Positions 1-64,000 of a stretch of DNA of 64,000 nucleotides are shown in pieces. The position numbers were made by a program, and so were the translations under genes. The notes under the pieces were generated by a model, which worked only from the letters and a program-made list of their open reading frames with translations, was not told the origin of the DNA and searched no databases. This DNA comes from Tetracentron sinense (taxonomy: Eukaryota > Streptophyta > Magnoliopsida > Trochodendrales > Trochodendraceae), in NCBI GenBank assembly GCA_015143295.1, contig CM026557.1, forward strand, positions 26,383,760 through 26,447,759. The letters are read 5' to 3'. Position 1 is the first letter of the stretch, and each line of letters starts with the position of its first letter.

Positions 1-1764
1 GGCGTCGAAAAGAGAGCGGCATGTCCAAGGAGCACTAGCCAGATGATTGAAATGGCCGAGAGGCGCTGGATTTTGATTAGAGATGATGCTGAGGAGTTTG
101 GTCACCAGAAGCGTGACGCTATGCAAGGATGTCATGCAGGGGATAAAGGCGAGGATGCTTTCCCATGACTCTACTGATTGTGACTGGCGGGGATGCATGG
201 TGTCGGCTTCTTCTGCTTTGACTTGCTGGGGCTGCTCAGTGTAGGCTGGTACAATCTGGTCAGGATACCAAAGAGTTTGTTTTTTAAAACATTTTGTAAA
301 AAGTTTTGGTCATTTGTAAAAATTTTGCTTTCAACAAAAGAATGTTCAACTAGCTATCAGTTTTGCCAGGAAAGTGCCTTAGTCAGGGCTTTGGGGATTC
401 TATAGTCTACCTTTCGCTCTTGGAGAGTAGAGTATAATCCAGAAGAAGCTTTGTCACCACCGATGAGGCTCACGGGTAGACCTGTTTGTCTTGTCACTGT
501 TGGAGATTAGACTCTGACTGGGGATAAACTTGCTGGGAGAGTGAATAGGATGCTTCTACTGGGGAGATCCGCTGGGGGATGTAATGCCATTGTAGACCAT
601 TGCTAGGGATCTGCTAAGGGATATGACACTGCCGTAGATCACTGCTGGGGATCTGAACTCTGCTGGAGCCTAGTGTTGGGGAAGCTGCTCTTTCATGCCT
701 CCTGCTGGGGATTGTTGTAGGGGATTTATCTGGCTAGCCTAATTACTGCCGGATGTTGTTGCCAAACTGCTCTTCAGCCTTTCTCCATTTTTTACCCTTA
801 GAATGACCAAGTCATGGGGTTCGCATAATTTTTGTGCGATGAGGCCGTTGCTGGTTTTCCTCATGCCTGCGAAGCTGATTGATTTTTGTCCCTAGTCACA
901 AGACTAGGTCTGGGGATCGCGTGATTTTTGCAGAATGAGGCCGGTTACTGGCTTTCACTCATGCCCGCGACTTACTGGGGAGGTTTTGTTTATGTAGAGG
1001 AAAATAGGTCTTCTCCTGTCATAGCCCTGAATGGCGCTCCTCGAGGGTTTTAAGGATGATATTTCCACTGAGGATTCAGATGTGATATTGCACTTGCATT
1101 CATAATTCCTAAGGGATCGAGGAGGACTTATAGTAGGACGAAATGTAGGCTGAGGGACCGAAGTTTGGGACACCCTGAGATTTCTCCTGTTTTGTTGTTG
1201 ATTTGCTCTCCCTTGGAGGTTTTGATTTGATATAATTGATTTTAACTCTCTGGGGAGGATTCTTCTGTTTCCGGGGGGATTGTTTGCTTATGGCCTGTGC
1301 CTTATGATTCCCGGTGATGATTTTTTTTTTTTTGGGAATGGGGAGAGAAAGTGAGAGAGGTTGTCTCTGTTGGGGATAGAGAGGTTGTCTCTGCTGGGGA
1401 TAGAGAGTTGTCTCTGTTGGGTAAAGAGTACAGAGAGGTTGTCTCTGTGGGGAGTCTCTGACTGTTGAAACGTTTCAACTTCTATTTTGGGCTTTCTTTT
1501 GATAGAAACTTTGTACCCATGAGAAACAATTTACTTGGGAAGTTGAGAGGGTTTGTCTCTGTTTGGGGAGAGTTGATGACTCCTTTGGGGAAAGAGGGAC
1601 TCTGTTTGGGGAGAGTCGGGAAGTGGATACCCCTATGTGTAATGAAAGAAGGGCTGTCAGGCTCAAGGGGCTAACAGGAAAGAGGGATGAAGAGTGTGCC
1701 AAGGATGGCTTCTTGTCATTTCTCAGAGAAACTACAAGTGCAAAGCGCCTATCAGATCTAGACC
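1..1764 (-). other. Tat element 3' noncoding region
   Basis: This region lies between the end of integrase and the unseen 3' LTR. No domain is readable. It is dominated by variants of GCTGGGGAT (for example near 645-720 and 1390-1405) and by a tandem repeat at 1355-1450. Repeat-rich DNA between integrase and the 3' LTR is usual in Tat/Ogre elements. A T-run of about 13 bases at 1321 is the longest homopolymer. Confidence 0.6.
1355..1450. repeat. ~25 bp tandem repeat in Tat 3' region
   Basis: Four imperfect copies of GAGAGGTTGTCTCTGTTGGG follow each other, and two more diverged copies lie at about 1546-1575 and 1596-1620. GAGA and TCTC in each unit are mutually complementary, so single-stranded copies could fold. 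The array is part of the element's 3' noncoding region. Confidence 0.7.
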
Positions 1765-2735
1765 CTAAGCGTAGTATCTTTTGACTTTGTCCATGTTGAC
1801 AGGCTCTGGGAGGTCTTCGTCATCCATACGTCCGAGTTGAAGGGCACTGCCGGAGAATTTGTCTTCGACGACGTATGGGCCTTCATAGTTGGGAGTGAAC
1901 TTGCCCCTTAGGTTTGGGTAGTTTGGCAACATTTTCTGGAGAACCAGGTCTTCGAAGTCGATGCTTCTTAGCTTGACCTTCCTGTTGAATGCCCTAACCA
2001 TGCAACTCTGATAGGCCTGAGAGTGGTTGATGGCTTTCAGTCGCCGCTCTTCGATCAGGTTCAACTGCTCATACCGGGTCTGTGCCCATTCTGTTTATGA
2101 GAGCTCTGCTTTCATTAACACCTGGAGTGATGGAATTTGTACTTCAACAGGGAGGAATGCTTCCATACCATGGGCCAGAGCGAATGGTGTTACCCCAGTG
2201 GAGGTTCGGATGGACGTTCTGTAGGCCATGAGTGCATAAGGGAGCATCTCATGTCAGGCAGATTACTTGGTTGTCATCTTCTCTATGATTTTCTTTAGAT
2301 TTTTGTTGGCGGCTTCAACTGCACCATTGGTTTGTGGCCTGTACGGCGTAGAGTTGTGATGTTGGATCTTGAATTTCTGGCAGAGATTAGTCATCCATTT
2401 GTTGCAAAAGTTGAGAGCATTGTTTGTTATGATCTCATATGGGACCCCATATCGGCAGATGATATCCCTTTTAAAAAACGTTGAACCACTGAGGCTGTGA
2501 CGCCGGCATAAGAGGCTGCCTCGACCCATTTCATGAAATAATCGATTATTATTAGAATGAATCGATATCCGTTTGATGCTTTCGGAGCTATGGGTCCGAT
2601 GACGTCGATGCCCCAAGCCGAGAATGGCCAAGGAGCGATGAGATTGTGCAGCCTACTTGGTGGTGCCTTTACCCTGTCGGTATAGATTTGGCATTGGTGG
2701 CACTTCTGTACATGCTTGCAGGAGTTTGATTCCAT
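1765..2735 (-). pseudogene. Tat integrase (zinc-binding end, core, C-terminal part)
   Basis: Integrase inserts the cDNA copy into host DNA. Three pieces are readable: CHQCQIYTDRVKAPPSRLHN followed by PWPFSAWGIDVIGPIAPKAS (end of the HHCC domain and start of the DDE core), HHNSTPYRPQTNGAVEAANK with the catalytic glutamate region, and a C-terminal part with RGKFTPNYEGPYVVEDKFSG ending in VKRYYA. These phrases are typical of Tat-lineage integrases, and no chromodomain follows. The piece is a fossil with a few breaks. Confidence 0.9.
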
Positions 2736-2915
2736 GGTGGACCAGTAATAGCCTAGTCACAATATCTTCTTAGATAACATCAACCCGTTCATGTGTGGGC
2801 CGCAAACTCCTCCGTGAACTTCTTCGACTACTTGTGCTGCTTCACTGGTATCTAGACATCTGAGCTAGAGTAGGTTCGGCGACCTTTTGTACAAGATGCC
2901 CCCTGATAGGACAAA

Positions 2916-3481
2916 CTAAATGGCCAGTCTTTTGATTGCTCGGCGGTCTGTCTTGGTAACATTGAGAGGGAAGGTCCCGTCATCGAGATACTGCTTGATG
3001 TCTGCATACCAAGGCTTATTGTCTGATACCTTTTCGATCTGAAGGCAGTAGGCAGGCTGATCCTGTTGCTGAATTTTTATCGGCCAGAGCATGATGTCTG
3101 TAGGGATTTTTGCTATTGAAGCTAGAGTGGCCAGTGCGTCAGTGAATCTGTTCTGGTTCCTGGACCGGTGGCTGAAGCTGATTATTCTGAATTGACTAAT
3201 TAGCAGATTGAGGTAGGCTAAGTACGGGACTAGCCTTGCTTCTCGGATGGCCCAGGACTCATTTGCTTGACAGATTACCAAAGATGAGTCACCGTAGACG
3301 CCTCTTCAATCCCGATGTCCAGGGCTTCTTTCAGTTCGGCTATGCATGCCTCGTACTCTGCTTCATTGTTGGAGCATCTGAACTTCAGCTTGATTGAGAT
3401 AGGGAGGTGTGCTCCTTTAGGGGAGATCAGGACTGCTCCTGCCCCATGCCCATGATTATTGGCAGTTCCGTCAAAATACAA
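2916..3481 (-). pseudogene. Tat second (archaeal-type) RNase H and connection
   Basis: The readable segment begins MYFDGTANNHGHGAGAVLIS and continues through SNNEAEYEACIAELKEALDI. This is the D..G....G.G..L and NNxAEYxA signature of archaeal-type RNase H, which in Tat elements sits downstream of the ordinary RT-linked RNase H. The segment after it (FRIISFSHRSRNQNRFTDALATLAS) is the usual domain end, HRxRNxxADALATLAS-like. RNase H removes the RNA strand of the RNA:DNA hybrid. Fossil copy. Confidence 0.88.
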
Positions 3482-3618
3482 CTCCCAGTCAGCATATTCT
3501 TGTTTGTCTACTTCCGTATATAGGATGTCTTCATCTAGAAACTGATCATGTACAGATACGTAGTCCTGGGTCGGACTGTGGGCCAGGTGATCTGCTATCG
3601 CCTGCCCTTGATTAACTT

Positions 3619-4869
3619 CTATGTCATGTACGTGATGTCGAATTCAGACAACATCATAAGCCATCGGGCAGTTCTTCCGGTGGTGGCTGGCTTTTCTAGT
3701 AGATATTTCAGTGGGTCCATCTGGGAGATCAGAATTACCGGATAGGAAAGTAGATAGTGCCAAAGACATTGAGTTGCCCAGACCAGTGCAAGACATGTCT
3801 TCTCAAGAGGGCTGTACTGCTCTTCGTACTCAAGCAGACGCTTACTGATATAGTAGATGGCTTGCTTTATTCTGTCAGTCTCGTCATGTTGTGCCAGAAT
3901 GCACCCCATAGAGGTTTCTTGTACAGAGATGTAGAGTAGCAGTGGACGTCCCGGTGTAGGGGGCACAAGTACTGGAGGATTCAGAAGATATTGCTTTATT
4001 CTGTCAAAGGCTTCTTGGCATTCTGCTGTCCAGATTATCGACGTGTTCTTTCGGAAAAGTTTGAAGATCAGCTCGCAGATCGGAGTTAGCTGAGAAATGA
4101 ACCGACTGATGTACTGAATTCTGCCCAGGAAACCACGGATCTCCTTTTCAATTTGGGGTGCTGGCATTTCGATGATAGCTTTGGCTTTAGCTAGATCGAT
4201 CTCAATGCCTCTTTTGCTGACTATGAAGCCAATGAGCTTTCCTGATGAGGCCCTGAAGTCGTATTTGGCCGGGTTTAGTCTTAGGCCGTACTCTCGGAGT
4301 CTATCGCAGAGTCTCTTAAGGTCTTCTGGGTGCTGTTCGGCTGTCGGCGATTTGACGATCATGTCATCCACGTAGATTTCAGTGGATTTGTTCATCATGT
4401 CGTGGAACAAGGCCGTCATGGCCCTCTGGTAGGTGGCCCCTGCATTCTTGAGTCCGAAGGGCATGACCTTGTAGCAGAATGTGCCCCGAGGCGTGATAAA
4501 GGAGGTTTTCTCCATGTCCTCTTCTGCCATCTTGATCTGGTTGTATCCGAAGAAACCATCCATAAATAAGAGAGTCTCGTGCCCAGCAGTATTGTCAACC
4601 AGAATGTCAATGTGCGGGAGAGAAAAGTTGTCTTTGGGGCTTGCCCTGTTTAAATTCTGGTAGTCAATACACATGCGGACCTTGCCATCTTTCTTGGGTA
4701 CTGGGAATATGTTGGCCAACCACTCAGGATAGTTTGCAACTGCTAGGAAGTTTGCGCTGATCTGCTTCTCAACTTCTTCCTTGACCTTCTGTGACCATTC
4801 GGGTCTCATCCGTCTCAGTTTCTGCCTCACTGGTCTGACGTCGGGGTTTAGGGGCAGTTTGTATACCAC
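3619..4869 (-). pseudogene. Tat reverse transcriptase and first RNase H
   Basis: A frame of about 416 residues covers most of the RT palm and fingers and the RT-linked RNase H. Visible landmarks are KDGKVRMCIDYQNLNRASPK, PFGLKNAGATYQRAMTALFH, the catalytic YVDDMIVKS, GFLGRIQYISRFISQLTPIC of the connection, and SKRLLEYEEQYSPLEKTCLA of the RNase H. The enzyme makes cDNA from the element RNA. The YVDD form of the active site and the RIQYISRFI phrase are typical of Tat elements. It is the best preserved part of this fossil, but its surroundings are broken. Confidence 0.95.
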
Positions 4870-6016
4870 TAATGCTGGGTCTAGGCCGGGTATATCAGCA
4901 TATGACCAGGCGAAGACATCACTTTAGCTTCTCAGGAAACTGATCATGTCTGCTTTGTGCTGAAGGTTCATGCTGGTGTCGATTCTGACTAGTCGGGGGT
5001 TCTCTGTAGATCCCAGATTGACTGTTTCAGTGTCCTCCCTGTTAGACTGCAGAAGTCCTTCGTTGTGCTCAAGAAGGTCTAGAATTTCCTGAGGTGGTTC
5101 CTCTTCCTGTTCTGAGTCATACTCTGCTTCGGAAAGTTCAAAGAGGGTTTGAGGGGTAGCCCTATCATAAGTGATTTCCTAGCAAATCAATTAGCTTTAG
5201 TTTAGCATGCTTTGATGATGATGATGATTTGTTGGCTTCAGGACACTAGGCCTTCTATGGGAAGAGTCCGTGTAATTTCATCATTAGCCGATATGAAATG
5301 CTTTTTTTTCGAAAACATGATTTTTGAGTTAAAACAATCTGATTTTCAAAATGACTTGTTACAAAAAGACTCAAACAAAAAGAGGCCAACAGTGGCCTGA
5401 CTTCTGGATTTTACATACGGGAGCAAAAGAGAAATAGATGGAGGAGAAGGGTGATGCTGGTTCATTGCTGTCTCGGACCAACCTGTCCTCCACTGTGCTT
5501 GCCCCGGCCCTGACTGGCCTCAATGGTGAGAGCCTCAGCCCACCAATGGATTAGTGGTTGGCGACTGGATGACGATTCGGCGTTGTTGGAGAGGGTACAG
5601 ATCTGCTCTCCTGCTGGATATTCTGCTTCGATAGCATCTTCGACAGTTAGCTCGTCGAACATCTGGGCTATGGCGAACACTTCGAGTTCTGGAATCCCTG
5701 AAGACTCATCACTGGGCTGGGGTGTTAAGGCAACGGGCGCAGCAGAGGTTTCCAAGTAAGTCTCATAGATTCCCATGGGGAAGGTTACAGAGATGTATGG
5801 TCGGGGTTCAGGTTTCGCCGATTGTCTACTCTTCCTAGTCAGCTTAGAAAGGTAGTCCTCGTATCTAGGCTTGTATCCCAAACCAAAGGGAGGTGTATAA
5901 TGAGGAGGCATATATCTTTTCTTCATGCCCTGAATCCTGGCACCGAGACCACTTCTGGGCTGATAGTTCATTCTGGCCATTATTCTGATAAACGGTGGCA
6001 CTGATTGCTTGCCTTG
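4870..6016 (-). pseudogene. Tat protease-RT linker
   Basis: This is the long linker that Tat polyproteins carry between protease and RT. The piece at 5462-6001 contains MNYQPRSGLGARIQGMKKRY and PPFGLGYKPRYEDYLSKLTR, phrases typical of this linker (the YxPR.GLG and GLGY patterns). An acidic serine-rich tail follows. The part at 4870-5450 is poorly readable apart from acidic stretches. I infer no catalytic role. Fossil. Confidence 0.7.
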
Positions 6017-6487
6017 CTATTCTACCTGGGCGATATAACTGACCTGCTCGAACTGGAATTTCGTAAAGGCAGTGCCTTGCCCCAGCTCTTGGACATCCCC
6101 AAAGGAATTTGCCAACTCTTCAGACGGAATGACAATCAGACGGTCATCCTGGATGAACTTGATTCTTTGATGCAAAGAGGAGGGAATGACTCCGGCTATA
6201 TGGATCCATGGCCTCCCTAGGAGCAGAGTGAAAGAGGCTGGTATGTTCACCACCTGAAAGTTTATTGAGAACTGAGCAGGTCCGACCCCGATGGTCAGGT
6301 CAATGTCACCCAGGTTCTGCCTGGTTGTATTGTCAAAGGCCCTGATGGTCATAAGTCTTTTCTTCACTTGACTGAGATCCAGGCCCAAGTTTTGCAGCGT
6401 GGAGAGTGTGCAGACGTTCAAGCCGGAGCCATTGTTGATGAGCACTGATGATAATGTTCTGTCCATGCACTGTACTGCAATGTACAA
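6017..6487 (-). pseudogene. Tat aspartic protease
   Basis: The frame reads VLINNGSGLNVCTLSTLQNL near its start, then IRAFDNTTRQNLGDIDLTIG and LLGRPWIHIAGVIPSSLHQR. In the family these correspond to the D-S/T-G-active-site loop region, the flap and the LLGRPWIH motif. The active-site loop here departs from the usual DxGS form, as expected of a fossil. The protease would cut the Gag-Pol polyprotein. Position between gag and RT agrees with the Tat order. Confidence 0.88.
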
Positions 6488-6559
6488 TGCTCGGGTATGG
6501 TCCCTGTCGCTGTCTGGTATTTCCTCTTCTGTGAAGGAGATGACTTTGGGTTCAAGGAT

Positions 6560-7279
6560 TTACACTACCATTTGCCCCAGTTTCTCAGGCGTTATGTCTG
6601 GCATTACATGGGCATTGCCAAATACTTGGAGTAGTTGCTTCCTGTGATGCTCTGAAGTGAGAAGAAAGCCCAAAATGGATATCTGTGATAGGACCTTACT
6701 CAATTGCTGAGTGATATTGAATTCCTCTGCTTTTTCCAGGATTTTCAATAAAACTACTGAATCTACTGCTTCCTTCTGTGGGTTTGATACCCCTGCTTTC
6801 TATTTTTCTGCCTTTGTACTCTTCACCTTTATCGGCTCAGCTGTAAGAGGTTGATATACCCGGCCAGATCTGGTTAGATAGGCTATGCTCTCGCTCTCAA
6901 GGAAGAGAGAGCGAGGAGCGGGTATACGGTTGAGGTTGAAGGGAGGCTCTAGGATGTAAGGGATCCGAATAGGCCTGAAGAGGTTGAGGCTTGAGCTGGA
7001 GCTGTGGGCCAATTTACAGGGCAAGGAATGGTGTAGATGATCTGTTCGGGGACAGGTATCTGGATTGGAGATTGAATAGTCTGTATGTTTGACTGGGGGA
7101 AGGGGATTATGACAGGTGATCGGTAAGAGGGCCTGATGATGCCGTCATTCATTGCGGGTGTGCTGGGTCCTGGCTGCCCTGCCCCAGGCTCTTCCCACTG
7201 GATAAAGTTGATTTGATTGTTATGTGGGGTCAATGACACTTGATTGATGCTTGTGCTGCTGGGAGACAGCTCATCCCTT
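6560..7279 (-). pseudogene. Tat gag-protease spacer, proline-rich
   Basis: Readable pieces are a C-terminal TPEKLGQMVV-like segment at 6560-6748, a segment with LTRSGRVYQPLTAEPIKVKS at 6800-7024, and a proline-rich stretch at 6949-7290 with many PSTP- and IQSPIQIPVP-like runs. The SGRxYxP phrase is a familiar landmark before the protease in Tat polyproteins. No enzyme motif is visible. Fossil. Confidence 0.65.
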
Positions 7280-8863
7280 CCCTCATCCAAGAAATCTTGT
7301 ATTGCACACTTCAGGCCTATGCAATAATCTGTGGCATGGCCGGGGCCTCTGTGAAAGGCGCAGTGATGGTCGGCATTGTAGTTTTTACCCTGTTTGTCTG
7401 GAGGTAGAAGAGGTGTAGGACCTCTCAGCTCGAGAAGGCCCTACTTGGTGGGGAATTCCAATAATTGGCTGAGAGTATATGGAAGAGGGGTAAAGTTTTT
7501 GAGAGGACAGTTTTGCCCTTGGACTAGTCAGGCTAGCTGGGTATTCCTGCTGACTGACTGTTGCTGAGCTGCTGGAGCTGGTAATCGGATGGGTGCCATA
7601 GAAGCAATCATATGTACATCTTCCTTCTTTCTGTGGTCCAGGGGACCGATATATCTGCTGGACGAGGCCGTCGCCTTGGGGGAATCATGTCCTAGATTGG
7701 AATAAATGGCCCCGTTTTTGATAGTAGTCTCCATACGGGCATCTGTCCTGACGATAGTGCCGAAGTCCACTACTGGTAAGGTCACCATGAGTGTAGAGTA
7801 GGGCTGCTTCAGGGTGCCCATGAACATGCCTGCCAGTTCCTCCTTGAGGATAGGAGTTGGGATCCTTGCTGCCATTTCCCTCCAGCGGGTGGCGTACTCC
7901 AAAAATGATTCGTTGTTGCGTTGGCGTAGCTGTTCGAGCTGGCTCCTCTAAGGGCGGAGCTCCTGGTTGAAGGAGTACTGCTCTATGAAACTGTCCATGG
8001 CATCCTGCCAGGTCTTGACTTTCTGCTTGTCTACCGAGATCCACCATGTAAGGGCTGCCCCTTCAGACTCTTCTGGAAGTACTGGATGACCAATGGCTGG
8101 TTTTTATTATGTTGGAGCATGTCTCCCAAGTATAACTGCAAGTGTTGTTTTGGACAGCCCGATCCATCATATTTATCAAAGTCTGGGACCTTGAAACCTG
8201 CGGATGCACCTTTAATTCTTCAAGTATAACTGCAAGTGTTGTTAAGTCTTCTAGTGATAGACTTGTACTGGTGGATGCACCTTTAATTCTTCTCATATCC
8301 TCTTTTATTTGCTTGATCTCATCCTGTAAGGAAGGGGTTGGATCTGAGGATGACTGTTGGTCCTGGTGGATGTGTGAGATCTTTGGCTGCTCTTTGTACT
8401 GGTCATATTCCTCTCCTTTGCCTATTACGGGTATGAGATTAGGTATGATGAAGAGGAAATGGCGAGGCTCAAGTGTAGGTCGCTCGGCTGGTTCTTCGGT
8501 TGGGATTCGGGTGGAGGGTTCTTCGGTCTGGGTGCCAATCAGAATCTTCAGGGATTCCAGAACACTATAAAGCTTCGTCTGTATGGCTGCTATGTCTTTG
8601 TCATGTGACTGTAGGATCTCAGTGGTCCGCTGGTGCTGATCTACAGGTTCTGCCATCGATCCTGTACTGCTTTCCGATTGTACTGTGTAGGAGCTGTTCT
8701 CTGATCGGACTGTGCAAGGGAGTACCTCTGTGATTGGTATTTTCGTCCAGACTACGTCGGCAGTTGCTGCTTCTGCGAGAATCGCAGTCAGAGAACGAGT
8801 CACAGGTCGGCTCATGCAACTGAAAAGAATGCAACGGCTAATCATGATTATGCATGAGGGCAA
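7280..8863 (-). pseudogene. Tat gag
   Basis: Gag forms the virus-like particle in which cDNA is made. The core piece at 7528-7902 reads MEYATRWREMAARIPTPILK and KEELAGMFMGTLKQPYSTLM, closely matching Tat gags (EYATRWRExAARV...MFxxTL). The N-terminal piece at 8063-8863 is low-complexity, with TQTEEPSTRIPTEEPAERPT and an amphipathic DEIKQIKEDMRRIKGASTST segment. Near 7300-7380 minus there is a CAFHRGPGHATDYCIGLK-like zinc-binding end of gag. A few breaks interrupt it. Confidence 0.88.
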
Positions 8864-8887
8864 AAGGCAGATGCTAGAAAAATATTT

Positions 8888-10470
8888 TCATTGATGCATG
8901 AAGAGTGCAGTGAGTACATGTATAGTGTGACTCAAAAAAGAGAAAAAAGACTCGATCTTAGACAGGCCCTTTAGGGATCGCAAAGTCAAGTGGATGAGGC
9001 ACGCCCTCAAGATCCATGATCTGTTGCTGGAGGGATGTGACTTCAACCTCCATGTGCGTGAGGGTTTCGGTAGCGTTGAACATGCGGTATGGATACAGGA
9101 AGTCATCTCCGCCTTTGCATTATCAAGCTGTTCTTGGTGGAAGTGAAGCTGGGCCCAAATGACGGCTGTTTCCCTGGCGTCGCCTCTACGTCTCCTGTGA
9201 AGAGATTGGATTGCCTGTTCCAATTGTTCAACCTGTTCTTGTACGGCTTGGAGTTCACAGCTTTGTTCGGCTCCCTGCTGCCTGAATGCATGTTGGGCCT
9301 TCTGTAGCTTCTTCCATTTCTGCTGGATCTGGAGCTGTCTCTCCAGGAAGAAGTCTGTCCAGGGAACCACCATCTCTGCTAGGGGTATGGTCCCTTGTGA
9401 TGGAGCTACAACTGGTGTGGGCAGTTCCCTAGGTGCAGGCATACCGGGTAGAATGTCAGGATTGTTCACCCATTGTCGGTATACTGAGTTGGTTGATGGT
9501 CCTGATAAAACCAGGAAGTCTGGCCATTGGTCTCGCCTGGAGCTGTGCCAAGCTGACTGGAAGTGCCGGGTGAGGTTGTCGGAGTGCACTGTGAAGGTGA
9601 TCCAATTATTTTTCTACTGGTCGATCACGGGGATACGTTGAGGGAGTCCAAACTGTCAGAGGACTCGGAGTGGTGTATAGACTGCGAAGCCTGTTAGACC
9701 AGCAAGAATCATGCATCGTCTGCCGGTGATGACAACACAGGGTAGCCTGTTCAACACAAGCTAACTGTATTGCCAAGTGATTTCTTCCTCTGAAAGGTCT
9801 TGGAGGAGCTGGTAGAGCTCTCCAACATCTGTAGTTACTATCCACTCTTAATTCTGAGAAATCTTCCGAGGCAGATTGTAAGCGTCGCGGATGCCGTCCG
9901 ATACTGAAATGATAGTATGCAAGTGACTTACCAACCAGAGGTGCAAGAGAGGTGTACTGGCTTGGAAGATGCCTTTTCTGCGATTTGCAGACTCGTTGAG
10001 AGCTCTGAGAAGCTCGGCTAGGATGACTGGTACAACCGAGCAGGAGTTGTGCATTTCCTCGATGATCCCGACCAGAACTGCTTTGACGAGCGAACGACAC
10101 CTTAGGAACACCAGTTGAGACATGACTATCAGTGCTAGGGCATTGAGACCGGGAAGTTCTGCTGAAACGGAGTAGGGTTCCATTTGCGCTTGTACTTCTT
10201 TTCGAGAAAAGACACGGATATCCGATCAAAAGAACTGTTAGGACCGGGCTGCAAGCAGGCAGGCTTGATATGCAAGAACCTAGATAGGTCTGCCTGGTAT
10301 GTTGTCTTGTAGCACGGTACTATGGCTTCGTCATTTATGTTTAATCCCAGAATGCGCTGAATTTCTTCCAGTGTTGGGCAGAGCTCGTTCTTACCAAAAT
10401 GAAATACCATGTGAGATGGGCTCCAGCACTGGATAGCAGTGTTCATGAGGCGCGAGTCCGGGTTAACCAC
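8888..10470 (-). pseudogene. ORF1 upstream of gag: PMD/DUF7745-like plus coiled coil
   Basis: Two readable parts. The upstream part (10135-10470) has NTAIQCWSPSHMVFHFGKNE and CPTLEEIQRILGLNI. The F-x-F/L-G...PTLEE..xxLG pattern resembles the plant mobile domain/DUF7745 family, often found upstream of gag in Tat-type elements. The downstream part (8888-9589) contains a heptad-rich run beginning QLQIQQKWKKLQKAQHAFRQ and ending about 90 residues later, a probable coiled coil. The function is not known; it is a lineage-specific accessory ORF. The middle is poorly readable. Fossil with several breaks. Confidence 0.65.
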
Positions 10471-11530
10471 AGATAGGTCTAGGATATTTCCGGTTTTGTA
10501 GTACTGAGCCCAAATGAGACGCTGACTCGAGGTGAAAGCCCTAATTGAGCCTGAAGGTTGTCATCACATGCCCCCTGTGAAGTTAGATGCATGGGCCGTG
10601 ACTGTCGGTCCATTGACTGAGTTATCCTTGAAGGACCTGCCATCTACTTGGACAATGATACAGACTTTGTGAGTGCACTGTGTATGCAGATCAGATGCAA
10701 AAATGGTGATGCAGATTTTGTTTGGGTGTGACACGGTATACGTGACCCGATAGGGCAGACGGACGGAGGTCCGACGTGCTTTAGCCCAGGTTATTGGAAA
10801 CCGAGGGACCTATCAGGCCAAGGTTGGGACAGGTCCAGTGAAGGCCTGTCTGCCTAGGATTTGGACCCCATATGCTATGTCGGGAAGCAGGGTTGGATGT
10901 AGTTTTATTACAAGAACAGGTTTGGCTCAGTACATGCCCCTAAGTGGGTGGTTATCCGGGTAGAATGTGCCCGGGTAGTCAACCATGATTGGGGACAGGT
11001 ATAGGGTGCAAGCAGGTTAGGGTTTGTAGTAGCCCTTCAAGAATGGATGCTTGTAGACTATACCGAAGCATAGAATACATGTATGAATACTGGTTTGATG
11101 CAAGGGTGTTCCTAGTAGGATGGGGGGATCACTTAACACCGTATATGCGACTTCCCGGTATAGAACATACCTGAAAAGGGACGATTGGTGTAAGCGGGAG
11201 AGTTCAAAATCCTTCCCTGTGGATATCACCCAACAGGAGTAACTCCACGGACCTCTAAGACGTTTAAGTCACTGACACTGAGGATGATCATCCAACAGCC
11301 GTTAATGTAATAAGCCTGTCTACTGGGTTGAATGAGATTAATTACACTACTATGACATGAATGGATGCACAGTACACAATTAATCAAGAGATGTAAAATG
11401 ATTAGTGTTTAGATAAATGCTTAGGTATTTTAAACAAGATTTAAGGTTTAGTTGGCATAAACCCGGGTAGCTGGTTGAACCCTAAAGATGTTTAGGAACT
11501 CGCCCATCCCTAGATTTCTCACGGGGTTTT
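10471..11530 (-). other. Tat 5' leader
   Basis: About 1 kb between the putative primer-binding site and ORF1. No protein domain is readable. It is more GC-rich than the rest of the window. Small frames (10989-11174 plus, 11017-11229 minus) show no family resemblance and are taken as chance. Confidence 0.5.
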
Positions 11531-11541
11531 GAGAGTCGCCA
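11531..11541 (-). promoter_or_regulatory. Putative primer-binding site, tRNA-Arg
   Basis: The minus strand reads TGGCGACTCTC. A plant tRNA-Arg ending in GGAGTCG plus CCA would pair with TGGCGACTCC, the primer commonly used by Tat elements. However, the bases on the LTR side do not end in a clean CA, and similar GTGGCGACTC stretches can occur near the U5 end, so this is tentative. Confidence 0.4.
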
Positions 11542-12004
11542 CCTATTAATTCAGAAGAGATAAGTCCCCTGAAGTTTTGGATAAGGACTTGGTCCACGAG
11601 AGAGATCGAGGTAAGGAGTTCGGTTAAGTCCGGGGAATGTGTTAGGCACCCCGAGGCTTTCGTTTTTCAACGGTTCTGTACTCCCCGGGTTTAAGCCAAA
11701 TTAAGTTAATCTTGTTTGGAATGCCAGAAGGTTTAAGTGAACACTAATCTAAGAAGGGAAAACTAACTGGGGTCGGGCCCGTGTTGGGCTGCCTACGTAC
11801 TCACAGGGTGAGATCAGACCGAGCGTAGTTCTGGCACGTGAGCCTGTGCCGAGGCTAGGGGCATGTGTGTGTGCACCAAGGGTGGCTAACATGGACTAGT
11901 CCAGTAGACTAGGGTTTGATTGACCGAGGAGGGTCAAGTGCAAGGTATGTGAGCCCGGTAGGCTTAGGGAGTAGTCCGATAGACTAAGGAGGAGTCCGAC
12001 CCGG

Positions 12005-12530
12005 GATAGGATTGCTAACCGGGATTAGGCAGAACTAGCTGCAGTTAGGGTTGCTAACCACAATAAAGGGTGAGTGAGTTGTAGCCCAGTAGGCTAAGGT
12101 AGGGCCTAGTAGGCCAAGGTAAGTCCGGTAGACTTGGTTTTTAGGCCCGATAGGCCGTAAACAGAAGTTAACTATGATTAGGGTTACTAACCGCAGTTAA
12201 GGGGTGCTAACTGTGGTTAGGGTTGCTAACCAGGGTTAGGGAGAGGGCCAAAGTCAGGATTATGGTCCAAAGTTTATTTTAGGAATGTCCGTTTAATTTT
12301 CCTAGGTTTGTCGGGTTAAGGGGTGCTTAACCGCGGTTAAATGTTAACCAGAGTTGGATTTAACCGTGGTTAAGGGTTAGGTATAGTCCAAGGTGGGCCC
12401 AGGGGGCTAGGAAGGGCCTAAAGTGGCCTCCTACCAGGCCTGGGCCCCTACAAAAGCCCAAAATTAAAAACACCATTAATGTCGGTAATTGGATTACCGA
12501 CATGCTGAACAGGGTTTTTAACCATGGTTT
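12005..12530. repeat. Dispersed TAACCNNGGTTA motifs in Tat LTR
   Basis: Many copies of a symmetric motif of the form (T)AACCNNGGTT(A) occur, for example GCTAACCGCAGTTAAG, CTAACTGTGGTTAGG, TTAACCGCGGTTAA and AACCGTGGTTAAGG between 12165 and 12380. Two more lie near 13781-13816. A second motif, GTAGRCTAAGG, recurs at 11895-12150. Confidence 0.65.
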
Positions 12531-13303
12531 TGCCTCTGTTAACTAGGATTAGGCTATAATCCGAAGTAAGTGAGAGCATTGGAGTGTAGAGGGGACTCTC
12601 GGGGAGAGTTTAGGCCAAGTGGGGGGCTCAGAGGATGCCTGGAGTGGGCTCCACAAGGTTGCAAAAGTGCTGTACCTGAAACAGCAAACTGGCGGTAGTT
12701 GGATTACCGACTTATTGAAACCAAGCAAAACACAGAACGTCGGGAAAGGATTCACCGACATTCTGGAAACAGGTTTTTTTTGGGAATGGCGGTACTGAGA
12801 GTACTACCATTCTGGGTATTTCTGAAAACCGGATCTGTAGCTCCTGGGGCTGTGCACAGAGATTACCAGGGGTTCTCTCATGATGTGAGGGACCCCCGAA
12901 AGGTCTGTGGAGGTCTATCATACCTTGAAGAAATGCTATACCCGTAGGGAGTTCATTACACCTATGGATAAGGTGAATGAACACCCCTGTATTGGGTTTG
13001 GAATTGAAAAACAAATCAATATAGTAATAAAAGGGTCCCCTGGAAATGACCAGGGGCTCACATGATGATTGGGACAAAAAGAAAAACGGGTAGGGGAAGT
13101 CCCTACCCTATGCTCTGTTTTCGTCGGATGAAGTGGAGCCTGCTACAGTGGTGGTGATCTGTAGTGGCTGAGGACTTGAGGTAGGTCCGAGGTAAGCCTT
13201 AGGATGAAGACCAAGGTGTAGAAGAATCTGAGGCAATGGATTTTGGAACAAGGATTCTTCTTTTTAAATTCAGCCCATCCTATGAACTGTGGTGGGGGTT
13301 GGG

Positions 13304-13310
13304 TTTTATA
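13304..13310 (-). promoter_or_regulatory. TATA box of Tat LTR
   Basis: TATAAAA on the minus strand, within CCCTATAAAACCC, would place transcription start near 13275. U3 would then be about 13311-13841. Confidence 0.6.
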
Positions 13311-13460
13311 GGGAAGCTCCTAAGGGACCTAAAATAGATTTAGAAGAAGGGAGAGGAGGTGGTTGGACCCTCTGGAGGTCGACTAAGGGCTGAGAAGGGA
13401 GAGCCCAAGGTGGGGGTTGAGTGTGCAGGGCGTATGCAGGCCTGAAACTTGGAACTTGCA

Positions 13461-13581
13461 GTTGTCGGTAGAAGTTCTACCGACAACAGGAAAACAGGCT
13501 AATATTAAAATGTCGGTAGAACTTCTACCGACAACAGTAAAACAGGGCAAATGTAGAATGTCGGTAGAAGGTCTACCGGCA
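13461..13581 (-). promoter_or_regulatory. U3 palindrome cluster (TCGGTAGAA/TTCTACCGA)
   Basis: Three near-perfect inverted repeats lie in a row: 13461-13487 (13 bp arms, 1 bp spacer), 13511-13533 (11 bp arms, 1 bp spacer) and 13559-13581 (10 bp arms, one mismatch). All share the TGTCGGTAGAA half-site. Related shorter ones lie on the other side of the TATA box at 12481-12501 (9 bp arms), 12692-12711 and 12739-12759. Confidence 0.8.
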
Positions 13582-13841
13582 TTCTGGATTTTAAATGAAA
13601 TGGGCCTGGGCCTTGCACACTCGGGTATAGGGGGTTGTCCTAAGGCATTTTTGGGCCTTGTGGGCTTTGATTAAAGGGTCAGGCCCTAAGGGCCATGGGT
13701 TCTAGGGGGTCAAGCCCTAATGGCTCTTGGACTAGGGTTTTGACTAGGATTATGTAGGTTGTGAGGGATTTGGCAGGAGGGATAACCACAGTTAAAAGAT
13801 TTAACCATGGTTAGATGGGGTGTAAAAATTGGGTACTTACA

Positions 13842-14749
13842 AACAACAAAAAATTGGGTCGACCCAAAGGGACCATTATGTCGACCGAACTGTCCATTTG
13901 GGTCGATGAAATCCAAGCTTGGTCAACCGACTCTATTTTAGATGTTTCTAAATCCGATATTTTACCTTCTAAATTAGTTTTGGCTTCTCTAATTAATAGA
14001 ACCTTGCTAGTCCATGAATGAGGAATTGTGGAGAGTGTATTGAGCTAACTCTAGAGTTCTCAGAAACTCTGGATTTAGTTTCTCTCTTTCCCCTTTATTA
14101 GTTTCTCTTCTATCCTAGAGTTTGCAAGTCATTGTTTCATTCTTGCTTGTTTCGATTTTCCCATTGATAGGAATCCATCTAGGATTTAATTTAATCAACC
14201 ATCAACCCGTTCTTGGAAGAACAAACTATCCGAAGTGTTTAGGAGCCTTACGAAGTAGATCGATCTGAGGAGTGTCATGGTTGTGTGATTTGGTCGGTGG
14301 AATCCGAAGCCATCATTGATGGAGATCGATCGTGGAGATCGTGGTTGTCGAGACACAAGAGAAGAATAGGCTACTGCAGTAGATTGCGAGTCTTGGGAGA
14401 TCGTGATTACTTATTGGCCGTGTAAGTCTAGCTGTGGATCGAAAAAAGTCGAGTCCTGTTTGGGTGAGGTTCTAGTCTATAAGTATCTGGTACTTTATCT
14501 TAGTGGATTCTCATTGCTGGACTAGGTCCAGTGGTTTTTCACAGAAGGGTTTCCACATAAAAATTACTTGTGTTGTGGTTTGCTTTTTTTTCTTATTCCG
14601 TACTTTAAGTTCATCATCCATTAATTAATAATTTGATTGCATGATCTTAAAAAGAGTAGATATATTTATAGGGAGACGTAACCATCTCCTTGAATTTATG
14701 AGTTCTCAACCTAAAAATTTTATTTTTGGGGTTCACCGAGTGTTTTTCA
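13842..14749 (+). repeat. 5' LTR remainder of copia element
   Basis: Aligns with 21346-22108 and ends TGTTTTTCA just before the primer site. Its upstream part lies beyond the Tat insertion, left of the window. It contains a perfect 14 bp palindrome TTGGGTCGACCCAA at 13854-13867, and related GTCGACC motifs follow. Confidence 0.9.
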
Positions 14750-14751
14750 AT

Positions 14752-14763
14752 TGGTATCAGAGC
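14752..14763 (+). promoter_or_regulatory. Primer-binding site, initiator tRNA-Met
   Basis: TGGTATCAGAGC is the exact complement of the initiator tRNA-Met 3' end, two bases after the LTR end. This is the standard primer of plant copia elements. Confidence 0.95.
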
Positions 14764-14810
14764 GGGTTCACTAATTGTTTAGTGCGATCTTATTCTTATA
14801 TTCGGTGAAT

Positions 14811-16698
14811 ATGAATCTCCAAAGGGAGGAAGGATCCATCTCTTGTCCCTCATTATTTGATGGGAATAATTATGCCTATTGAAAAGCTCGTATGAGAGTC
14901 TTTCTAAGATCTTATGATGAGAGAGTATGGATCTCTGTTGAACAAGGTTGGACCCATCCAACAAAGACTATAGATAACCATACCATTTCTAAACCTTCTT
15001 CTGAATGGACCAATGTAGATCTTGAAAGTTGTAGATGGAATAATAAGGGTCTTAATGCAATCTTCAGTGCTATCACACCCGAAGAATTTCGGCGTATTCT
15101 AATTGTGACACTTCGAAGGAGGCATAAGACATTCTTAAACTTACCCATGAAGGGACACAATAGTCAAAATCTCCAAACTTTAATTGATTACCTATAAGTT
15201 TGAGAAGTTGATAATGAATGATAATGAAACTTTGGATTGTTTTTATGCTGATCTGAGTGACATTATCAATTCTAGGGGAAAGAATTCCACAGTTCAAAAT
15301 TGTTAGAAAAATTTTGAGATCTCTACCTGAGAGATATCGATTGATGGTTACCGCCATCGAAGAGAGCAAAAAGGTTGATGCTTTCAAAATTGAAGAGTTG
15401 GTTGGTTTTCTCCAAACCTATGAGTTAAATCTGAACTCATCTAAGAAACAAAAATCTATTACTTTGAAATCTGTCAAGGAATCCATAGATAGTTCAGATA
15501 ATGATTTTGAGGATAATGAAGAAGAGTTGACTTTATTTGCAAAGAAGTTCAGAAAATTTCTGAAATTTAATAAGAGATTTAATCCGATAGGAAAAAAATC
15601 TTTTGAGAAACCTAAGTCCAAGCACTTTGAAAACAAGAAACATCTTAAAAGTGCTAACAGTAAATCCCAAGGTAATCAATGCTATGAATGCCAATGCTAT
15701 GGCCATATTGCCGTTGAGTGCTCTAATAAGGGGATGACAGTGAATATGAATATGAGAAATCAGATAGTTCTTCTTGTGATGAGACTAGGGGTTATATGGC
15801 CTTCACTATATCCCTATCTGGGATTGAAGAATCTTCTTCAAATGTTGTGAGTGACCAACACCATAGTGATGGTGAGGATGATGAGAGTCAGATTGATTCA
15901 AATTTTGAGGGAGACCTTGAGGCAGCGTATGATGAGCTATTTTAGGAATGCCTAAAGCTGAAAAAAGTTCAGTTTTCCATGACCAAAAAGGTCAAATCTA
16001 TTAAAATGGAAAGAGATGCCTTAGACCAAGTGGCTTCAGGGTTAAAAGCTCTCGTGTTACAGCTTGAGGAAGAGAAGGCTTCCCTCCTTGTCAAGACTCA
16101 GCTTCTTGAATCTGATTTGCATGTTTATCTTTATGAAAAGATAAGTCTTGAAATCAAGTTGGTTGATCTTGAGCAAAATCAGAGATGCGGAGATATGAAG
16201 GGAGCTCCATCTACCTCGAACACTGAGCCTAGTGATAAGAGGCACCCTCTTGAAAATTGGAAAGACCCCTCTACTTAGAAATTCATTCCTACATGTCATA
16301 AATATGAAGAGAATGGTCATATTAGGCCTCGATGTCCTAAACTTCGAAGAATGCCCAATCATGGTTCTAGGAACCAACATAATTTTAATGAGAATCTTCA
16401 AATGAGAGTTGATATCCTAGTGGATATGTCTAAAAAGTTAAATGATAATATATTGAATATATATAATAACTCTAGACAGTGGCATGGTCGGGACACTCCT
16501 TATGCTAGATATAAAGGAGGAAACGAGAAGAACCAATATGCCCGCCATAATTCTAAGACTCAATCTTGGAATAGGAGGAATAAGAGGAAGATGCAAAAGG
16601 TTATACTTACCTCAACTGAAACGGTCAGAGACCAAAGGGTCAATCAAACTGCTAAAACTGTTTGGGTGAGAAAGGAAGACCTGAAGGGCTTCACTTAG
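14811..16698 (+). pseudogene. Copia gag with zinc knuckle and coiled coil
   Basis: Start chosen at the ATG at 14811, just after the leader. Parts in order: a capsid-like piece with MRVFLRSYDERVWISVEQGW and NNKGLNAIFSAITPEEFRRI; a second capsid piece with KILRSLPERYRLMVTAIEES; a lysine-rich stretch; a CCHC knuckle CYECQCYGHIAVEC (CX2CX4HX4C); acidic linker; a coiled coil beginning VKSIKMERDALDQVASGLKA; and a basic, asparagine-rich tail ending TVWVRKEDLKGF. The tail phrase is like the WVRK segment ahead of pol in related copia elements, but pol does not follow. Several breaks. Confidence 0.85.
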
Positions 16699-17568
16699 CC
16701 CTTGCCTGTCATAGCCTAGGGTGTGCTTTGTTTGTTATATCCAATCCTAGTGCTATGCTACTTGTGTATATTAGTAGTTTTTTATTTTTTTTGTTATCTA
16801 TTTTGGTTTGTTTTTCTGTTTTCTTTATTTTGAAAAATTCAAAAACATTGAAAAACTATAAAATCCAAAAATATTTTTGTCATGATGCCCTTGTTTAACT
16901 TACATGATCTGCATTCCTTGTGTGATCTCTATTTCTATACATTTCCAAGGTTGAACATGAGTTTGTTGTTGATTGAGGATGTAGAACCCCGGAACCGAGT
17001 TCACGAGGCTGTGAATAGTGCTATGAATAGTGTTGTGAATAGTATTTTTCTAGGCCAAAACCCTTAATGGGATGATGGCCTCATGTTTTAAAATGATAGG
17101 GGGTTTCAAATGAGACAAAATATGTGTGAAAAATGTTTCAGGGTGTTGGGATGAAAATGAAACAAGAGGATGCAATACCCGTAAGTGTTGCAAAGAGGGA
17201 TTTTTGAAAATTCCCTCAACTTGAGAGAACTCTCGTTTTCTCATCTGAAATTGGAATCGAGTGATTCTTTAGCCATTAGAAAGATATCGAGATCCTCTTC
17301 GAGGTTCATGTTTATCACATTTCCCAATTTTGAGTCTAAGCTCGGTGAAAAGTGGGTTTTAGGCAATTTGTCTACTGAAATTCCTGACCGGTAGCCTTTA
17401 GGGCCATTTTGGAATATGAAGATAGAATAATTAAGCTTTGTTCAAAACATGAAATTTGTTTCCCTTTAAATGTAGAATCCAAAGCAAGTTGAATCGTTAA
17501 AATCAGATCACCGAGTCAAAAGTTATGGTCGAAATACCACAGTGGGAAAAATGAAGGAATGAACAGTG

Positions 17569-17710
17569 AAGGATCTATCTAGGTTGGGGAGGATAGATCC
17601 TTCAATCCCATACACTAATGGATCTATCTATCCCCACGACCGATCGATCGAGGTTGGGCAGTGAGTGATTTTTTGAAGGATCTATCCGTGCTCATGACAG
17701 ATAGATCCTT
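17569..17710 (+). promoter_or_regulatory. U3 motif cluster GGATCTATCC/GGATAGATCC
   Basis: Symmetric motifs include AAGGATCTATC (17569), GGATAGATCCTTC (17591), GGATCTATCTATCC (17619), GACCGATCGATCGAGG (17638), AAGGATCTATCCGTG (17677) and GATAGATCCTT (17700). They lie 80-220 bp upstream of the TATA box. Confidence 0.75.
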
Positions 17711-17787
17711 GGTGCCTCATTTGGCCTTGAAACCGACTCCTTGAGATATTTAGAGGGTCTAATGGTCTTTGGCCTCACTCCTTGGCC

Positions 17788-17794
17788 TATATAA
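17788..17794 (+). promoter_or_regulatory. TATA box of solo LTR
   Basis: TATATAA within GGCCTATATAACCC, about 810 bases from the LTR start. Confidence 0.6.
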
Positions 17795-19762
17795 CCCACA
17801 ATTTCGTGGCTAGGGTTACAAGAACCCTAGAGAGGAGATTTTTGAGAGAAAGATTGGGAGAAAAGAGGGAGAAGAGCTTGGGTTCTTCTAGGCTTGTACT
17901 AGTGATCAAGTGAAGTCGGATTTTCGCTTCAAGCTTTCTTCCTAAGCTTGGATCTTGTTTTCCTCAACCTTCCTCAAGCTTGGGATGGATTCAAAAGCTT
18001 CCTCAAAGCTTTCTTTTGCCTTCAAGTAGTATTCCAAAGCTAGAAACCGTAGCGATCCGGTTTTTGAAAGGTAGAACAATCTACTAACTTACCTTACTAT
18101 ACTTCATCGATGTTTAATTTGGTTTCTATGATTTTAAGTAAATGGACTTGATGAAAGTTAGGATGTTTTGGCCATATTAGTAATTCCTATATTATAAGTA
18201 AGGTATAAAGCATGATTTTGTTAAGACAAATGGTAGCTACACTTTACTAAATTGGTTGCTATAAGTTGGAAATGAAATAGTAGGCATTAATGCCTATGCA
18301 ATTGAAAGAATGGTTTTATCGTAAAGTAAACTTAGAATTATGATTTTTACAAAATAGGCTAAGTAGCCCATGTATATGCTATGATCACTCCATGAATGAA
18401 ATCCCATGATCTATTTCGATGTTTTCAAATACTCATTATGAATATTATGATACTCACACTTACTCTCATGAATATGATTTCCAAGTTCACCATGAGGTAT
18501 ACAAGTATTCTATGCACTTCATGTTCACAAATTTCACATGATAACTATAAGTCTCGCATGATGATCACAAGTCTCGCATAATTCAATGATTCTCATAAGA
18601 ACAGGGTTTTTATAAAGTTCAGAAGCAAAGTTTTGGTTAAAAGAGAGTTTACAAGCTCACAAGGGTACAAGCTCACAAGTTCACAAGTAATGGCAAGAAA
18701 AAGGAAAGTAATGGTACAGGATGATTCTAGTCATCTATCTCAGGTTGATAGAAGGCCCGCCCATCTCCTGTGGGTTCATGGGTACTAATCAATCAAGTAA
18801 TACCGATCGGGGAGGCACGATAGTAGGCCGCCTGGAAGGGAAAGGGATACTGGTCGTCGGATTTCGACGAATAGCAAGCCACCCGGAAGGGAGATGGATA
18901 TTGTCATCTACTCCGAAGGTAGCCGAAGGTGAGGATAACAGTAGGCCCGCCCAGTTTATGTGAGTACTAGTTGCCCGACTTTTTAGGTGGATCTAGGGTA
19001 TTTTAAATACCTGTAAATGGAAAATAATGAAACTAAGGTATTTTACAATACCCGTAATGGCAAGTAATGGAAATTGATGGAAGGTAATGGAAAGTAATGG
19101 TAACAGAAGTAACAGATGGTAACAGATGGTAACGGATACTCTTCGATGACATATGTACATGATGTTTTTAAATGCAAAGGTTTCTGCTCTCTGATTAATA
19201 GTACTACATATGTTCTGAATTAACTGCTTTAAGATATATACTCGTTCTACCTTGCTCTTACCTGTTTCGCTCTGATAAATGCATATGCTATCATTGATGC
19301 TTATAGTAATGCTAGTTAGTATTTTGTACACGTTGAGTATTCAATGCTCAGCCGAAGTTTTTATCTTCGGCAGGTCACAGGTTGGATGGTTGTGCTCCTG
19401 AACCAGGGTTCGAGGAGTATGTCAAGAAGCCGATTGGTAGTCATCAGTGATGGTTGAGTGATGAGAGGGAGAGACATGTATATGGGTTGACCTTATGGGA
19501 GTTTTGTGTTGATTTGAGTTGGTAACTCAAGTGATGGACCTTGTGTACATGTTTAGCTTATATTGTAATATTTTATTTATAGTAGCACGTGGAAGATTAC
19601 ATTGTAACGAAGAAAATTTTAGGTTCGCCTCTTAGCGTGCCTTGTATGCTCTTGCAGGATGATATGTATGCCTTATGTGTTATGACCGGATGGTATGACA
19701 CGGCGGTCATGAGTCAAAAGTATCCCTAACTCCTAGGGGGTATTTTGGGTCGTGACAGAGGA

Positions 19763-20907
19763 TATATCACCTTCATAGTCTCTTGGTTAGCCTGAAAATT
19801 AGACTAGTTTTATCTTGTACAGTTAGAGACTTATTCATGTGTGTATGCTTTGGTATTTCACATTCACTCTGGCTGATTTTGTTGAGAGGTCTATTTTCTA
19901 ATCTGTAGGTGTTTGGCTTATCTCAAAAGTGTGACCTTGGATGACCAATCTAGAATGACTGCATTGTTAGTCCTCCTCATTTTTAGTATACTTCATGAGT
20001 AAAAATTGTTGCAATAAAAGGGCTACCTACTGGACTAGTGTGAAAGTCACTATTGGATGCAAACAGTATGTAATGACTACCTATGCGAACAGTAGTTATC
20101 TATCTAGGTTGCTAAAGTGAAAGCCCCTGCTGCCAATAGCCAGAACTACCTACCTGGATAGTGTGAAAGCTATCATTGCATGAAAAGATATGTTCAATAA
20201 AGAACATCAAAATAAATCTTATAAAGTTTGGAGGTATTTGACCAAAAGTAAAAGAAAAATATTCAGTCAAATAAAATGGATAAAGGAGCACCAAAATGTA
20301 ACAAATCAGCATATTTGGATCTAACTAGGTTTGACTTCTAAGATTTGTATCTCCGGAGTCCCCTTAGTGGTTAATGTCATATCCTTGGAAAGGGAAAGAA
20401 ACCTTGATTTAGTATCTAGTCAGACCACCACTACACATAAAAATTCACTTTTGAACTGTTCACTAAATGTGACTAAGTGAATTAGCTATGCTTTAGCATT
20501 TCATGAGATTTAGTTAGATTTGTATCCTCAGTCGGACTAACTAATCATGTTCTTCATTGGATTTGTAATTTTAAATTACTACTGCTTGAAATGCTTTTGA
20601 TGCATGTTTGTGTAGCACATGATACCTTTTTAGTATTATTATTATGTGTTTCTTTATTGATTGGCATGAGCTTTTATAGCTTAGGTGTCCTGATTTTGGT
20701 GGTGTCCTTGATCTTAGGGGGAAAAGATCAAGTTGAGTTGTTGAGGGGGAGTTTTTTGTTTTATATTGGTATATTTTGTTCCCTGCTCTATAGTCCCTGA
20801 ACTGTCTGTGGTTGTTTGATTGTATTGTGGTTGCCTTAATATTACACGTGTTAAATTGGTACATTCTTTGTGATATTGGCTTCATGACTACCTTTAGCAA
20901 TTGTGTC
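19763..20907 (+). other. Copia 3' internal noncoding DNA
   Basis: Continuation of the copia internal region after the solo LTR, up to the polypurine tract. No integrase or RT phrase is readable in any frame. A diffuse repeat, CTACCTRNNTRGANAGTGTGAAAG, occurs near 20025-20175. Confidence 0.6.
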
Positions 20908-20920
20908 AAAGAGGGGGAGA
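20908..20920 (+). promoter_or_regulatory. Polypurine tract
   Basis: AAAGAGGGGGAGA immediately precedes the 3' LTR start TGTTGGGTACTAG, as expected for the plus-strand primer of a copia element. Confidence 0.9.
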
Positions 20921-20921
20921 A

Positions 20922-22108
20922 TGTTGGGTACTAGTTCCCTAGTTCAGTATTTCAGTACATTCCTTGCAATACCTTTATCTATTTGTATATTTCATACATG
21001 ATTCACTGGGTGTTTTATTTATAAGCATGTGTAGGTGCAAGGTTGCAGCAGACAGATCTTACTTGACAAGAGCTTCAGTGTCTTCACTTTAAGAATATTT
21101 GTCAATTGGTGTCATGTAATTGTGTTGGAGTCATGTACTGACCTAACTCTCTATTTGTAAAAGGCATATTTCATTGACCGTTGCTCCGATTTTGCTCCAT
21201 AATATATCAAATCGACCACATCGAAAAGATCTACAACTTTCGTGAAGAAAGTAGAGCAAAAATTGAGTTTTTGAAAGTCGGTCGATCGGACCATGATTGG
21301 GTCGGCCCAGTCCTTAAAAATTTTGTAGAGGAAAAATGGGCAGAGAAAAACAAAAAATTGGGTCTACCCAAAGGGACCATTCAGTCGACCAAACTGCCCA
21401 GTTAGGTCGACCCAATCCAAGCTTGGTTGACCCACTCTGTTTTAGATGTTTCTAAATCTTTTTTACCTTCTAAAAGTTAGTTTTGGCTTCTCTATTTAAT
21501 AGAACGTTGCTAGTCAGTGGAAGAGGACTTGTGAAGAGTGTATTGGGCTAACTCTAGAGTTCTCAGAAACTCTAGATTTATTTTCTCTCATTCCCCTTTA
21601 TTAGTTTCTCTTCCATCCTAGAGTTTGCAAGCCATTGTTTCATTCTTGCTTGCTTGGATTTTCCCATTATTAGGAATCCATCTAGGATTTATTTTTAATC
21701 AACCATCAACTCGTTCTGGAAAGAACTAATTGGTTGGAGTGTTCCAGAGCCTTTACGAGATCGTGATTACTTATTGGGCGTGTAGGACTAGCCGTGGATC
21801 AAGGAAGTCGAGTCCTATTTGGATGAGGTTCGAGTCTGTAAGTATCTGGTACTTTTTCTTAGTGGATTCTCAATACTAGACTAGGTTCTGTGGCTTTTCC
21901 CAGAAGAGTTTCCACGTAAAAATTGCTTGTGTTGTAGTTTGCTTGTTTACCTTATTCCACACTTTAAGTTCATCATCCCTTAATTAATAATTTGATTGCA
22001 TAATCTCAAAAAAGGTAGATAGACTTATAGGGAGACGTAACCATCCCCTTGAATTTGTGAGTTCTCAACCTAAAAATATTATTTTTGGGGTTCACCGAGT
22101 GTTTTTCA
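20922..22108 (+). repeat. 3' LTR of the gag-only copia element
   Basis: Begins TGTTGGGTACTAG after the polypurine tract and ends GAGTGTTTTTCA, identical in its last bases to the 5' LTR end at 14749. Length 1187 bp. GTCGACC-type motifs occur at 21278-21435 upstream of a TATA-like CTATTTAATAG at 21492. The two LTRs also differ in overall length. Confidence 0.93.
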
Positions 22109-22510
22109 TCATCGAACACATTATAATTGTCAAAATATAATACATTATGAGCCATTGTTATAACCTAGTAAGAGATATGCATTAGCATCCATAACAATCC
22201 ATAACACATCCAAAAATAGCATAACCACTATAGCAAACATGGTAACAACTATAACCAAAATATAGTAACATAACCAAACAAGCATACAAACATCTAAGAA
22301 GAACATAACCACTATAACAAATTAACTATAGTCATAAAACATAGATGTCTAGAATAACATAAGCAATGAAACGTAAAACATATATCGCAAATCCATAATA
22401 ACATAACCATGGTAGTAGATTAACCACATATCCATAGTCACAAAAAGACATCTCCAAACATAAATCTTAGGTTCTAAGTTACACTGCATAAACCATCAAT
22501 TCAGATTGAG
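22109..22510. other. AT-rich DNA, many CATAACCA-like repeats
   Basis: No gene is seen. Words such as CATAACCA, CATAACAAT and AACATAAC recur about every 20-30 bases, giving a weakly periodic sequence. Confidence 0.5.
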
Positions 22511-22518
22511 CACCCAAT

Positions 22519-23006
22519 TAGGGTTATTCGGGCTAGGCTTTTCCCGGCATGGCCAAGCCCGGCTCTGATTCAAAGGATTTGATATAGGCCCAAAGCACGG
22601 CCCGAATTCAAAAGTCCGGTTCGAAGCTCGGCTCGGCCCGAATTGATTCAAGCTTGAGCCGGGCTTGGCTTGGCTCGAGCTCGGCTTGAATACTTTTTAT
22701 TTATTTATTTAATATTTTTAAATAAGATTTTATATTATTTATATATAATAATGATATATATAAATAATATATATATTTTTAAATTTTTTAATAATATTCA
22801 AGCTGAGCCGAGTTTGGGTCGAACCGAGCATCAATCGAGGCGGGCCGAGCTGCACAAGGGTTGACTCGAGCTTAGCTTGATTGATTTTTTAGGCTTTTTT
22901 TTAGGCTTGGCTTGTCTCGTTCGAACCTAAAATTCGGGCCGATCTTGGGCCGAACCGGGCCGAGCCAAGCCGCACCAACGGGCCGATCGAGCTTTGTGCA
23001 GCCCTA
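22519..23006. mobile_element. hAT-type MITE, GGCTCGAGC-rich arms
   Basis: A perfect 8 bp target duplication CACCCAAT flanks it (22511-22518 and 23007-23014), the hAT signature. Ends are TAGGGTTATTCGGGC and GCACAAAGC...TAGGGCTGCAC (reverse strand). Arms rich in GCTCGGCTCGG/GAGCCGAG words flank an AT-rich centre with ATATATAA runs. It has no coding capacity. The same architecture recurs at 52087 and 57994. Confidence 0.88.
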
Positions 23007-23141
23007 CACCCAATCCTTCTTTCTTTCTGCTGACATCTCCAAAAACAATGCCCTCTACAACTCAGCATCATGGAACTTCCCAATAAATTTTGTATATGCC
23101 ACCCCATCTATGCCTTATCATTTAATGCACTTATACTCTCT

Positions 23142-23830
23142 TTAAAAGCGTATGACATGTCCTAGTACCAGATCCCGACCTACCATCATTTGGGGAGCCA
23201 AAGGAGTGGCATGATTGATGAGAGCCCACATTGATCTCTCAAAGAGATCCATCTTCCTTTTAGAAGCTGCACTGTATGAAAACAAGGCAGAGGTCAAAGC
23301 TGAGGAATAACTCTCTTTCTTGCCACGACGAGATGAAGAGGGGGTGGTAGACCGACTACGACATTGATGTGTAGGAGTAGCATCTACACTATCAAAATGC
23401 TCATTCAAATTGTCTTGGTTAACTTCAAAGTTCAAATTAGCAATGTCTTCTTCATCATCTGTATTTAGAGGAATTCGTGCCGAAGGATGCACATTTGGAC
23501 CAATAGCTACAGTATCCCCAAAGATGGTACAAAGCTTATCATAGTGTGGAAAACCTTTCTTTTTAAATCTTTTGGCAAACTTATGCACCTACATAAAAGT
23601 CATTATCCATCACAACCTGATCCATTAAGTTGAATTAAAATAAAAGAATGTAAAGAATTTAACACTATAACATTACCTTAGATAAATGATCCCACTCCTC
23701 CTCAGTTGTAGTCACTTCTCCAATCACAATATTGTACCCAATTCCAGTTGCTTCAACAACATCTTAAATTGCCTTTGCATTTGTTTTAGTTGGTTAAACT
23801 TATTCCTCAATTGCCCATTGTTGGCAGTAA
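23142..23830 (-). pseudogene. Myb/SANT-like domain protein remnant (PIF/Harbinger-associated type)
   Basis: The main frame (23142-23588) starts MHKFAKRFKKKGFPHYDKLC and continues TIFGDTVAIG, like the KxFRxKxFPxYDxLxxIFG phrase that closes the Myb/SANT-like domain of plant L10-interacting-Myb-type proteins and of PIF/Harbinger ORF1 proteins. An acidic linker, a serine/arginine stretch (SRSTTPSSSRRGKKES) and a terminal helix follow. Upstream, 23690-23830 minus contains pieces of the earlier domain (for example TEEEWDHLSK), separated by about 100 bases that may be an intron. The upstream piece is interrupted by stop codons, so the gene looks dead. It could be a host gene remnant or a transposon ORF1; no transposase is seen nearby. 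Confidence 0.55.
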
Positions 23831-23989
23831 AATCTCATTGTGCACCTGCCTGCACCTGATCATTGCTCATAAAAATGGGCGGTTAACCTTTTAGTGTGTC
23901 AAAGGCATGCACACCAGCTGACACACGCACTAGTTGGCCAATGACTATATTACCACTAGCCCGCCAACATTTAATTCTAGTAGCAGGGT

Positions 23990-25200
23990 AATGATGCCCC
24001 ATGGATATGCATTATGCCAGTCCTTATGGGACTGACACGTGTCTGAGGTCTGTACCCACCGACAAACCTAAGTTAGTCCTTGTGGATTGACTTCTCAAGT
24101 CAGTCCGCAGACAAACTTTACAAGTCAAGTCTGCGTGCTAGCCAAAGCTAGCCCTCATTAGACCTAGTCCGCGGCCAAAATAGACGTGGACCTAATTAGT
24201 CCATGGGTTAAGCCCATGGTCCATCTTTTCTTTGGCTCGTGGACTGACCAAGGTCAACCCCCTTTTAATGGTCCGCGGACCAGGTAGGCTTTGGGCTTGG
24301 GTTAGCCCTTCCCCAACTGGCAGTCAATACTTGACTGCCACATAACAGGAAATCCCTAGAAAGGGGGATCCTGCTCTACCTTTTTGAGATTCAAAGATAA
24401 GGATCCCCTCCTTAATACAAATGAAAGGGTGCCATATAGCACCCCATTCAAAATAGGAGAGTAATCTCCTCTCCGTTTTGGAAGATAAGATTCTTTCCCC
24501 TTAAGGGGGAAAGATCTCATCCTCCCAGGTTTTTCCAAAAAGGGAAACTAATTTAGAATCCTCTAAAGAAGAGGACTCTTAGACGTCCCAGATTTCCCAA
24601 GATAAGGGAAACCAATTGTCAAAGAAAGATGTCCCTCTCCAAAGAGAGGAAAATCCTTTTTGACCTCCAAAAAATAGGAAGTCAAAAGAGAGACTAAAAA
24701 GGACTCTCCAAAGTATATAAAAAGGGGAGTTTCTCATAATAAACTCCAAGGAGAACACTACGAGATTCAGACTCAGAGAAAAAGATAGAAGAAAAGGAGA
24801 AAAACACTTCTCTTCTCTTGAAATCGGAATACACAACAGCCAAGAGCAAGCTCCAGAAGAAGATCTTCCCCTAACATGGAAAATAAAGGTGAACCCCTTT
24901 AAATGGCCACCTCTCTTCTTTTTCTCAATAAAAACACCTCAATGAGGTACCTTGTAACACCTACATGGGGATTAGGAAACTCCTCTTAATGAATAAAATA
25001 TAAATTTATTCAGATATGTTCTTCGTTTCAATTAAAGGTACTTCCCAAATTAGGAAGGTAATTAACAATCTGGGTTTACCTGGATCAGAAGGATAGTCCC
25101 CCACAAAAATAATACTCCACACAATAGTGGACGTAATCTGACTGCGAGGTTCGAGATGCCTATCATCAAAGAAGCCTGAAATTCGCGTGTACACACATCA
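23990..25200 (+). repeat. Probable solo LTR or LTR fragment
   Basis: The region has LTR architecture without clean ends. A cluster of TCCGCGGA-type motifs at 24095-24285 includes a perfect 12-mer GGTCCGCGGACC at 24270-24281. A TATA box TATATAAAA lies at 24714, a CA-rich leader follows, and there is a polyadenylation-like AATAAAA near 24925 and AATAAAAT near 24990. The right side ends near CGTGTACACACA (about 25196). I could not find a matching target duplication. No coding sequence. Confidence 0.45.
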
Positions 25201-27690
25201 TTATATGTCTTGTTAGTTTGGGCATTAAGAGTTTCATGAATACGACGTTATGTAGCCTTTGTGAAAGTCGTGGTACTCATATTTCCCTTAGTTACCTCTT
25301 CTTCCATAAGTATGATGAACTTTTCCTCATTTCTAGTTGATCATACGACAACATCATCAATACCAACTCAAGGACCTCATTATCATTATCCTCTTAAGTA
25401 TCTGTCATCTAGAATAATGAAAAAATGATCAAAGTAAACGAGAAAATTCACTTTAAAGGCGAAGATATCCATGAAAACAATGTGTTTGGAATTTAAAGGA
25501 ACTTTCCAATCTATACTACTACTATATAATACAGTTAGAGTGTAAGTCTATATGTACATAAGAAGAAATGATGACTGCTTTGGGCTACTTCATAGTAACT
25601 TGAGAAACAGGCAGTCTCTTTTATCTACTTATTACACTGGTTACATTGCATACATTGTTTCTTTTTTCTACTTAATGCACTAGTTAGATTTCATACCTTT
25701 ATTGTTTTGAGTGAAATGTCATAGTTTTCCATATGTCCAGATTAGATTATTTTTAATCTTTCTTTATCCTACTTGCAAGTGTGTTTTCTTTTAATCCTTC
25801 CTAGCCTTGTTAGGCAAAGGTTTTGAATACAGGTCTGTCATATTTCACAAGCAGATCTTGCCAACTGAGCAAGCCCCAGCTAGTATTAAAATTTCTCATG
25901 CTGACATGAGAAACTCCAGCAATTTTAAAAGTTGTAGATAATTAAATTAAGAGTTCTAATTGAAAGCTAGATGCAGTGTATTGCACTTCTTAACGAACCA
26001 AACTCAACCCTTCACTAAATCCCCTATACATTTTCAAAAAAGGATCCAATTTTAATATTACAAGTTCTGTTTGGTTTTAGATGACCAATAATGGGCATTA
26101 GGGCACAATCACATAGTGAGCTGAATGACTTTACTATCTCATTCTTACTTTTTTCATCCAATAGATGTGAGGTTTCAAATAGCAAGGAACTATAAAAACA
26201 AGAAAATCTGGAGAAATGACACTTCTAGTCTCATTTATGGCTCTGCAATCTAAATGTTCTACTAGTTTAGCAAATCGAGGGGACTGAATTACAGAATTTT
26301 CAAGGGATAGAGATTTTCTTTATATAGACATGTGTATAGAATGCCAATGAGATTGCCGACTCATTGGCCAGAAGTGGTGTACAGACTACATAGTCAATCT
26401 TCTACATAGGGGATTCTATTTTATCCCCTAATCTTTTATTTCTTCTCCTTGCTAGGAAAATTCGAAGACCTAGAGCCAGTTCTTTAGCTGGTATTCTTTT
26501 TGGTTTGAAATTTTGTTCTTAACAGTGGGGATTTTGGATCATGTTTAGTATGATCGCTAATGGTTTCCTTTTTTCATTTAAAACTCTTGCCTCAACACCC
26601 GAATAACTTATTAGAGAAGAAGAAGAAGAAGAAGGGAGGTCAGGGTTACCTAGTTGGTCATTGGTCAGTTGCTGGTCAACTGATTTGGTCTCTTGCTTGG
26701 TCTGCTGATTTGGTCACACGCTCATCTCTTCTCTTTTTGATTTATGGTTTGTGAATAAATAGATGCAAAGAATGAAAAAAATACAACAGAGTGAATCAAA
26801 CCCAGACATATGACTTGGGTAGTTAACGGAAGTGTTTTTCACTTTCGTTTTTTATTTTTAAAAACAAAGGTAACAGAAAATTTCTGTTACCGTAAATTTT
26901 GAAAATTTTGCTACTAAATTTTAAAAACAAAAAATAAAAACCTTTTTACCAACCATGTTTTGTGATTTTTTTTCCAAATTTCTGCTTTTAAAAACAGAAA
27001 ACAAAAACCGTAGTACAACCAAACGGGCCCTTAGTCAACCAAACCATGCATTTAGTACTTCTGACTCAAGAGAAGTCACCTTAACCATTAATTGTGCAAA
27101 TTTTGCTCCATATATCGTAATTGACGAAGAATATTTTCTTTATTTTGGTTATCTATTTCTTTCAATTTCAGCACTTCTGATTTGAGTTGTTGACTTTCAT
27201 ACAGATGTTGCTTCTCTAATTGGTCCTACATACGATGTTGAGTATTTTAGGTTAAATATTCTAATTATTTTGTATTGAAGAAAATATATCCATTTAAAAT
27301 TTAAATCACCATTAACACTCACAAGGGTATTTGGCTCTGCGTCAGTACGTTATGTTCCTAACATGACTGTGTAATGATAAAATTCATAATAGTGAGTTAA
27401 AAACAATCCCCCAATGTATGTATGCATAATAGTAGGTTTCAATCTATGAATAACAATTCAAATTGAAGTTTGTAAATTTTTAGGATGCTTTGAAATAAAA
27501 TGTTTATTTCCAAATAAGAATAAACATTAATTTGTTTAATCATTTGAGTGAAAAAAATTAAAAAAGGAGAAAAAAATCCTCACACCTAAATAATGGAGGG
27601 AGCTGAAGCTAGCGGTTGAACGAAGCTGATGTCGGAGGTTGAACAAGACCTTTGACGAAGAGAATAATTGTTGTAGGGAGACTCTGATAG
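25201..27690. other. Intergenic, nothing recognised
   Basis: AT-rich DNA without recognisable coding or RNA genes. A (GAA)6 tract lies at 26616-26634. The stretch 26830-27030 resembles a transposon end: inverted words GTAACAGAAAATTTCTGTTAC and a CCAAACGGGCCCTTAG phrase often found at MITE termini, but no partner end or target duplication was found. Confidence 0.5.
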
Positions 27691-27696
27691 GGTTAT

Positions 27697-27762
27697 GCAT
27701 TATGTTCAAAATCTACATGCGAAGAGAAAGCATTATGTTCAAAATCTACATGCGAAGAGAAA
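27697..27762. repeat. 33 bp exact tandem duplication
   Basis: The unit beginning GCATTATGTTCAAAATCTAC occurs twice back to back (27697-27729 and 27730-27762) with no difference, which suggests a recent slip or repair event. Confidence 0.9.
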
Positions 27763-28931
27763 GCGAGTGAAAGTTTAAAGTTTAGAAAAGATAATGTGCC
27801 ATCATGGTTTCTAAACCAAACCTTGATCATATTAACAATTATATCATTTATTAATATGAATAGTCACAAAAAATGAAAAGTCAGGAAATAAAAATACTCA
27901 ATTTATTATCCGTTAATGTAATAACTCCATTATTTCTACATAATACCGTGACATTATAAATATTTATATCTTTTAAAAATACGAATAGTCACAGAAAATG
28001 GAAAGTCAGAAAATGAAAAGACTATATCAGAGCATAATTATTATACAGTAATGTAATAACCGTGATCAAATTTATAGTACAAAAAATTCTTTGGAGATCA
28101 CCGTTATAATAAGCAACCTTGATCGTGACTCTAATAAAATTGAATTAGATTTTTTATCAATGAATCTAGAAGATAATATCATCAGTAAAGATTAAATTAC
28201 TGTGACCAGTCAATCAAAATGATCAATCAATCAATCGTGTCATGTATTAACTAGATCACCTTAGTTATGATCACAAGTTCTAGATAACCATGATTGTTGA
28301 TTGAATATAACATCATGATGACTTACATAATTGTGATTGTTTATTGACTATAAGATCACAGTGATATAAATCACGATGATTGTTTGTTATAAGGACCACA
28401 AATTTAAGTAACCGTCATCGTTTCTAACCAACAAATCTTTGCACCTTTGAAATTCCTCAACTATAAAATTAATTGTTCTATTTACTTGGTTGCAGAACAA
28501 TTGCAAAGGAAAAAAAAGAACTATAATATGCTTGAATGGAACATGGGATTATCAAATAAAACGAAATAAATTTTTTATTGGATGTTTATATAACAAATTA
28601 TTAGATGTTTACATAAATTCTTTGTTGGATGTTAAATAACAAATTATTGGATGTTTACATAAAAAAAAAATTATACATAAATTATGTTCATGGTGTTATA
28701 ACGTTGTAATCTCAACCTTCAGATTCTAGTTTGGGAAGAACTTCTTTGCCTTCCAACGTAGCACTTCTCTATTGGTGTTATTCCATTAAGGCTTTTGTCA
28801 ACATTCTTGTAACGAACACGATGCCCAAGATAAATCTAGATCGACTCTTCAACATTCTTTCATATTCCCCTTTCTTTTCCTTTGTCATTCAACCCAACTT
28901 ACTCAAAAAGTAAGCTTTGGATGCTTCTGGC

Positions 28932-30085
28932 CATAGTTGTTAAGGCGACTAGGTGACTTGAGGTGACAGACCCCATGGACGCCTGAGGCGTCGCCTGATG
29001 AATTTTTTGCTGCAGACATCCCCCCCCGGCCCTTCAATATGAGACTATGTATGACACAATTCCTTTAATAAGGGCCCCTACAATTCATGTAAATGACAAA
29101 ATCTTTATTGTTAAGATACACTTTGATAGAATCATCACTGGAGATAGTTTTAAGAGCAATAAAGGGGGAATTTAAGTGTTAGAAAAAAAAAAAGAAAAAA
29201 AAAGAAAAATGTTACAATGATTGTCAAAAAGGGGGAGAGTGAGATTATGAAGGATAAAAAATAGAAAAAAACAATAGTTTGCAGTAATAGCCAAATATAA
29301 GAGATGAAGGAGATGGGTGATGAGGGAGAGTGTAGGATTGAATAAATAACTGAAAAATAGACGATAGTCAATGTGACGTCGAACATTGAGAGACAAGAGA
29401 GGGGGAGAGAGGGAGAGGTCATACATCTTACTCTCATTTCTTCTTTCTTCTTTTTTCTCAATTATACTCAATAAATATAATAAAAAATACATAATTAATA
29501 AAATATATAATTATGAGGTTTGTATTTATTTAAATTATAAAAAAAACCTCTTTAAATATGGGTTAATGAGAGTTATGGGAGTCTTAGAAGAAATTTGAAG
29601 CATTTAAAAGCCTTTTTTTATTATTGGACTGCTTGAGACCACTTGTATGCTTGGTCGCCTAGGCGACGCATGTAACAACTATGCAAGAACATATGAGGAT
29701 CATATGGTCTACCCACAAAAAGATGAAGAGAGAGAGAGACCAATTTTCCACCCATTGAGCAAGAGAGATGACATGTTAACATGAAGGAAACATACTTGAC
29801 ACCATTTATCTCTTCTTTCTTCTTCTATCAACAATTTTTTTTTTGTTGGATGTACAAACCCTAACATTTTATATGGTAAAAGACATAAAAAGTATATAAA
29901 ATAATTTTTTTGTTCATCGAACTACTATATTCAAATAAAGTAACTTTTATATCTTTAAACAATAATAATATTATATATATTAGATTTATAATAATCACTG
30001 CCTGAGGCGGCCACTCGCCTGAGCCCAGCAAAATGCTTGGTCACCTAGGCGACTACTACCTGAGGCGACGCCTTTAACAACTATG
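28932..30085. mobile_element. hAT-type non-autonomous element, GTTGTTAAGGCG ends
   Basis: Terminal inverted repeats are CATAGTTGTTAAGGCG and (reverse) CATAGTTGTTAAAGGCG. Flanks CTTCTGGC (28924-28931) and CTTCCGGC (30086-30093) are an 8 bp target duplication with one difference. Subterminal arms carry GGCGAC/GTCGCC and CCTAGGCGAC words. A right-end-like phrase GTAACAACTATG also occurs internally at about 29671-29682, so the element may be composite. The interior is purine- or pyrimidine-biased low-complexity DNA, and frames there are not genes. Confidence 0.85.
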
Positions 30086-30514
30086 CTTCCGGCATGAGTT
30101 CGACTGAGGATAAATAAGAAAAAGATCCTATGTGCCGCTTCCTGTAAAAGAGAAAAAAATGAGGGAAATAGAGCTTAGCGAAAGAAAAAATAACAATGAT
30201 CATATTCCCTTCTAAATAAGAAATGGAGTTAAAAATAGAGTTTCAGAAAGAACTTCATGTTATGGAGGAGAAATAAATACTTTCATTATATGTTTTACAA
30301 ATTTGAAATCTGTAATTATTTGCTATGAAGAGGAAATAAGTACATTCAATATCAAAGAAGGAAAATAAAAATACAAAGGATGATAATCACGGTAGTGAAG
30401 AACCGCATCTGGATGAAGGAAGAATTGAATTTTTGGTAATGAATTAGGATGTATATGTAGATAGGAATTATAGTCACAGTTTATCCAAAATCATGATAAC
30501 ATATCAATAAGAAC

Positions 30515-31019
30515 TAGTGGGCAGCACGTGAGAGAGAGGGGAAGGGGAGAGAGACTGGGAAGAGGGATCCTAATGAGGGCATTTTGAAAAAAAAATTTAA
30601 ATATTTGGGTTTAGAAACTTGAGGAATTTCTAGATAATAAAAAAAATTGCGAGGAACACGTTAGTATAGAAAGAGACATTACGTAGAGAGAGTGTGCCTC
30701 TTCATTGAGAGAGACCAAGGAGGGAGCATGAGAGAAGATAAGGATAAAGATTTGAGGGAATTGTGGAGATATAGAGGGATTATTGTTAGTTGTAGTTGAT
30801 ATTACTTCAATACCCCTACTAACTTTTCTCATTTAAAATAAGATAACATAATATCTTAATTTTTTTTATATAGAGTTATGGATAAAATAGGATAAATATA
30901 AAAATTTACCTTACTAACTACGTTCACAGTAAGATACCATAAAATTAGGACTCATTAGGAATATTAGAAAAAAAATCATCCAACTTCTTAATCCTGCTTA
31001 TCTCATTATAATAGTAAAT
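30515..31019 (-). mobile_element. Helitron-like non-autonomous element
   Basis: Minus strand: the 3' end reads CACGTGCTGCCCACTAG followed by T, a CTRR-type end preceded by CACGTG. The 5' side reads TTTACTATTATAATGAG, matching the 5' end of the element at 51196-51471 (TCTTTACTATTATAATGG). No terminal inverted repeat or target duplication is expected. The 5' terminal TC itself is not clear here. Confidence 0.4.
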
Positions 31020-32287
31020 CAATACAATTCTTTTCAAACTGTGATTGTAAGTTTAATAAAATTAAATTACAATTTTTTTAGAATTCATGATGTCGCAATG
31101 GCGGTTTCGATAAAAGCATCATTTATTATATAACCATGATGATATCACACTAACAATAACAATTCTTCTGAAACTGTGATCGCGGAACTCTACATAATTT
31201 AAAACTTTTTTTTCTTTGGAATAATACAAGACGTCATACAATATTTATGATTTATTGCTAAACAATTACGGTTCATATATTGAAATTTGAAAAGATTAGT
31301 TAGACTTACGATTACATTTTAATATATACTATTATCAAAATGGAATAAACAAGTTATCTATAATCATCGTTTAACATAAACTGTGACCAATACAGTTTTA
31401 TAATTAAGATTCTCGTTAAAATCGTGATCGTAAGTTATTTCTCATTCTCATACTTCTTCATCTTCCTCCTTATTGTTCAAAATGTAATATTTGCATGCTT
31501 CTTTATAACAATTTTCTTCCTCATGATTTAAAGTTAAAAATGCAGCAAAAGATCCATTTTTCCATTGGTGAGAAGCAATAATCAATAATGACACTAGAAG
31601 ACATGTTGATTCTTGGATAATACGAAAATCAGAAACTGGAAGAAATGAAAGAAAATGAAGGTATGCTATTTCCAATAAAAGAGACAACCCTTTCCAGTCC
31701 AAACCAACACGCTAAAGACACTTTTCTTTCTCTTGCGAAAGTTTTGCTACAAAATACACTTTTCTTTATCTCCAAATCTCCAGAAGTTTACTTCCACTGT
31801 ATAATAAGAAACTCTTGCTTAAATTTCCACAAGAGAAAGAAAAACTTGTTTAACAACTGTATTAATAAAATGACAAGAAAAATTTAAAAACAAGAATGGA
31901 GAAGAACACCCTGAAAGCTTCTTATTTAGAAGTTGCATACATATATGAAGTAATTATAGACATTAATTACAATCACAATTACTGTATAACCATGATTGAT
32001 AATCAAATAAATTCTAATTAAATTTTATTGATAATATAGGATCACGGGTATATTAATAACTGTGATTCTTAAAAAAATTTAGATCATGGTTATTTTGTGA
32101 CAACGTTTTAATAGTTTTCACGAGTTTCTTAAAACACGTTTCCGGTTATAACCATGATTTAAAATACCGTAAAAAAAATTGCGCGATCACAAACACGATT
32201 CATAATAGATTGCATTATGGTTTCTGTGAAAACAATGATTGTACTTGAAAATGCAACCTGTGATTAATAAGCATATTTGTAGTAGTG

Positions 32288-35200
32288 AATATTATTAGTT
32301 TTAAAAGAAAACTTACAATTTCAAAAATTTTCGATAAATGTATAAAAAAGTTTGGTATATTACGTTAAATACAAATATTTTTTATTAAAATTTATTTAAA
32401 AACAAATCATCAATATTTTAGCAAAATGTTGAAATTCCAACCGAAATATCAAAATTTCAGCTGAATAGTGCAGGGCAACATAAGAGGCATATTGATTTCC
32501 GAAGGGTGGACTAAGATCGAAATTTCCCAAAATCTCACAGAAAATAAAAACCATATGCTAGGAAGTTTTTTTTTGTTGGTTGATGATGCTAGGGAGTTCA
32601 CAAAAATGTAATATTTACATATTTTCTTCAAATAACAAAAAAATTCCCCTCTTTAAATTTAATTTTCAACTTTCGTCTAATTTAACACAAATAAGTTGAA
32701 AATTAGAGCAACTAAACAACATAAAGTAAGTGAAAATTCATTAAAAAATTTTACTTCATAAATTATTTATGTATTAAAACCTTTTCTGTGCAAACAAATT
32801 TTTATTTTCTCCATTTTATTTCCCCAAACTAAAAGACAAACTACTATTTTTATGCAGGAGAAAATCTATTTATACGTCCTCTTAGGGATCGTTTGGTAGA
32901 TCTTGCTTGATCTTATCTATTTTGGACCGATCTATCCGAAAAATAGATGTGTGGGAAAAAAATTAGAAAGAAATTTCATTAAAACCATTTGGCAGCACAT
33001 AGTAATAGTTAGACAACTTTTTTTTGTAAAACATTGTTTGGTAACATCAGATTGTACCAAGGGCAATTGATCATGTCATTTAAAAAATAATAATTTTGTA
33101 TTGGGTAGATTTCGTTAGAATAATGCAAATCATAAAGGGACAAAACAATAACAAAAGACGAAAATCAACATTTCGTTGTCTAACCCACAATAGGCGCGCG
33201 CTTTTTTCCCAAAAATTACAAAAATTTGGAACTTTAACTTTAGACATGAGATTTTTTTATCCATTTTCTATAGAAAATAGATGCACGACCAAACGGTCTA
33301 AAACATGAAAACATCTACCCGCAATAGACATATAAACAAATAGAATCGAAGTTTTAGCTTTCAGAAGATGTCTTACTCTTCTACCACAGTCTCTTATCTC
33401 TGGATCTTACATTTGTACACGTTGGCAGATAGATATCCTATGCCTCTTACTATAGTGTGACACATACACCATATTAAAAAAAAAAAAAAAAAACATGCAT
33501 TTTCAGAGACAAAATTGCTTATCTTAATTAATGTTTCTACCAACATACTTAATTAATGTTTCTACCAACATACCTGCAGATCGACATGTGGCATGTTGAG
33601 GTCTTGGGCATATAAATTTTGTTTGCCGACTTGCATACATGACCCTGACTCCCCCCCCCCAACAATTTCTCTATGTCTGTCTCTCTCTCAAGGGCATTTG
33701 GAAACATTACTATAAACTAATAAGTGCTTTTAATAAGTAACCTTATTACAAGAAGCTCGTTTGGTATCATCACTTTTCTAGAATAAAAAAAATACTTATT
33801 TATAATAAATTCATTTGGTAAATCAAACAAATAAATACCTTGTTAAGGATAGCTGTGTCACTTTTTTAAAAAAGATGGTACAAAGTATAAGCTACAAGCC
33901 TTTTCTCTCAAATAAAGAAGGGTTATTTTGGAATTTCATAAAAATATTGGGGCAAAACTGTCTCACTAAAGAGATGTTTTGACGGAAAATTATTTATTCA
34001 TAAGTATTTTATTAAAAAAGTGTCTTAAATTACTTATTTATAAGTACTTTTTGGGTCTTATCAAATATAAACTATATATATATAATATAGTTTATATTTT
34101 AAACATTATATCAAATATAGATTTATTATTAGATTAAGTATAGTTAATAATAATATATATATAGTTTATAATTAAATAAGTATAACATAAGTATACTATA
34201 AACTATTATATACTTATACTAATAGTATTATTATATATTTATGGTGTCATTTTATACTATTATATACTTATTAAATTAAGTATAATAATATTACTCATTG
34301 TATTATATAATCTATATGAATAACAAGTATGTTTAGTATAAAACCCGAATTAAGATTTAAAAAACATGATTTCGAATTTTCTAAATTTTTAAAGAAATTA
34401 TTCAATAAATTTTAATTCAATCAAAATTGAAAAACAAAAAAATTATTTTAGCAAAATTTCTGAAATTTTGAAATTTTAAAATTTCGGTCGAAATCGTGCC
34501 ATCTGATATATTTCCATTTCCATGGGTGAGTTTGAAACCATAATTTAATGAACAATAATTCTTCAAAATGTTAAACATTTTTTTTTTTTGTTGTTGGAGG
34601 ATATCATTTACTTACCTTAGTATAGGGTTAGTGGTTAGCATTAGGAATTGGAGTTCTTGCTACTCATCACCCTAGTAATAGATCCCGAGAGACCTATCGA
34701 ATGAGAGAGACCACACCCCACCATTGGCGCAAGTGGCAGGTTGTAACTATGCTTTCAAGCATCATTTAGACTTATTTCTTGTCACCAGTTTATATGTCAT
34801 GTCCATGTCCACATTAATCACGTGGCCCCTCTTATCATCTTTCAATCGATGTTGTTAGTTAGGGAGCAAAGCAACTACTTATATAGCTTGACATCAATAT
34901 TTTCACTTGCAAGTCGGTCTTTTTTGGCCTTAGGGAAAGAAGGGGTGCTTGAGAAACTAATGAGTGACCAAGTGGTGATCCCCAATCCATTAGAAGTTGA
35001 TTGACGAGATAAGGATGAGCATGTGGGTATACCTATCCTTTTCCTTTAACCTAAATTGACGACTTCTTTTCCTTTTGGGATTCGTGGAATATATTTCTAA
35101 TTTTGGGCGTGTGTGATTGGACGAAATTGAGCCACTTGTCCAATGCTGAGTTGAGTCGAATCAACATGATGTTGACTAGTCTTAGCTAATTTCTGTCTAG

Positions 35201-35430
35201 TTATTTAAAAATTTAGCTTTGAAAACACAGATCATTTGATCCAGGCAAGCCCATTTATCAAACTAAATCAACTCATTGTGTGGAGGTATATCCATCTTAA
35301 TCTCGATTATCTTTCTCTTTCTATATATATTTCTTTATATATAGATAGTTAGTATATGAACTTGATCATAAATTATAGTCAGTTCCTCGTCTATTGAAAA
35401 ATATGTGACATGTGCTATTCGCATTTTAAT
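32288..35430. other. AT-rich intergenic, nothing coding
   Basis: No gene is recognised. The stretch 32884-33300 has inverted CGTTTGGT/ACCAAACG words near its ends and could be an old MITE. 34070-34310 is made of TATAATA-type runs. There is a poly-A run at 33478-33493 and a poly-C run at 33649-33660. Confidence 0.5.
33523..33572. repeat. 25 bp exact tandem duplication
   Basis: CTTAATTAATGTTTCTACCA followed by ACATA occurs twice in a row (33523-33547 and 33548-33572). Confidence 0.9.
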
Positions 35431-35439
35431 ATTATTAGA

Positions 35440-35575
35440 TGTCATGGTTGGTCTTCTAGGAGATGTGTAACAAAAAATCTGCTCCATCAGATGTCTTAGA
35501 TAGTTCACTTATACATCGAAAAATCACCGATTTTTATAGCTAGGTAGGGTCTAGTGAACCGTAAGGGATTATTGA
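35440..35575 (+). repeat. Dispersed repeat, copy 1
   Basis: Shares AGGAGAT..AACAAAAAAT and GCTAGGTAGGGTCTAGTGAA phrases, in the same order and spacing, with 57480-57612. Class unknown. Confidence 0.6.
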
Positions 35576-35599
35576 CCAACTAAGGTATACATTAAAAGT

Positions 35600-37480
35600 C
35601 AGTTTCGGTGTGAAAAGTCAAATAAACATTTATCTAAAACAATATATATTTGTTTATTTTATATGCTTATGGATTTTCTAATAAATATTATTTTATTTTT
35701 TATAAGTTTTGAAAAAATGCGTATCATGCCCGTGAGAAAGAAGAGATGGTAGTTAAAGGTTTAAAGGCATACTTGATTTAGAGGTTACTATTTTGGGGAT
35801 CATTCAATTAGGATTATTTCCATAAACGATTTTTTCTGGTGAAGAGGAATGCTAGCCTCAGAGTTTCTACCTCTCGCAATATAGTATCAACATGTGTTAA
35901 TTCTATAATAAGGGTTTGATTTTTTTTTTTTTGTTTGGACTTCTCAAGTAGGGTAGCATTCGCCTTTTTAAGAAAAGTCTCACTAGAATTATATGGGGTC
36001 CCACAAGATGTTTTTCATTGAAATGCAACCAAACTTAGCCTTCCAAAATGGGACCGGTGTTTGCTTTTTATAGTCTTCCATTATGTCTTCTCATGGCAGT
36101 GTCGTAAATCTATTTATCTTTTGTTTTTAATTGTCATAAAAGTTGATAAGGAATAGAGATTAATTTTCAACTGGAGCTCTCTTTTTACACATTTGCCCGG
36201 GCTCCACATGATGCAGAGCTCCGCATGATATTTAAACTGTAAGGAATAATTCGTTAATACTCATTTTCAGATTATATAGTTGCATTGCTAAGAAACGTTT
36301 CAAGAACTAGAATCTAGTACTTGAACTAGTTCCCTCTTCCTTCTGTTGAACAGACCACTTTCTGGCAGGTTCTTTCGATTTTTACCAATTTTTATTACTG
36401 ATTTTCTAGTTGAAACGGTCGGTTCTGGCGGTTCCCGCTTCTCAAACCAATTTTTGCAGTTTTAGGGACCGAGTGTTTTTTTTGGTTGAAGGTAAAAACA
36501 CCACAAGGTGAAGCTATAGGCATTAGAAGGAAGACTACACACTCACGCGCGCACACATTCCACAAACACCGGTTGACTGGCCAGTTTCTGATTTTACCCG
36601 TTTAACTAGCCATCCGATCCGGTTTTCAAAACGTGGAGGTGAGTCCATACTCCGTGATCGCATGTCACTCAGTGTGTATGATATTTGCCTGAATCTTGTG
36701 ATTATCGTCGGTAAGAGAGCATTGGGGTCTTTTAGAAAGGCATGATCACATCACTCTAGGGAACTAGGTTTTGTATGATTATGGTCGAGCAACCATAGCT
36801 GGATATTTGGATTTACTAAAACCATATTTATATTTAGCAGAGTCATATAGGTCATCATGTCTTAAGATAAAGCTACTGATCGTGTGGGGTTGAGACTCAT
36901 TGATGCGTAGGGATTCTTCAAAGACTATTATAATTCAAGGACTGTTAGAAGTATGGATAAGACTTTGAGATATGACATGAAAGGTTTAGTGTTGAGAAAT
37001 TATAAGTTTCTTATAATTTATAAGTTACCCATAAGTTATTAAAATCCTAAATTTTTATAAGAAACTTATAAAATGAAGTGACCCCTATTCCTTTAAAAAT
37101 ATGCAAATTATTCAGAGGTATGGTCTCGGTGCTAGGATTGTGTGCAATCCTATTAGCAAATAAACCCTATATACATAAAGAGAGTGGTACCAACTATTTG
37201 AGTGCATTAAATATAAAAAAAATCCACATGCGGCATTTTCTTTTATGCAGAATGAGTGGTAGAAGCCATAAGATAAAAGATAAAAATAAGGCGAGTTGGA
37301 TGTCTAATTATGTACCATAACTTTTTTTGATATTTTGAACTAACCAAACACACTCAACACATACCGATAAGACACACACACACCCCCTACAATCTCAACT
37401 TTGAATGATCAAAACTTTTGATCCAAAAGTCATCACGTGATCTATGAGTACTAGTTTTGAAGATCTCAACGGGCTATACG
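35600..37480. other. Intergenic, nothing recognised
   Basis: No coding resemblance and no repeat ends found. Small frames such as 37078-37320 look like chance. Confidence 0.5.
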
Positions 37481-37870
37481 TGTTAGTAACCTGCATAGCA
37501 GGTTACGACAATTGAAACACAGAAAAAAAAATATATACTTTTGAGGAAAACATTTGAGTTTTGGAAAATTCATTTTAGGGCCTTTTAAAGTATTTTGAGT
37601 CTGCTTTCTTTTAGAAAGGTCTTAGGTAGTTATTTTAAGACTTTTGGTAGAATTTCAGTTGAACTAAGATTTTTACTATTTTTTAATATAAAATTTACTA
37701 TTTTAGGAAGTAAGAGATTTATGAGTATATAAATACTCTTGTAAGTAATTGCAATTCAGTTTTTATCAATAATATTTTCAGAATTCTCTTATGTTCTTTG
37801 TGGATTCAATGATTAATTGGGTTAAGGCAATGTTCTTCTCCTTTCTTCATATGTTCCACTACGCTATGTT
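37481..37870 (+). other. Possible old LTR or promoter fragment
   Basis: Contains a 9 bp-arm hairpin GTAACCTGC/GCAGGTTAC (37488-37508), a TATA-like TATATAAATA near 37726 and an AATAATATTTTC stretch resembling an R-U5 region. No partner LTR was found in the window. Confidence 0.3.
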
Positions 37871-37881
37871 TGAATTCCAGT

Positions 37882-38298
37882 TGTTTTTCGGAAAAAGTCT
37901 TGTTTTGTGTTTTGGAAACTCCTATTTCAAGCGGGAGACTTTCTAATTGTCTAGGTCTTTTGTTTAGACCTATAAATACGTAGTTATGGGTCTAGGATTT
38001 GATATGGGGATGCTTATGCATTGAGAGAGGGAGATAATAGAAATGGTTAAAGCATACTAGGACTTAGGAAATGTTGAAGGGAGGATAGATAGGGATTCTC
38101 TTTTGGGTTTTCATTGAGAGGATGAGTTGAGTGCTTTTAGCTAGTTCTTCAATGTCTCTTTGAATAAAGGAGTAATCGGATCTTGACTCATGGACGTAGG
38201 TATAGGTTATTGCCAAACCACGTAATCTCTTGTGTTTTCTTTGTGTTTGTGCTTGACTTATTCTTTTCCCTCGGTGTTTTATTGTTATTTCCTCAACA
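37882..38298 (+). repeat. 5' LTR of copia fossil
   Basis: Aligns over its full 417 bp with 48006-48422, ending CTCAACA next to the primer site. TATA box TATAAATA at 37971-37978. It lacks the first part present in the 522 bp 3' LTR. Confidence 0.88.
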
Positions 38299-38300
38299 AT

Positions 38301-38312
38301 TGGTATTAGAGC
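38301..38312 (+). promoter_or_regulatory. Primer-binding site, initiator tRNA-Met (diverged)
   Basis: TGGTATTAGAGC matches the copia consensus TGGTATCAGAGC at 11 of 12 bases and sits two bases after the LTR end. Confidence 0.85.
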
Positions 38313-38332
38313 TCCGGATTAATTATTTTTTA

Positions 38333-39183
38333 ATGACTGTGAAAAATTCTAGGCAATTTTCTCTGGAAACGTTTGACAGAAAATGGAGTTTCAATCTGTG
38401 GCAAAGGAGGGTAAAAGACATTCTAGTTCAATAGGGTCTTGCAAAAATGTTGAAGGAGGAATCCGGTAAATTGGAAAAGATGTCAGATGTAGATTGGAAG
38501 GACATTGAGGCAAGGGCAGTCAACACAATATGCCTTTGTCTTGCAGATAACGTGATGCATAGTGTTATGGTTGAGGAATCGGTACCAGAACTGTAAAAGA
38601 AGTTGGAAAAGCTCTACATCGGAAAGAACATTACCAACATGTTATATCTGAAGGAGTTTAATACCTTAAAGATGCCGGAGGGTGTAGATTTCATGGAGCA
38701 CATTAATGTGTTCAACTAGATCTTGAATCAACTGCAGAAAGTTGATGTCAAGGTGGATAACGTAGACCAGGCCGTGGGGCTTCTTACATCACTTCCGGAT
38801 TCATATGATCACTTGGTAACAACTCTCATGTATGGCAATGAGATATTGCAGATATAGGAGGTCACGGCGGCGCTACTCTCTACAAGATTAAGCAGAAACC
38901 AATGCATGATGATCATAATAATGCTATGGTTGCTTAAGGAAGAGGTAGGAATTTGGAGAGAGGATCTAGAAAAGGTAGGGGCAGATCCAAATCCAAGGGA
39001 AAATGCAGGGCCCAGTGCTATTATTGCAAAGAATTAGGGTACTTCAAAAAGGAGTGTCCACTTCGTGCTGGCGGAAAGAGGGAATCTTTTGGAGGAGATT
39101 CTTCAGCAGTAATAGCAACGGACAAGAAGGAATACATTGGAGATGCATTCACAATCTCCAAAGGTATGGACAATTCTTTTAAT
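38333..39183 (+). pseudogene. Copia gag
   Basis: Starts at the ATG shortly after the primer site: MTVKNSRQFSLETFDRKWSF then NLWQRRVKDILVQ, the usual copia capsid opening (L.G..F..W...M...L). Further phrases such as MPEGVDFMEHI and DQAVGLLTSLPDSYDHLVTT belong to the capsid core, and a CCHC knuckle CYYCKELGYFKKEC closes it, followed by a serine/glycine linker. Fossil with a few breaks. The inserted solo LTR begins right after the linker. Confidence 0.88.
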
Positions 39184-41358
39184 TGAAAGTATGCCTCTTT
39201 TTAATTTTAGAAAAACAATTCTTCGGGGCATACATCGAATCCCAAAATCTGACTAAGATTCTAATTGATTTTATTCAATGAGAGTTAAAATCACAATCAC
39301 CTTTGCGATTTTGAAATTGTTAAGTCAATTCTACGATAGAATGCTAGACCGACAAAACTTCACAAGTGTCAAGTCTCTTTCGCAATCCGCACAGACCTTC
39401 TTTATCTTTAAAGTTTTCTCTAATGGAAGCTAATGACCCTCCCAAATTTCTAGCTCTAGGATCTTGAAATAAAGATCCAATCTTTATAATCAAAATTGCT
39501 TCTTGATCTTCTTCTTGATATTCAAAATGTAGAACAAAAAAAAGAAGAAAAGGGGGAAAGGGGGGCTGACCGTACACCTCAAGGAAGAGAGGGGACGGCG
39601 TGAGATTGAGGACAGGAAAGGGAGAGAAAAATCTAGAAATTAAAGTGTATCCAACCCTTGGACGTCCTCCCTTTAAATAGCCTAGGCTTGGGTTGCTTAC
39701 AACCCAAGTCTCATCTTTCTAATCCAATTAGAATTCCTTAATTGTTTCTAATCTTGATTTCTCCTAATTAATTAGGTTTAATCATTAATAAAAACTAACC
39801 TTATCCATTAGTAACAAACTAACTATATCCTTATCCAATAAGGAATCTTAATTAGTAACTTACTAATTAATTATTAGTAACAAACTAATAGAATCCCTAA
39901 CAATTAGGGAGTCTTTAATTAGTAACTAACTAACTAACTAACTTTATCCAATAAGGAGTAGTAATTAGAAACTAATTAAATCAAATGCTTCCTTGAAGTG
40001 GGCATCCCACCCTAGGTGGGCCCCACTCCCACATGCCCCCTAAGGGTTCCAAACCACTTAATGTCACATGTTTGATCTTTTATCAAAATTCTCAATGGGT
40101 CCTATCCATTTGGTTTCTCACATCCAATGTGATTCTACCTTATAGAGCTTCACTAGACCATATAGTGATTACTTAGATAAATTAATTAACTTAATTAATA
40201 ATTAAATTAAATACTTTAAGAAATTCCTTGTGTGTGGGATCTAAAGGGATCTCCTATTTCCGGTTGTGGGATCAAGTACTCAACCTTTTGGTTAAAACAT
40301 TGTTACTAGGAAACACCTTTCTAGACTCCATTAAGATTACAGAATTTTATCTATATCTCTAGGCTTCCACTAATCACAATAATGTCCATTAACACAATGT
40401 GATTAACCTCCAGAAAATAGAGAATTACTTGTAGGTATTTCTATCTCAAGATCTATTTATAGATGCGCTCCTCCACTTCCAATGTTGTTATAAGCTTATG
40501 GGATAATATCTAATACTGTCTTTAATCTCTGGCTTATATTGAGAACTTATTCTCTTTGATACTTTTAGTCAAATTTGGAATTTCAAAACATTTTAGAAAT
40601 TCTTAAAAGAAATAATAATATTAATTTCATTTATTTTATACAGAAAATAAACTTTTCGATAAAACCATTTTATCGATAAATACCAATATTGGGTTTTTCA
40701 AGTCCGGTTTTGACAAGTATCAACTTAATATTATTTACTCTATAAGAGTAGTGGAATCCTTGTTGAGCGTACACACACTTTTTCTAGTATAGCGTACATA
40801 ACCCAACGAGCCCGTATTTAGTCCGATGTGTTGGACATTGACAATTGGCTACATCAAAGCTATATAGGCAAATACTAGAGAAGATGTCAACCTCTTAGGT
40901 TAAAGACAATCTGTCAAATAGACTACCCTAAATATAAAGACAGTATATTTCTAAGGGTATCCATTGAGCGATCCAATTGCAATATAAGTACTACTTACTT
41001 ATATCTACATTTTAGTCAAGAGACCCTTCTCTCAGTGATTGAGATTCATCACTCCATCATATGGAACTAACAATATGTAAGTTAGTAGGAATACATTGTC
41101 CAGATGTATCCTGAATAACTTAGAACAATTTTAGGTCTACAAGGAACCGGAAAACCATATCTCCTTAGCAATTAGTTAATAACTAATTGGACGGTTTTCC
41201 TACAATGTTACCTAAGGAACAAAGTAATCTAATCCAATAAGATACTTTTAATGTGTTACCCAATGTAGAAGAAAATGTGTGAATGTAAAATATGCATTTA
41301 TTGATTAAGTAGACTAATACAATACCGGAATGACTTTCGTGGGCATATATGTCTAACA
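39184..41358 (-). mobile_element. Solo LTR, 2.2 kb, class uncertain
   Basis: Minus strand starts TGTTAGACATATATGCCC and ends GCATACTTTCA. TTAAT at 39179-39183 and TTAAT at 41359-41363 form a perfect 5 bp target duplication, inside the copia gag-protease junction. A TATA-like TATTTAAA lies at 39672-39679 on the minus strand. Upstream of it (39780-39960) are symmetric words such as CCTTATCCAATAAGG and CCCTAACAATTAGGG. No coding part remains, so copia or gypsy origin cannot be told. Confidence 0.88.
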
Positions 41359-41363
41359 TTAAT

Positions 41364-42094
41364 GAATGAATTTTAGATTTGGGGGCTCCGTATCATATGT
41401 GCTCAAATATTGAATTTTTTGATACATTCCAAAAGGGGACGGGAAAAGTGTTCCTAGGTGATGGATCTAAATGTGAAATCACGGGTTTTAAAACTGTAAA
41501 GATAAGAATGGTTGATGGAATTGTTCGCACTTTGGGATGGGTAGCTTGTATCCCTAAGTTACGAAGGAATTTAATTTTCCTTGGGCAGTTAGACTCCAAG
41601 GGCTATGGCAACTCAGTTGCAGGTGGAGTTATTAAAATTTAGCGAGGTTGCTCAGTTTTGATGAAGGAGAAGAAGTGTGATGGTTTTTATCTCTTGGATA
41701 GGAATATAGTGATAGGTGGAGCTACCACAAAGCCTGCAGGAAAATGAAATTCAGGTGTTATGCAGAGGGTAGAAAACTTACCTAAAGTCTCTTTCGCAAT
41801 TGGAGAGGAGACTGGTATTTTGGAGGGTTTTCATAAGGATGGAGATGGTGATGATGTGCCTTTGGCAGAGGGGACTTATCTAAGTCCTCATCCGGGGTTC
41901 TTCTAGAGTGGAGGACAGTTTTCAAGTTACACATGAGTTTTGGTCATGTTTAATCGAATCTGGTGGATGATTTTTAGGGGTGATTCAAGGGTATGTGTAG
42001 CTAGTGTGTCTCTTTCATAGATGGTGTAGAGGCGGGCAAGGTCAAAAGGGTAGTTTACGATTTACAAATGGGTTTGCGGTAATTGTAAATAGAG
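41364..42094 (+). pseudogene. Copia protease and pre-integrase piece
   Basis: The readable frame at 41379-41642 has GAPYHMCSNIEFFDTF, the copia protease active-site region (normally DSGASxHM), then VFLGDGSKCEITGFKTVKIR, IPKLRRNLIFLGQLDSKGY and a GGVIKI end. A LLDRNIVIGGATTK-like phrase follows, typical of the stretch between protease and integrase. Integrase itself is not seen. Broken. Confidence 0.8.
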
Positions 42095-42763
42095 TGTAGA
42101 ACCCTGGAACTTAAAGGCATAGCACTGTGAATAGTGCTGCTGTATAGCCCCAAATCTCATTTGTATAGCTGGTGAATAGTGTGTGAATAGTGCCGGTAAA
42201 GGCTTGAAGCATTATGTGTTGTATGGTTTGGTTTTAATGAAAAATGGGGTTTCACTTAAGTTTCGTGTTGTGTGTGTAACGAAAATATTATAATAATCTA
42301 GGTTTCATGTTTGTGTTTTAGGTATTCAAAACTTAGAGTAGAAATGCTCTAAGTGTCTAGGAAATGAGAACGTATAACATCAAGGTGTTATTTCCGATGT
42401 TAGGTTTTCGGTGGGTTGAAAGAGTGTGAACACAGTCTTATCATGTTTTAAAGGGTCTTAAGGACATTCTTTAATGTTTATGGGTATCAAGGTATGAGTT
42501 AAAGGATTGTGTGTGTGTGTGTGTGTGTGTGTTGAGGATCCCAAGGACAATCTTGTGTAATCAAAGTGTAATCGCATTGGTTAAGAAAATCCTTTCACTT
42601 TAAAGCCAATTTAGACAACTTATAAATCAAAATTAGGACTTATCCATTAGAGACAAAATTGTTCAACTTTGAATGAGGAGTCCAACGCAAGTTGAATTGT
42701 CAAAATCTGATAAACAAGTCAAAAGTTATGGTTGAAATACCGAAGCATATTTTTGCAGAAAAA

Positions 42764-42872
42764 CCCGCTTAAGTGAGCTCCAAGCCCGCTCAAGTGAACT
42801 CGACTAAAACTGTGTTTTTGAGTCCAGGGAGCAGCCCGCTCGAGCGAGACCCAAGCCCGCTCGAGCGAGATC
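42764..42872 (+). promoter_or_regulatory. U3 motif cluster CCGCTCGAGCGAG
   Basis: Four copies: CCCGCTTAAGTGAGCTC (42764), GCCCGCTCAAGTGAACTC (42784), GCCCGCTCGAGCGAGAC (42834) and GCCCGCTCGAGCGAGAT (42855). The core CGCTCGAGCG is a perfect palindrome. The cluster ends about 45 bp before the TATATATA box. Confidence 0.8.
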
Positions 42873-43584
42873 TCACATACACGTTTTTGTTTAAAGGTTT
42901 TTCACTAACCTAACACTATATATACCTAATTTTTGGGGTCCAAGGGTTCTAACACTTAGAGAATGACTTTTTGAGAGAAAAAGGAGGAAACCTAGGTTTC
43001 CAAAAGGAGGCTTTGTGGTAGATCAAGGAGGAGCTTGAATCCTCACTTCCCAAGCTTCCACAAGCTTGGATCTTCTTCCTTGAGCGTGGATCTCCATTTC
43101 CAAGCTCGAGTTCGTGCCCAACCATCCTCCCAAGCTAAGACTTAGTCTTTACAAAGTAAGTACACTCTTCTAGTTAACCTAGTGGTAACCTAGATCTTGA
43201 ACCTAAGTTTTCAAGCTTTTCAATGTTGAGATTTTGTACGATGGTTTCCAAATTCCAAACTAAGCATGTTTCCCAAAAATGTATGGATTATTAAGCATGA
43301 TTGAGATGTAATAGGCTAAGTAACCATGCTACATGCAATGTATGCCTAATGTATGGTACTTATGACCATGATTTCCATTTTTCATGTTTTTTAAGTATAC
43401 TATGATGTTTGGGAGCTTTTCTATGATTATAGAAATGCCTTAAATCAAATGATGCATTTACTTAAGTTTTTTTCATACCATTATGATGTTCACGATTTCA
43501 TATGCACAAGCATGTATGCATGACCAAGTTTTTAAATATAAGTATATGATAAACAAACAAGAACAGACAAGTGATTTATGAAAC

Positions 43585-43762
43585 GAATGATAAAGCCGAA
43601 CTTTGGGTCGGTCAAGGATAGGGCATATCCAAGGATATGCCATATTTGACTCTCAAGAAAATGAGACAAGCAAGAATGATAAAGCTGAACTTTGGGTCGG
43701 TCAAGGATAGGGCATATCCAAGGATATGTCATATCTGGCTCACAAGAAAATCAAGGATGTTA
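43585..43762 (+). repeat. 89 bp tandem duplication in LTR copy a
   Basis: The unit GAATGATAAAGCCGAACTTT... occurs at 43585-43673 and again from 43674. A shorter direct repeat (CGCTGAAGGGTATTTACATA) follows at about 43780 and 43829. The same unit, also duplicated, is present in the LTR at 60796-63207 (61735-61890, reverse strand). Confidence 0.85.
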
Positions 43763-44751
43763 GTGTGCCTTTTTTATTTTCGCTGAAGGGTATTTACATA
43801 CTTGTCTCACAAGTTGCTTTCAAGAATTCGCTGAAGGGTATTTACATACCCGGCTCACAAGTCGTTACAAGGGCACTAACATCTGGCTCACAAGACAAGT
43901 ATGACATGATAAGATAAGACAAGACAAGACAACCATGACAAGCAAGATAAGACACACATGATTCTCATAAGACAAGAACAAGACAAGCAAGATTTGTTTA
44001 ACACGATAAGCAAGTTTTTGAAAAACATGAAAAGATATTTTCAAGAACAAGTTATGAATCATGAACACGAGTTTTTATACGGAGTTTTCGCATGTAGTCT
44101 CACGTATGTCATGATTATCATGTTTATTTTAAATTGTGATTGTGAATTGAGTTATGTTATTACTATTGTTAGCTAGTAGCTTGTACTCGCAGATTATTCC
44201 ATACTCAGATGTACCTATTGATGTTGATAGGTACATGGTATGACATTTGTACCCCGGTTCCTTGGATCGAGGAGGATTATGGTGAGGAGGAGCCTCACGT
44301 GGAGCCTATGGTGGAGCCTCAGGTGGAGGCAAGAGACCTAGATAGCTGGCCTTACCCTGATGACTACTGAGAGAGAGAGTTTTATGATTTTATATTTTGA
44401 TAGGTGGGCATGTCCACCTTTACTTGATATGTTTTGTATATAAACTTGGAATACTGATCATGTATAGAAAAGAGAAAAATTTAGTTTACGCTTTCGCATT
44501 GATTTAGCTTCCGCAATCTGTCTCATGTCTCCATTATATTATGTTATGCCTTGTTAAGTTGTAGGATAGTTTGCCAGGTTATGATAGTCACGTCTAAGTC
44601 TCACCTAACTCCTAGGGGGGATTTCGGGGCATTACAACTGTGAATAGTATTTCAAAGGCCTAAAGCCTTATGTAATTGTTTTGGATGTTTTCAATGATAA
44701 TGAGGGCTTTGGAAAATGGTCAAAACAGCAGAACAGGGCAAAAATCAAGCC

Positions 44752-44907
44752 AACCGGTCGACCAGTGCCCTAGACCGGTCGATCGTTGCACTACCGCTCG
44801 ACTGCTTGACTTGACCGGTCGACCAGTGCTCACACTAAATTGTATGGGGTTCTTTTCCAGAACACCCCAAATCAACCGGTCGACCGGTGGGCATGACCGA
44901 TTGACCC
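44752..44907 (+). promoter_or_regulatory. U3 motif cluster ACCGGTCGACC
   Basis: Copies at 44752 (AACCGGTCGACCAGTGCCC), 44773 (GACCGGTCGATCG), 44792 (diverged), 44812 (TGACCGGTCGACCAGTGC), 44873 (CAACCGGTCGACCGGTGGGC) and 44895 (diverged). The cluster ends about 65 bp before the TATA-like TACAAATA. Confidence 0.8.
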
Positions 44908-46098
44908 CTCCTTATTTTTCTTTGTATGAGATTTTCTTAAGGGTGTATGGGTCTTTGGCCAACCCCTTAGCCTACAAATACCCATTTTCGTGGGCTTAAG
45001 GATTACCACACCCTAAGAGAGTTTGAGAGAGAAATTTTGGGAGAGAAAGAAGAGAGAAAAGCTAGGGTTTATGCCGGGATCAAACTTAAAGCTTATTTCT
45101 TACTTCCGAAGTTCGGACCTTGCTTCCACAACTTTTCCAAAGCGCTTCAATCAAAGAAAATTGATCTTAGAAGGTAGATACACTCTACTATCTACCCTTG
45201 TTGCAAATTCTTTGATAAAAGAATGATGAAATGACATGTTTTTGATGAAAATAGGCTAAGTAACCTAGGTGTGATTTACTACCTCTATGAAATGAAATTC
45301 CATGAGATGTTTCGAGATTTCCAAGCTTTCTGAGTCTCTCATGATGCACTTATATCTCGCATGATTGATGTTTTCTCATAAGTATAGGTATCCAGAAAGT
45401 TCATAAGTTCACATGCTCATAAGAACAAACTCATAAGCTCGCAAGCTCAAAAGCATTGATAAACCCCAAACGTTGGGTTGGTCAAAGGTAGGGCATATCC
45501 AAGGATATGTCATACCTGACTCAAAGTAATCTCATAAGACAGTTGATAATGCTAAACGGAGGGTTGGTCAAGGATGATGGCAGCCCTATTCAATTTACCT
45601 TCAATGAAGGGTGTTTACATACTCGGCTCATAAGTTGCTAAGGGTGTTATCGTCTTGCTCATAAGTTCATAAACTCGTACAAAATCTTATAAGCTCATAC
45701 AGAATCTCATAAGCTCATAAGTCTCATAAGCAAAGATCTCATAAGTACTCATACAATCTCATAAGTGTGATTCTCATAAACAAAGACCTCATAAGAACTG
45801 CGATTCTCACAAGAACTCATAAGCTCATACGTTCGGTTTCTCATGCGACTCATACGGTTTTGATTTCAACATAAGCTCATAAGATAGTTTTGGATAACTA
45901 TGCACGTTTTACGATGTTTCAAAATATAATTTTCACTCTACGCTATAAAATTTTGATAAACTGTATAGATGTTATGGTTTTATAACATTATTAGCTAGTA
46001 GCTTGTATATGCTGAGTATTTCATGCTCAGTCGAATTGTTATCTTCAGCAGGTCCATTCAACACATGTGCTCCTAGACCATGGGTTGAGGAGAAGTAC

Positions 46099-47428
46099 TG
46101 AAAAATCACTCGGTGAACCCCAAATAAAATATTCGAGTTGAGAACTCACAAACCCAAGGAGGGATGACTAGCTTTCCCTATAATTCTTTCTACCATTTTT
46201 AAGATTTAATAATTAAATTATTAACAAATGGAAAATAATAATCAAGTGCGGAAAAGGAAAACAAGCAAACCACAACACAAGGTTTTTTACGTGAAAACCC
46301 TTCCGGGAAAAACCACGGGACCTACTCCAGCAAAGAGATATCACTAAGACAAAGTCAACAAGAACTTACAAGACTCGAACTTGACTCATTCGGACTCGAC
46401 ACTACGATCTTTCAGTTCTTAGTCCTCTATGCCTCGAAAAGTCATTACGTACCCGCAAGTCCCGTGATCAACCGCAGTCGCTCGTACTTCTCTTAGATCT
46501 CCACAACAACCACGATCCTTCTCGGATCGATCTCCTTCTACGAAGGCTCCGGATCACAAACACCGGCCAAAGACACACACGTGTCGGGATTGTCAAATTA
46601 ATTTTCTAACAATCTCTAGAGAGATCTTAAAACCATGAAGATCACACAATGCAAGAGCTAATAATAGAAAAGTTATTCTTGCATTCTCTAGAGAGGTTGT
46701 GAGAGGAGGGATCAACTATAATCAATGAAGAATAAAAGAAACCCTAGGAGAGAGTTCTCCAGCCTCTACTCTCACAAACTAATAAGATCTCCACGAATTA
46801 GGTCAATAGAATTCGTATTTATAGATTCCAAAGAGATTGCATGTGAATAGAACTCTTATTTAGCAAGGATGGATCTATCCATGGTGTGGATGGATCTATC
46901 CATTGCCCACGGATCTATCCGTCATCACCAAGGATAGATCCTTCAAAGTCTATTCATGTAAGCACCGATCTATCCAAGTTATCACCGATCTATCTATCAC
47001 ACCAAGGATAGATCTATCTATATGTTGATCGATCTATCCGTCATTACCAAGGATAGATCCTTCAAAACATGAGTCTCTGGAAAAAATCCTCATACATAAT
47101 TTTTCACCACCGATCTATCCAACATGGAGAAGGATAGATCCTTCATAGCCAATTTCGAATATTTCGAATGACTTGAATACAATAACTTTTTTATGGAATT
47201 ATACTAACCTCCTAGGTTGATAAAAAGGTGTTCTATGTCAAAAACCAACCTAGGTAATGGGTCACTAAGTCACTTACCTTCCTAGATCCGGAGGTGATAC
47301 TTGATGTAGATTTCTTCTCTTTTCTTCGGCTTTTTGAAGCTTTACCAAGTATGATAAGTTGACTTAAAAATGACTCCACTTAGACTTACGTTTTGATACA
47401 TAATTAGCCAAGATATTTTGGACTTACA
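46099..47428 (-). mobile_element. Ty1/copia-type solo LTR
   Basis: Perfect 5 bp target duplication AGTAC (46094-46098 and 47429-47433). The minus strand starts TGTAAGTCC and ends GGGGTTCACCGAGTGATTTT then TCA, almost the same as the 3' end of the gag-only copia LTRs (22091-22108), so it belongs to a related copia lineage. It is inserted in chromovirus LTR copy b. TATA on the minus strand at 46816-46823. Confidence 0.92.
46867..47144 (-). promoter_or_regulatory. U3 motif cluster GGATCTATCC/GGATAGATCC in copia LTR
   Basis: At least eight copies: GGATCTATCC at 46871, about 46892 and 46911; AAGGATAGATCCTTC at about 46930, 47049 and 47130; CCGATCTATC at 46985 and 47110; GATCGATCTATCCG at 47027. 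It lies 45-320 bp upstream of the TATA box in LTR sense. The motif is the same as in the gypsy solo LTR at 17569-17710. Confidence 0.82.
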
Positions 47429-47886
47429 AGTACGATGAGGAGGAGCCTACGGTGAATCTTGCTCCTAAGGAGAGGGCCTTTGATAGGTGGCCTTATCCAG
47501 GTTACTACTGAGTGAGGTGAGTGAGAGATTTGTACATATATTTTGTAAATGGGCATGTCCACTTAGTACGTTGAGTAAGTTGTCTTTTGTAATCACTTGG
47601 AATATGGTATGTATAGAAGAAATTTTCAATTTACACTTCCGCTATGTTTGCCTTGTGTATTTTATACAGGATGGTTTGAAATGATATAATAGTCACACAC
47701 AAAGTCTCTCATAACTCCTAGATAGGATTTTGGGTCGCAACACGGAGGTTCAGAATTTTGAGAGAGATTCTGATTCGAGGTGGAGGTGTTTCCCGGATGT
47801 GGGTGATGCGGTGTTCTATCTTGGAGGTTTGCTTGGTGAATAGCAAATCAGTTATCTTGTTTAATGGTGATATCGCGGAATTCTCG

Positions 47887-47900
47887 CCAAGGTGGAGATT
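47887..47900 (+). promoter_or_regulatory. Copia polypurine tract
   Basis: CCAAGGTGGAGATT directly precedes the 3' LTR start TGTTAAAATTGAC, close to the common copia form AAGGTGGAGATT. Confidence 0.85.
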
Positions 47901-48422
47901 TGTTAAAATTGACTTGAATTGAAAATGAAAAAATTGTGGTGAGAGATCGATCAGTGGCTTGAGCGATCGATTGGCCACTAAATGGTGGATTGGTCGGTGG
48001 TGTGCTGTTTTCCAGAAAAAGTCATGTTTTGTGTTTTGGAAACTCTTATTCCGAGTAGGGGACTTTCGAATTATCTAGGTCTCTTGTTTAGGCCTATAAA
48101 TACGTAGTTATGGGTATAGGGTTTGATATGGGGATGCTTATGTATTGAGAGAGGGAGATAATAGAAAATGTTAAAGCATACTAGGGCTTGAGAAAAGTTG
48201 AAGGGAGGATAGACAGAGATTCTCTTTTGGGTTTTCATTGAGAGGGTGAGTTGAGTATTTTTGTATTGGTTCCTTAAGGTCTCTTTGAATAAAGGAGTAT
48301 CGGATTTTGACCCGCGGACGTAGTTATGTTATTGCCAAACCATGTATATCTCTTATGTTTTTTTTTTGTGTGTGCTTTGGTTTATTCTTTTTCGTCAGTG
48401 TTCTATTGTTATTTCCCTAACA
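47901..48422 (+). repeat. 3' LTR of copia fossil
   Basis: TGTTAAAATTGAC...TTTCCCTAACA, 522 bp, TATA box at 48095-48102. Its last 417 bp pair with 37882-38298. Confidence 0.88.
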
Positions 48423-49440
48423 GTAACATGTTGTATCAAAGCATGTTGGATGCTCATAGTTGAAAAATGCTAGCTTATTGTCCAACTAAATGTTACCTGG
48501 TTTGCTTAGACGCACCGTAATTTCTTGTCACACAGGTTGTCTTTTGCCACAATAGAGTGAACTTGGTTCGCTAGAGGTAAGATGAGACCATTCGTTTCTT
48601 GGTTCGCTTAAGTTCTTTAGTTTGATTCGCTTATATAATCTTAATGCATATATATTTTAACCATGTAAATAAATATATTGTATAGTGAGAAACTTTTTGA
48701 ATTTGGAAAGTATAACATTCCTCTATAATTCAATTGAGAACCATTATCTGCTTGAATAAGAGTAAGAGTTGGAATCAAAAGTTATATTTATAAGCCTCAG
48801 TGAATCTTAATCGGTCAAAAATTAAGGATCTAGTCGAATTAGAAATTGATCATGCCTTTTTTTAGTGATTCAAGAGTGTAAAGCGAAGTCAATTCCAAGG
48901 TAATAATAACCGCTCTTGATTTGGACGTACTGCTGATAAACATCCCCCTTAGATAAATAGGACAGTTTTAAAACTCTCAAGTTTCAAACATGATTGGAAC
49001 GTATGATGGACGCCTGTTTATGAGGATGAATCTTTGTGAAAGGAAAATCATGGTGCTGGAAGCTATTTCTAAGGCGGTGGCTATCAGGTTTTGGTGATGA
49101 CTGACAATGATGGGATAGAAGTCATGCTAGAGGTGGTGCAACTACTTTCTATAATGAAAGGTGTCAAATCGCCTTAAATTGGTGTGATTAATATTACTTA
49201 AATTGGTGTGATTAATATTATGATATTGATTACCCAAAAAAGATAAAACATATTACGATATTCGGTGGATGGAATTAATGGAAAATTTGTCTTTATATTT
49301 TAGATATATATTTTTTTTTGGTTGAAATGATATCATGTAACTATACATTAGATATCTCAATCCAGTGTTTTTACTTAACATTCTTTTAAAAACAAAAGAA
49401 AAACTTATCGGAATATGAGGCCTCCACTCCTCCATCAGCC
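48423..49440. other. Intergenic, nothing recognised
   Basis: AT-rich. No coding or repeat ends identified apart from short direct repeats (TTAAATTGGTGTGATTAATATTA twice at about 49174-49222). Confidence 0.5.
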
Positions 49441-49550
49441 AGCTCATTTCGAGTGGGTGCTTAGATCTACCCTCATTACACCTTAGCGATTAATATAGGT
49501 GTGGTTGGGTGTGTGTGTTTAGAATGTGTTAAATGATAACCTTAACAAAA
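49441..49550 (+). repeat. Dispersed repeat with ACACCTTAGCGA phrase, copy 1
   Basis: Matches 56640-56750 over about 100 bp: TCCTCCATCAGCC, GAGTGGGTG, GATCTACCCTCATTACACCT, TAGCGAT and GTGTGTTTAGAATGTGTTAA. In copy 2 a USE-like element precedes it, so it may belong to the same repeat family as the 50 kb array. Confidence 0.7.
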
Positions 49551-50090
49551 AAATAAAAAAAATTGTTTGGTGTAAGAAAAAGACACCCTTAGTTTTATTT
49601 ATTTATTTAATTTATTTATTTACGGTGTAAACATTATTTATTTAAATTAGGAGATTATAAACATTATTTATTTAAAAGATAAACTTTACAATTGCCCATC
49701 AATTCATTGAAATTGATCACAATCCACCCTAACGGAAGACACAATGTCACTGAAACCAATGGATAAATGTAGATACCCATAGTTTGAGTGTAGTATCTGT
49801 CTCATTCTTTCTCGTCGATCTGTACCCATTTAAATACCTTAGTTGGTTTAGTAAATAGACATTCGGTTTAGCTGTCGCTTGTACTACTTGGTGTGGAGGT
49901 CTTGGTGTGGAGGTGCGTGTGATAGCGTGCGTTATATTTCAACTCATAAAAACCTTTAAAAACTGTAGTCCCACACTTGTACTACATAGCGTGGGTTGCG
50001 TGTGATAGCGTGTGCTATATTTCAACTCAAAAAAACCTTAAAAAACTGTAGTCCAACATCTGTTGGTTACATTTTTTTTTTGGTTTTGGC

Positions 50091-50381
50091 CTGGGATTGT
50101 CTTGGCGAAGCCAAAAAGGGCTCTTCGAGGTTCCATACATTGTGCGGCAGCTGGCAGAAAAATGGGGAGAAGTCATTTATTTTCTCCCCATGATTTTTGA
50201 CTTCTCCCCATTTGATATCTCTGCCCCTTATTCTCACACACTTATCACCACATGTCCATTTGTGTGTGGAGAAGTCAAAATCATGGACCCCATGATTTTG
50301 ACTTCTCCACCACATGTCACCTATTCTATGAAACCCCGAAATAAGCCCTTTCTGGCTTCGCCAGAGGCAACCTAAGGCCTT
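50091..50381. mobile_element. Foldback MITE, TGGCGAAGCCA arms
   Basis: Left arm TTGTCTTGGCGAAGCCAAAA then AGGGCTCTTCGAGGTT; the right arm read in reverse is TTGCCTCTGGCGAAGCCAGA then AAGGGCTTATTTCGGGGTT. That is roughly 45 bp of inverted repeat. Inside lie two further inverted pairs built from GAGAAGTCA and TGACTTCTCC. The superfamily is not clear, and a target duplication could not be fixed. Frames on both strands here are by-products of the symmetry. Confidence 0.7.
50266..50310. repeat. Perfect hairpin, 21 bp arms
   Basis: GTGGAGAAGTCAAAATCATG plus G (50266-50286) is followed by a 3-base loop (ACC) and its exact complement (50290-50310). It lies inside the foldback MITE. Confidence 0.95.
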
Positions 50382-50601
50382 TTTTTTTTAGTAAGCTCAG
50401 TAACACCTCAAGGTGAATACTGAAGGCAAAAAAATGAAAACTCACACAATCATTCCTTGTATACCCTTTTAAAGCACTAATTCCCTCTTTTTTTTTTAGA
50501 GAGTTGGGTGAGAGCTATAACTTGTGTGCTACAGGGTGTGCATGCGTGTGATAGTGTGTGTGTTATATTTCAACTAATCAAAACATCCTTAAAAAACTTT
50601 A

Positions 50602-50645
50602 GTCCCACATTGGTGGATGAAGTCTCTTTGTGTACTCTTATAAAG
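50602..50645 (+). promoter_or_regulatory. snRNA-promoter-like USE + TATA
   Basis: GTCCCACATTG (50602-50612) fits the plant snRNA upstream sequence element RTCCCACATCG at 10 of 11 bases. TTATAAAG (50638-50645) follows with centres about 34 bp apart, the spacing of Pol II-type plant snRNA genes. No snRNA body is recognisable downstream. A weaker pair is GTCTCATATCA (50748) with CTTAATAAAG (50781). Confidence 0.55.
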
Positions 50646-50984
50646 TACCACCTCCCTCTCTTTTTTAAGAGGGTTGTGTAGGAGTCGTAGCTTGTGCTAC
50701 AAGATGTGTTATATTTCAACTAATCAAACAAACCTTAAAAAACTTTAGTCTCATATCAGTGGGTTAAGTCTCCTTTATACCTTAATAAAGAATCACCTCC
50801 CCCCACTGTTTTGAGAGAGTGATGTGGGAGCTATAGCTTGTGCAATTGGGTGAGTATGAATGTGATAATGTGTGTTGTATTTCAACTAATAAAAAAAATA
50901 GACATACCCGGCTTTGCCTACACCAAATAAGATGCATATAATTATTATGTCAGAATACTTAAGTGATGTGCTCCTATAGTGTTA

Positions 50985-51168
50985 AGAGTTGGTCTATGAG
51001 CACTCCCTCTCTAATCCTATTCATATATAACTAATCATTAAGGTTCAGATTTAGTTTTGTTTCTTTTGTCTTTTCTAATATTACATCAATTCTAATCCTA
51101 ATCTTTTAATAATTGAGTTAACAAATAGGATTTGGGAGTACACTTTCAGAGTACCCGTAGATTAATTC
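50985..51168. mobile_element. Mutator-type MITE, copy 1
   Basis: A perfect 9 bp target duplication ATAGTGTTA (50976-50984 and 51169-51177). Ends AGAGTTGGTCTATGAGCACT and (reverse) GAATTAATCTACGGGTACTC are similar inverted repeats. 184 bp, non-coding. Copy 2 at 53560 is in the opposite orientation. Confidence 0.85.
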
Positions 51169-51195
51169 ATAGTGTTATTGTTATAATTATAGTAA

Positions 51196-51471
51196 TTAGC
51201 GGGTGACACGTGGCGATGCACGTGAGAGCGAGGGGAAGGAGTTAACCACAGTTAATAGGAGTTAAAAGGGACACGTGTTAACCCGCGGTGCGATTGAACT
51301 CTTCCCGAGTTCAATCGCGATTGACTGTGATTCTTTTCTTTAAATAGATAAATGAGGGTAGTTTAGGAATTAAAGTAAAATATTAAATTAAAATTTTGTT
51401 TTATATAGGGGTAGTTTAGGAATTTTGAAAAATTCAGGTTACGCCTGCCTCTCCCATTATAATAGTAAAGA
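51196..51471 (-). mobile_element. Helitron-like non-autonomous element
   Basis: Minus strand 5' end TCTTTACTATTATAATGGGA preceded by A; 3' end CCACGTGTCACCCGCTAA followed by T. This fits insertion between A and T and a CTRR end, and CACGTG words upstream of CTAA can form a short hairpin. 276 bp, no coding. Ends match the element at 30515-31019. Confidence 0.55.
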
Positions 51472-52086
51472 TAATAGTAATAATAATTTCTCTTTAAAGG
51501 TCATATTTTATTTGGATTGATTAATCCAAAACAAATTTATTGGAAATACTGTGAGCAATTAAAATATAATATATATAAAATAATTCCTAAATATGTTGAT
51601 CAATTAAAATAGAGTATATATAAAATAATTTCTAAATATGTTGAGCAGTATAACAATTCTCTCATGCAAATCAAATCTGTAAATAATGGTTAGTAGAATC
51701 AGAAACTAATCAAAATCTTCGATTGAGACACGTGTTGAACATGTTTTTAAGGTGAAATTTGCCTCTTAGTACTGAACAACAATGATGCTTACAGGATCAA
51801 CGATGGATACCTCCAAGATTCAAGAATTTATTCTAAAGAAAGAAAGTACTCTATGTGCCTTGGTCACGGCAAACTCTGCTCCGTACAAAGCTTTGAAAGA
51901 GAAAAAAAAAATACGTGTGCAAAATTAAACAATTTATGTGTTTCGGTTTTGTCTAAGATAGCTTAGAATATATAGAGAAGAAAATAAGGGGACCGGTATG
52001 AAGGGTTTCCAGTCCGGCTGAACAATTTCCCCCATTGGAAGGCTTTGGGCTACCCCTTTGGCCCCCTTGTGCACAAGGGCTAAGTC

Positions 52087-52586
52087 TAGGGGTGTCAACG
52101 AGCCGAGCTGGGCACTGCTCGAGCTTTGCTCGTTGGAAATTTACAGAGGCTCAAGCTCGGCTCGGCTCATCCACAGATCATTGAACTCGAGCTCGACTTG
52201 ATAATTTATGTTCAAATACATTGATAAACACTAAATTCAATTAAAAAAAAATTAAAATGACATATTTTTCTTTGGAATATCATGTGACTCACGTGAAAGT
52301 CTGAGTTAAAACTTAAACAAAAATAATTATGTTAATGTATACTATATAAATTTTACCCAAAAAGGGTATACTAAATATATAATAATATAAATTTAATTTT
52401 TAAAGGGTATTATTATTATAAAATTAATCGAGCGGAGCCAAGCTGAGCCACCTATTGTTTAGGCTTGGCTCGTTTATTTTTCGAGTTCACTTTTGAGGCT
52501 CGGCTCGGCTCAACGAGCCCAAAGTAAAAGCTCAAGCTCGTTTTTTTTCGAGTCTCGCGAGCTGGCTCGGCTCATTGACACCCCTA
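52087..52586. mobile_element. hAT-type MITE, TAGGGGTGTCAA ends
   Basis: Terminal inverted repeats TAGGGGTGTCAAC and TTGACACCCCTA, flanked by GCTAAGTC (52079-52086) and GCTAAGCC (52587-52594), an 8 bp target duplication with one difference. Arms rich in GGCTCGGCTC/GAGCCGAGC surround an AT-rich centre. 500 bp, non-coding. Confidence 0.92.
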
Positions 52587-52630
52587 GCTAAGCCCATTCT
52601 CTTTTAATACAGCCATACACGAAGTAGTAA

Positions 52631-52674
52631 TTTATAAACCTCTTCCCTCTATTATCAATAACTAATGTGGGACT
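52631..52674 (-). promoter_or_regulatory. snRNA-promoter-like USE + TATA, minus strand
   Basis: Minus strand AGTCCCACATTA (52663-52674) and TTTATAAA (52631-52638), centres about 34 bp apart. The arrangement matches the pair at 50602-50645. Downstream the sequence runs into the hAT MITE within about 45 bp. No snRNA body seen. Confidence 0.5.
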
Positions 52675-52689
52675 AAAAACTAATGAGAA

Positions 52690-53550
52690 AGTTTGTTAAA
52701 CTGTACATATGCTGTTTTTTCTACGGTAACAGCAACAAAATGTTACTGTACGTCTTCAGCGGTGAAGATTTTGGCAATTTTTTTTGGTACCAGGCATCAT
52801 TTTACGGTTAAGTGGGCCTTCTGCTAGTCACATATTGAAAGAAACTTCCTCTTGAGACATGACCCAGGAACACTCTCAAATGGGGGAACCACCTTAGCTA
52901 TCTAAACTAGAGAGAAAGGTGTTCGTCAAAATTTAATTGAAGAAAATTCTATCAATCAATGGCAACTAGATCCAAATTTTTAAGTAGACACCTTGAATCA
53001 GACCAACCATTGAACCTAAAACTCCACTGATAATTGGGATTACTTTGCCTCAGTCTTGACCATTTTGGACACTCATGACTCAATTTGATTGCAACATTAT
53101 GTAGTAAGGTTCTCAAAGTTCTCCTACTTAGATACGATCCACAAACTTTTCTAAAGTTCGCATAGAGGTTGATCCTGAAAACATAAGCTTGAATCTTCGC
53201 TCCATTAAATCATCCAGTAAAGACTACAGAAGGTGAATTCAGTCAGTCATATGACACCAAGTTATCAAACAGTTCTAATTCTTCCATAATTCAACAGATT
53301 GGAGTTGAATAGAGGAGCACATTAAAGAATATATTTACAGCAAAATAATAGAAATAAGTATTAATACTGTTGAAAAACACCTCTAACATTGCGTTTTGCT
53401 TCCTTGCTTAATTTCAAAGGGTTACATTCTGGCAAAGGTTTATGTGGGAACGCAATTGCCATTTCCCACTCTTTCTAATGCTGGGGTTAGTATTTTCTTT
53501 TTCTCTATAACATAAGAAATATATTTGTTACCAAAAAAAAAAGTTATATA
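52690..53550. other. Intergenic, nothing recognised
   Basis: No gene or element ends identified. Confidence 0.5.
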
Positions 53551-53559
53551 TCTAATATG

Positions 53560-53707
53560 AATTAGTCTACGGGTACTCTCAAATCCTAACCTTTTAATTC
53601 AAATATTAAAATGTTAGGGTTAGAGCTCATGTGACATTGGAAAAGACAAAATAAAATAAGCCAAATCCTAGCCCCTAGTGGTTAGGGAGTATCTATAGAC
53701 CTACTCA
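53560..53707. mobile_element. Mutator-type MITE, copy 2
   Basis: Flanks TCTAATATG (53551-53559) and TCTAATATA (53708-53716), 8 of 9 matching. Ends ATTAGTCTACGGGTACTCTC and (reverse) GTAGGTCTATAGATACTCCC. Aligns with the reverse complement of 50985-51168. Confidence 0.8.
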
Positions 53708-53716
53708 TCTAATATA

Positions 53717-54590
53717 TTTGTTACAAAAGAAAAAGTTGTATATCTTCTTTACCCTTTTTTAATCACCAAATAAGTCATGAGTCATCTTGGAACGAATTCA
53801 AATAGTGATTTTACTATCCATTTATAATCGGATACAAATACGAATATTAGTAAATCAGATTTGATAAATATTTGACCGATTATATAAACAAATTATTATC
53901 ATATATAATTAATTATATGCTTTATATAATTTAAGACATTAAATTATTGTAATATAAATAAAGATAAAATATTGATTTGTTATTTTTGAATTTTTCTTTT
54001 ATATTTTTAATATTATTTAACATATTTTTTCTTTCTTTAGATTTTTTAAAAATTGAATGGATAATTTTGAATGATTTAATCATAATCGGATACAAATACC
54101 ATATTTCACTATCTGTTAGATATTTATTCAAATTCGGATAGTAGGATATGTACAGAGATAGGAATTCAGATATTCCTCTATCTACTCCGAATTCGCTATG
54201 TTAATTGCCTTAGTTTGAACCCTCTTTTTTTCTTATATTTTTTTAGAACACCACTTCTTGCTTTTTTCCTCATTTCTTTAATCCTATTATACCCATAAGC
54301 ACTTCTAATGACGATTTGAACATTTAATCATAGATTAAACCATCACTGACATGATTTTAGTGGCATTTTAAACTAATGATTTGAAGTTGCTGTTGATCCT
54401 TTAATAAGCATTTCAAGTGGCGATCTCAAAACATCAATAAGTAACAATTTAAATTGATAATTGAAAGTTAGGATTGTTTCTTAATAAGCACTTCTAGTAG
54501 AAATTCAAAATGTCAATAAGTGGTGATTCTAATCGTTATTGATTGGAAGTAGAAATCCAGATTGTTGTGGAAATAATGGATTATTGATAG
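53717..54590. other. AT-rich intergenic
   Basis: No gene. Around 54300-54560 a loose repeat recurs about every 60 bases: ATAAGCACTTCTAATGACGA and later variants AATAAGCATTTCAAGTGGCG and AATAAGCACTTCTAGTAGAA. Confidence 0.5.
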
Positions 54591-54593
54591 ATT

Positions 54594-55945
54594 TGGATAA
54601 TTTACAATGATCCTAAATAGAGTTTATATATAGATAATAAGATAGACTTTATAGAAAGTAAATCAACCTAATCTAATCATACTTAATCAAGTCTATTATA
54701 TCCTTGATTAATGTTAATCCAATATTGTGATGAGATTTACTTGAATGATGTAGTGTATCTCATTCACTTTATTACTATGCTCTTTTATATTTTCTAATAC
54801 TCTCCTTCAAACACATGATAATTGAAAAATCTATGTTTGTCACTAGTAGAAATCTATCTAACACCTTTGATCTTTGTTGTATACTTGTTTGAGTCAACCA
54901 GCAGCTTGCTTGTCAATGAATATGGTCGAATCAAATGGGCCTCAAATTGGCCAAGAGAAAGGTCTCTATGGACTCCAAATATATGCCTCAAATGGGCTTG
55001 AAAAATAGTGCTACTAATAGGCTTGAAAAAGGACCTCTTTGGTCTTAAAAAGGCTTCTGTGGACCTGAAAATAATAGCCACTATGGACTTGAAATATGAG
55101 CCTCTATAGGCTTGGGAAAAGGTTCCTTGAAGGTACATGAGCCTCAATGGGCTTAAAAGGGGCCTCTATGGGCCTGGTGAGTTGACTAACTCTACTGCAA
55201 TTTTTTTATAAGAAATCACGAAACATGAAGAGTGTTAGGGAGACTCTAACCGCGAAAATGACATGTTGTTCTCATAAGGCAATAACAACCGTGATTACCA
55301 AAGATAAGGACTCCTTTGGTGGGCTTTCATTGGTAGTCCCAGATTCTGGTTTCATTATAGTTGTTGAATTTGAAGAGTGACAATGTTGAACGGCCATGCT
55401 TGTGCTGCATGTACGCATAATAAATTCACGGCTGCAAAAAGCCGAGCTTGTTGCAACTTGGAATTGTAAGATTCTGAGAGAACTGAGCCGGTGTTACAAT
55501 TGGTGCATGGCTGCTTGCGATAAATGTCAACCAAGAGGACAATCGAGCATTTGTGTGAACCAGAGTGTACACCCTCACAAACTGGATAGTTTCTTGTCTA
55601 ATGGAACGAAGTGTCCCAGGAGTAGTGATGTGGGGGTGGTTAGGGATGATTTAGAATTAGATGTGGATGTGGTTAAATAGGCCGAGATGGCCTTGATCAT
55701 GGTCAAGTACTGGGTAGAGCTTCTTAGATCAAGGTGACTTCTTGGATAATTTACAATGACCCTAGATAGGGTTTATAAAGGGATAACAAGATAGACTTTA
55801 TGGAAAGTAAATTAACATAATCTAATCATACCTAATCAAATATATTATATAATTGATTGATGCTAATCTGATATTGTGATGAGATACATTTGAATGATAT
55901 AATCTCATTTATCTTATTAGAATATTCTTCTATATTTTCTAATAT
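54594..55945 (+). mobile_element. Short LTR element (TRIM-like) or copia remnant
   Basis: Direct repeats of about 205 bp, 54594-54799 and 55743-55945, both begin TGGATAATTTACAATGA and contain AATCTAATCATACYTAATCA, bracketing about 0.94 kb. The interior holds a minisatellite and an unrecognised frame at 55396-55680. After the first repeat comes ACTCTCCTTCAAACACATGA, a phrase common just inside some plant copia elements. No gag or pol phrase is readable, and no target duplication was found. The repeats differ at about a tenth of positions. Confidence 0.6.
54925..55190. repeat. Degenerate ~27 bp minisatellite
   Basis: About nine units of the form GCCTCTATGGGCTTGAAAA with variable linkers (54946, 54984, 55010, 55034, 55060, 55090, 55140, 55165). 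The frame over it on the minus strand is a repeat product, not a gene. Confidence 0.75.
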
Positions 55946-56570
55946 TAGTAACATATCTTAGGGGCATTGTTCCCTTGTTTAGGGGGGTAGCTTCCCCTTT
56001 TCCATAGTTATGCCCTATTAAATAATTAATAACATAGTTTTTTTTAAGAAGTTCAAGGTAAGCTGCCCCCTTATCTTATGGATAAGCCCATTAAATAATT
56101 TTTAAATAGTACAAAATTTTTTTCCCAAAAGTTTAGGGGGCAGCCTCCCTGTAAGTGACGATTTAGATCACTATTGAAAACCATGATAGTGACGAATTAG
56201 TTTTTTATCATACTCAAACATCCCGACTTTAAAGTTAGCCATTGACATGGGTGAACACCAAAGCAAACCAAAAGGCTTGGGTTTTACCTTCTAAGAACGG
56301 AGCAAAGTAAAAAAAATAAACAAAGAACCTAAAATTTTAGAATGGATTTTCTTATCGATAAATAATAAATTATTATAAAAATAAAAATATTATTCACCAA
56401 TAAGGTAAAAAAGAAAAAGAAAAGGAAAGAGACTAACGAAATGAAAGTAAAGGGGAAGGGGGGGGGAGGTTGGTGTTGGATTAAACTAGAATCAAAGTTA
56501 CATATCTCACTACAAAAAAAAAGTGGTGAGATAAGCAAAGTTCCGCATTGTAGCTGGGTGTTACTGTCCC
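55946..56570. other. Intergenic with a short degenerate tandem repeat
   Basis: TAGCTTCCCCTTTTCCATAG...TATTAAATAATT (56000-56030) recurs as AAGCTGCCCCCTTATCTTAT...CATTAAATAATT (56060-56102). Otherwise nothing recognised. Confidence 0.5.
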
Positions 56571-56576
56571 GCTTTA

Positions 56577-56750
56577 GTTCCACATCGGTTGGGTTCTAGG
56601 CTCCATAGGGGTGTAAAGGGTCTTCGCTCCTCCATTCGTCAGGCCCTTTTGGAGTGAGTGTGTGGATCTACCCTAATGACACCTTAGCGACTACCATAGA
56701 TCCAACTGTGTGTATTTAGAGTGTGTTAAATGATACCTTTAACCAAAAAT
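56577..56750 (+). repeat. USE-bearing dispersed repeat, copy 2
   Basis: GTTCCACATCG (56577-56587) matches the snRNA USE at 10 of 11 bases. About 50-160 bases downstream the sequence matches 49441-49550 (GATCTACCCTAATGACACCT, TAGCGAC, GTGTGTTAAATGAT). The TATA position reads GTGTAAAGGG, a poor match. Confidence 0.6.
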
Positions 56751-56759
56751 AAATAAAAG

Positions 56760-57475
56760 TAATGAGATATGTGAAGGGTGCAAAACTGGGATTCCAACTG
56801 TACCTTACACTGAGAAGGAAAGGACTCAATGAGGGTTTGAAATGGTCTCTCTCTCTTAAAGGATTGAATGAGGGTTGTGAATGATCTCTGTCATGGTGAT
56901 GTGTACAGGAGGGGAGGCCGGAGGCCTAAAAAATAAAGTAGACAAGGGATACCTCATGGTTAAAATCTGATAAAACTCCATAAGTGAAACCCCAAAAAAT
57001 CTTCTAGCTAAGATAGACAAATTACATATCGGCCGGCTGACCAAGGCCTTCTTGGCCGAGCTCACTCAGGGTGGGCCAAAATTTAATGACCTGGGGTGGG
57101 CCCAAACTTAATTTTAGGCCTGAAGTTGAGTGCAGGGTAAATCCAAGCATAGTTGAGGGCCCAGCCTAGTCGAACTCATTTATTTTAATTTATATGTATT
57201 TTGATGTAGAATACTTTTCTATAATAAATGATATTTAATTTTAAATTTTTAAGAAACCTACAACCTAATATTTTTAACTTTAAATTTGAAAAAACAAAGT
57301 AAAAAAAATACTCTGATCTATTGGGGGTCTAGATCTCTCAATCTAAATGAAATCAAGTCTCTCTTTGTCTCTCTCTATAGATATAGAAGGCGACGTTTTA
57401 GTGGGTGTCAGCTCACTAGAATTTGTAGTAAGCCAGCTCCATGAAAAATGATATGGGCAGATAGTTTTTTAATCC
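56760..57475. other. Intergenic, nothing recognised
   Basis: The minus frame at 56856-57065 shows no family resemblance. No repeat ends found. Confidence 0.45.
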
Positions 57476-57479
57476 GACA

Positions 57480-57612
57480 ATTGGATTTCAACCCTATAGG
57501 AGATATAACAAAAAATTGGGCAATCGAACATTTTTAGATTATCTAATTAAAGGTCAAAAAATTGGATATTTCTACAGCCTAGGTAGGGTCTAGTGAACCC
57601 TAGGGGATTTTG
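57480..57612 (+). repeat. Dispersed repeat, copy 2
   Basis: Shares TAGGAGATATAACAAAAAAT and CCTAGGTAGGGTCTAGTGAA phrases with 35440-35575. Class unknown. Confidence 0.6.
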
Positions 57613-57993
57613 GTGACAAAACAGGGTCAATTGTACAGTTTTGGATCATTCAATCAACCTAATTTTTTTTCATATGTTTCAAACGGGACTCACCTTAACA
57701 TCCAACGGTTAGATATCCAAAAAGATATGCCACATGTGGAGATATCTTAGAAGGGCCACCCATTAGAACTTCTCATAAGTCGGCGCTACAGGAACTTTTC
57801 GAGCTTGATTCGAGTTTGAAAATCAAGGCTTGAAGCTTGATTAGAACATAATGGACAAGCTCGACCCGATTTTGGCTAGGCTTGAGTTTGATGCATTAAA
57901 AAATAATAATAATAATTATTTTAATACATATATATTATAATATTCAAGTCGAGATGGCTTGAATACACCTCTCTCTATATATATATATACATA

Positions 57994-58557
57994 TAGGGGT
58001 GTACACAAGCCGGGTTAGCTCGATTGCTCGGCTCGGTTTGGCTCAATCAAGCCGAGCTCGAACTCGAATATGTGGCTCGATAGGGCCAAGCTGAGCTGAG
58101 TTTTCAAGCTTGAAATATATTCAAGCTGAGCACTAGTCAAGGCCTGTTTGATTTGGCTCGGCTCGGCTCGGCTCGGCTCGGCTTGAAGCTCGAATCAATT
58201 GAGGCTCGAGCTCAACTCAACTTGAATATTATATAAAAATAAAAAAATATTATTTATATATATATCATTCTTACATACATATAGAAATAATATATAATAT
58301 TATTATTTTAATTAAATTTTTTTTAAAAAATAAATCAAGCTGAGCTCAAGCCAAGCAAAGCTCGATTCACGCTTGAATCAATTCGAGCTCGAGCCAAGTT
58401 TTTTGAATTCGAGCCAAGCTAATTTGAGCCAATTTTCGAGCACCATTTCAAGCCGAGCCGAGCTGAGCCGAGCTCGAGCTTGAGCCTAGATTAAACCCCT
58501 TTCAAGCCGATCCGATCAAGGCCAAGCTCGGCTCAACCCAGGTCGAATACACCACTA
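57994..58557. mobile_element. hAT-type MITE, TAGGGGTGTACAC ends
   Basis: A perfect 8 bp target duplication TATACATA (57986-57993 and 58558-58565). Ends TAGGGGTGTACAC and (reverse) TAGTGGTGTATTC. Arms carry GGCTCGGCTCGG runs (58155-58185) and GAGCCGAGCTGAGCCGAGC (58450-58475) around an AT-rich centre. 564 bp, non-coding. Confidence 0.92.
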
Positions 58558-58565
58558 TATACATA

Positions 58566-58925
58566 CATTCATCGTACCATGATTTTATGAATAAAAATAA
58601 TATAAGAAATGGTACAATTCGAGATGGAGGTATCCAAAAGATAAGTTTAATTTCAAAGCTCCTTCTCTAAACTATTAGAACCAACATTTATTATACATAT
58701 AAAATAAATAAATAAAACTGTCCTACACCTTACTCAAATGGAGATGACTAGGATAAACATCATTAACAAGTAGCCTAACAAATAGAGGTTCAAATTCGGG
58801 CCTCAAAAACTTCTTGTTAATGGGCTGGGCTTAGACTGACTCTATTTTGGATAGTAGTTTATGGATCATTTCGGAGAACGAGAGGGCTGGCAAGTTAACC
58901 TGGATTAAAATCTAACCTAAGATAA
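58566..58925. other. Intergenic, nothing recognised
   Basis: AT-rich DNA between the hAT MITE and the Tat-like solo LTR; no gene seen. Confidence 0.5.
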
Positions 58926-58930
58926 ATCTA

Positions 58931-60453
58931 TGAGGCTAAAGAATGGACACAGGATCATGGGCATTCAAATGGGCAGAGTTATCGTTCGAACGCCCATGGT
59001 TCTAAAGATGAACATAACCTTTTTTTTTGGGGGGAGTTGAGGGATTTTTTGTGGGATCTAGTTGGAATCTAACGACCTAAGGTGAGGTCAACCTGGATGG
59101 TGAGATTGGCCAAAAGATATGAAGAAAGGGGGTCTTGACTATTGCCAGACCCAGAAATGAAATGTAAAGACAAAGCGAAAATGAAAATGACAAGCAATGT
59201 AGAAAGGAAAATGGAAGACTTCTCCCTTTTGAAAGGGGTGTCTCTATACTATTGGATTTGATGTAGAGAGAATGCTTGAAGGAGATGCCTTCTAAAAGCC
59301 CCAAAAAATGGACTAGGAACAAAAGGGAAATCATAAACTATATAGAAAAGAAAAAATGAGTGCTCATCCTCCCCTTTCAATAGGGTCCCTTTACACCATT
59401 AGATTGGTGTAGAGAGACCCACTAAAGGAAAAAGATGGACTCTAAAAAATGGTTCTAGAAATGGACTAAAACCCAAAAGGAAGCAACAAGTAAATGCAAA
59501 GAGAAATACAATAGAAAAGAAACAAGTATAAATAAAGAGAAAAGAGGAGGAGGATGGAGAGGGTGAGGTGAAAACCTACCCTCCTCCTTTGCTCTTCATG
59601 CTCCAAGCTACTCTGAGATGAGGGTTGCCTCCAATGAGGGGTGGCCTCAAAGTTCTTGCACTGAGATTAGGTTTGGATTGGAAGGGAATAAGGTTGATGG
59701 GTTATCTTTTAGAATTTCTAGGGTTTTTGTTTGAAGGAGGAAGAGAGTGAATTAGGATTTTCTCTAAGGATTTGGGCTTGGAGAAGAGAGTGAATTAGAG
59801 TTTGTACTAAGGAAATTTGAATTAGCATTTTAGCTTGAATTGGGGGGTATTTATAGGTTTCCTAAGGGTTAGGATTATTTGGTAGTTATTATGAAAGTTT
59901 AGGGTGATGCGAGAAAGAGAAAGGATGGTAAAAATTTGAGTTTAAACCCTAAAAACACGAAATCTGCAAGAGGTGTTCTAATGGAGTAAATGTGCATTTG
60001 AACGCCTAGCTCTCAGGAAACCACAACATTATAGGTGGCCAAACAAGGGGTTTTGCGTTTGAATAGGCTATTGAGTGTTGGAACACCCCTAGAGGGTTTT
60101 GGGAATTCAAATGCTCCTAGGTTATTTTGCCTAAAAAGGCAGATTTTTGCATGGGTTTTGGTTGAGCTTAGGTTTGTGGCTATTAAGGAGGGGCATTTGG
60201 TGGATAATGGGTTTTGCCTATTCGATTCACCTAAAGATTTTTGGTTTGGGGGCCTACCCTCTTGCACTCCCAGTGAGCTAACCAAGTAGCTTGACCCGTG
60301 ACTATCTAATCATAGCTTAAACTTATTAGGTCAGGTGCAAATAGGAGTTGGGCTCTGGGCCTAAATGAAGGTTGAAGATGTTGGGCTTTGGGTGATGCCT
60401 TGGAGTTTGAAGAGGAAAGAGAAGAATAGAGGGTGCAAAATGGGGTGCTTACA
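58931..60453 (-). mobile_element. Tat-like solo LTR
   Basis: A perfect 5 bp target duplication ATCTA (58926-58930 and 60454-60458). The minus strand starts TGTAAGCACCCCATTTTGCA, like the Tat LTR start TGTAAGTACCCAATTTTTAC at 13841, and ends TTAGCCTCA. TATA on the minus strand at 59848-59855. A 140 bp-scale duplication (AGGGTCCCTTTACACCATTA versus AGGGGTGTCTCTATACTATT) lies at 59230-59460. Frames here are not coding. Confidence 0.9.
59992..60117 (-). promoter_or_regulatory. U3 motif cluster, GTTTGAAC-type
   Basis: GTGCATTTGAACGCC (59992), GCGTTTGAATAGGC (60055), GTGTTGGAACACCCC (60075) and GGAATTCAAATGCTCC (60102). Related copies downstream of the TATA box lie at 58960-59000 (GGGCATTCAAATGGGC, GTTCGAACGCCC). 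Confidence 0.65.
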
Positions 60454-60455
60454 AT

Positions 60456-60701
60456 CTAATTGATGAAAAATTTGTCGGGATTGTTGCCAAGGCAAGTATT
60501 CAATGGTTGGAGGACTATTATCAATAGAATGAATGGAGGGGGAATGTAATCATCTATAAACCAAAATAGATCGTGAAAGATCAAGATGAAGTGGATTTGA
60601 ATCCTCCATAGTAAGTAGTTCGATCCATCCAATTTGATTGAAACTGTAAGTCCATATTTTGGTGTTCGCTTATTCTGGTGTCTAGTAGTGTCTTGTGTCA
60701 T
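60456..60701 (-). pseudogene. Ty1/copia gag fragment
   Basis: Minus frame with VSIKLDGSNYLLWRIQIHFI then FWFIDDYIPPP, matching the copia gag opening (LDGSNYLLWRxQ...L.G..L..FIDG..PxP). Only about 80 residues remain between the Tat-like solo LTR and the chromovirus. No LTR or primer site for it was identified. Fossil fragment. Confidence 0.75.
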
Positions 60702-60795
60702 TGCCTACAAGCATCTAAGAAAGTGAAGATGAAGACCGAAGAAGATCAATTGAAGACATTTTGAACATCACTTTCGTTTCACTTATAGGAAGGTA

Positions 60796-63207
60796 TGTCG
60801 CGCCCCAAAATACCCCCTAGGGGTTAAGGGATACTTTAGAGGTGACTATTCATACCTGCCAACTCATCCTGTAATGAACAAGGCTAACATATAATAAACA
60901 GAGTGTCGAAGCTAAACATGAGTGCGGAAGCGTGAACCAACTTTTTCTTTTCTTCCATAACTCAAACCAGTATTCCAAGTTTATACACTTAACATATCAA
61001 GTCAAAGGAGGACATGCCTACTTATCAAAATATCAAAATACAAAAAGAACTATTGAACCCCCTATAGTCAACAGTAATCCAAATATGGCCACACGTCGCG
61101 ATCTCTATCCTCCTGCGATTGCATCGGGATAGGAGGTTCTCTCTCCTCTACATACCCTTCCTCAACCCAAGGCTCAGGGTTGAGGTTGTCTACAATACCT
61201 GCCGACATAAAAGTATGGTTGAGTATGAAATACTCAACGAGTACAAGCTACTAGCTAACCATAGCAATAACAATCACACAAAAGCAACAAGGTATAATTC
61301 ATCATTTCAATCCAAAGCAATAATAGCAGCATATGACAAATAGCAGTAAAGTAAAGCAATGTAATAATTTTGACATGCTTGAATGAATGCGAAAACTCTG
61401 GCAAAACTTGTACTTTAAACATCATGTCTTATTCTTGAAAATAGCTTGTCGTGTTTCTTTCAAAACTTGTTTGTCATGTTTGAAAACTTGTTTCTTGTTT
61501 TGGTCTTGTTCGAAAGAATCACGCATGTATCTTGTCTTGCTTGGAATCACTTGTCTTGCTTGTTCTTGTTATGTTCTTGACATGTTCTTGACTTGACTTG
61601 CTTCTATACTTGTGAGGCAGAGGTTAGTGCCCTTGAAGCGACTTGTGAGCCGGGAATATAAATTCCCTTCAACGAATTATATATATATAGAAAAGGGTAC
61701 ACCAACCTCCTTGTCTTATTTTCTTGTGAGTCAGGTATGACATATCTTGAGATATGCCCTACCCTTGACTGGCCCGATGTCCGGCTTTATCATTCATGCT
61801 TGTTTTCCTTGTGAGCCAAGTATGACATATCCTAGGGATATGCCCTACCCTTGACCGGCCCGATGTCCGGCTTTATCATTCGTTTCGTGAATCACAATCC
61901 TTGTTCTTGTTTGTTTCTTTCAAATACTTGTACTTTAAAAACATCGATTCATGCATGCATGTGTGGGTGTGTGTAGCACTTGTGGTGATTATGATAACAT
62001 GTGCAACAAAAGGGATTATGCATAGCATTTTCATTCTTACTATAATCATGCAAGGATGCATACAACATAACAAGCATTTGGTCAACTTATCCTTTTTGGG
62101 AAAAATTACATAATCCTACTTCCATTTTCTTCATTAAATCCATTTAACCCTTGTTTAGGCATTTTATCAAACACATGGCGTGCAACATTTCTTAGTCGTT
62201 TCATTTCCTCTTTTCAGTGCATATATTTCATCAAAAACATCAAGGTACGTTCAATATTTGTAGAATGCCCTTCCACCATTTTGCATTACACACATCAGAC
62301 CACATCTATACGGCATCCAATTGCCTCAACCACCATCCAATCCATACATCCACACCTCTTATTTATCTTGTTTATATTTAGGGAAAATGATACATTTCAA
62401 GGAAAGAAGAACACAAGATCAAGAATCATGATTTTTTTTTTAGGAAGAACCTAGGTTATTGCTAAGTGAGTTAGTAGGGTGTACTAACCTTGAGGATCAA
62501 GCTTGATCTTGAAGAAAACCCTTGGATTAGAAGTCCAATTGGTAGAGGAGAACCCTTGCATGAAGAATGCTTGATTGGGGAAGATCAAACTATCTTCTTC
62601 TTCAATCCAAACCCTTCTTGGAATCCCCAAATCTCTCCTCTTCTTTCTCTCCTTCCCTCTCTCTTAAGTTTAGAGTTAACCAAAAAACCCCCAAATGCAT
62701 CTCTATTTATAGGCCAAGGGTTGAAACCCTTATTTTCGTGTATTTTTAAAAACAGATTTACGCGATAACGATCGATCGTCCACACTCCAGTAAGCTTTTC
62801 TCAGATTTCTGTCTCCAGACGATCGATCGTCGATCTTGGGAGATCGATTGTCCAGCTTCCCGAAAGCCATCTAATTTCTGGGTTTAGGATGATCGATTGT
62901 CGAGTTTTGGGTGATCGATCGTCCAAGTTCTAGTAGATTGCCTAGGTTTCTGGGCCATGTGGCGATTGATTGTCGCCATGTGGTGATCGATCGTCAAACC
63001 CAGTTTTTTCCTCTCTTTTCACCTGTAGACCCCTTGGGGTATTTCCAACCTTTTCTTCAACATATTTAGGGTCTTAAACCCCCTTGCTCACGCTGCCCAT
63101 GCGTTACCGACCTCCAATTCCTCATAATTTATTAATCTAACTACGTGAAAGGCCAATTGACTATGAAAGCACTGTTCATTAGGTACGAAAAGTTCCAGGG
63201 GGCTACA
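60796..63207 (-). repeat. 3' LTR of the chromovirus
   Basis: Minus strand TGTAGCCCCCTGGAACTTTT at 63207 to CCCCTAGGGGGTATTTTGGG then GCGCGACA at 60796; 2412 bp. It contains a duplicated unit at 61735-61890 homologous to the one in LTR copy a. TATA on the minus strand TATAAATA at 62704-62711. Confidence 0.92.
62767..62998 (-). promoter_or_regulatory. U3 motif cluster CGATCGATCGTC
   Basis: Copies include ACGATCGATCGTCCACAC (62768), ACGATCGATCGTCGATC (62819), AGATCGATTGTCCAGC (62841), TGATCGATTGTCGAG (62889), TGATCGATCGTCCAAG (62911), GCGATTGATTGTCGCC (62962) and TGATCGATCGTCAAAC (62984). They lie about 55-290 bp upstream of the TATA box in LTR sense. Confidence 0.82.
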
Positions 63208-63221
63208 TTCTCCCCCCCCCC
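63208..63221 (-). promoter_or_regulatory. Chromovirus polypurine tract
   Basis: Minus strand GGGGGGGGGGAGAA abuts the LTR start, the expected plus-strand primer. Confidence 0.88.
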
Positions 63222-63485
63222 TTACAAAAATTTCATCCTCGAAATTTGGACGATACATACACATACAAAAACCGCAACAAAATACAAAAGAATGTCAAAG
63301 TCCTAAATAAACAGTTGAGGATATTTTTCTTTTACTTCGGCCTCACGCTCCCAAGTAGCTTCTTACCTCGAATGGTGTTGACATATTACAAGGACTAAGG
63401 GAATCATTTTTTTTTCGCAAAACTTGATCTCGCCTATCCAAGATCGGCACTGGTTGCTCTATTAGTGTGAGATCCTCCTGGATTT

Positions 63486-64000
63486 CTAACGGATCAAGTT
63501 CAATGACATAGGATGGTCCGGGATATATTTCCTAAGCATAGAAATATGGAACACATTGTGGAGCATCGCCATATGAGCGGGCAAGGCAACACGGTAAGCC
63601 ACCTCACCGAGTCTAGTGATGATCTCGAATGGACCCACGTATCTTGGACTGAGCTTGCCTCTCTTCCCGAACCTCATAACACCCTTGGTCGATGAAATCT
63701 TGACAAAAACCAAGTCGCCAACTCGAAATTCAAGATCTCTTCGTCAGTTGTCAGCATAGCTCTTCTGTCGATCCTGTGCGGTCTTCAACCTCTCCCGGAT
63801 AACTTGACCCTATCTACTATCTGCTCAATCAATTCAGGGCCCAATACTTTCCTTTCTCCGACTTTGTCCCAATACAAGGGAGATCTACAACTCCTCCCAT
63901 ACAAGGCTACAAAAGGAGCCATCTGGATGCTTGCTTAGTAGCTGTTATTATAAGCAAACTCCACTAAGGGAAAGTGGTCTTCCCAACTTCCCTTGAAGTC
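63486..64000 (-). pseudogene. Chromovirus integrase C-terminal region
   Basis: The minus frame at 63486-63713 reads VKISSTKGVMRFGKRGKLSP then RYVGPFEIITRLGEVAYRVA and HNVFHISMLRKYIPDHP. This is the GPF/Y module of Tekay/Del-type integrases just ahead of the chromodomain. The sequence right of it, to the window edge, carries further integrase core phrases in poorer shape. It would join element cDNA to host DNA. Fossil. Confidence 0.9.

Follow-up and report, generated by a model that had tools for sequence, protein, structure and literature searches.

Palindromic motif clusters upstream of the TATA box in Sirevirus, chromovirus and Tat LTRs of Tetracentron sinense

As an earlier note had claimed, clusters of short symmetric motifs were found upstream of the TATA box in LTRs within a 64,000-nt stretch of the Tetracentron sinense genome (CM026557.1; hereafter, the window), and this was confirmed, with exceptions described below, in eight of nine regions. 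The palindromic design has been published for Sireviruses (PMC2829016), and the idea is therefore not new; beyond it, the design is found here in chromoviruses and Tat elements as well, together with a paired 20–22 bp spacing, a 115-bp block common to two superfamilies and matching spacers, which counters the view of the motif as a Sirevirus peculiarity. The clusters are probably modular U3 enhancers to which putative dimeric host factors would bind, the word being replaced while the frame is kept. One genome was examined, and the denominator for cluster claims is the window plus relatives of its own families. The features are as follows (centres approximate).

11507..13841 (-): Tat 5′ LTR; partner LTR immediately outside the window's left edge, with 94% identity across 1660 bp
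13463..13581 (-): Tat U3 cluster; three 23-bp inverted repeats TGTCGGTAG-N5-CTACCGACA, the first with one change, 48 bp apart and 160–280 bp upstream of TATA 13304
13842..14749: remainder of the copia 5′ LTR, with PBS TATCAGAGC at 14755
17569..17710 (+): gypsy solo U3; GGATCTATCC/GGATAGATCC sites centred at 17576, 17596, 17625, 17683 and 17704; TATA 17788
21156..22109 (+): Sirevirus copia 3′ LTR
21278..21435 (+): its U3 cluster; GGTCGACC-type palindromes centred at 21284, 21304, 21365, 21387, 21409 and 21429
24095..24285 (+): far case; GGTCCGCGGACC-like symmetric words, 430–620 bp upstream of TATA 24714
42764..42872 (+): gypsy a U3; CGCTCGAGCG-type sites centred at 42771, 42792, 42842 and 42863; TATA 42917
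44752..44907 (+): gypsy b U3; GGTCGACC-type sites centred at 44760, 44781, 44800, 44821, 44882 and 44903; TATA-like word 44973
44828..44874 (+): gypsy b long spacer, matching copia solo and gypsy solo spacers (TGTATGGGG..TTTTCCAGA)
46099..47430 (-): copia solo LTR, with GTACT on either flank (by eye)
46867..47144 (-): Sirevirus copia solo U3; eleven GGATCTATCC/GGATAGATCC sites; TATA 46816
59992..60117 (-): Tat-like solo; weak, excluded from the cases
62767..62998 (-): gypsy c U3; GACGATCGATCGTC-type sites centred at 62988, 62967, 62916, 62894, 62845, 62824 and 62773; TATA 62704

Enrichment and position of the clusters

Inverted 10-mer pairs (at most one mismatch) were counted in the nine regions and in 1000 dinucleotide shuffles of each. 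No shuffle reached the count for Tat (53 pairs, shuffled mean 0.55), copia (19, 1.27), gypsy solo (33, 1.88), copia solo (120, 5.65), gypsy b (38, 1.15) or gypsy c (40, 2.68), and a single one did so for each of gypsy a (11, 0.74) and the far case (12, 1.21). The Tat-like solo was weak, with 5 pairs (mean 0.95) equalled by 38/1000 shuffles. Palindromes per LTR numbered 11 in copia solo, 7–8 in gypsy c, 5–8 in copia, 5–6 in gypsy solo, 3–5 in gypsy a and 2–3 in Tat. A label-free scan of 1277 windows of 200 bp placed six of the nine regions within the top 90, from which gypsy a, the Tat-like solo and the far case were absent; many other top windows were AT-rich, and several lay outside LTRs (50101–50350, 52001–52250 and 57801–58550).

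Position was compared across the nine LTRs, whose ends are partly approximate. Windows centred at -350 to -50 from TATA had a median z of 3.8, with 45% above 5 (n = 47), against 0.5 and 4% for the remaining LTR windows (n = 213); since the windows overlap, the p-value is nominal. Four LTRs were exceptions, with their top z at -36 (copia), +3 (gypsy a), -524 (far case) and +348 (Tat-like solo). Lesser peaks on the downstream side occurred at +1013 in Tat, +803 in gypsy a, +197 and +1047 in gypsy c, and +136 in copia solo. A TATA-like word was present at each position given for it, a poor one in copia (TATTTAATA) and gypsy b (TACAAATA). An LTR-like pair with a TATA box (37882–38298 and 48006–48422) had no cluster.

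Lineages of the LTRs

Copia and copia solo were assigned to the Ty1/copia Sireviruses. The Sirevirus PBS TATCAGAGC directly follows the copia 5′ LTR; it is exact in 6/20 copia solo loci (L033, L036, L041, L043, L046, L047) and has one change in L040. The PPT AGGGGGAG, with AT before the TG of the 3′ LTR, was found in the copia solo family, where it is exact in 6/20 loci (L030, L031, L034, L039, L042, L048), has one change in L038 and occurs as four copies of the octamer in L073. For copia, two linker copies stand at 20744 and 20912, but the junction itself has none; the window copy has lost the LTR start, and its 3′ LTR lacks ~370 bp of preceding sequence found in L005/L008. Copia-type gag was identified by Retrotran_gag_2 in L073 (E = 2.4e-23) and at 15257–15850 of the window (E = 3e-7).

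Gypsy solo, a and c were assigned to the Ty3/gypsy chromoviruses by a chromodomain behind the integrase. The locus L094 has Integrase_H2C2 (E = 2e-7) and SH3_Tf2-1 (E = 4e-25) beside a gypsy solo LTR, with matches below cutoff to rve (E = 1.5e-4) and Chromo (E = 0.02); L095 has SH3_Tf2-1 (E = 2e-26) and a below-cutoff Chromo match (E = 0.001) beside a gypsy a LTR. For gypsy c, L050:957–1394 matched SH3_Tf2-1 (E = 5e-25) and Chromo (E = 1e-5, just above its cutoff), the preceding ORF (L050:267–953), integrase by eye, had no Pfam match, and an RVP_2 protease was found in L072. Gypsy b is probably a chromovirus-type LTR, judged by LTR homology only (48 bp at 83% identity to gypsy solo, 122 bp at 76% to gypsy a).

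The element with the 5′ LTR at 11507–13841 was assigned to the Tat lineage, whose hallmark is a second RNase H between RT-RNase H and integrase. Minus-strand domains at 2263–4923 run in the order RVT_1, RT_RNaseH, RVT_3 (the second RNase H; E = 6e-4, below cutoff, and 1.5e-6, above it) and a weak rve (E = 3e-4, below cutoff).

The clusters occur in more than one superfamily, in Sirevirus, chromovirus and Tat LTRs, and the motif word differs by family with two-fold symmetry kept, both as previously claimed. The same note had counted four or more lineages, of which three could be assigned, two LTRs being without lineage: the nine comprise two Sirevirus, four chromovirus-type (three with domain evidence from family members), one Tat and one unassigned LTR, and one fails as a case.

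Spacing, conservation and sharing between superfamilies

Across the window copies of six families with four different words, 20/34 palindrome gaps measured 20–22 bp, a class picked after the data were seen; random placement gave a mean of 2.8 and a maximum of 10 in 5000 trials. Dyad autocorrelation without the core peaked at 21 (9 vs 0.3). Among 20 gypsy c copies, 124/132 gaps were 21–22 or 49–50 bp, and the distance between pairs was mostly 49–63 bp in Sirevirus and chromovirus LTRs; Tat, with its 48-bp spacing, falls outside the 20–22 bp class. The gypsy c gaps as a whole gave no support for a strict 10.5-bp phase (R = 0.55 at 10.5, larger at 9–10 and 12.5–14).

Constraint on the palindromic words is indicated by transversion diversity, which was lower in motif than in spacer columns for Tat (.083/.222), gypsy c (.029/.052), gypsy solo (.033/.073) and copia (.023/.098), with per-family p values of only 0.01 to 0.22 (L097, which repeats L096, was dropped). 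In gypsy a, motif columns were no different from the 7 spacer columns; the comparison ran the opposite way in copia solo and the far case, and the far-case words were not conserved among relatives. Within 8 gypsy c copies, the units' spacers were 47–73% identical and their sites 81–91%. In Tat, the arms were conserved with the centre free to vary, and the half-sites were unequally kept (28 left vs 13 right changes, p = 0.03; 39 instances, omitting a poor one in L084); the exact inverted-repeat pattern had 792 sites genome-wide and its reversed control none.

The earlier note took the LTRs to be unrelated; the families are not all independent. A U3 block of 115 bp, 76% identical, is common to the gypsy solo (chromovirus) and copia solo (Sirevirus) families and is homologous across superfamilies: 20/20 gypsy solo copies match the copia solo family (best E = 4e-19), the window copy lacking ~25 bp of the block. 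GGTCGACC-type and GGATCTATCC-type words are each present in both superfamilies, and the GAAGGATCTATCC-N10/11-GGATAGATC module had 454 genomic matches.

Once the palindromes were masked, gypsy b and copia solo, two families with different words, still matched in their spacers (0/2000 shuffles), as did gypsy b and each of the 6/20 copia solo copies compared with it (all 0/1000). In the 2000-shuffle test the window copies of copia and gypsy solo were replaced by L002 and L010, respectively; in gypsy solo the window copy carries a deletion in this part. No more than 8 different spacers of each family entered the 200-shuffle test. The gypsy a spacer matched no other family in three shuffle tests, and that of gypsy c matched gypsy solo only, unevenly (0/100, 1/200, 55 and 42/2000 shuffles reaching the match). 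Copia against copia solo gave 88/100 (L007), 14/200 and 0/2000 (L002); copy by copy, where L007 gave no spacer, copia reached ≤1/1000 against copia solo in 2/7 copies, ≤11/1000 against gypsy solo in 5/7 and ≤9/1000 against gypsy b in 1/7. Because these matches are uneven, copia is only a tentative member of any shared frame. We advance with reserve, as something that may well not hold, that this genome's Ty1/copia Sireviruses and Ty3/gypsy chromoviruses exchange one enhancer frame, in which symmetric pairs with a 20–22 bp spacing surround a TGTATGGG-T-rich-CCAGAGAG spacer and all palindromic words are swapped together; were this so, words would track different host factors, in a silencing arms race or for a tissue niche.

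Proposed function, alternatives and known systems

Each cluster would be an array of candidate dyad-symmetric sites for a host dimeric DNA-binding protein, ~50–300 bp upstream of TATA, with site pairs in Sirevirus and chromovirus LTRs set about two helical turns (20–22 bp) apart, so that bound dimers would share one DNA face. Unit duplication would enlarge the arrays, after which spacers would drift while sites and distances stay; one word could be replaced by another, and the whole cassette may move between superfamilies, probably via template switching. We infer a host rather than an element factor because one chromovirus and one Sirevirus family, which encode different proteins, share the 115-bp cassette. 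The same spacing with different words, and a block common to two distant families, suggest a swappable on-switch exploiting the host's DNA-binding proteins. Among the explanations offered earlier, putative dimeric host-factor sites fit best; that of a fast-changing motif captures how sister families have one word in place of another.

Fold-back RNA, in which U3, as part of the 3′ end of the element transcript, would form hairpins useful to the element (in packaging or at the 3′ end) or cleaved by the host into siRNA, is unlikely as a general account; hairpins feeding siRNA are possible mainly in Tat and copia solo. In these two the lowest 110-nt RNA folding energy upstream of TATA passed the cutoff of -40 taken from PMC10760457 (-48.3, z = -9.8, and -45.2, z = -5.5), and that survey, citing Bousios 2016, describes a small-RNA excess at Sirevirus palindrome clusters. 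Copia and gypsy solo, a, b and c, however, reached only -34.5 to -39.3 upstream of TATA, the best gypsy c fold lay elsewhere (-39.5 at +1502), and the far-case folds (-44.3 and -46.9 at -244 and -394) were largely outside its cluster. Moreover, most words are palindromes without a loop, hairpins do not require regular 21-bp pairing, and compensation in the Tat arms was not clear: among 40 instances, including the poor one (L084, 6 mismatches), 41/360 arm pairs had a one-sided change and 3 a two-sided one, with pairing kept in 2 of these 3 (shuffled 0.67, p = 0.13).

VANDAL anti-silencing proteins bind their own family's clustered motifs, and an element-encoded protein could likewise bind its family's words here, as the differing words of sister families would allow; one cassette common to chromovirus and Sirevirus speaks against it, as does a 3.8-kb internal region of a copia solo member, where among four sense ORFs scanned only gag had a Pfam match. 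In its favour, Retand/Tat elements often have antisense ORFs with a TRP28 domain that may bind DNA (PMC11963269). We regard binding by an element-encoded protein as improbable overall. That the clusters have no function and simply arise from tandem duplication and low-complexity, CpG-rich sequence is more improbable still: the arrays are of tandem origin and the CpG ratio was somewhat higher upstream in the nine-LTR position test (median 0.65 vs 0.43), but duplication yields direct repeats and no symmetry, dinucleotide-preserving shuffles fail to yield clusters, sites outlast spacers in gypsy c units, and families with different words agree in spacing.

The closest known system is the Sirevirus repeated motif (RM) of Bousios et al. 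2010 (PMC2829016), palindromic, in the upper LTR half upstream of TATA, defined by at least 8 clustered copies per element, and said to be specific to Sireviruses and lacking in classic Ty1/copia, a comparison that, in the passages considered, did not include Ty3/gypsy. The window's clusters share palindromy, repeated copies, for the most part the position, and an element-specific word with it, and RM words from Vitis (CGGTCGACCG) and Tnd-1 (ACAATCGATTGT) resemble those found here. The mostly CGG-CCG core of the RM is present in Tat (TGTCGG..CCGACA) and in some copia and gypsy b sites but missing from copia solo, gypsy a and gypsy c words, and the passages on the RM mention neither pair spacing nor sharing with gypsy. 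In Del chromovirus LTRs, Cruz et al. 2014 (PMC4029996) described a variable CpG island towards the 5′ side that likewise changes fast, proposed as a moving silencing target and reported absent from the eudicot Del elements of that study; its text contains none of the terms ‘repeat motif’, ‘direct repeat’ or ‘inverted repeat’. Surveying secondary structure in maize LTRs, Martin et al. 2023 (PMC10760457) found structured palindromic regions in Copia LTRs, suggested that cis-regulation and small-RNA targeting are in a tug of war, and saw generally no obvious structure peak in Ty3/RLG elements, whereas gypsy families here have palindrome clusters, the four chromovirus-type ones failing to reach its folding cutoff.

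These results bear on why plant retrotransposons retain palindrome clusters that small RNAs can target. If superfamilies share a spacing frame, or even a cassette, the cluster would be a portable regulatory module recognised by the host, whose factor could be searched for directly (one word, one spacing, many copies), and the families would offer a natural series of word replacements within a constant frame.

LTRs of the ONSEN type carry clustered heat-shock elements and Tnt1 carries BII boxes, both being repeated symmetric host-factor sites in U3. The window's words are not heat-shock elements, and such a reading of the Tat site (GAA-N-TTC) was rejected for its wrong gap. As possible leads, the Tat half-site CTACCGACA resembles the drought element TACCGACAT, and the TGTCGG of the Tat word resembles auxin elements.

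Palindrome clusters relative to the TATA box

The sequence analysed (C7:26383760-26447759, part of a 1.16-Gb genome) is crowded with nested LTR retrotransposons. For each family, relatives were collected from the same genome and clusters were then compared within and between families; lineages were assigned from signals (PBS, PPT) and protein domains. Nine LTR regions had been claimed in the earlier note to carry symmetric clusters near TATA.

Clusters by window position, with the palindromic word of each family, gaps of 20–22 bp between sites in all copies, and p in the transversion test
Tat LTR, 13463-13581: TGTCGGTAG-N5-CTACCGACA; p 0.136
Copia, 21278-21435: GGTCGACC type; gaps 29/43; p 0.102
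Gypsy b, 44752-44907: GGTCGACC type; gaps 3/5
Gypsy solo, 17569-17710: GGATCTATCC/GGATAGATCC; gaps 43/87; p 0.170
Copia solo, 46867-47144: GGATCTATCC/GGATAGATCC; gaps 120/200; p 0.863
Gypsy a, 42764-42872: CGCTCGAGCG type; gaps 14/23; p 0.220
Gypsy c, 62767-62998: GACGATCGATCGTC; gaps 72/133; p 0.011
Far case (distant from its TATA), 24095-24285: p 0.857
Tat-like solo, 59992-60117

Dyads were counted as 10-mers matching the reverse complement of another 10-mer in the region with at most one mismatch, and compared with 1000 dinucleotide-preserving shuffles. Eight of the nine regions exceeded at least 999 of the 1000 shuffles, but the Tat-like solo displayed no clear excess (38/1000 shuffles attained its count). 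Six of the nine regions ranked in the top 90 of a label-free scan of all 1277 windows of 200 bp, which also contained AT-rich sequence, several repeats that are not LTRs, and a second Tat LTR array; the three regions missing from it were gypsy a, the Tat-like solo and the far case. Across the nine LTRs, whose ends are in part approximate, median z was 3.8 between −350 and −50 bp from TATA (n = 47 overlapping windows) and 0.5 in the remaining LTR windows (n = 213). Clustering upstream of TATA was thus recovered overall, but the highest z lay off this zone in copia (−36), gypsy a (+3), the far case (−524) and the Tat-like solo (+348 bp from TATA). Minor peaks downstream of TATA were present in Tat, gypsy a, gypsy c and copia solo.

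No palindrome cluster occurred in an LTR-like pair (37882-38298 and 48006-48422) that does have a clear TATA. The two copies of this pair are 86% alike and enclose gypsy a, gypsy b and copia solo; a copia-like PBS adjoins one of the two copies. The second Tat array, of TTAACCGCGGTTAA type, is found at 12000-12560, downstream of TATA, and at 13780-13815, near the LTR start; the partner Tat LTR, just left of the window (C7:26381336-26383114), lacks ~560 bp (12197-11636) that include part of this array. The Tat element itself sits, by homology, inside the palindrome cluster of the Sirevirus 5' LTR (junction 13841/13842).

Lineages, words and constraint

The claim of at least four lineages was recovered in part: Sirevirus, chromovirus and Tat were assigned, while the far case and the Tat-like solo have no assignment. 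Copia and copia solo are Sireviruses, judging by a copia-type gag and by PBS and PPT signals published in PMC2829016: PBS TATCAGAGC lies behind the LTR at 14755 (copia) and, exactly, in 6/20 copia solo loci, and PPT AGGGGGAG-AT precedes the 3' LTR exactly in 6/20 copia solo loci. SH3_Tf2-1 adjoins the LTR in family members of gypsy c (E 5e-25), gypsy solo (E 4e-25) and gypsy a (E 2e-26). The accompanying chromodomain match passes the cutoff for gypsy c but stays below it for gypsy solo and gypsy a; a gypsy solo family member also has integrase domains. Gypsy b can be grouped with these three by LTR homology only. In the Tat element, RT and RNase H are followed by a second RNase H and then by an integrase match, which is weak.

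The copia solo family (window 46099-47430) seems young, its scored copies being 95–97% identical to the window copy. One member (L073) has a 3.8-kb internal region with a 534-aa gag ORF, the only one of four scanned sense ORFs to match Pfam, and may therefore be non-autonomous.

The word did vary by family, as had been noted, with five kinds listed, some common to two families. In 13 Tat copies (74–86% identical to the window copy), the arms were mostly kept (diversity 0–0.31), three of the five central bases were free (0.55–0.64), and 25 of the 26 gaps between units measured 47–49 bp. Among 209 word departures in 20 gypsy c copies, 126 were C-to-T or G-to-A changes, which fits decay of methylated CpG, and 55 represent a recurrent T-to-C variant at a single position. 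When repeated units were compared inside each of eight gypsy c LTRs, sites were 81–91% identical versus 47–73% for spacers. With motif columns set on the window copy and scored on the remaining copies, transversions were rarer in motif than in spacer columns for four families (Tat, gypsy c, gypsy solo, copia). Gypsy a had equal values, and copia solo, with its highly similar copies, had slightly more transversions in motif columns; in the far case, which has no spacer columns, they were commoner in the motif than in flanks.

Pair spacing and sharing between superfamilies

Across the six window copies of Sirevirus or chromovirus type, 20 of 34 gaps between neighbouring site centres were 20–22 bp, a class picked after inspecting the gap data of all copies. 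Random placement (same span, 10-bp minimum, 5000 trials) gave a mean of 2.8 and a maximum of 10. At least two such gaps occurred in 6/6 families, against three families at most in random trials; these families are not fully independent, since two have a block in common. A word-free dyad count over the same stretches was highest at 21 bp (9 vs 0.3), followed by 61 bp (6 vs 0.3). Tat, with its 48-bp unit distance, falls outside this class. Genome-wide, gypsy solo/copia solo half-units with 8–14 bases between them gave 454 matches (reversed control, 0), the separation being 10 or 11 bases among the matches listed (about 100 of 454).

Gypsy solo U3 matched copia solo U3 in 20/20 gypsy solo copies, the best match (115 bp, ungapped, 76%, E 4e-19) having both ends at palindromic sites. 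Remaining different-lineage U3 pairs gave either no match or matches of only 13–27 bp; copia solo and gypsy b had the longest (17/20 copies, E 4e-4). Sister families had the reverse pattern, with neighbouring LTR parts alike but not the cluster: gypsy solo and gypsy a have 88 bp at 86% in common shortly upstream of it, and copia and copia solo, 73–77% alike downstream, gave no BLAST match within it.

Long spacers were also matched with every palindrome masked, counting shuffles that matched as well. Copia solo versus gypsy b, which carry different words, gave 0/100, 0/200 and 0/2000 (six further copies, 0/1000); gypsy b versus gypsy solo, 0/100, 6/200, 5/2000 and 2/2000; copia versus gypsy solo, 22/100, 2/200, 6/2000 and 4/2000 (≤11/1000 in 5/7 copies); copia versus copia solo, from 88/100 to 0/2000; and copia versus gypsy b, 2/100, 25/200, 48/2000 and 25/2000. 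As such matches join families with different words, a common frame (spacing and spacers) in three families, perhaps four, may carry two different words, each in both superfamilies. Copia is included tentatively and membership of gypsy c is doubtful; gypsy a was rejected from the group on masked-spacer matching. Gypsy a (43585-43751) and gypsy c (61715-61881) have a common 86–89-bp tandem duplication 700–1100 bp downstream of TATA, containing GATATGCC/GGCATATC inverted words.

Candidate protein-binding sites and hairpins

Several features fit the idea that dimeric proteins bind DNA at paired sites: the words are symmetric and regularly spaced, their centres and spacers are free to vary, and they lie upstream of TATA. 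Such proteins would belong to the host, given that one cassette serves both chromovirus and Sirevirus. The dimeric host factors proposed in the earlier note are consistent with these features, although we infer the binding, the factor and the route by which the cassette would have been exchanged between superfamilies. Fold-back RNA, also proposed there, could yield hairpins used by the host, possibly alongside an enhancer role: folding is strong in the Tat (−48.3 kcal/mol per 110 nt) and copia solo (−45.2) clusters, but copia and the four gypsy clusters fall short of −40 kcal/mol per 110 nt, the far case has strong folding that lies mostly beyond its cluster, and Tat arms displayed no clear compensatory change. 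An enhancer indispensable to the element and a hairpin exploitable by the host can both be true, and a similar dual view is suggested by the maize authors (PMC10760457), whose survey reports that Ty3 elements lack an obvious structure peak.

Palindromic repeated motifs upstream of TATA, with a word varying by element, are known in Sirevirus LTRs and termed Sirevirus-specific in PMC2829016, so copia and copia solo add two cases to a known phenomenon. The 5' portion of Del chromovirus LTRs is known to include a variable, CpG-rich region (PMC4029996). Among open-licence papers listed in literature searches, none was seen to describe arrays of palindromes in LTRs of chromoviruses or Tat, a 21-bp pair spacing, or a U3 block common to both superfamilies.

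Outside the LTRs, GAGCTCGAGCT-type palindromic repeats at 52101-52200 and 57801-58550 adjoin a AGGGGTGTCAA-like end and resemble subterminal repeats of hAT-like DNA transposons rather than LTRs. At 50101-50350, inverted repeats flank GGGGAGAAGTCA, forming a fold-back.
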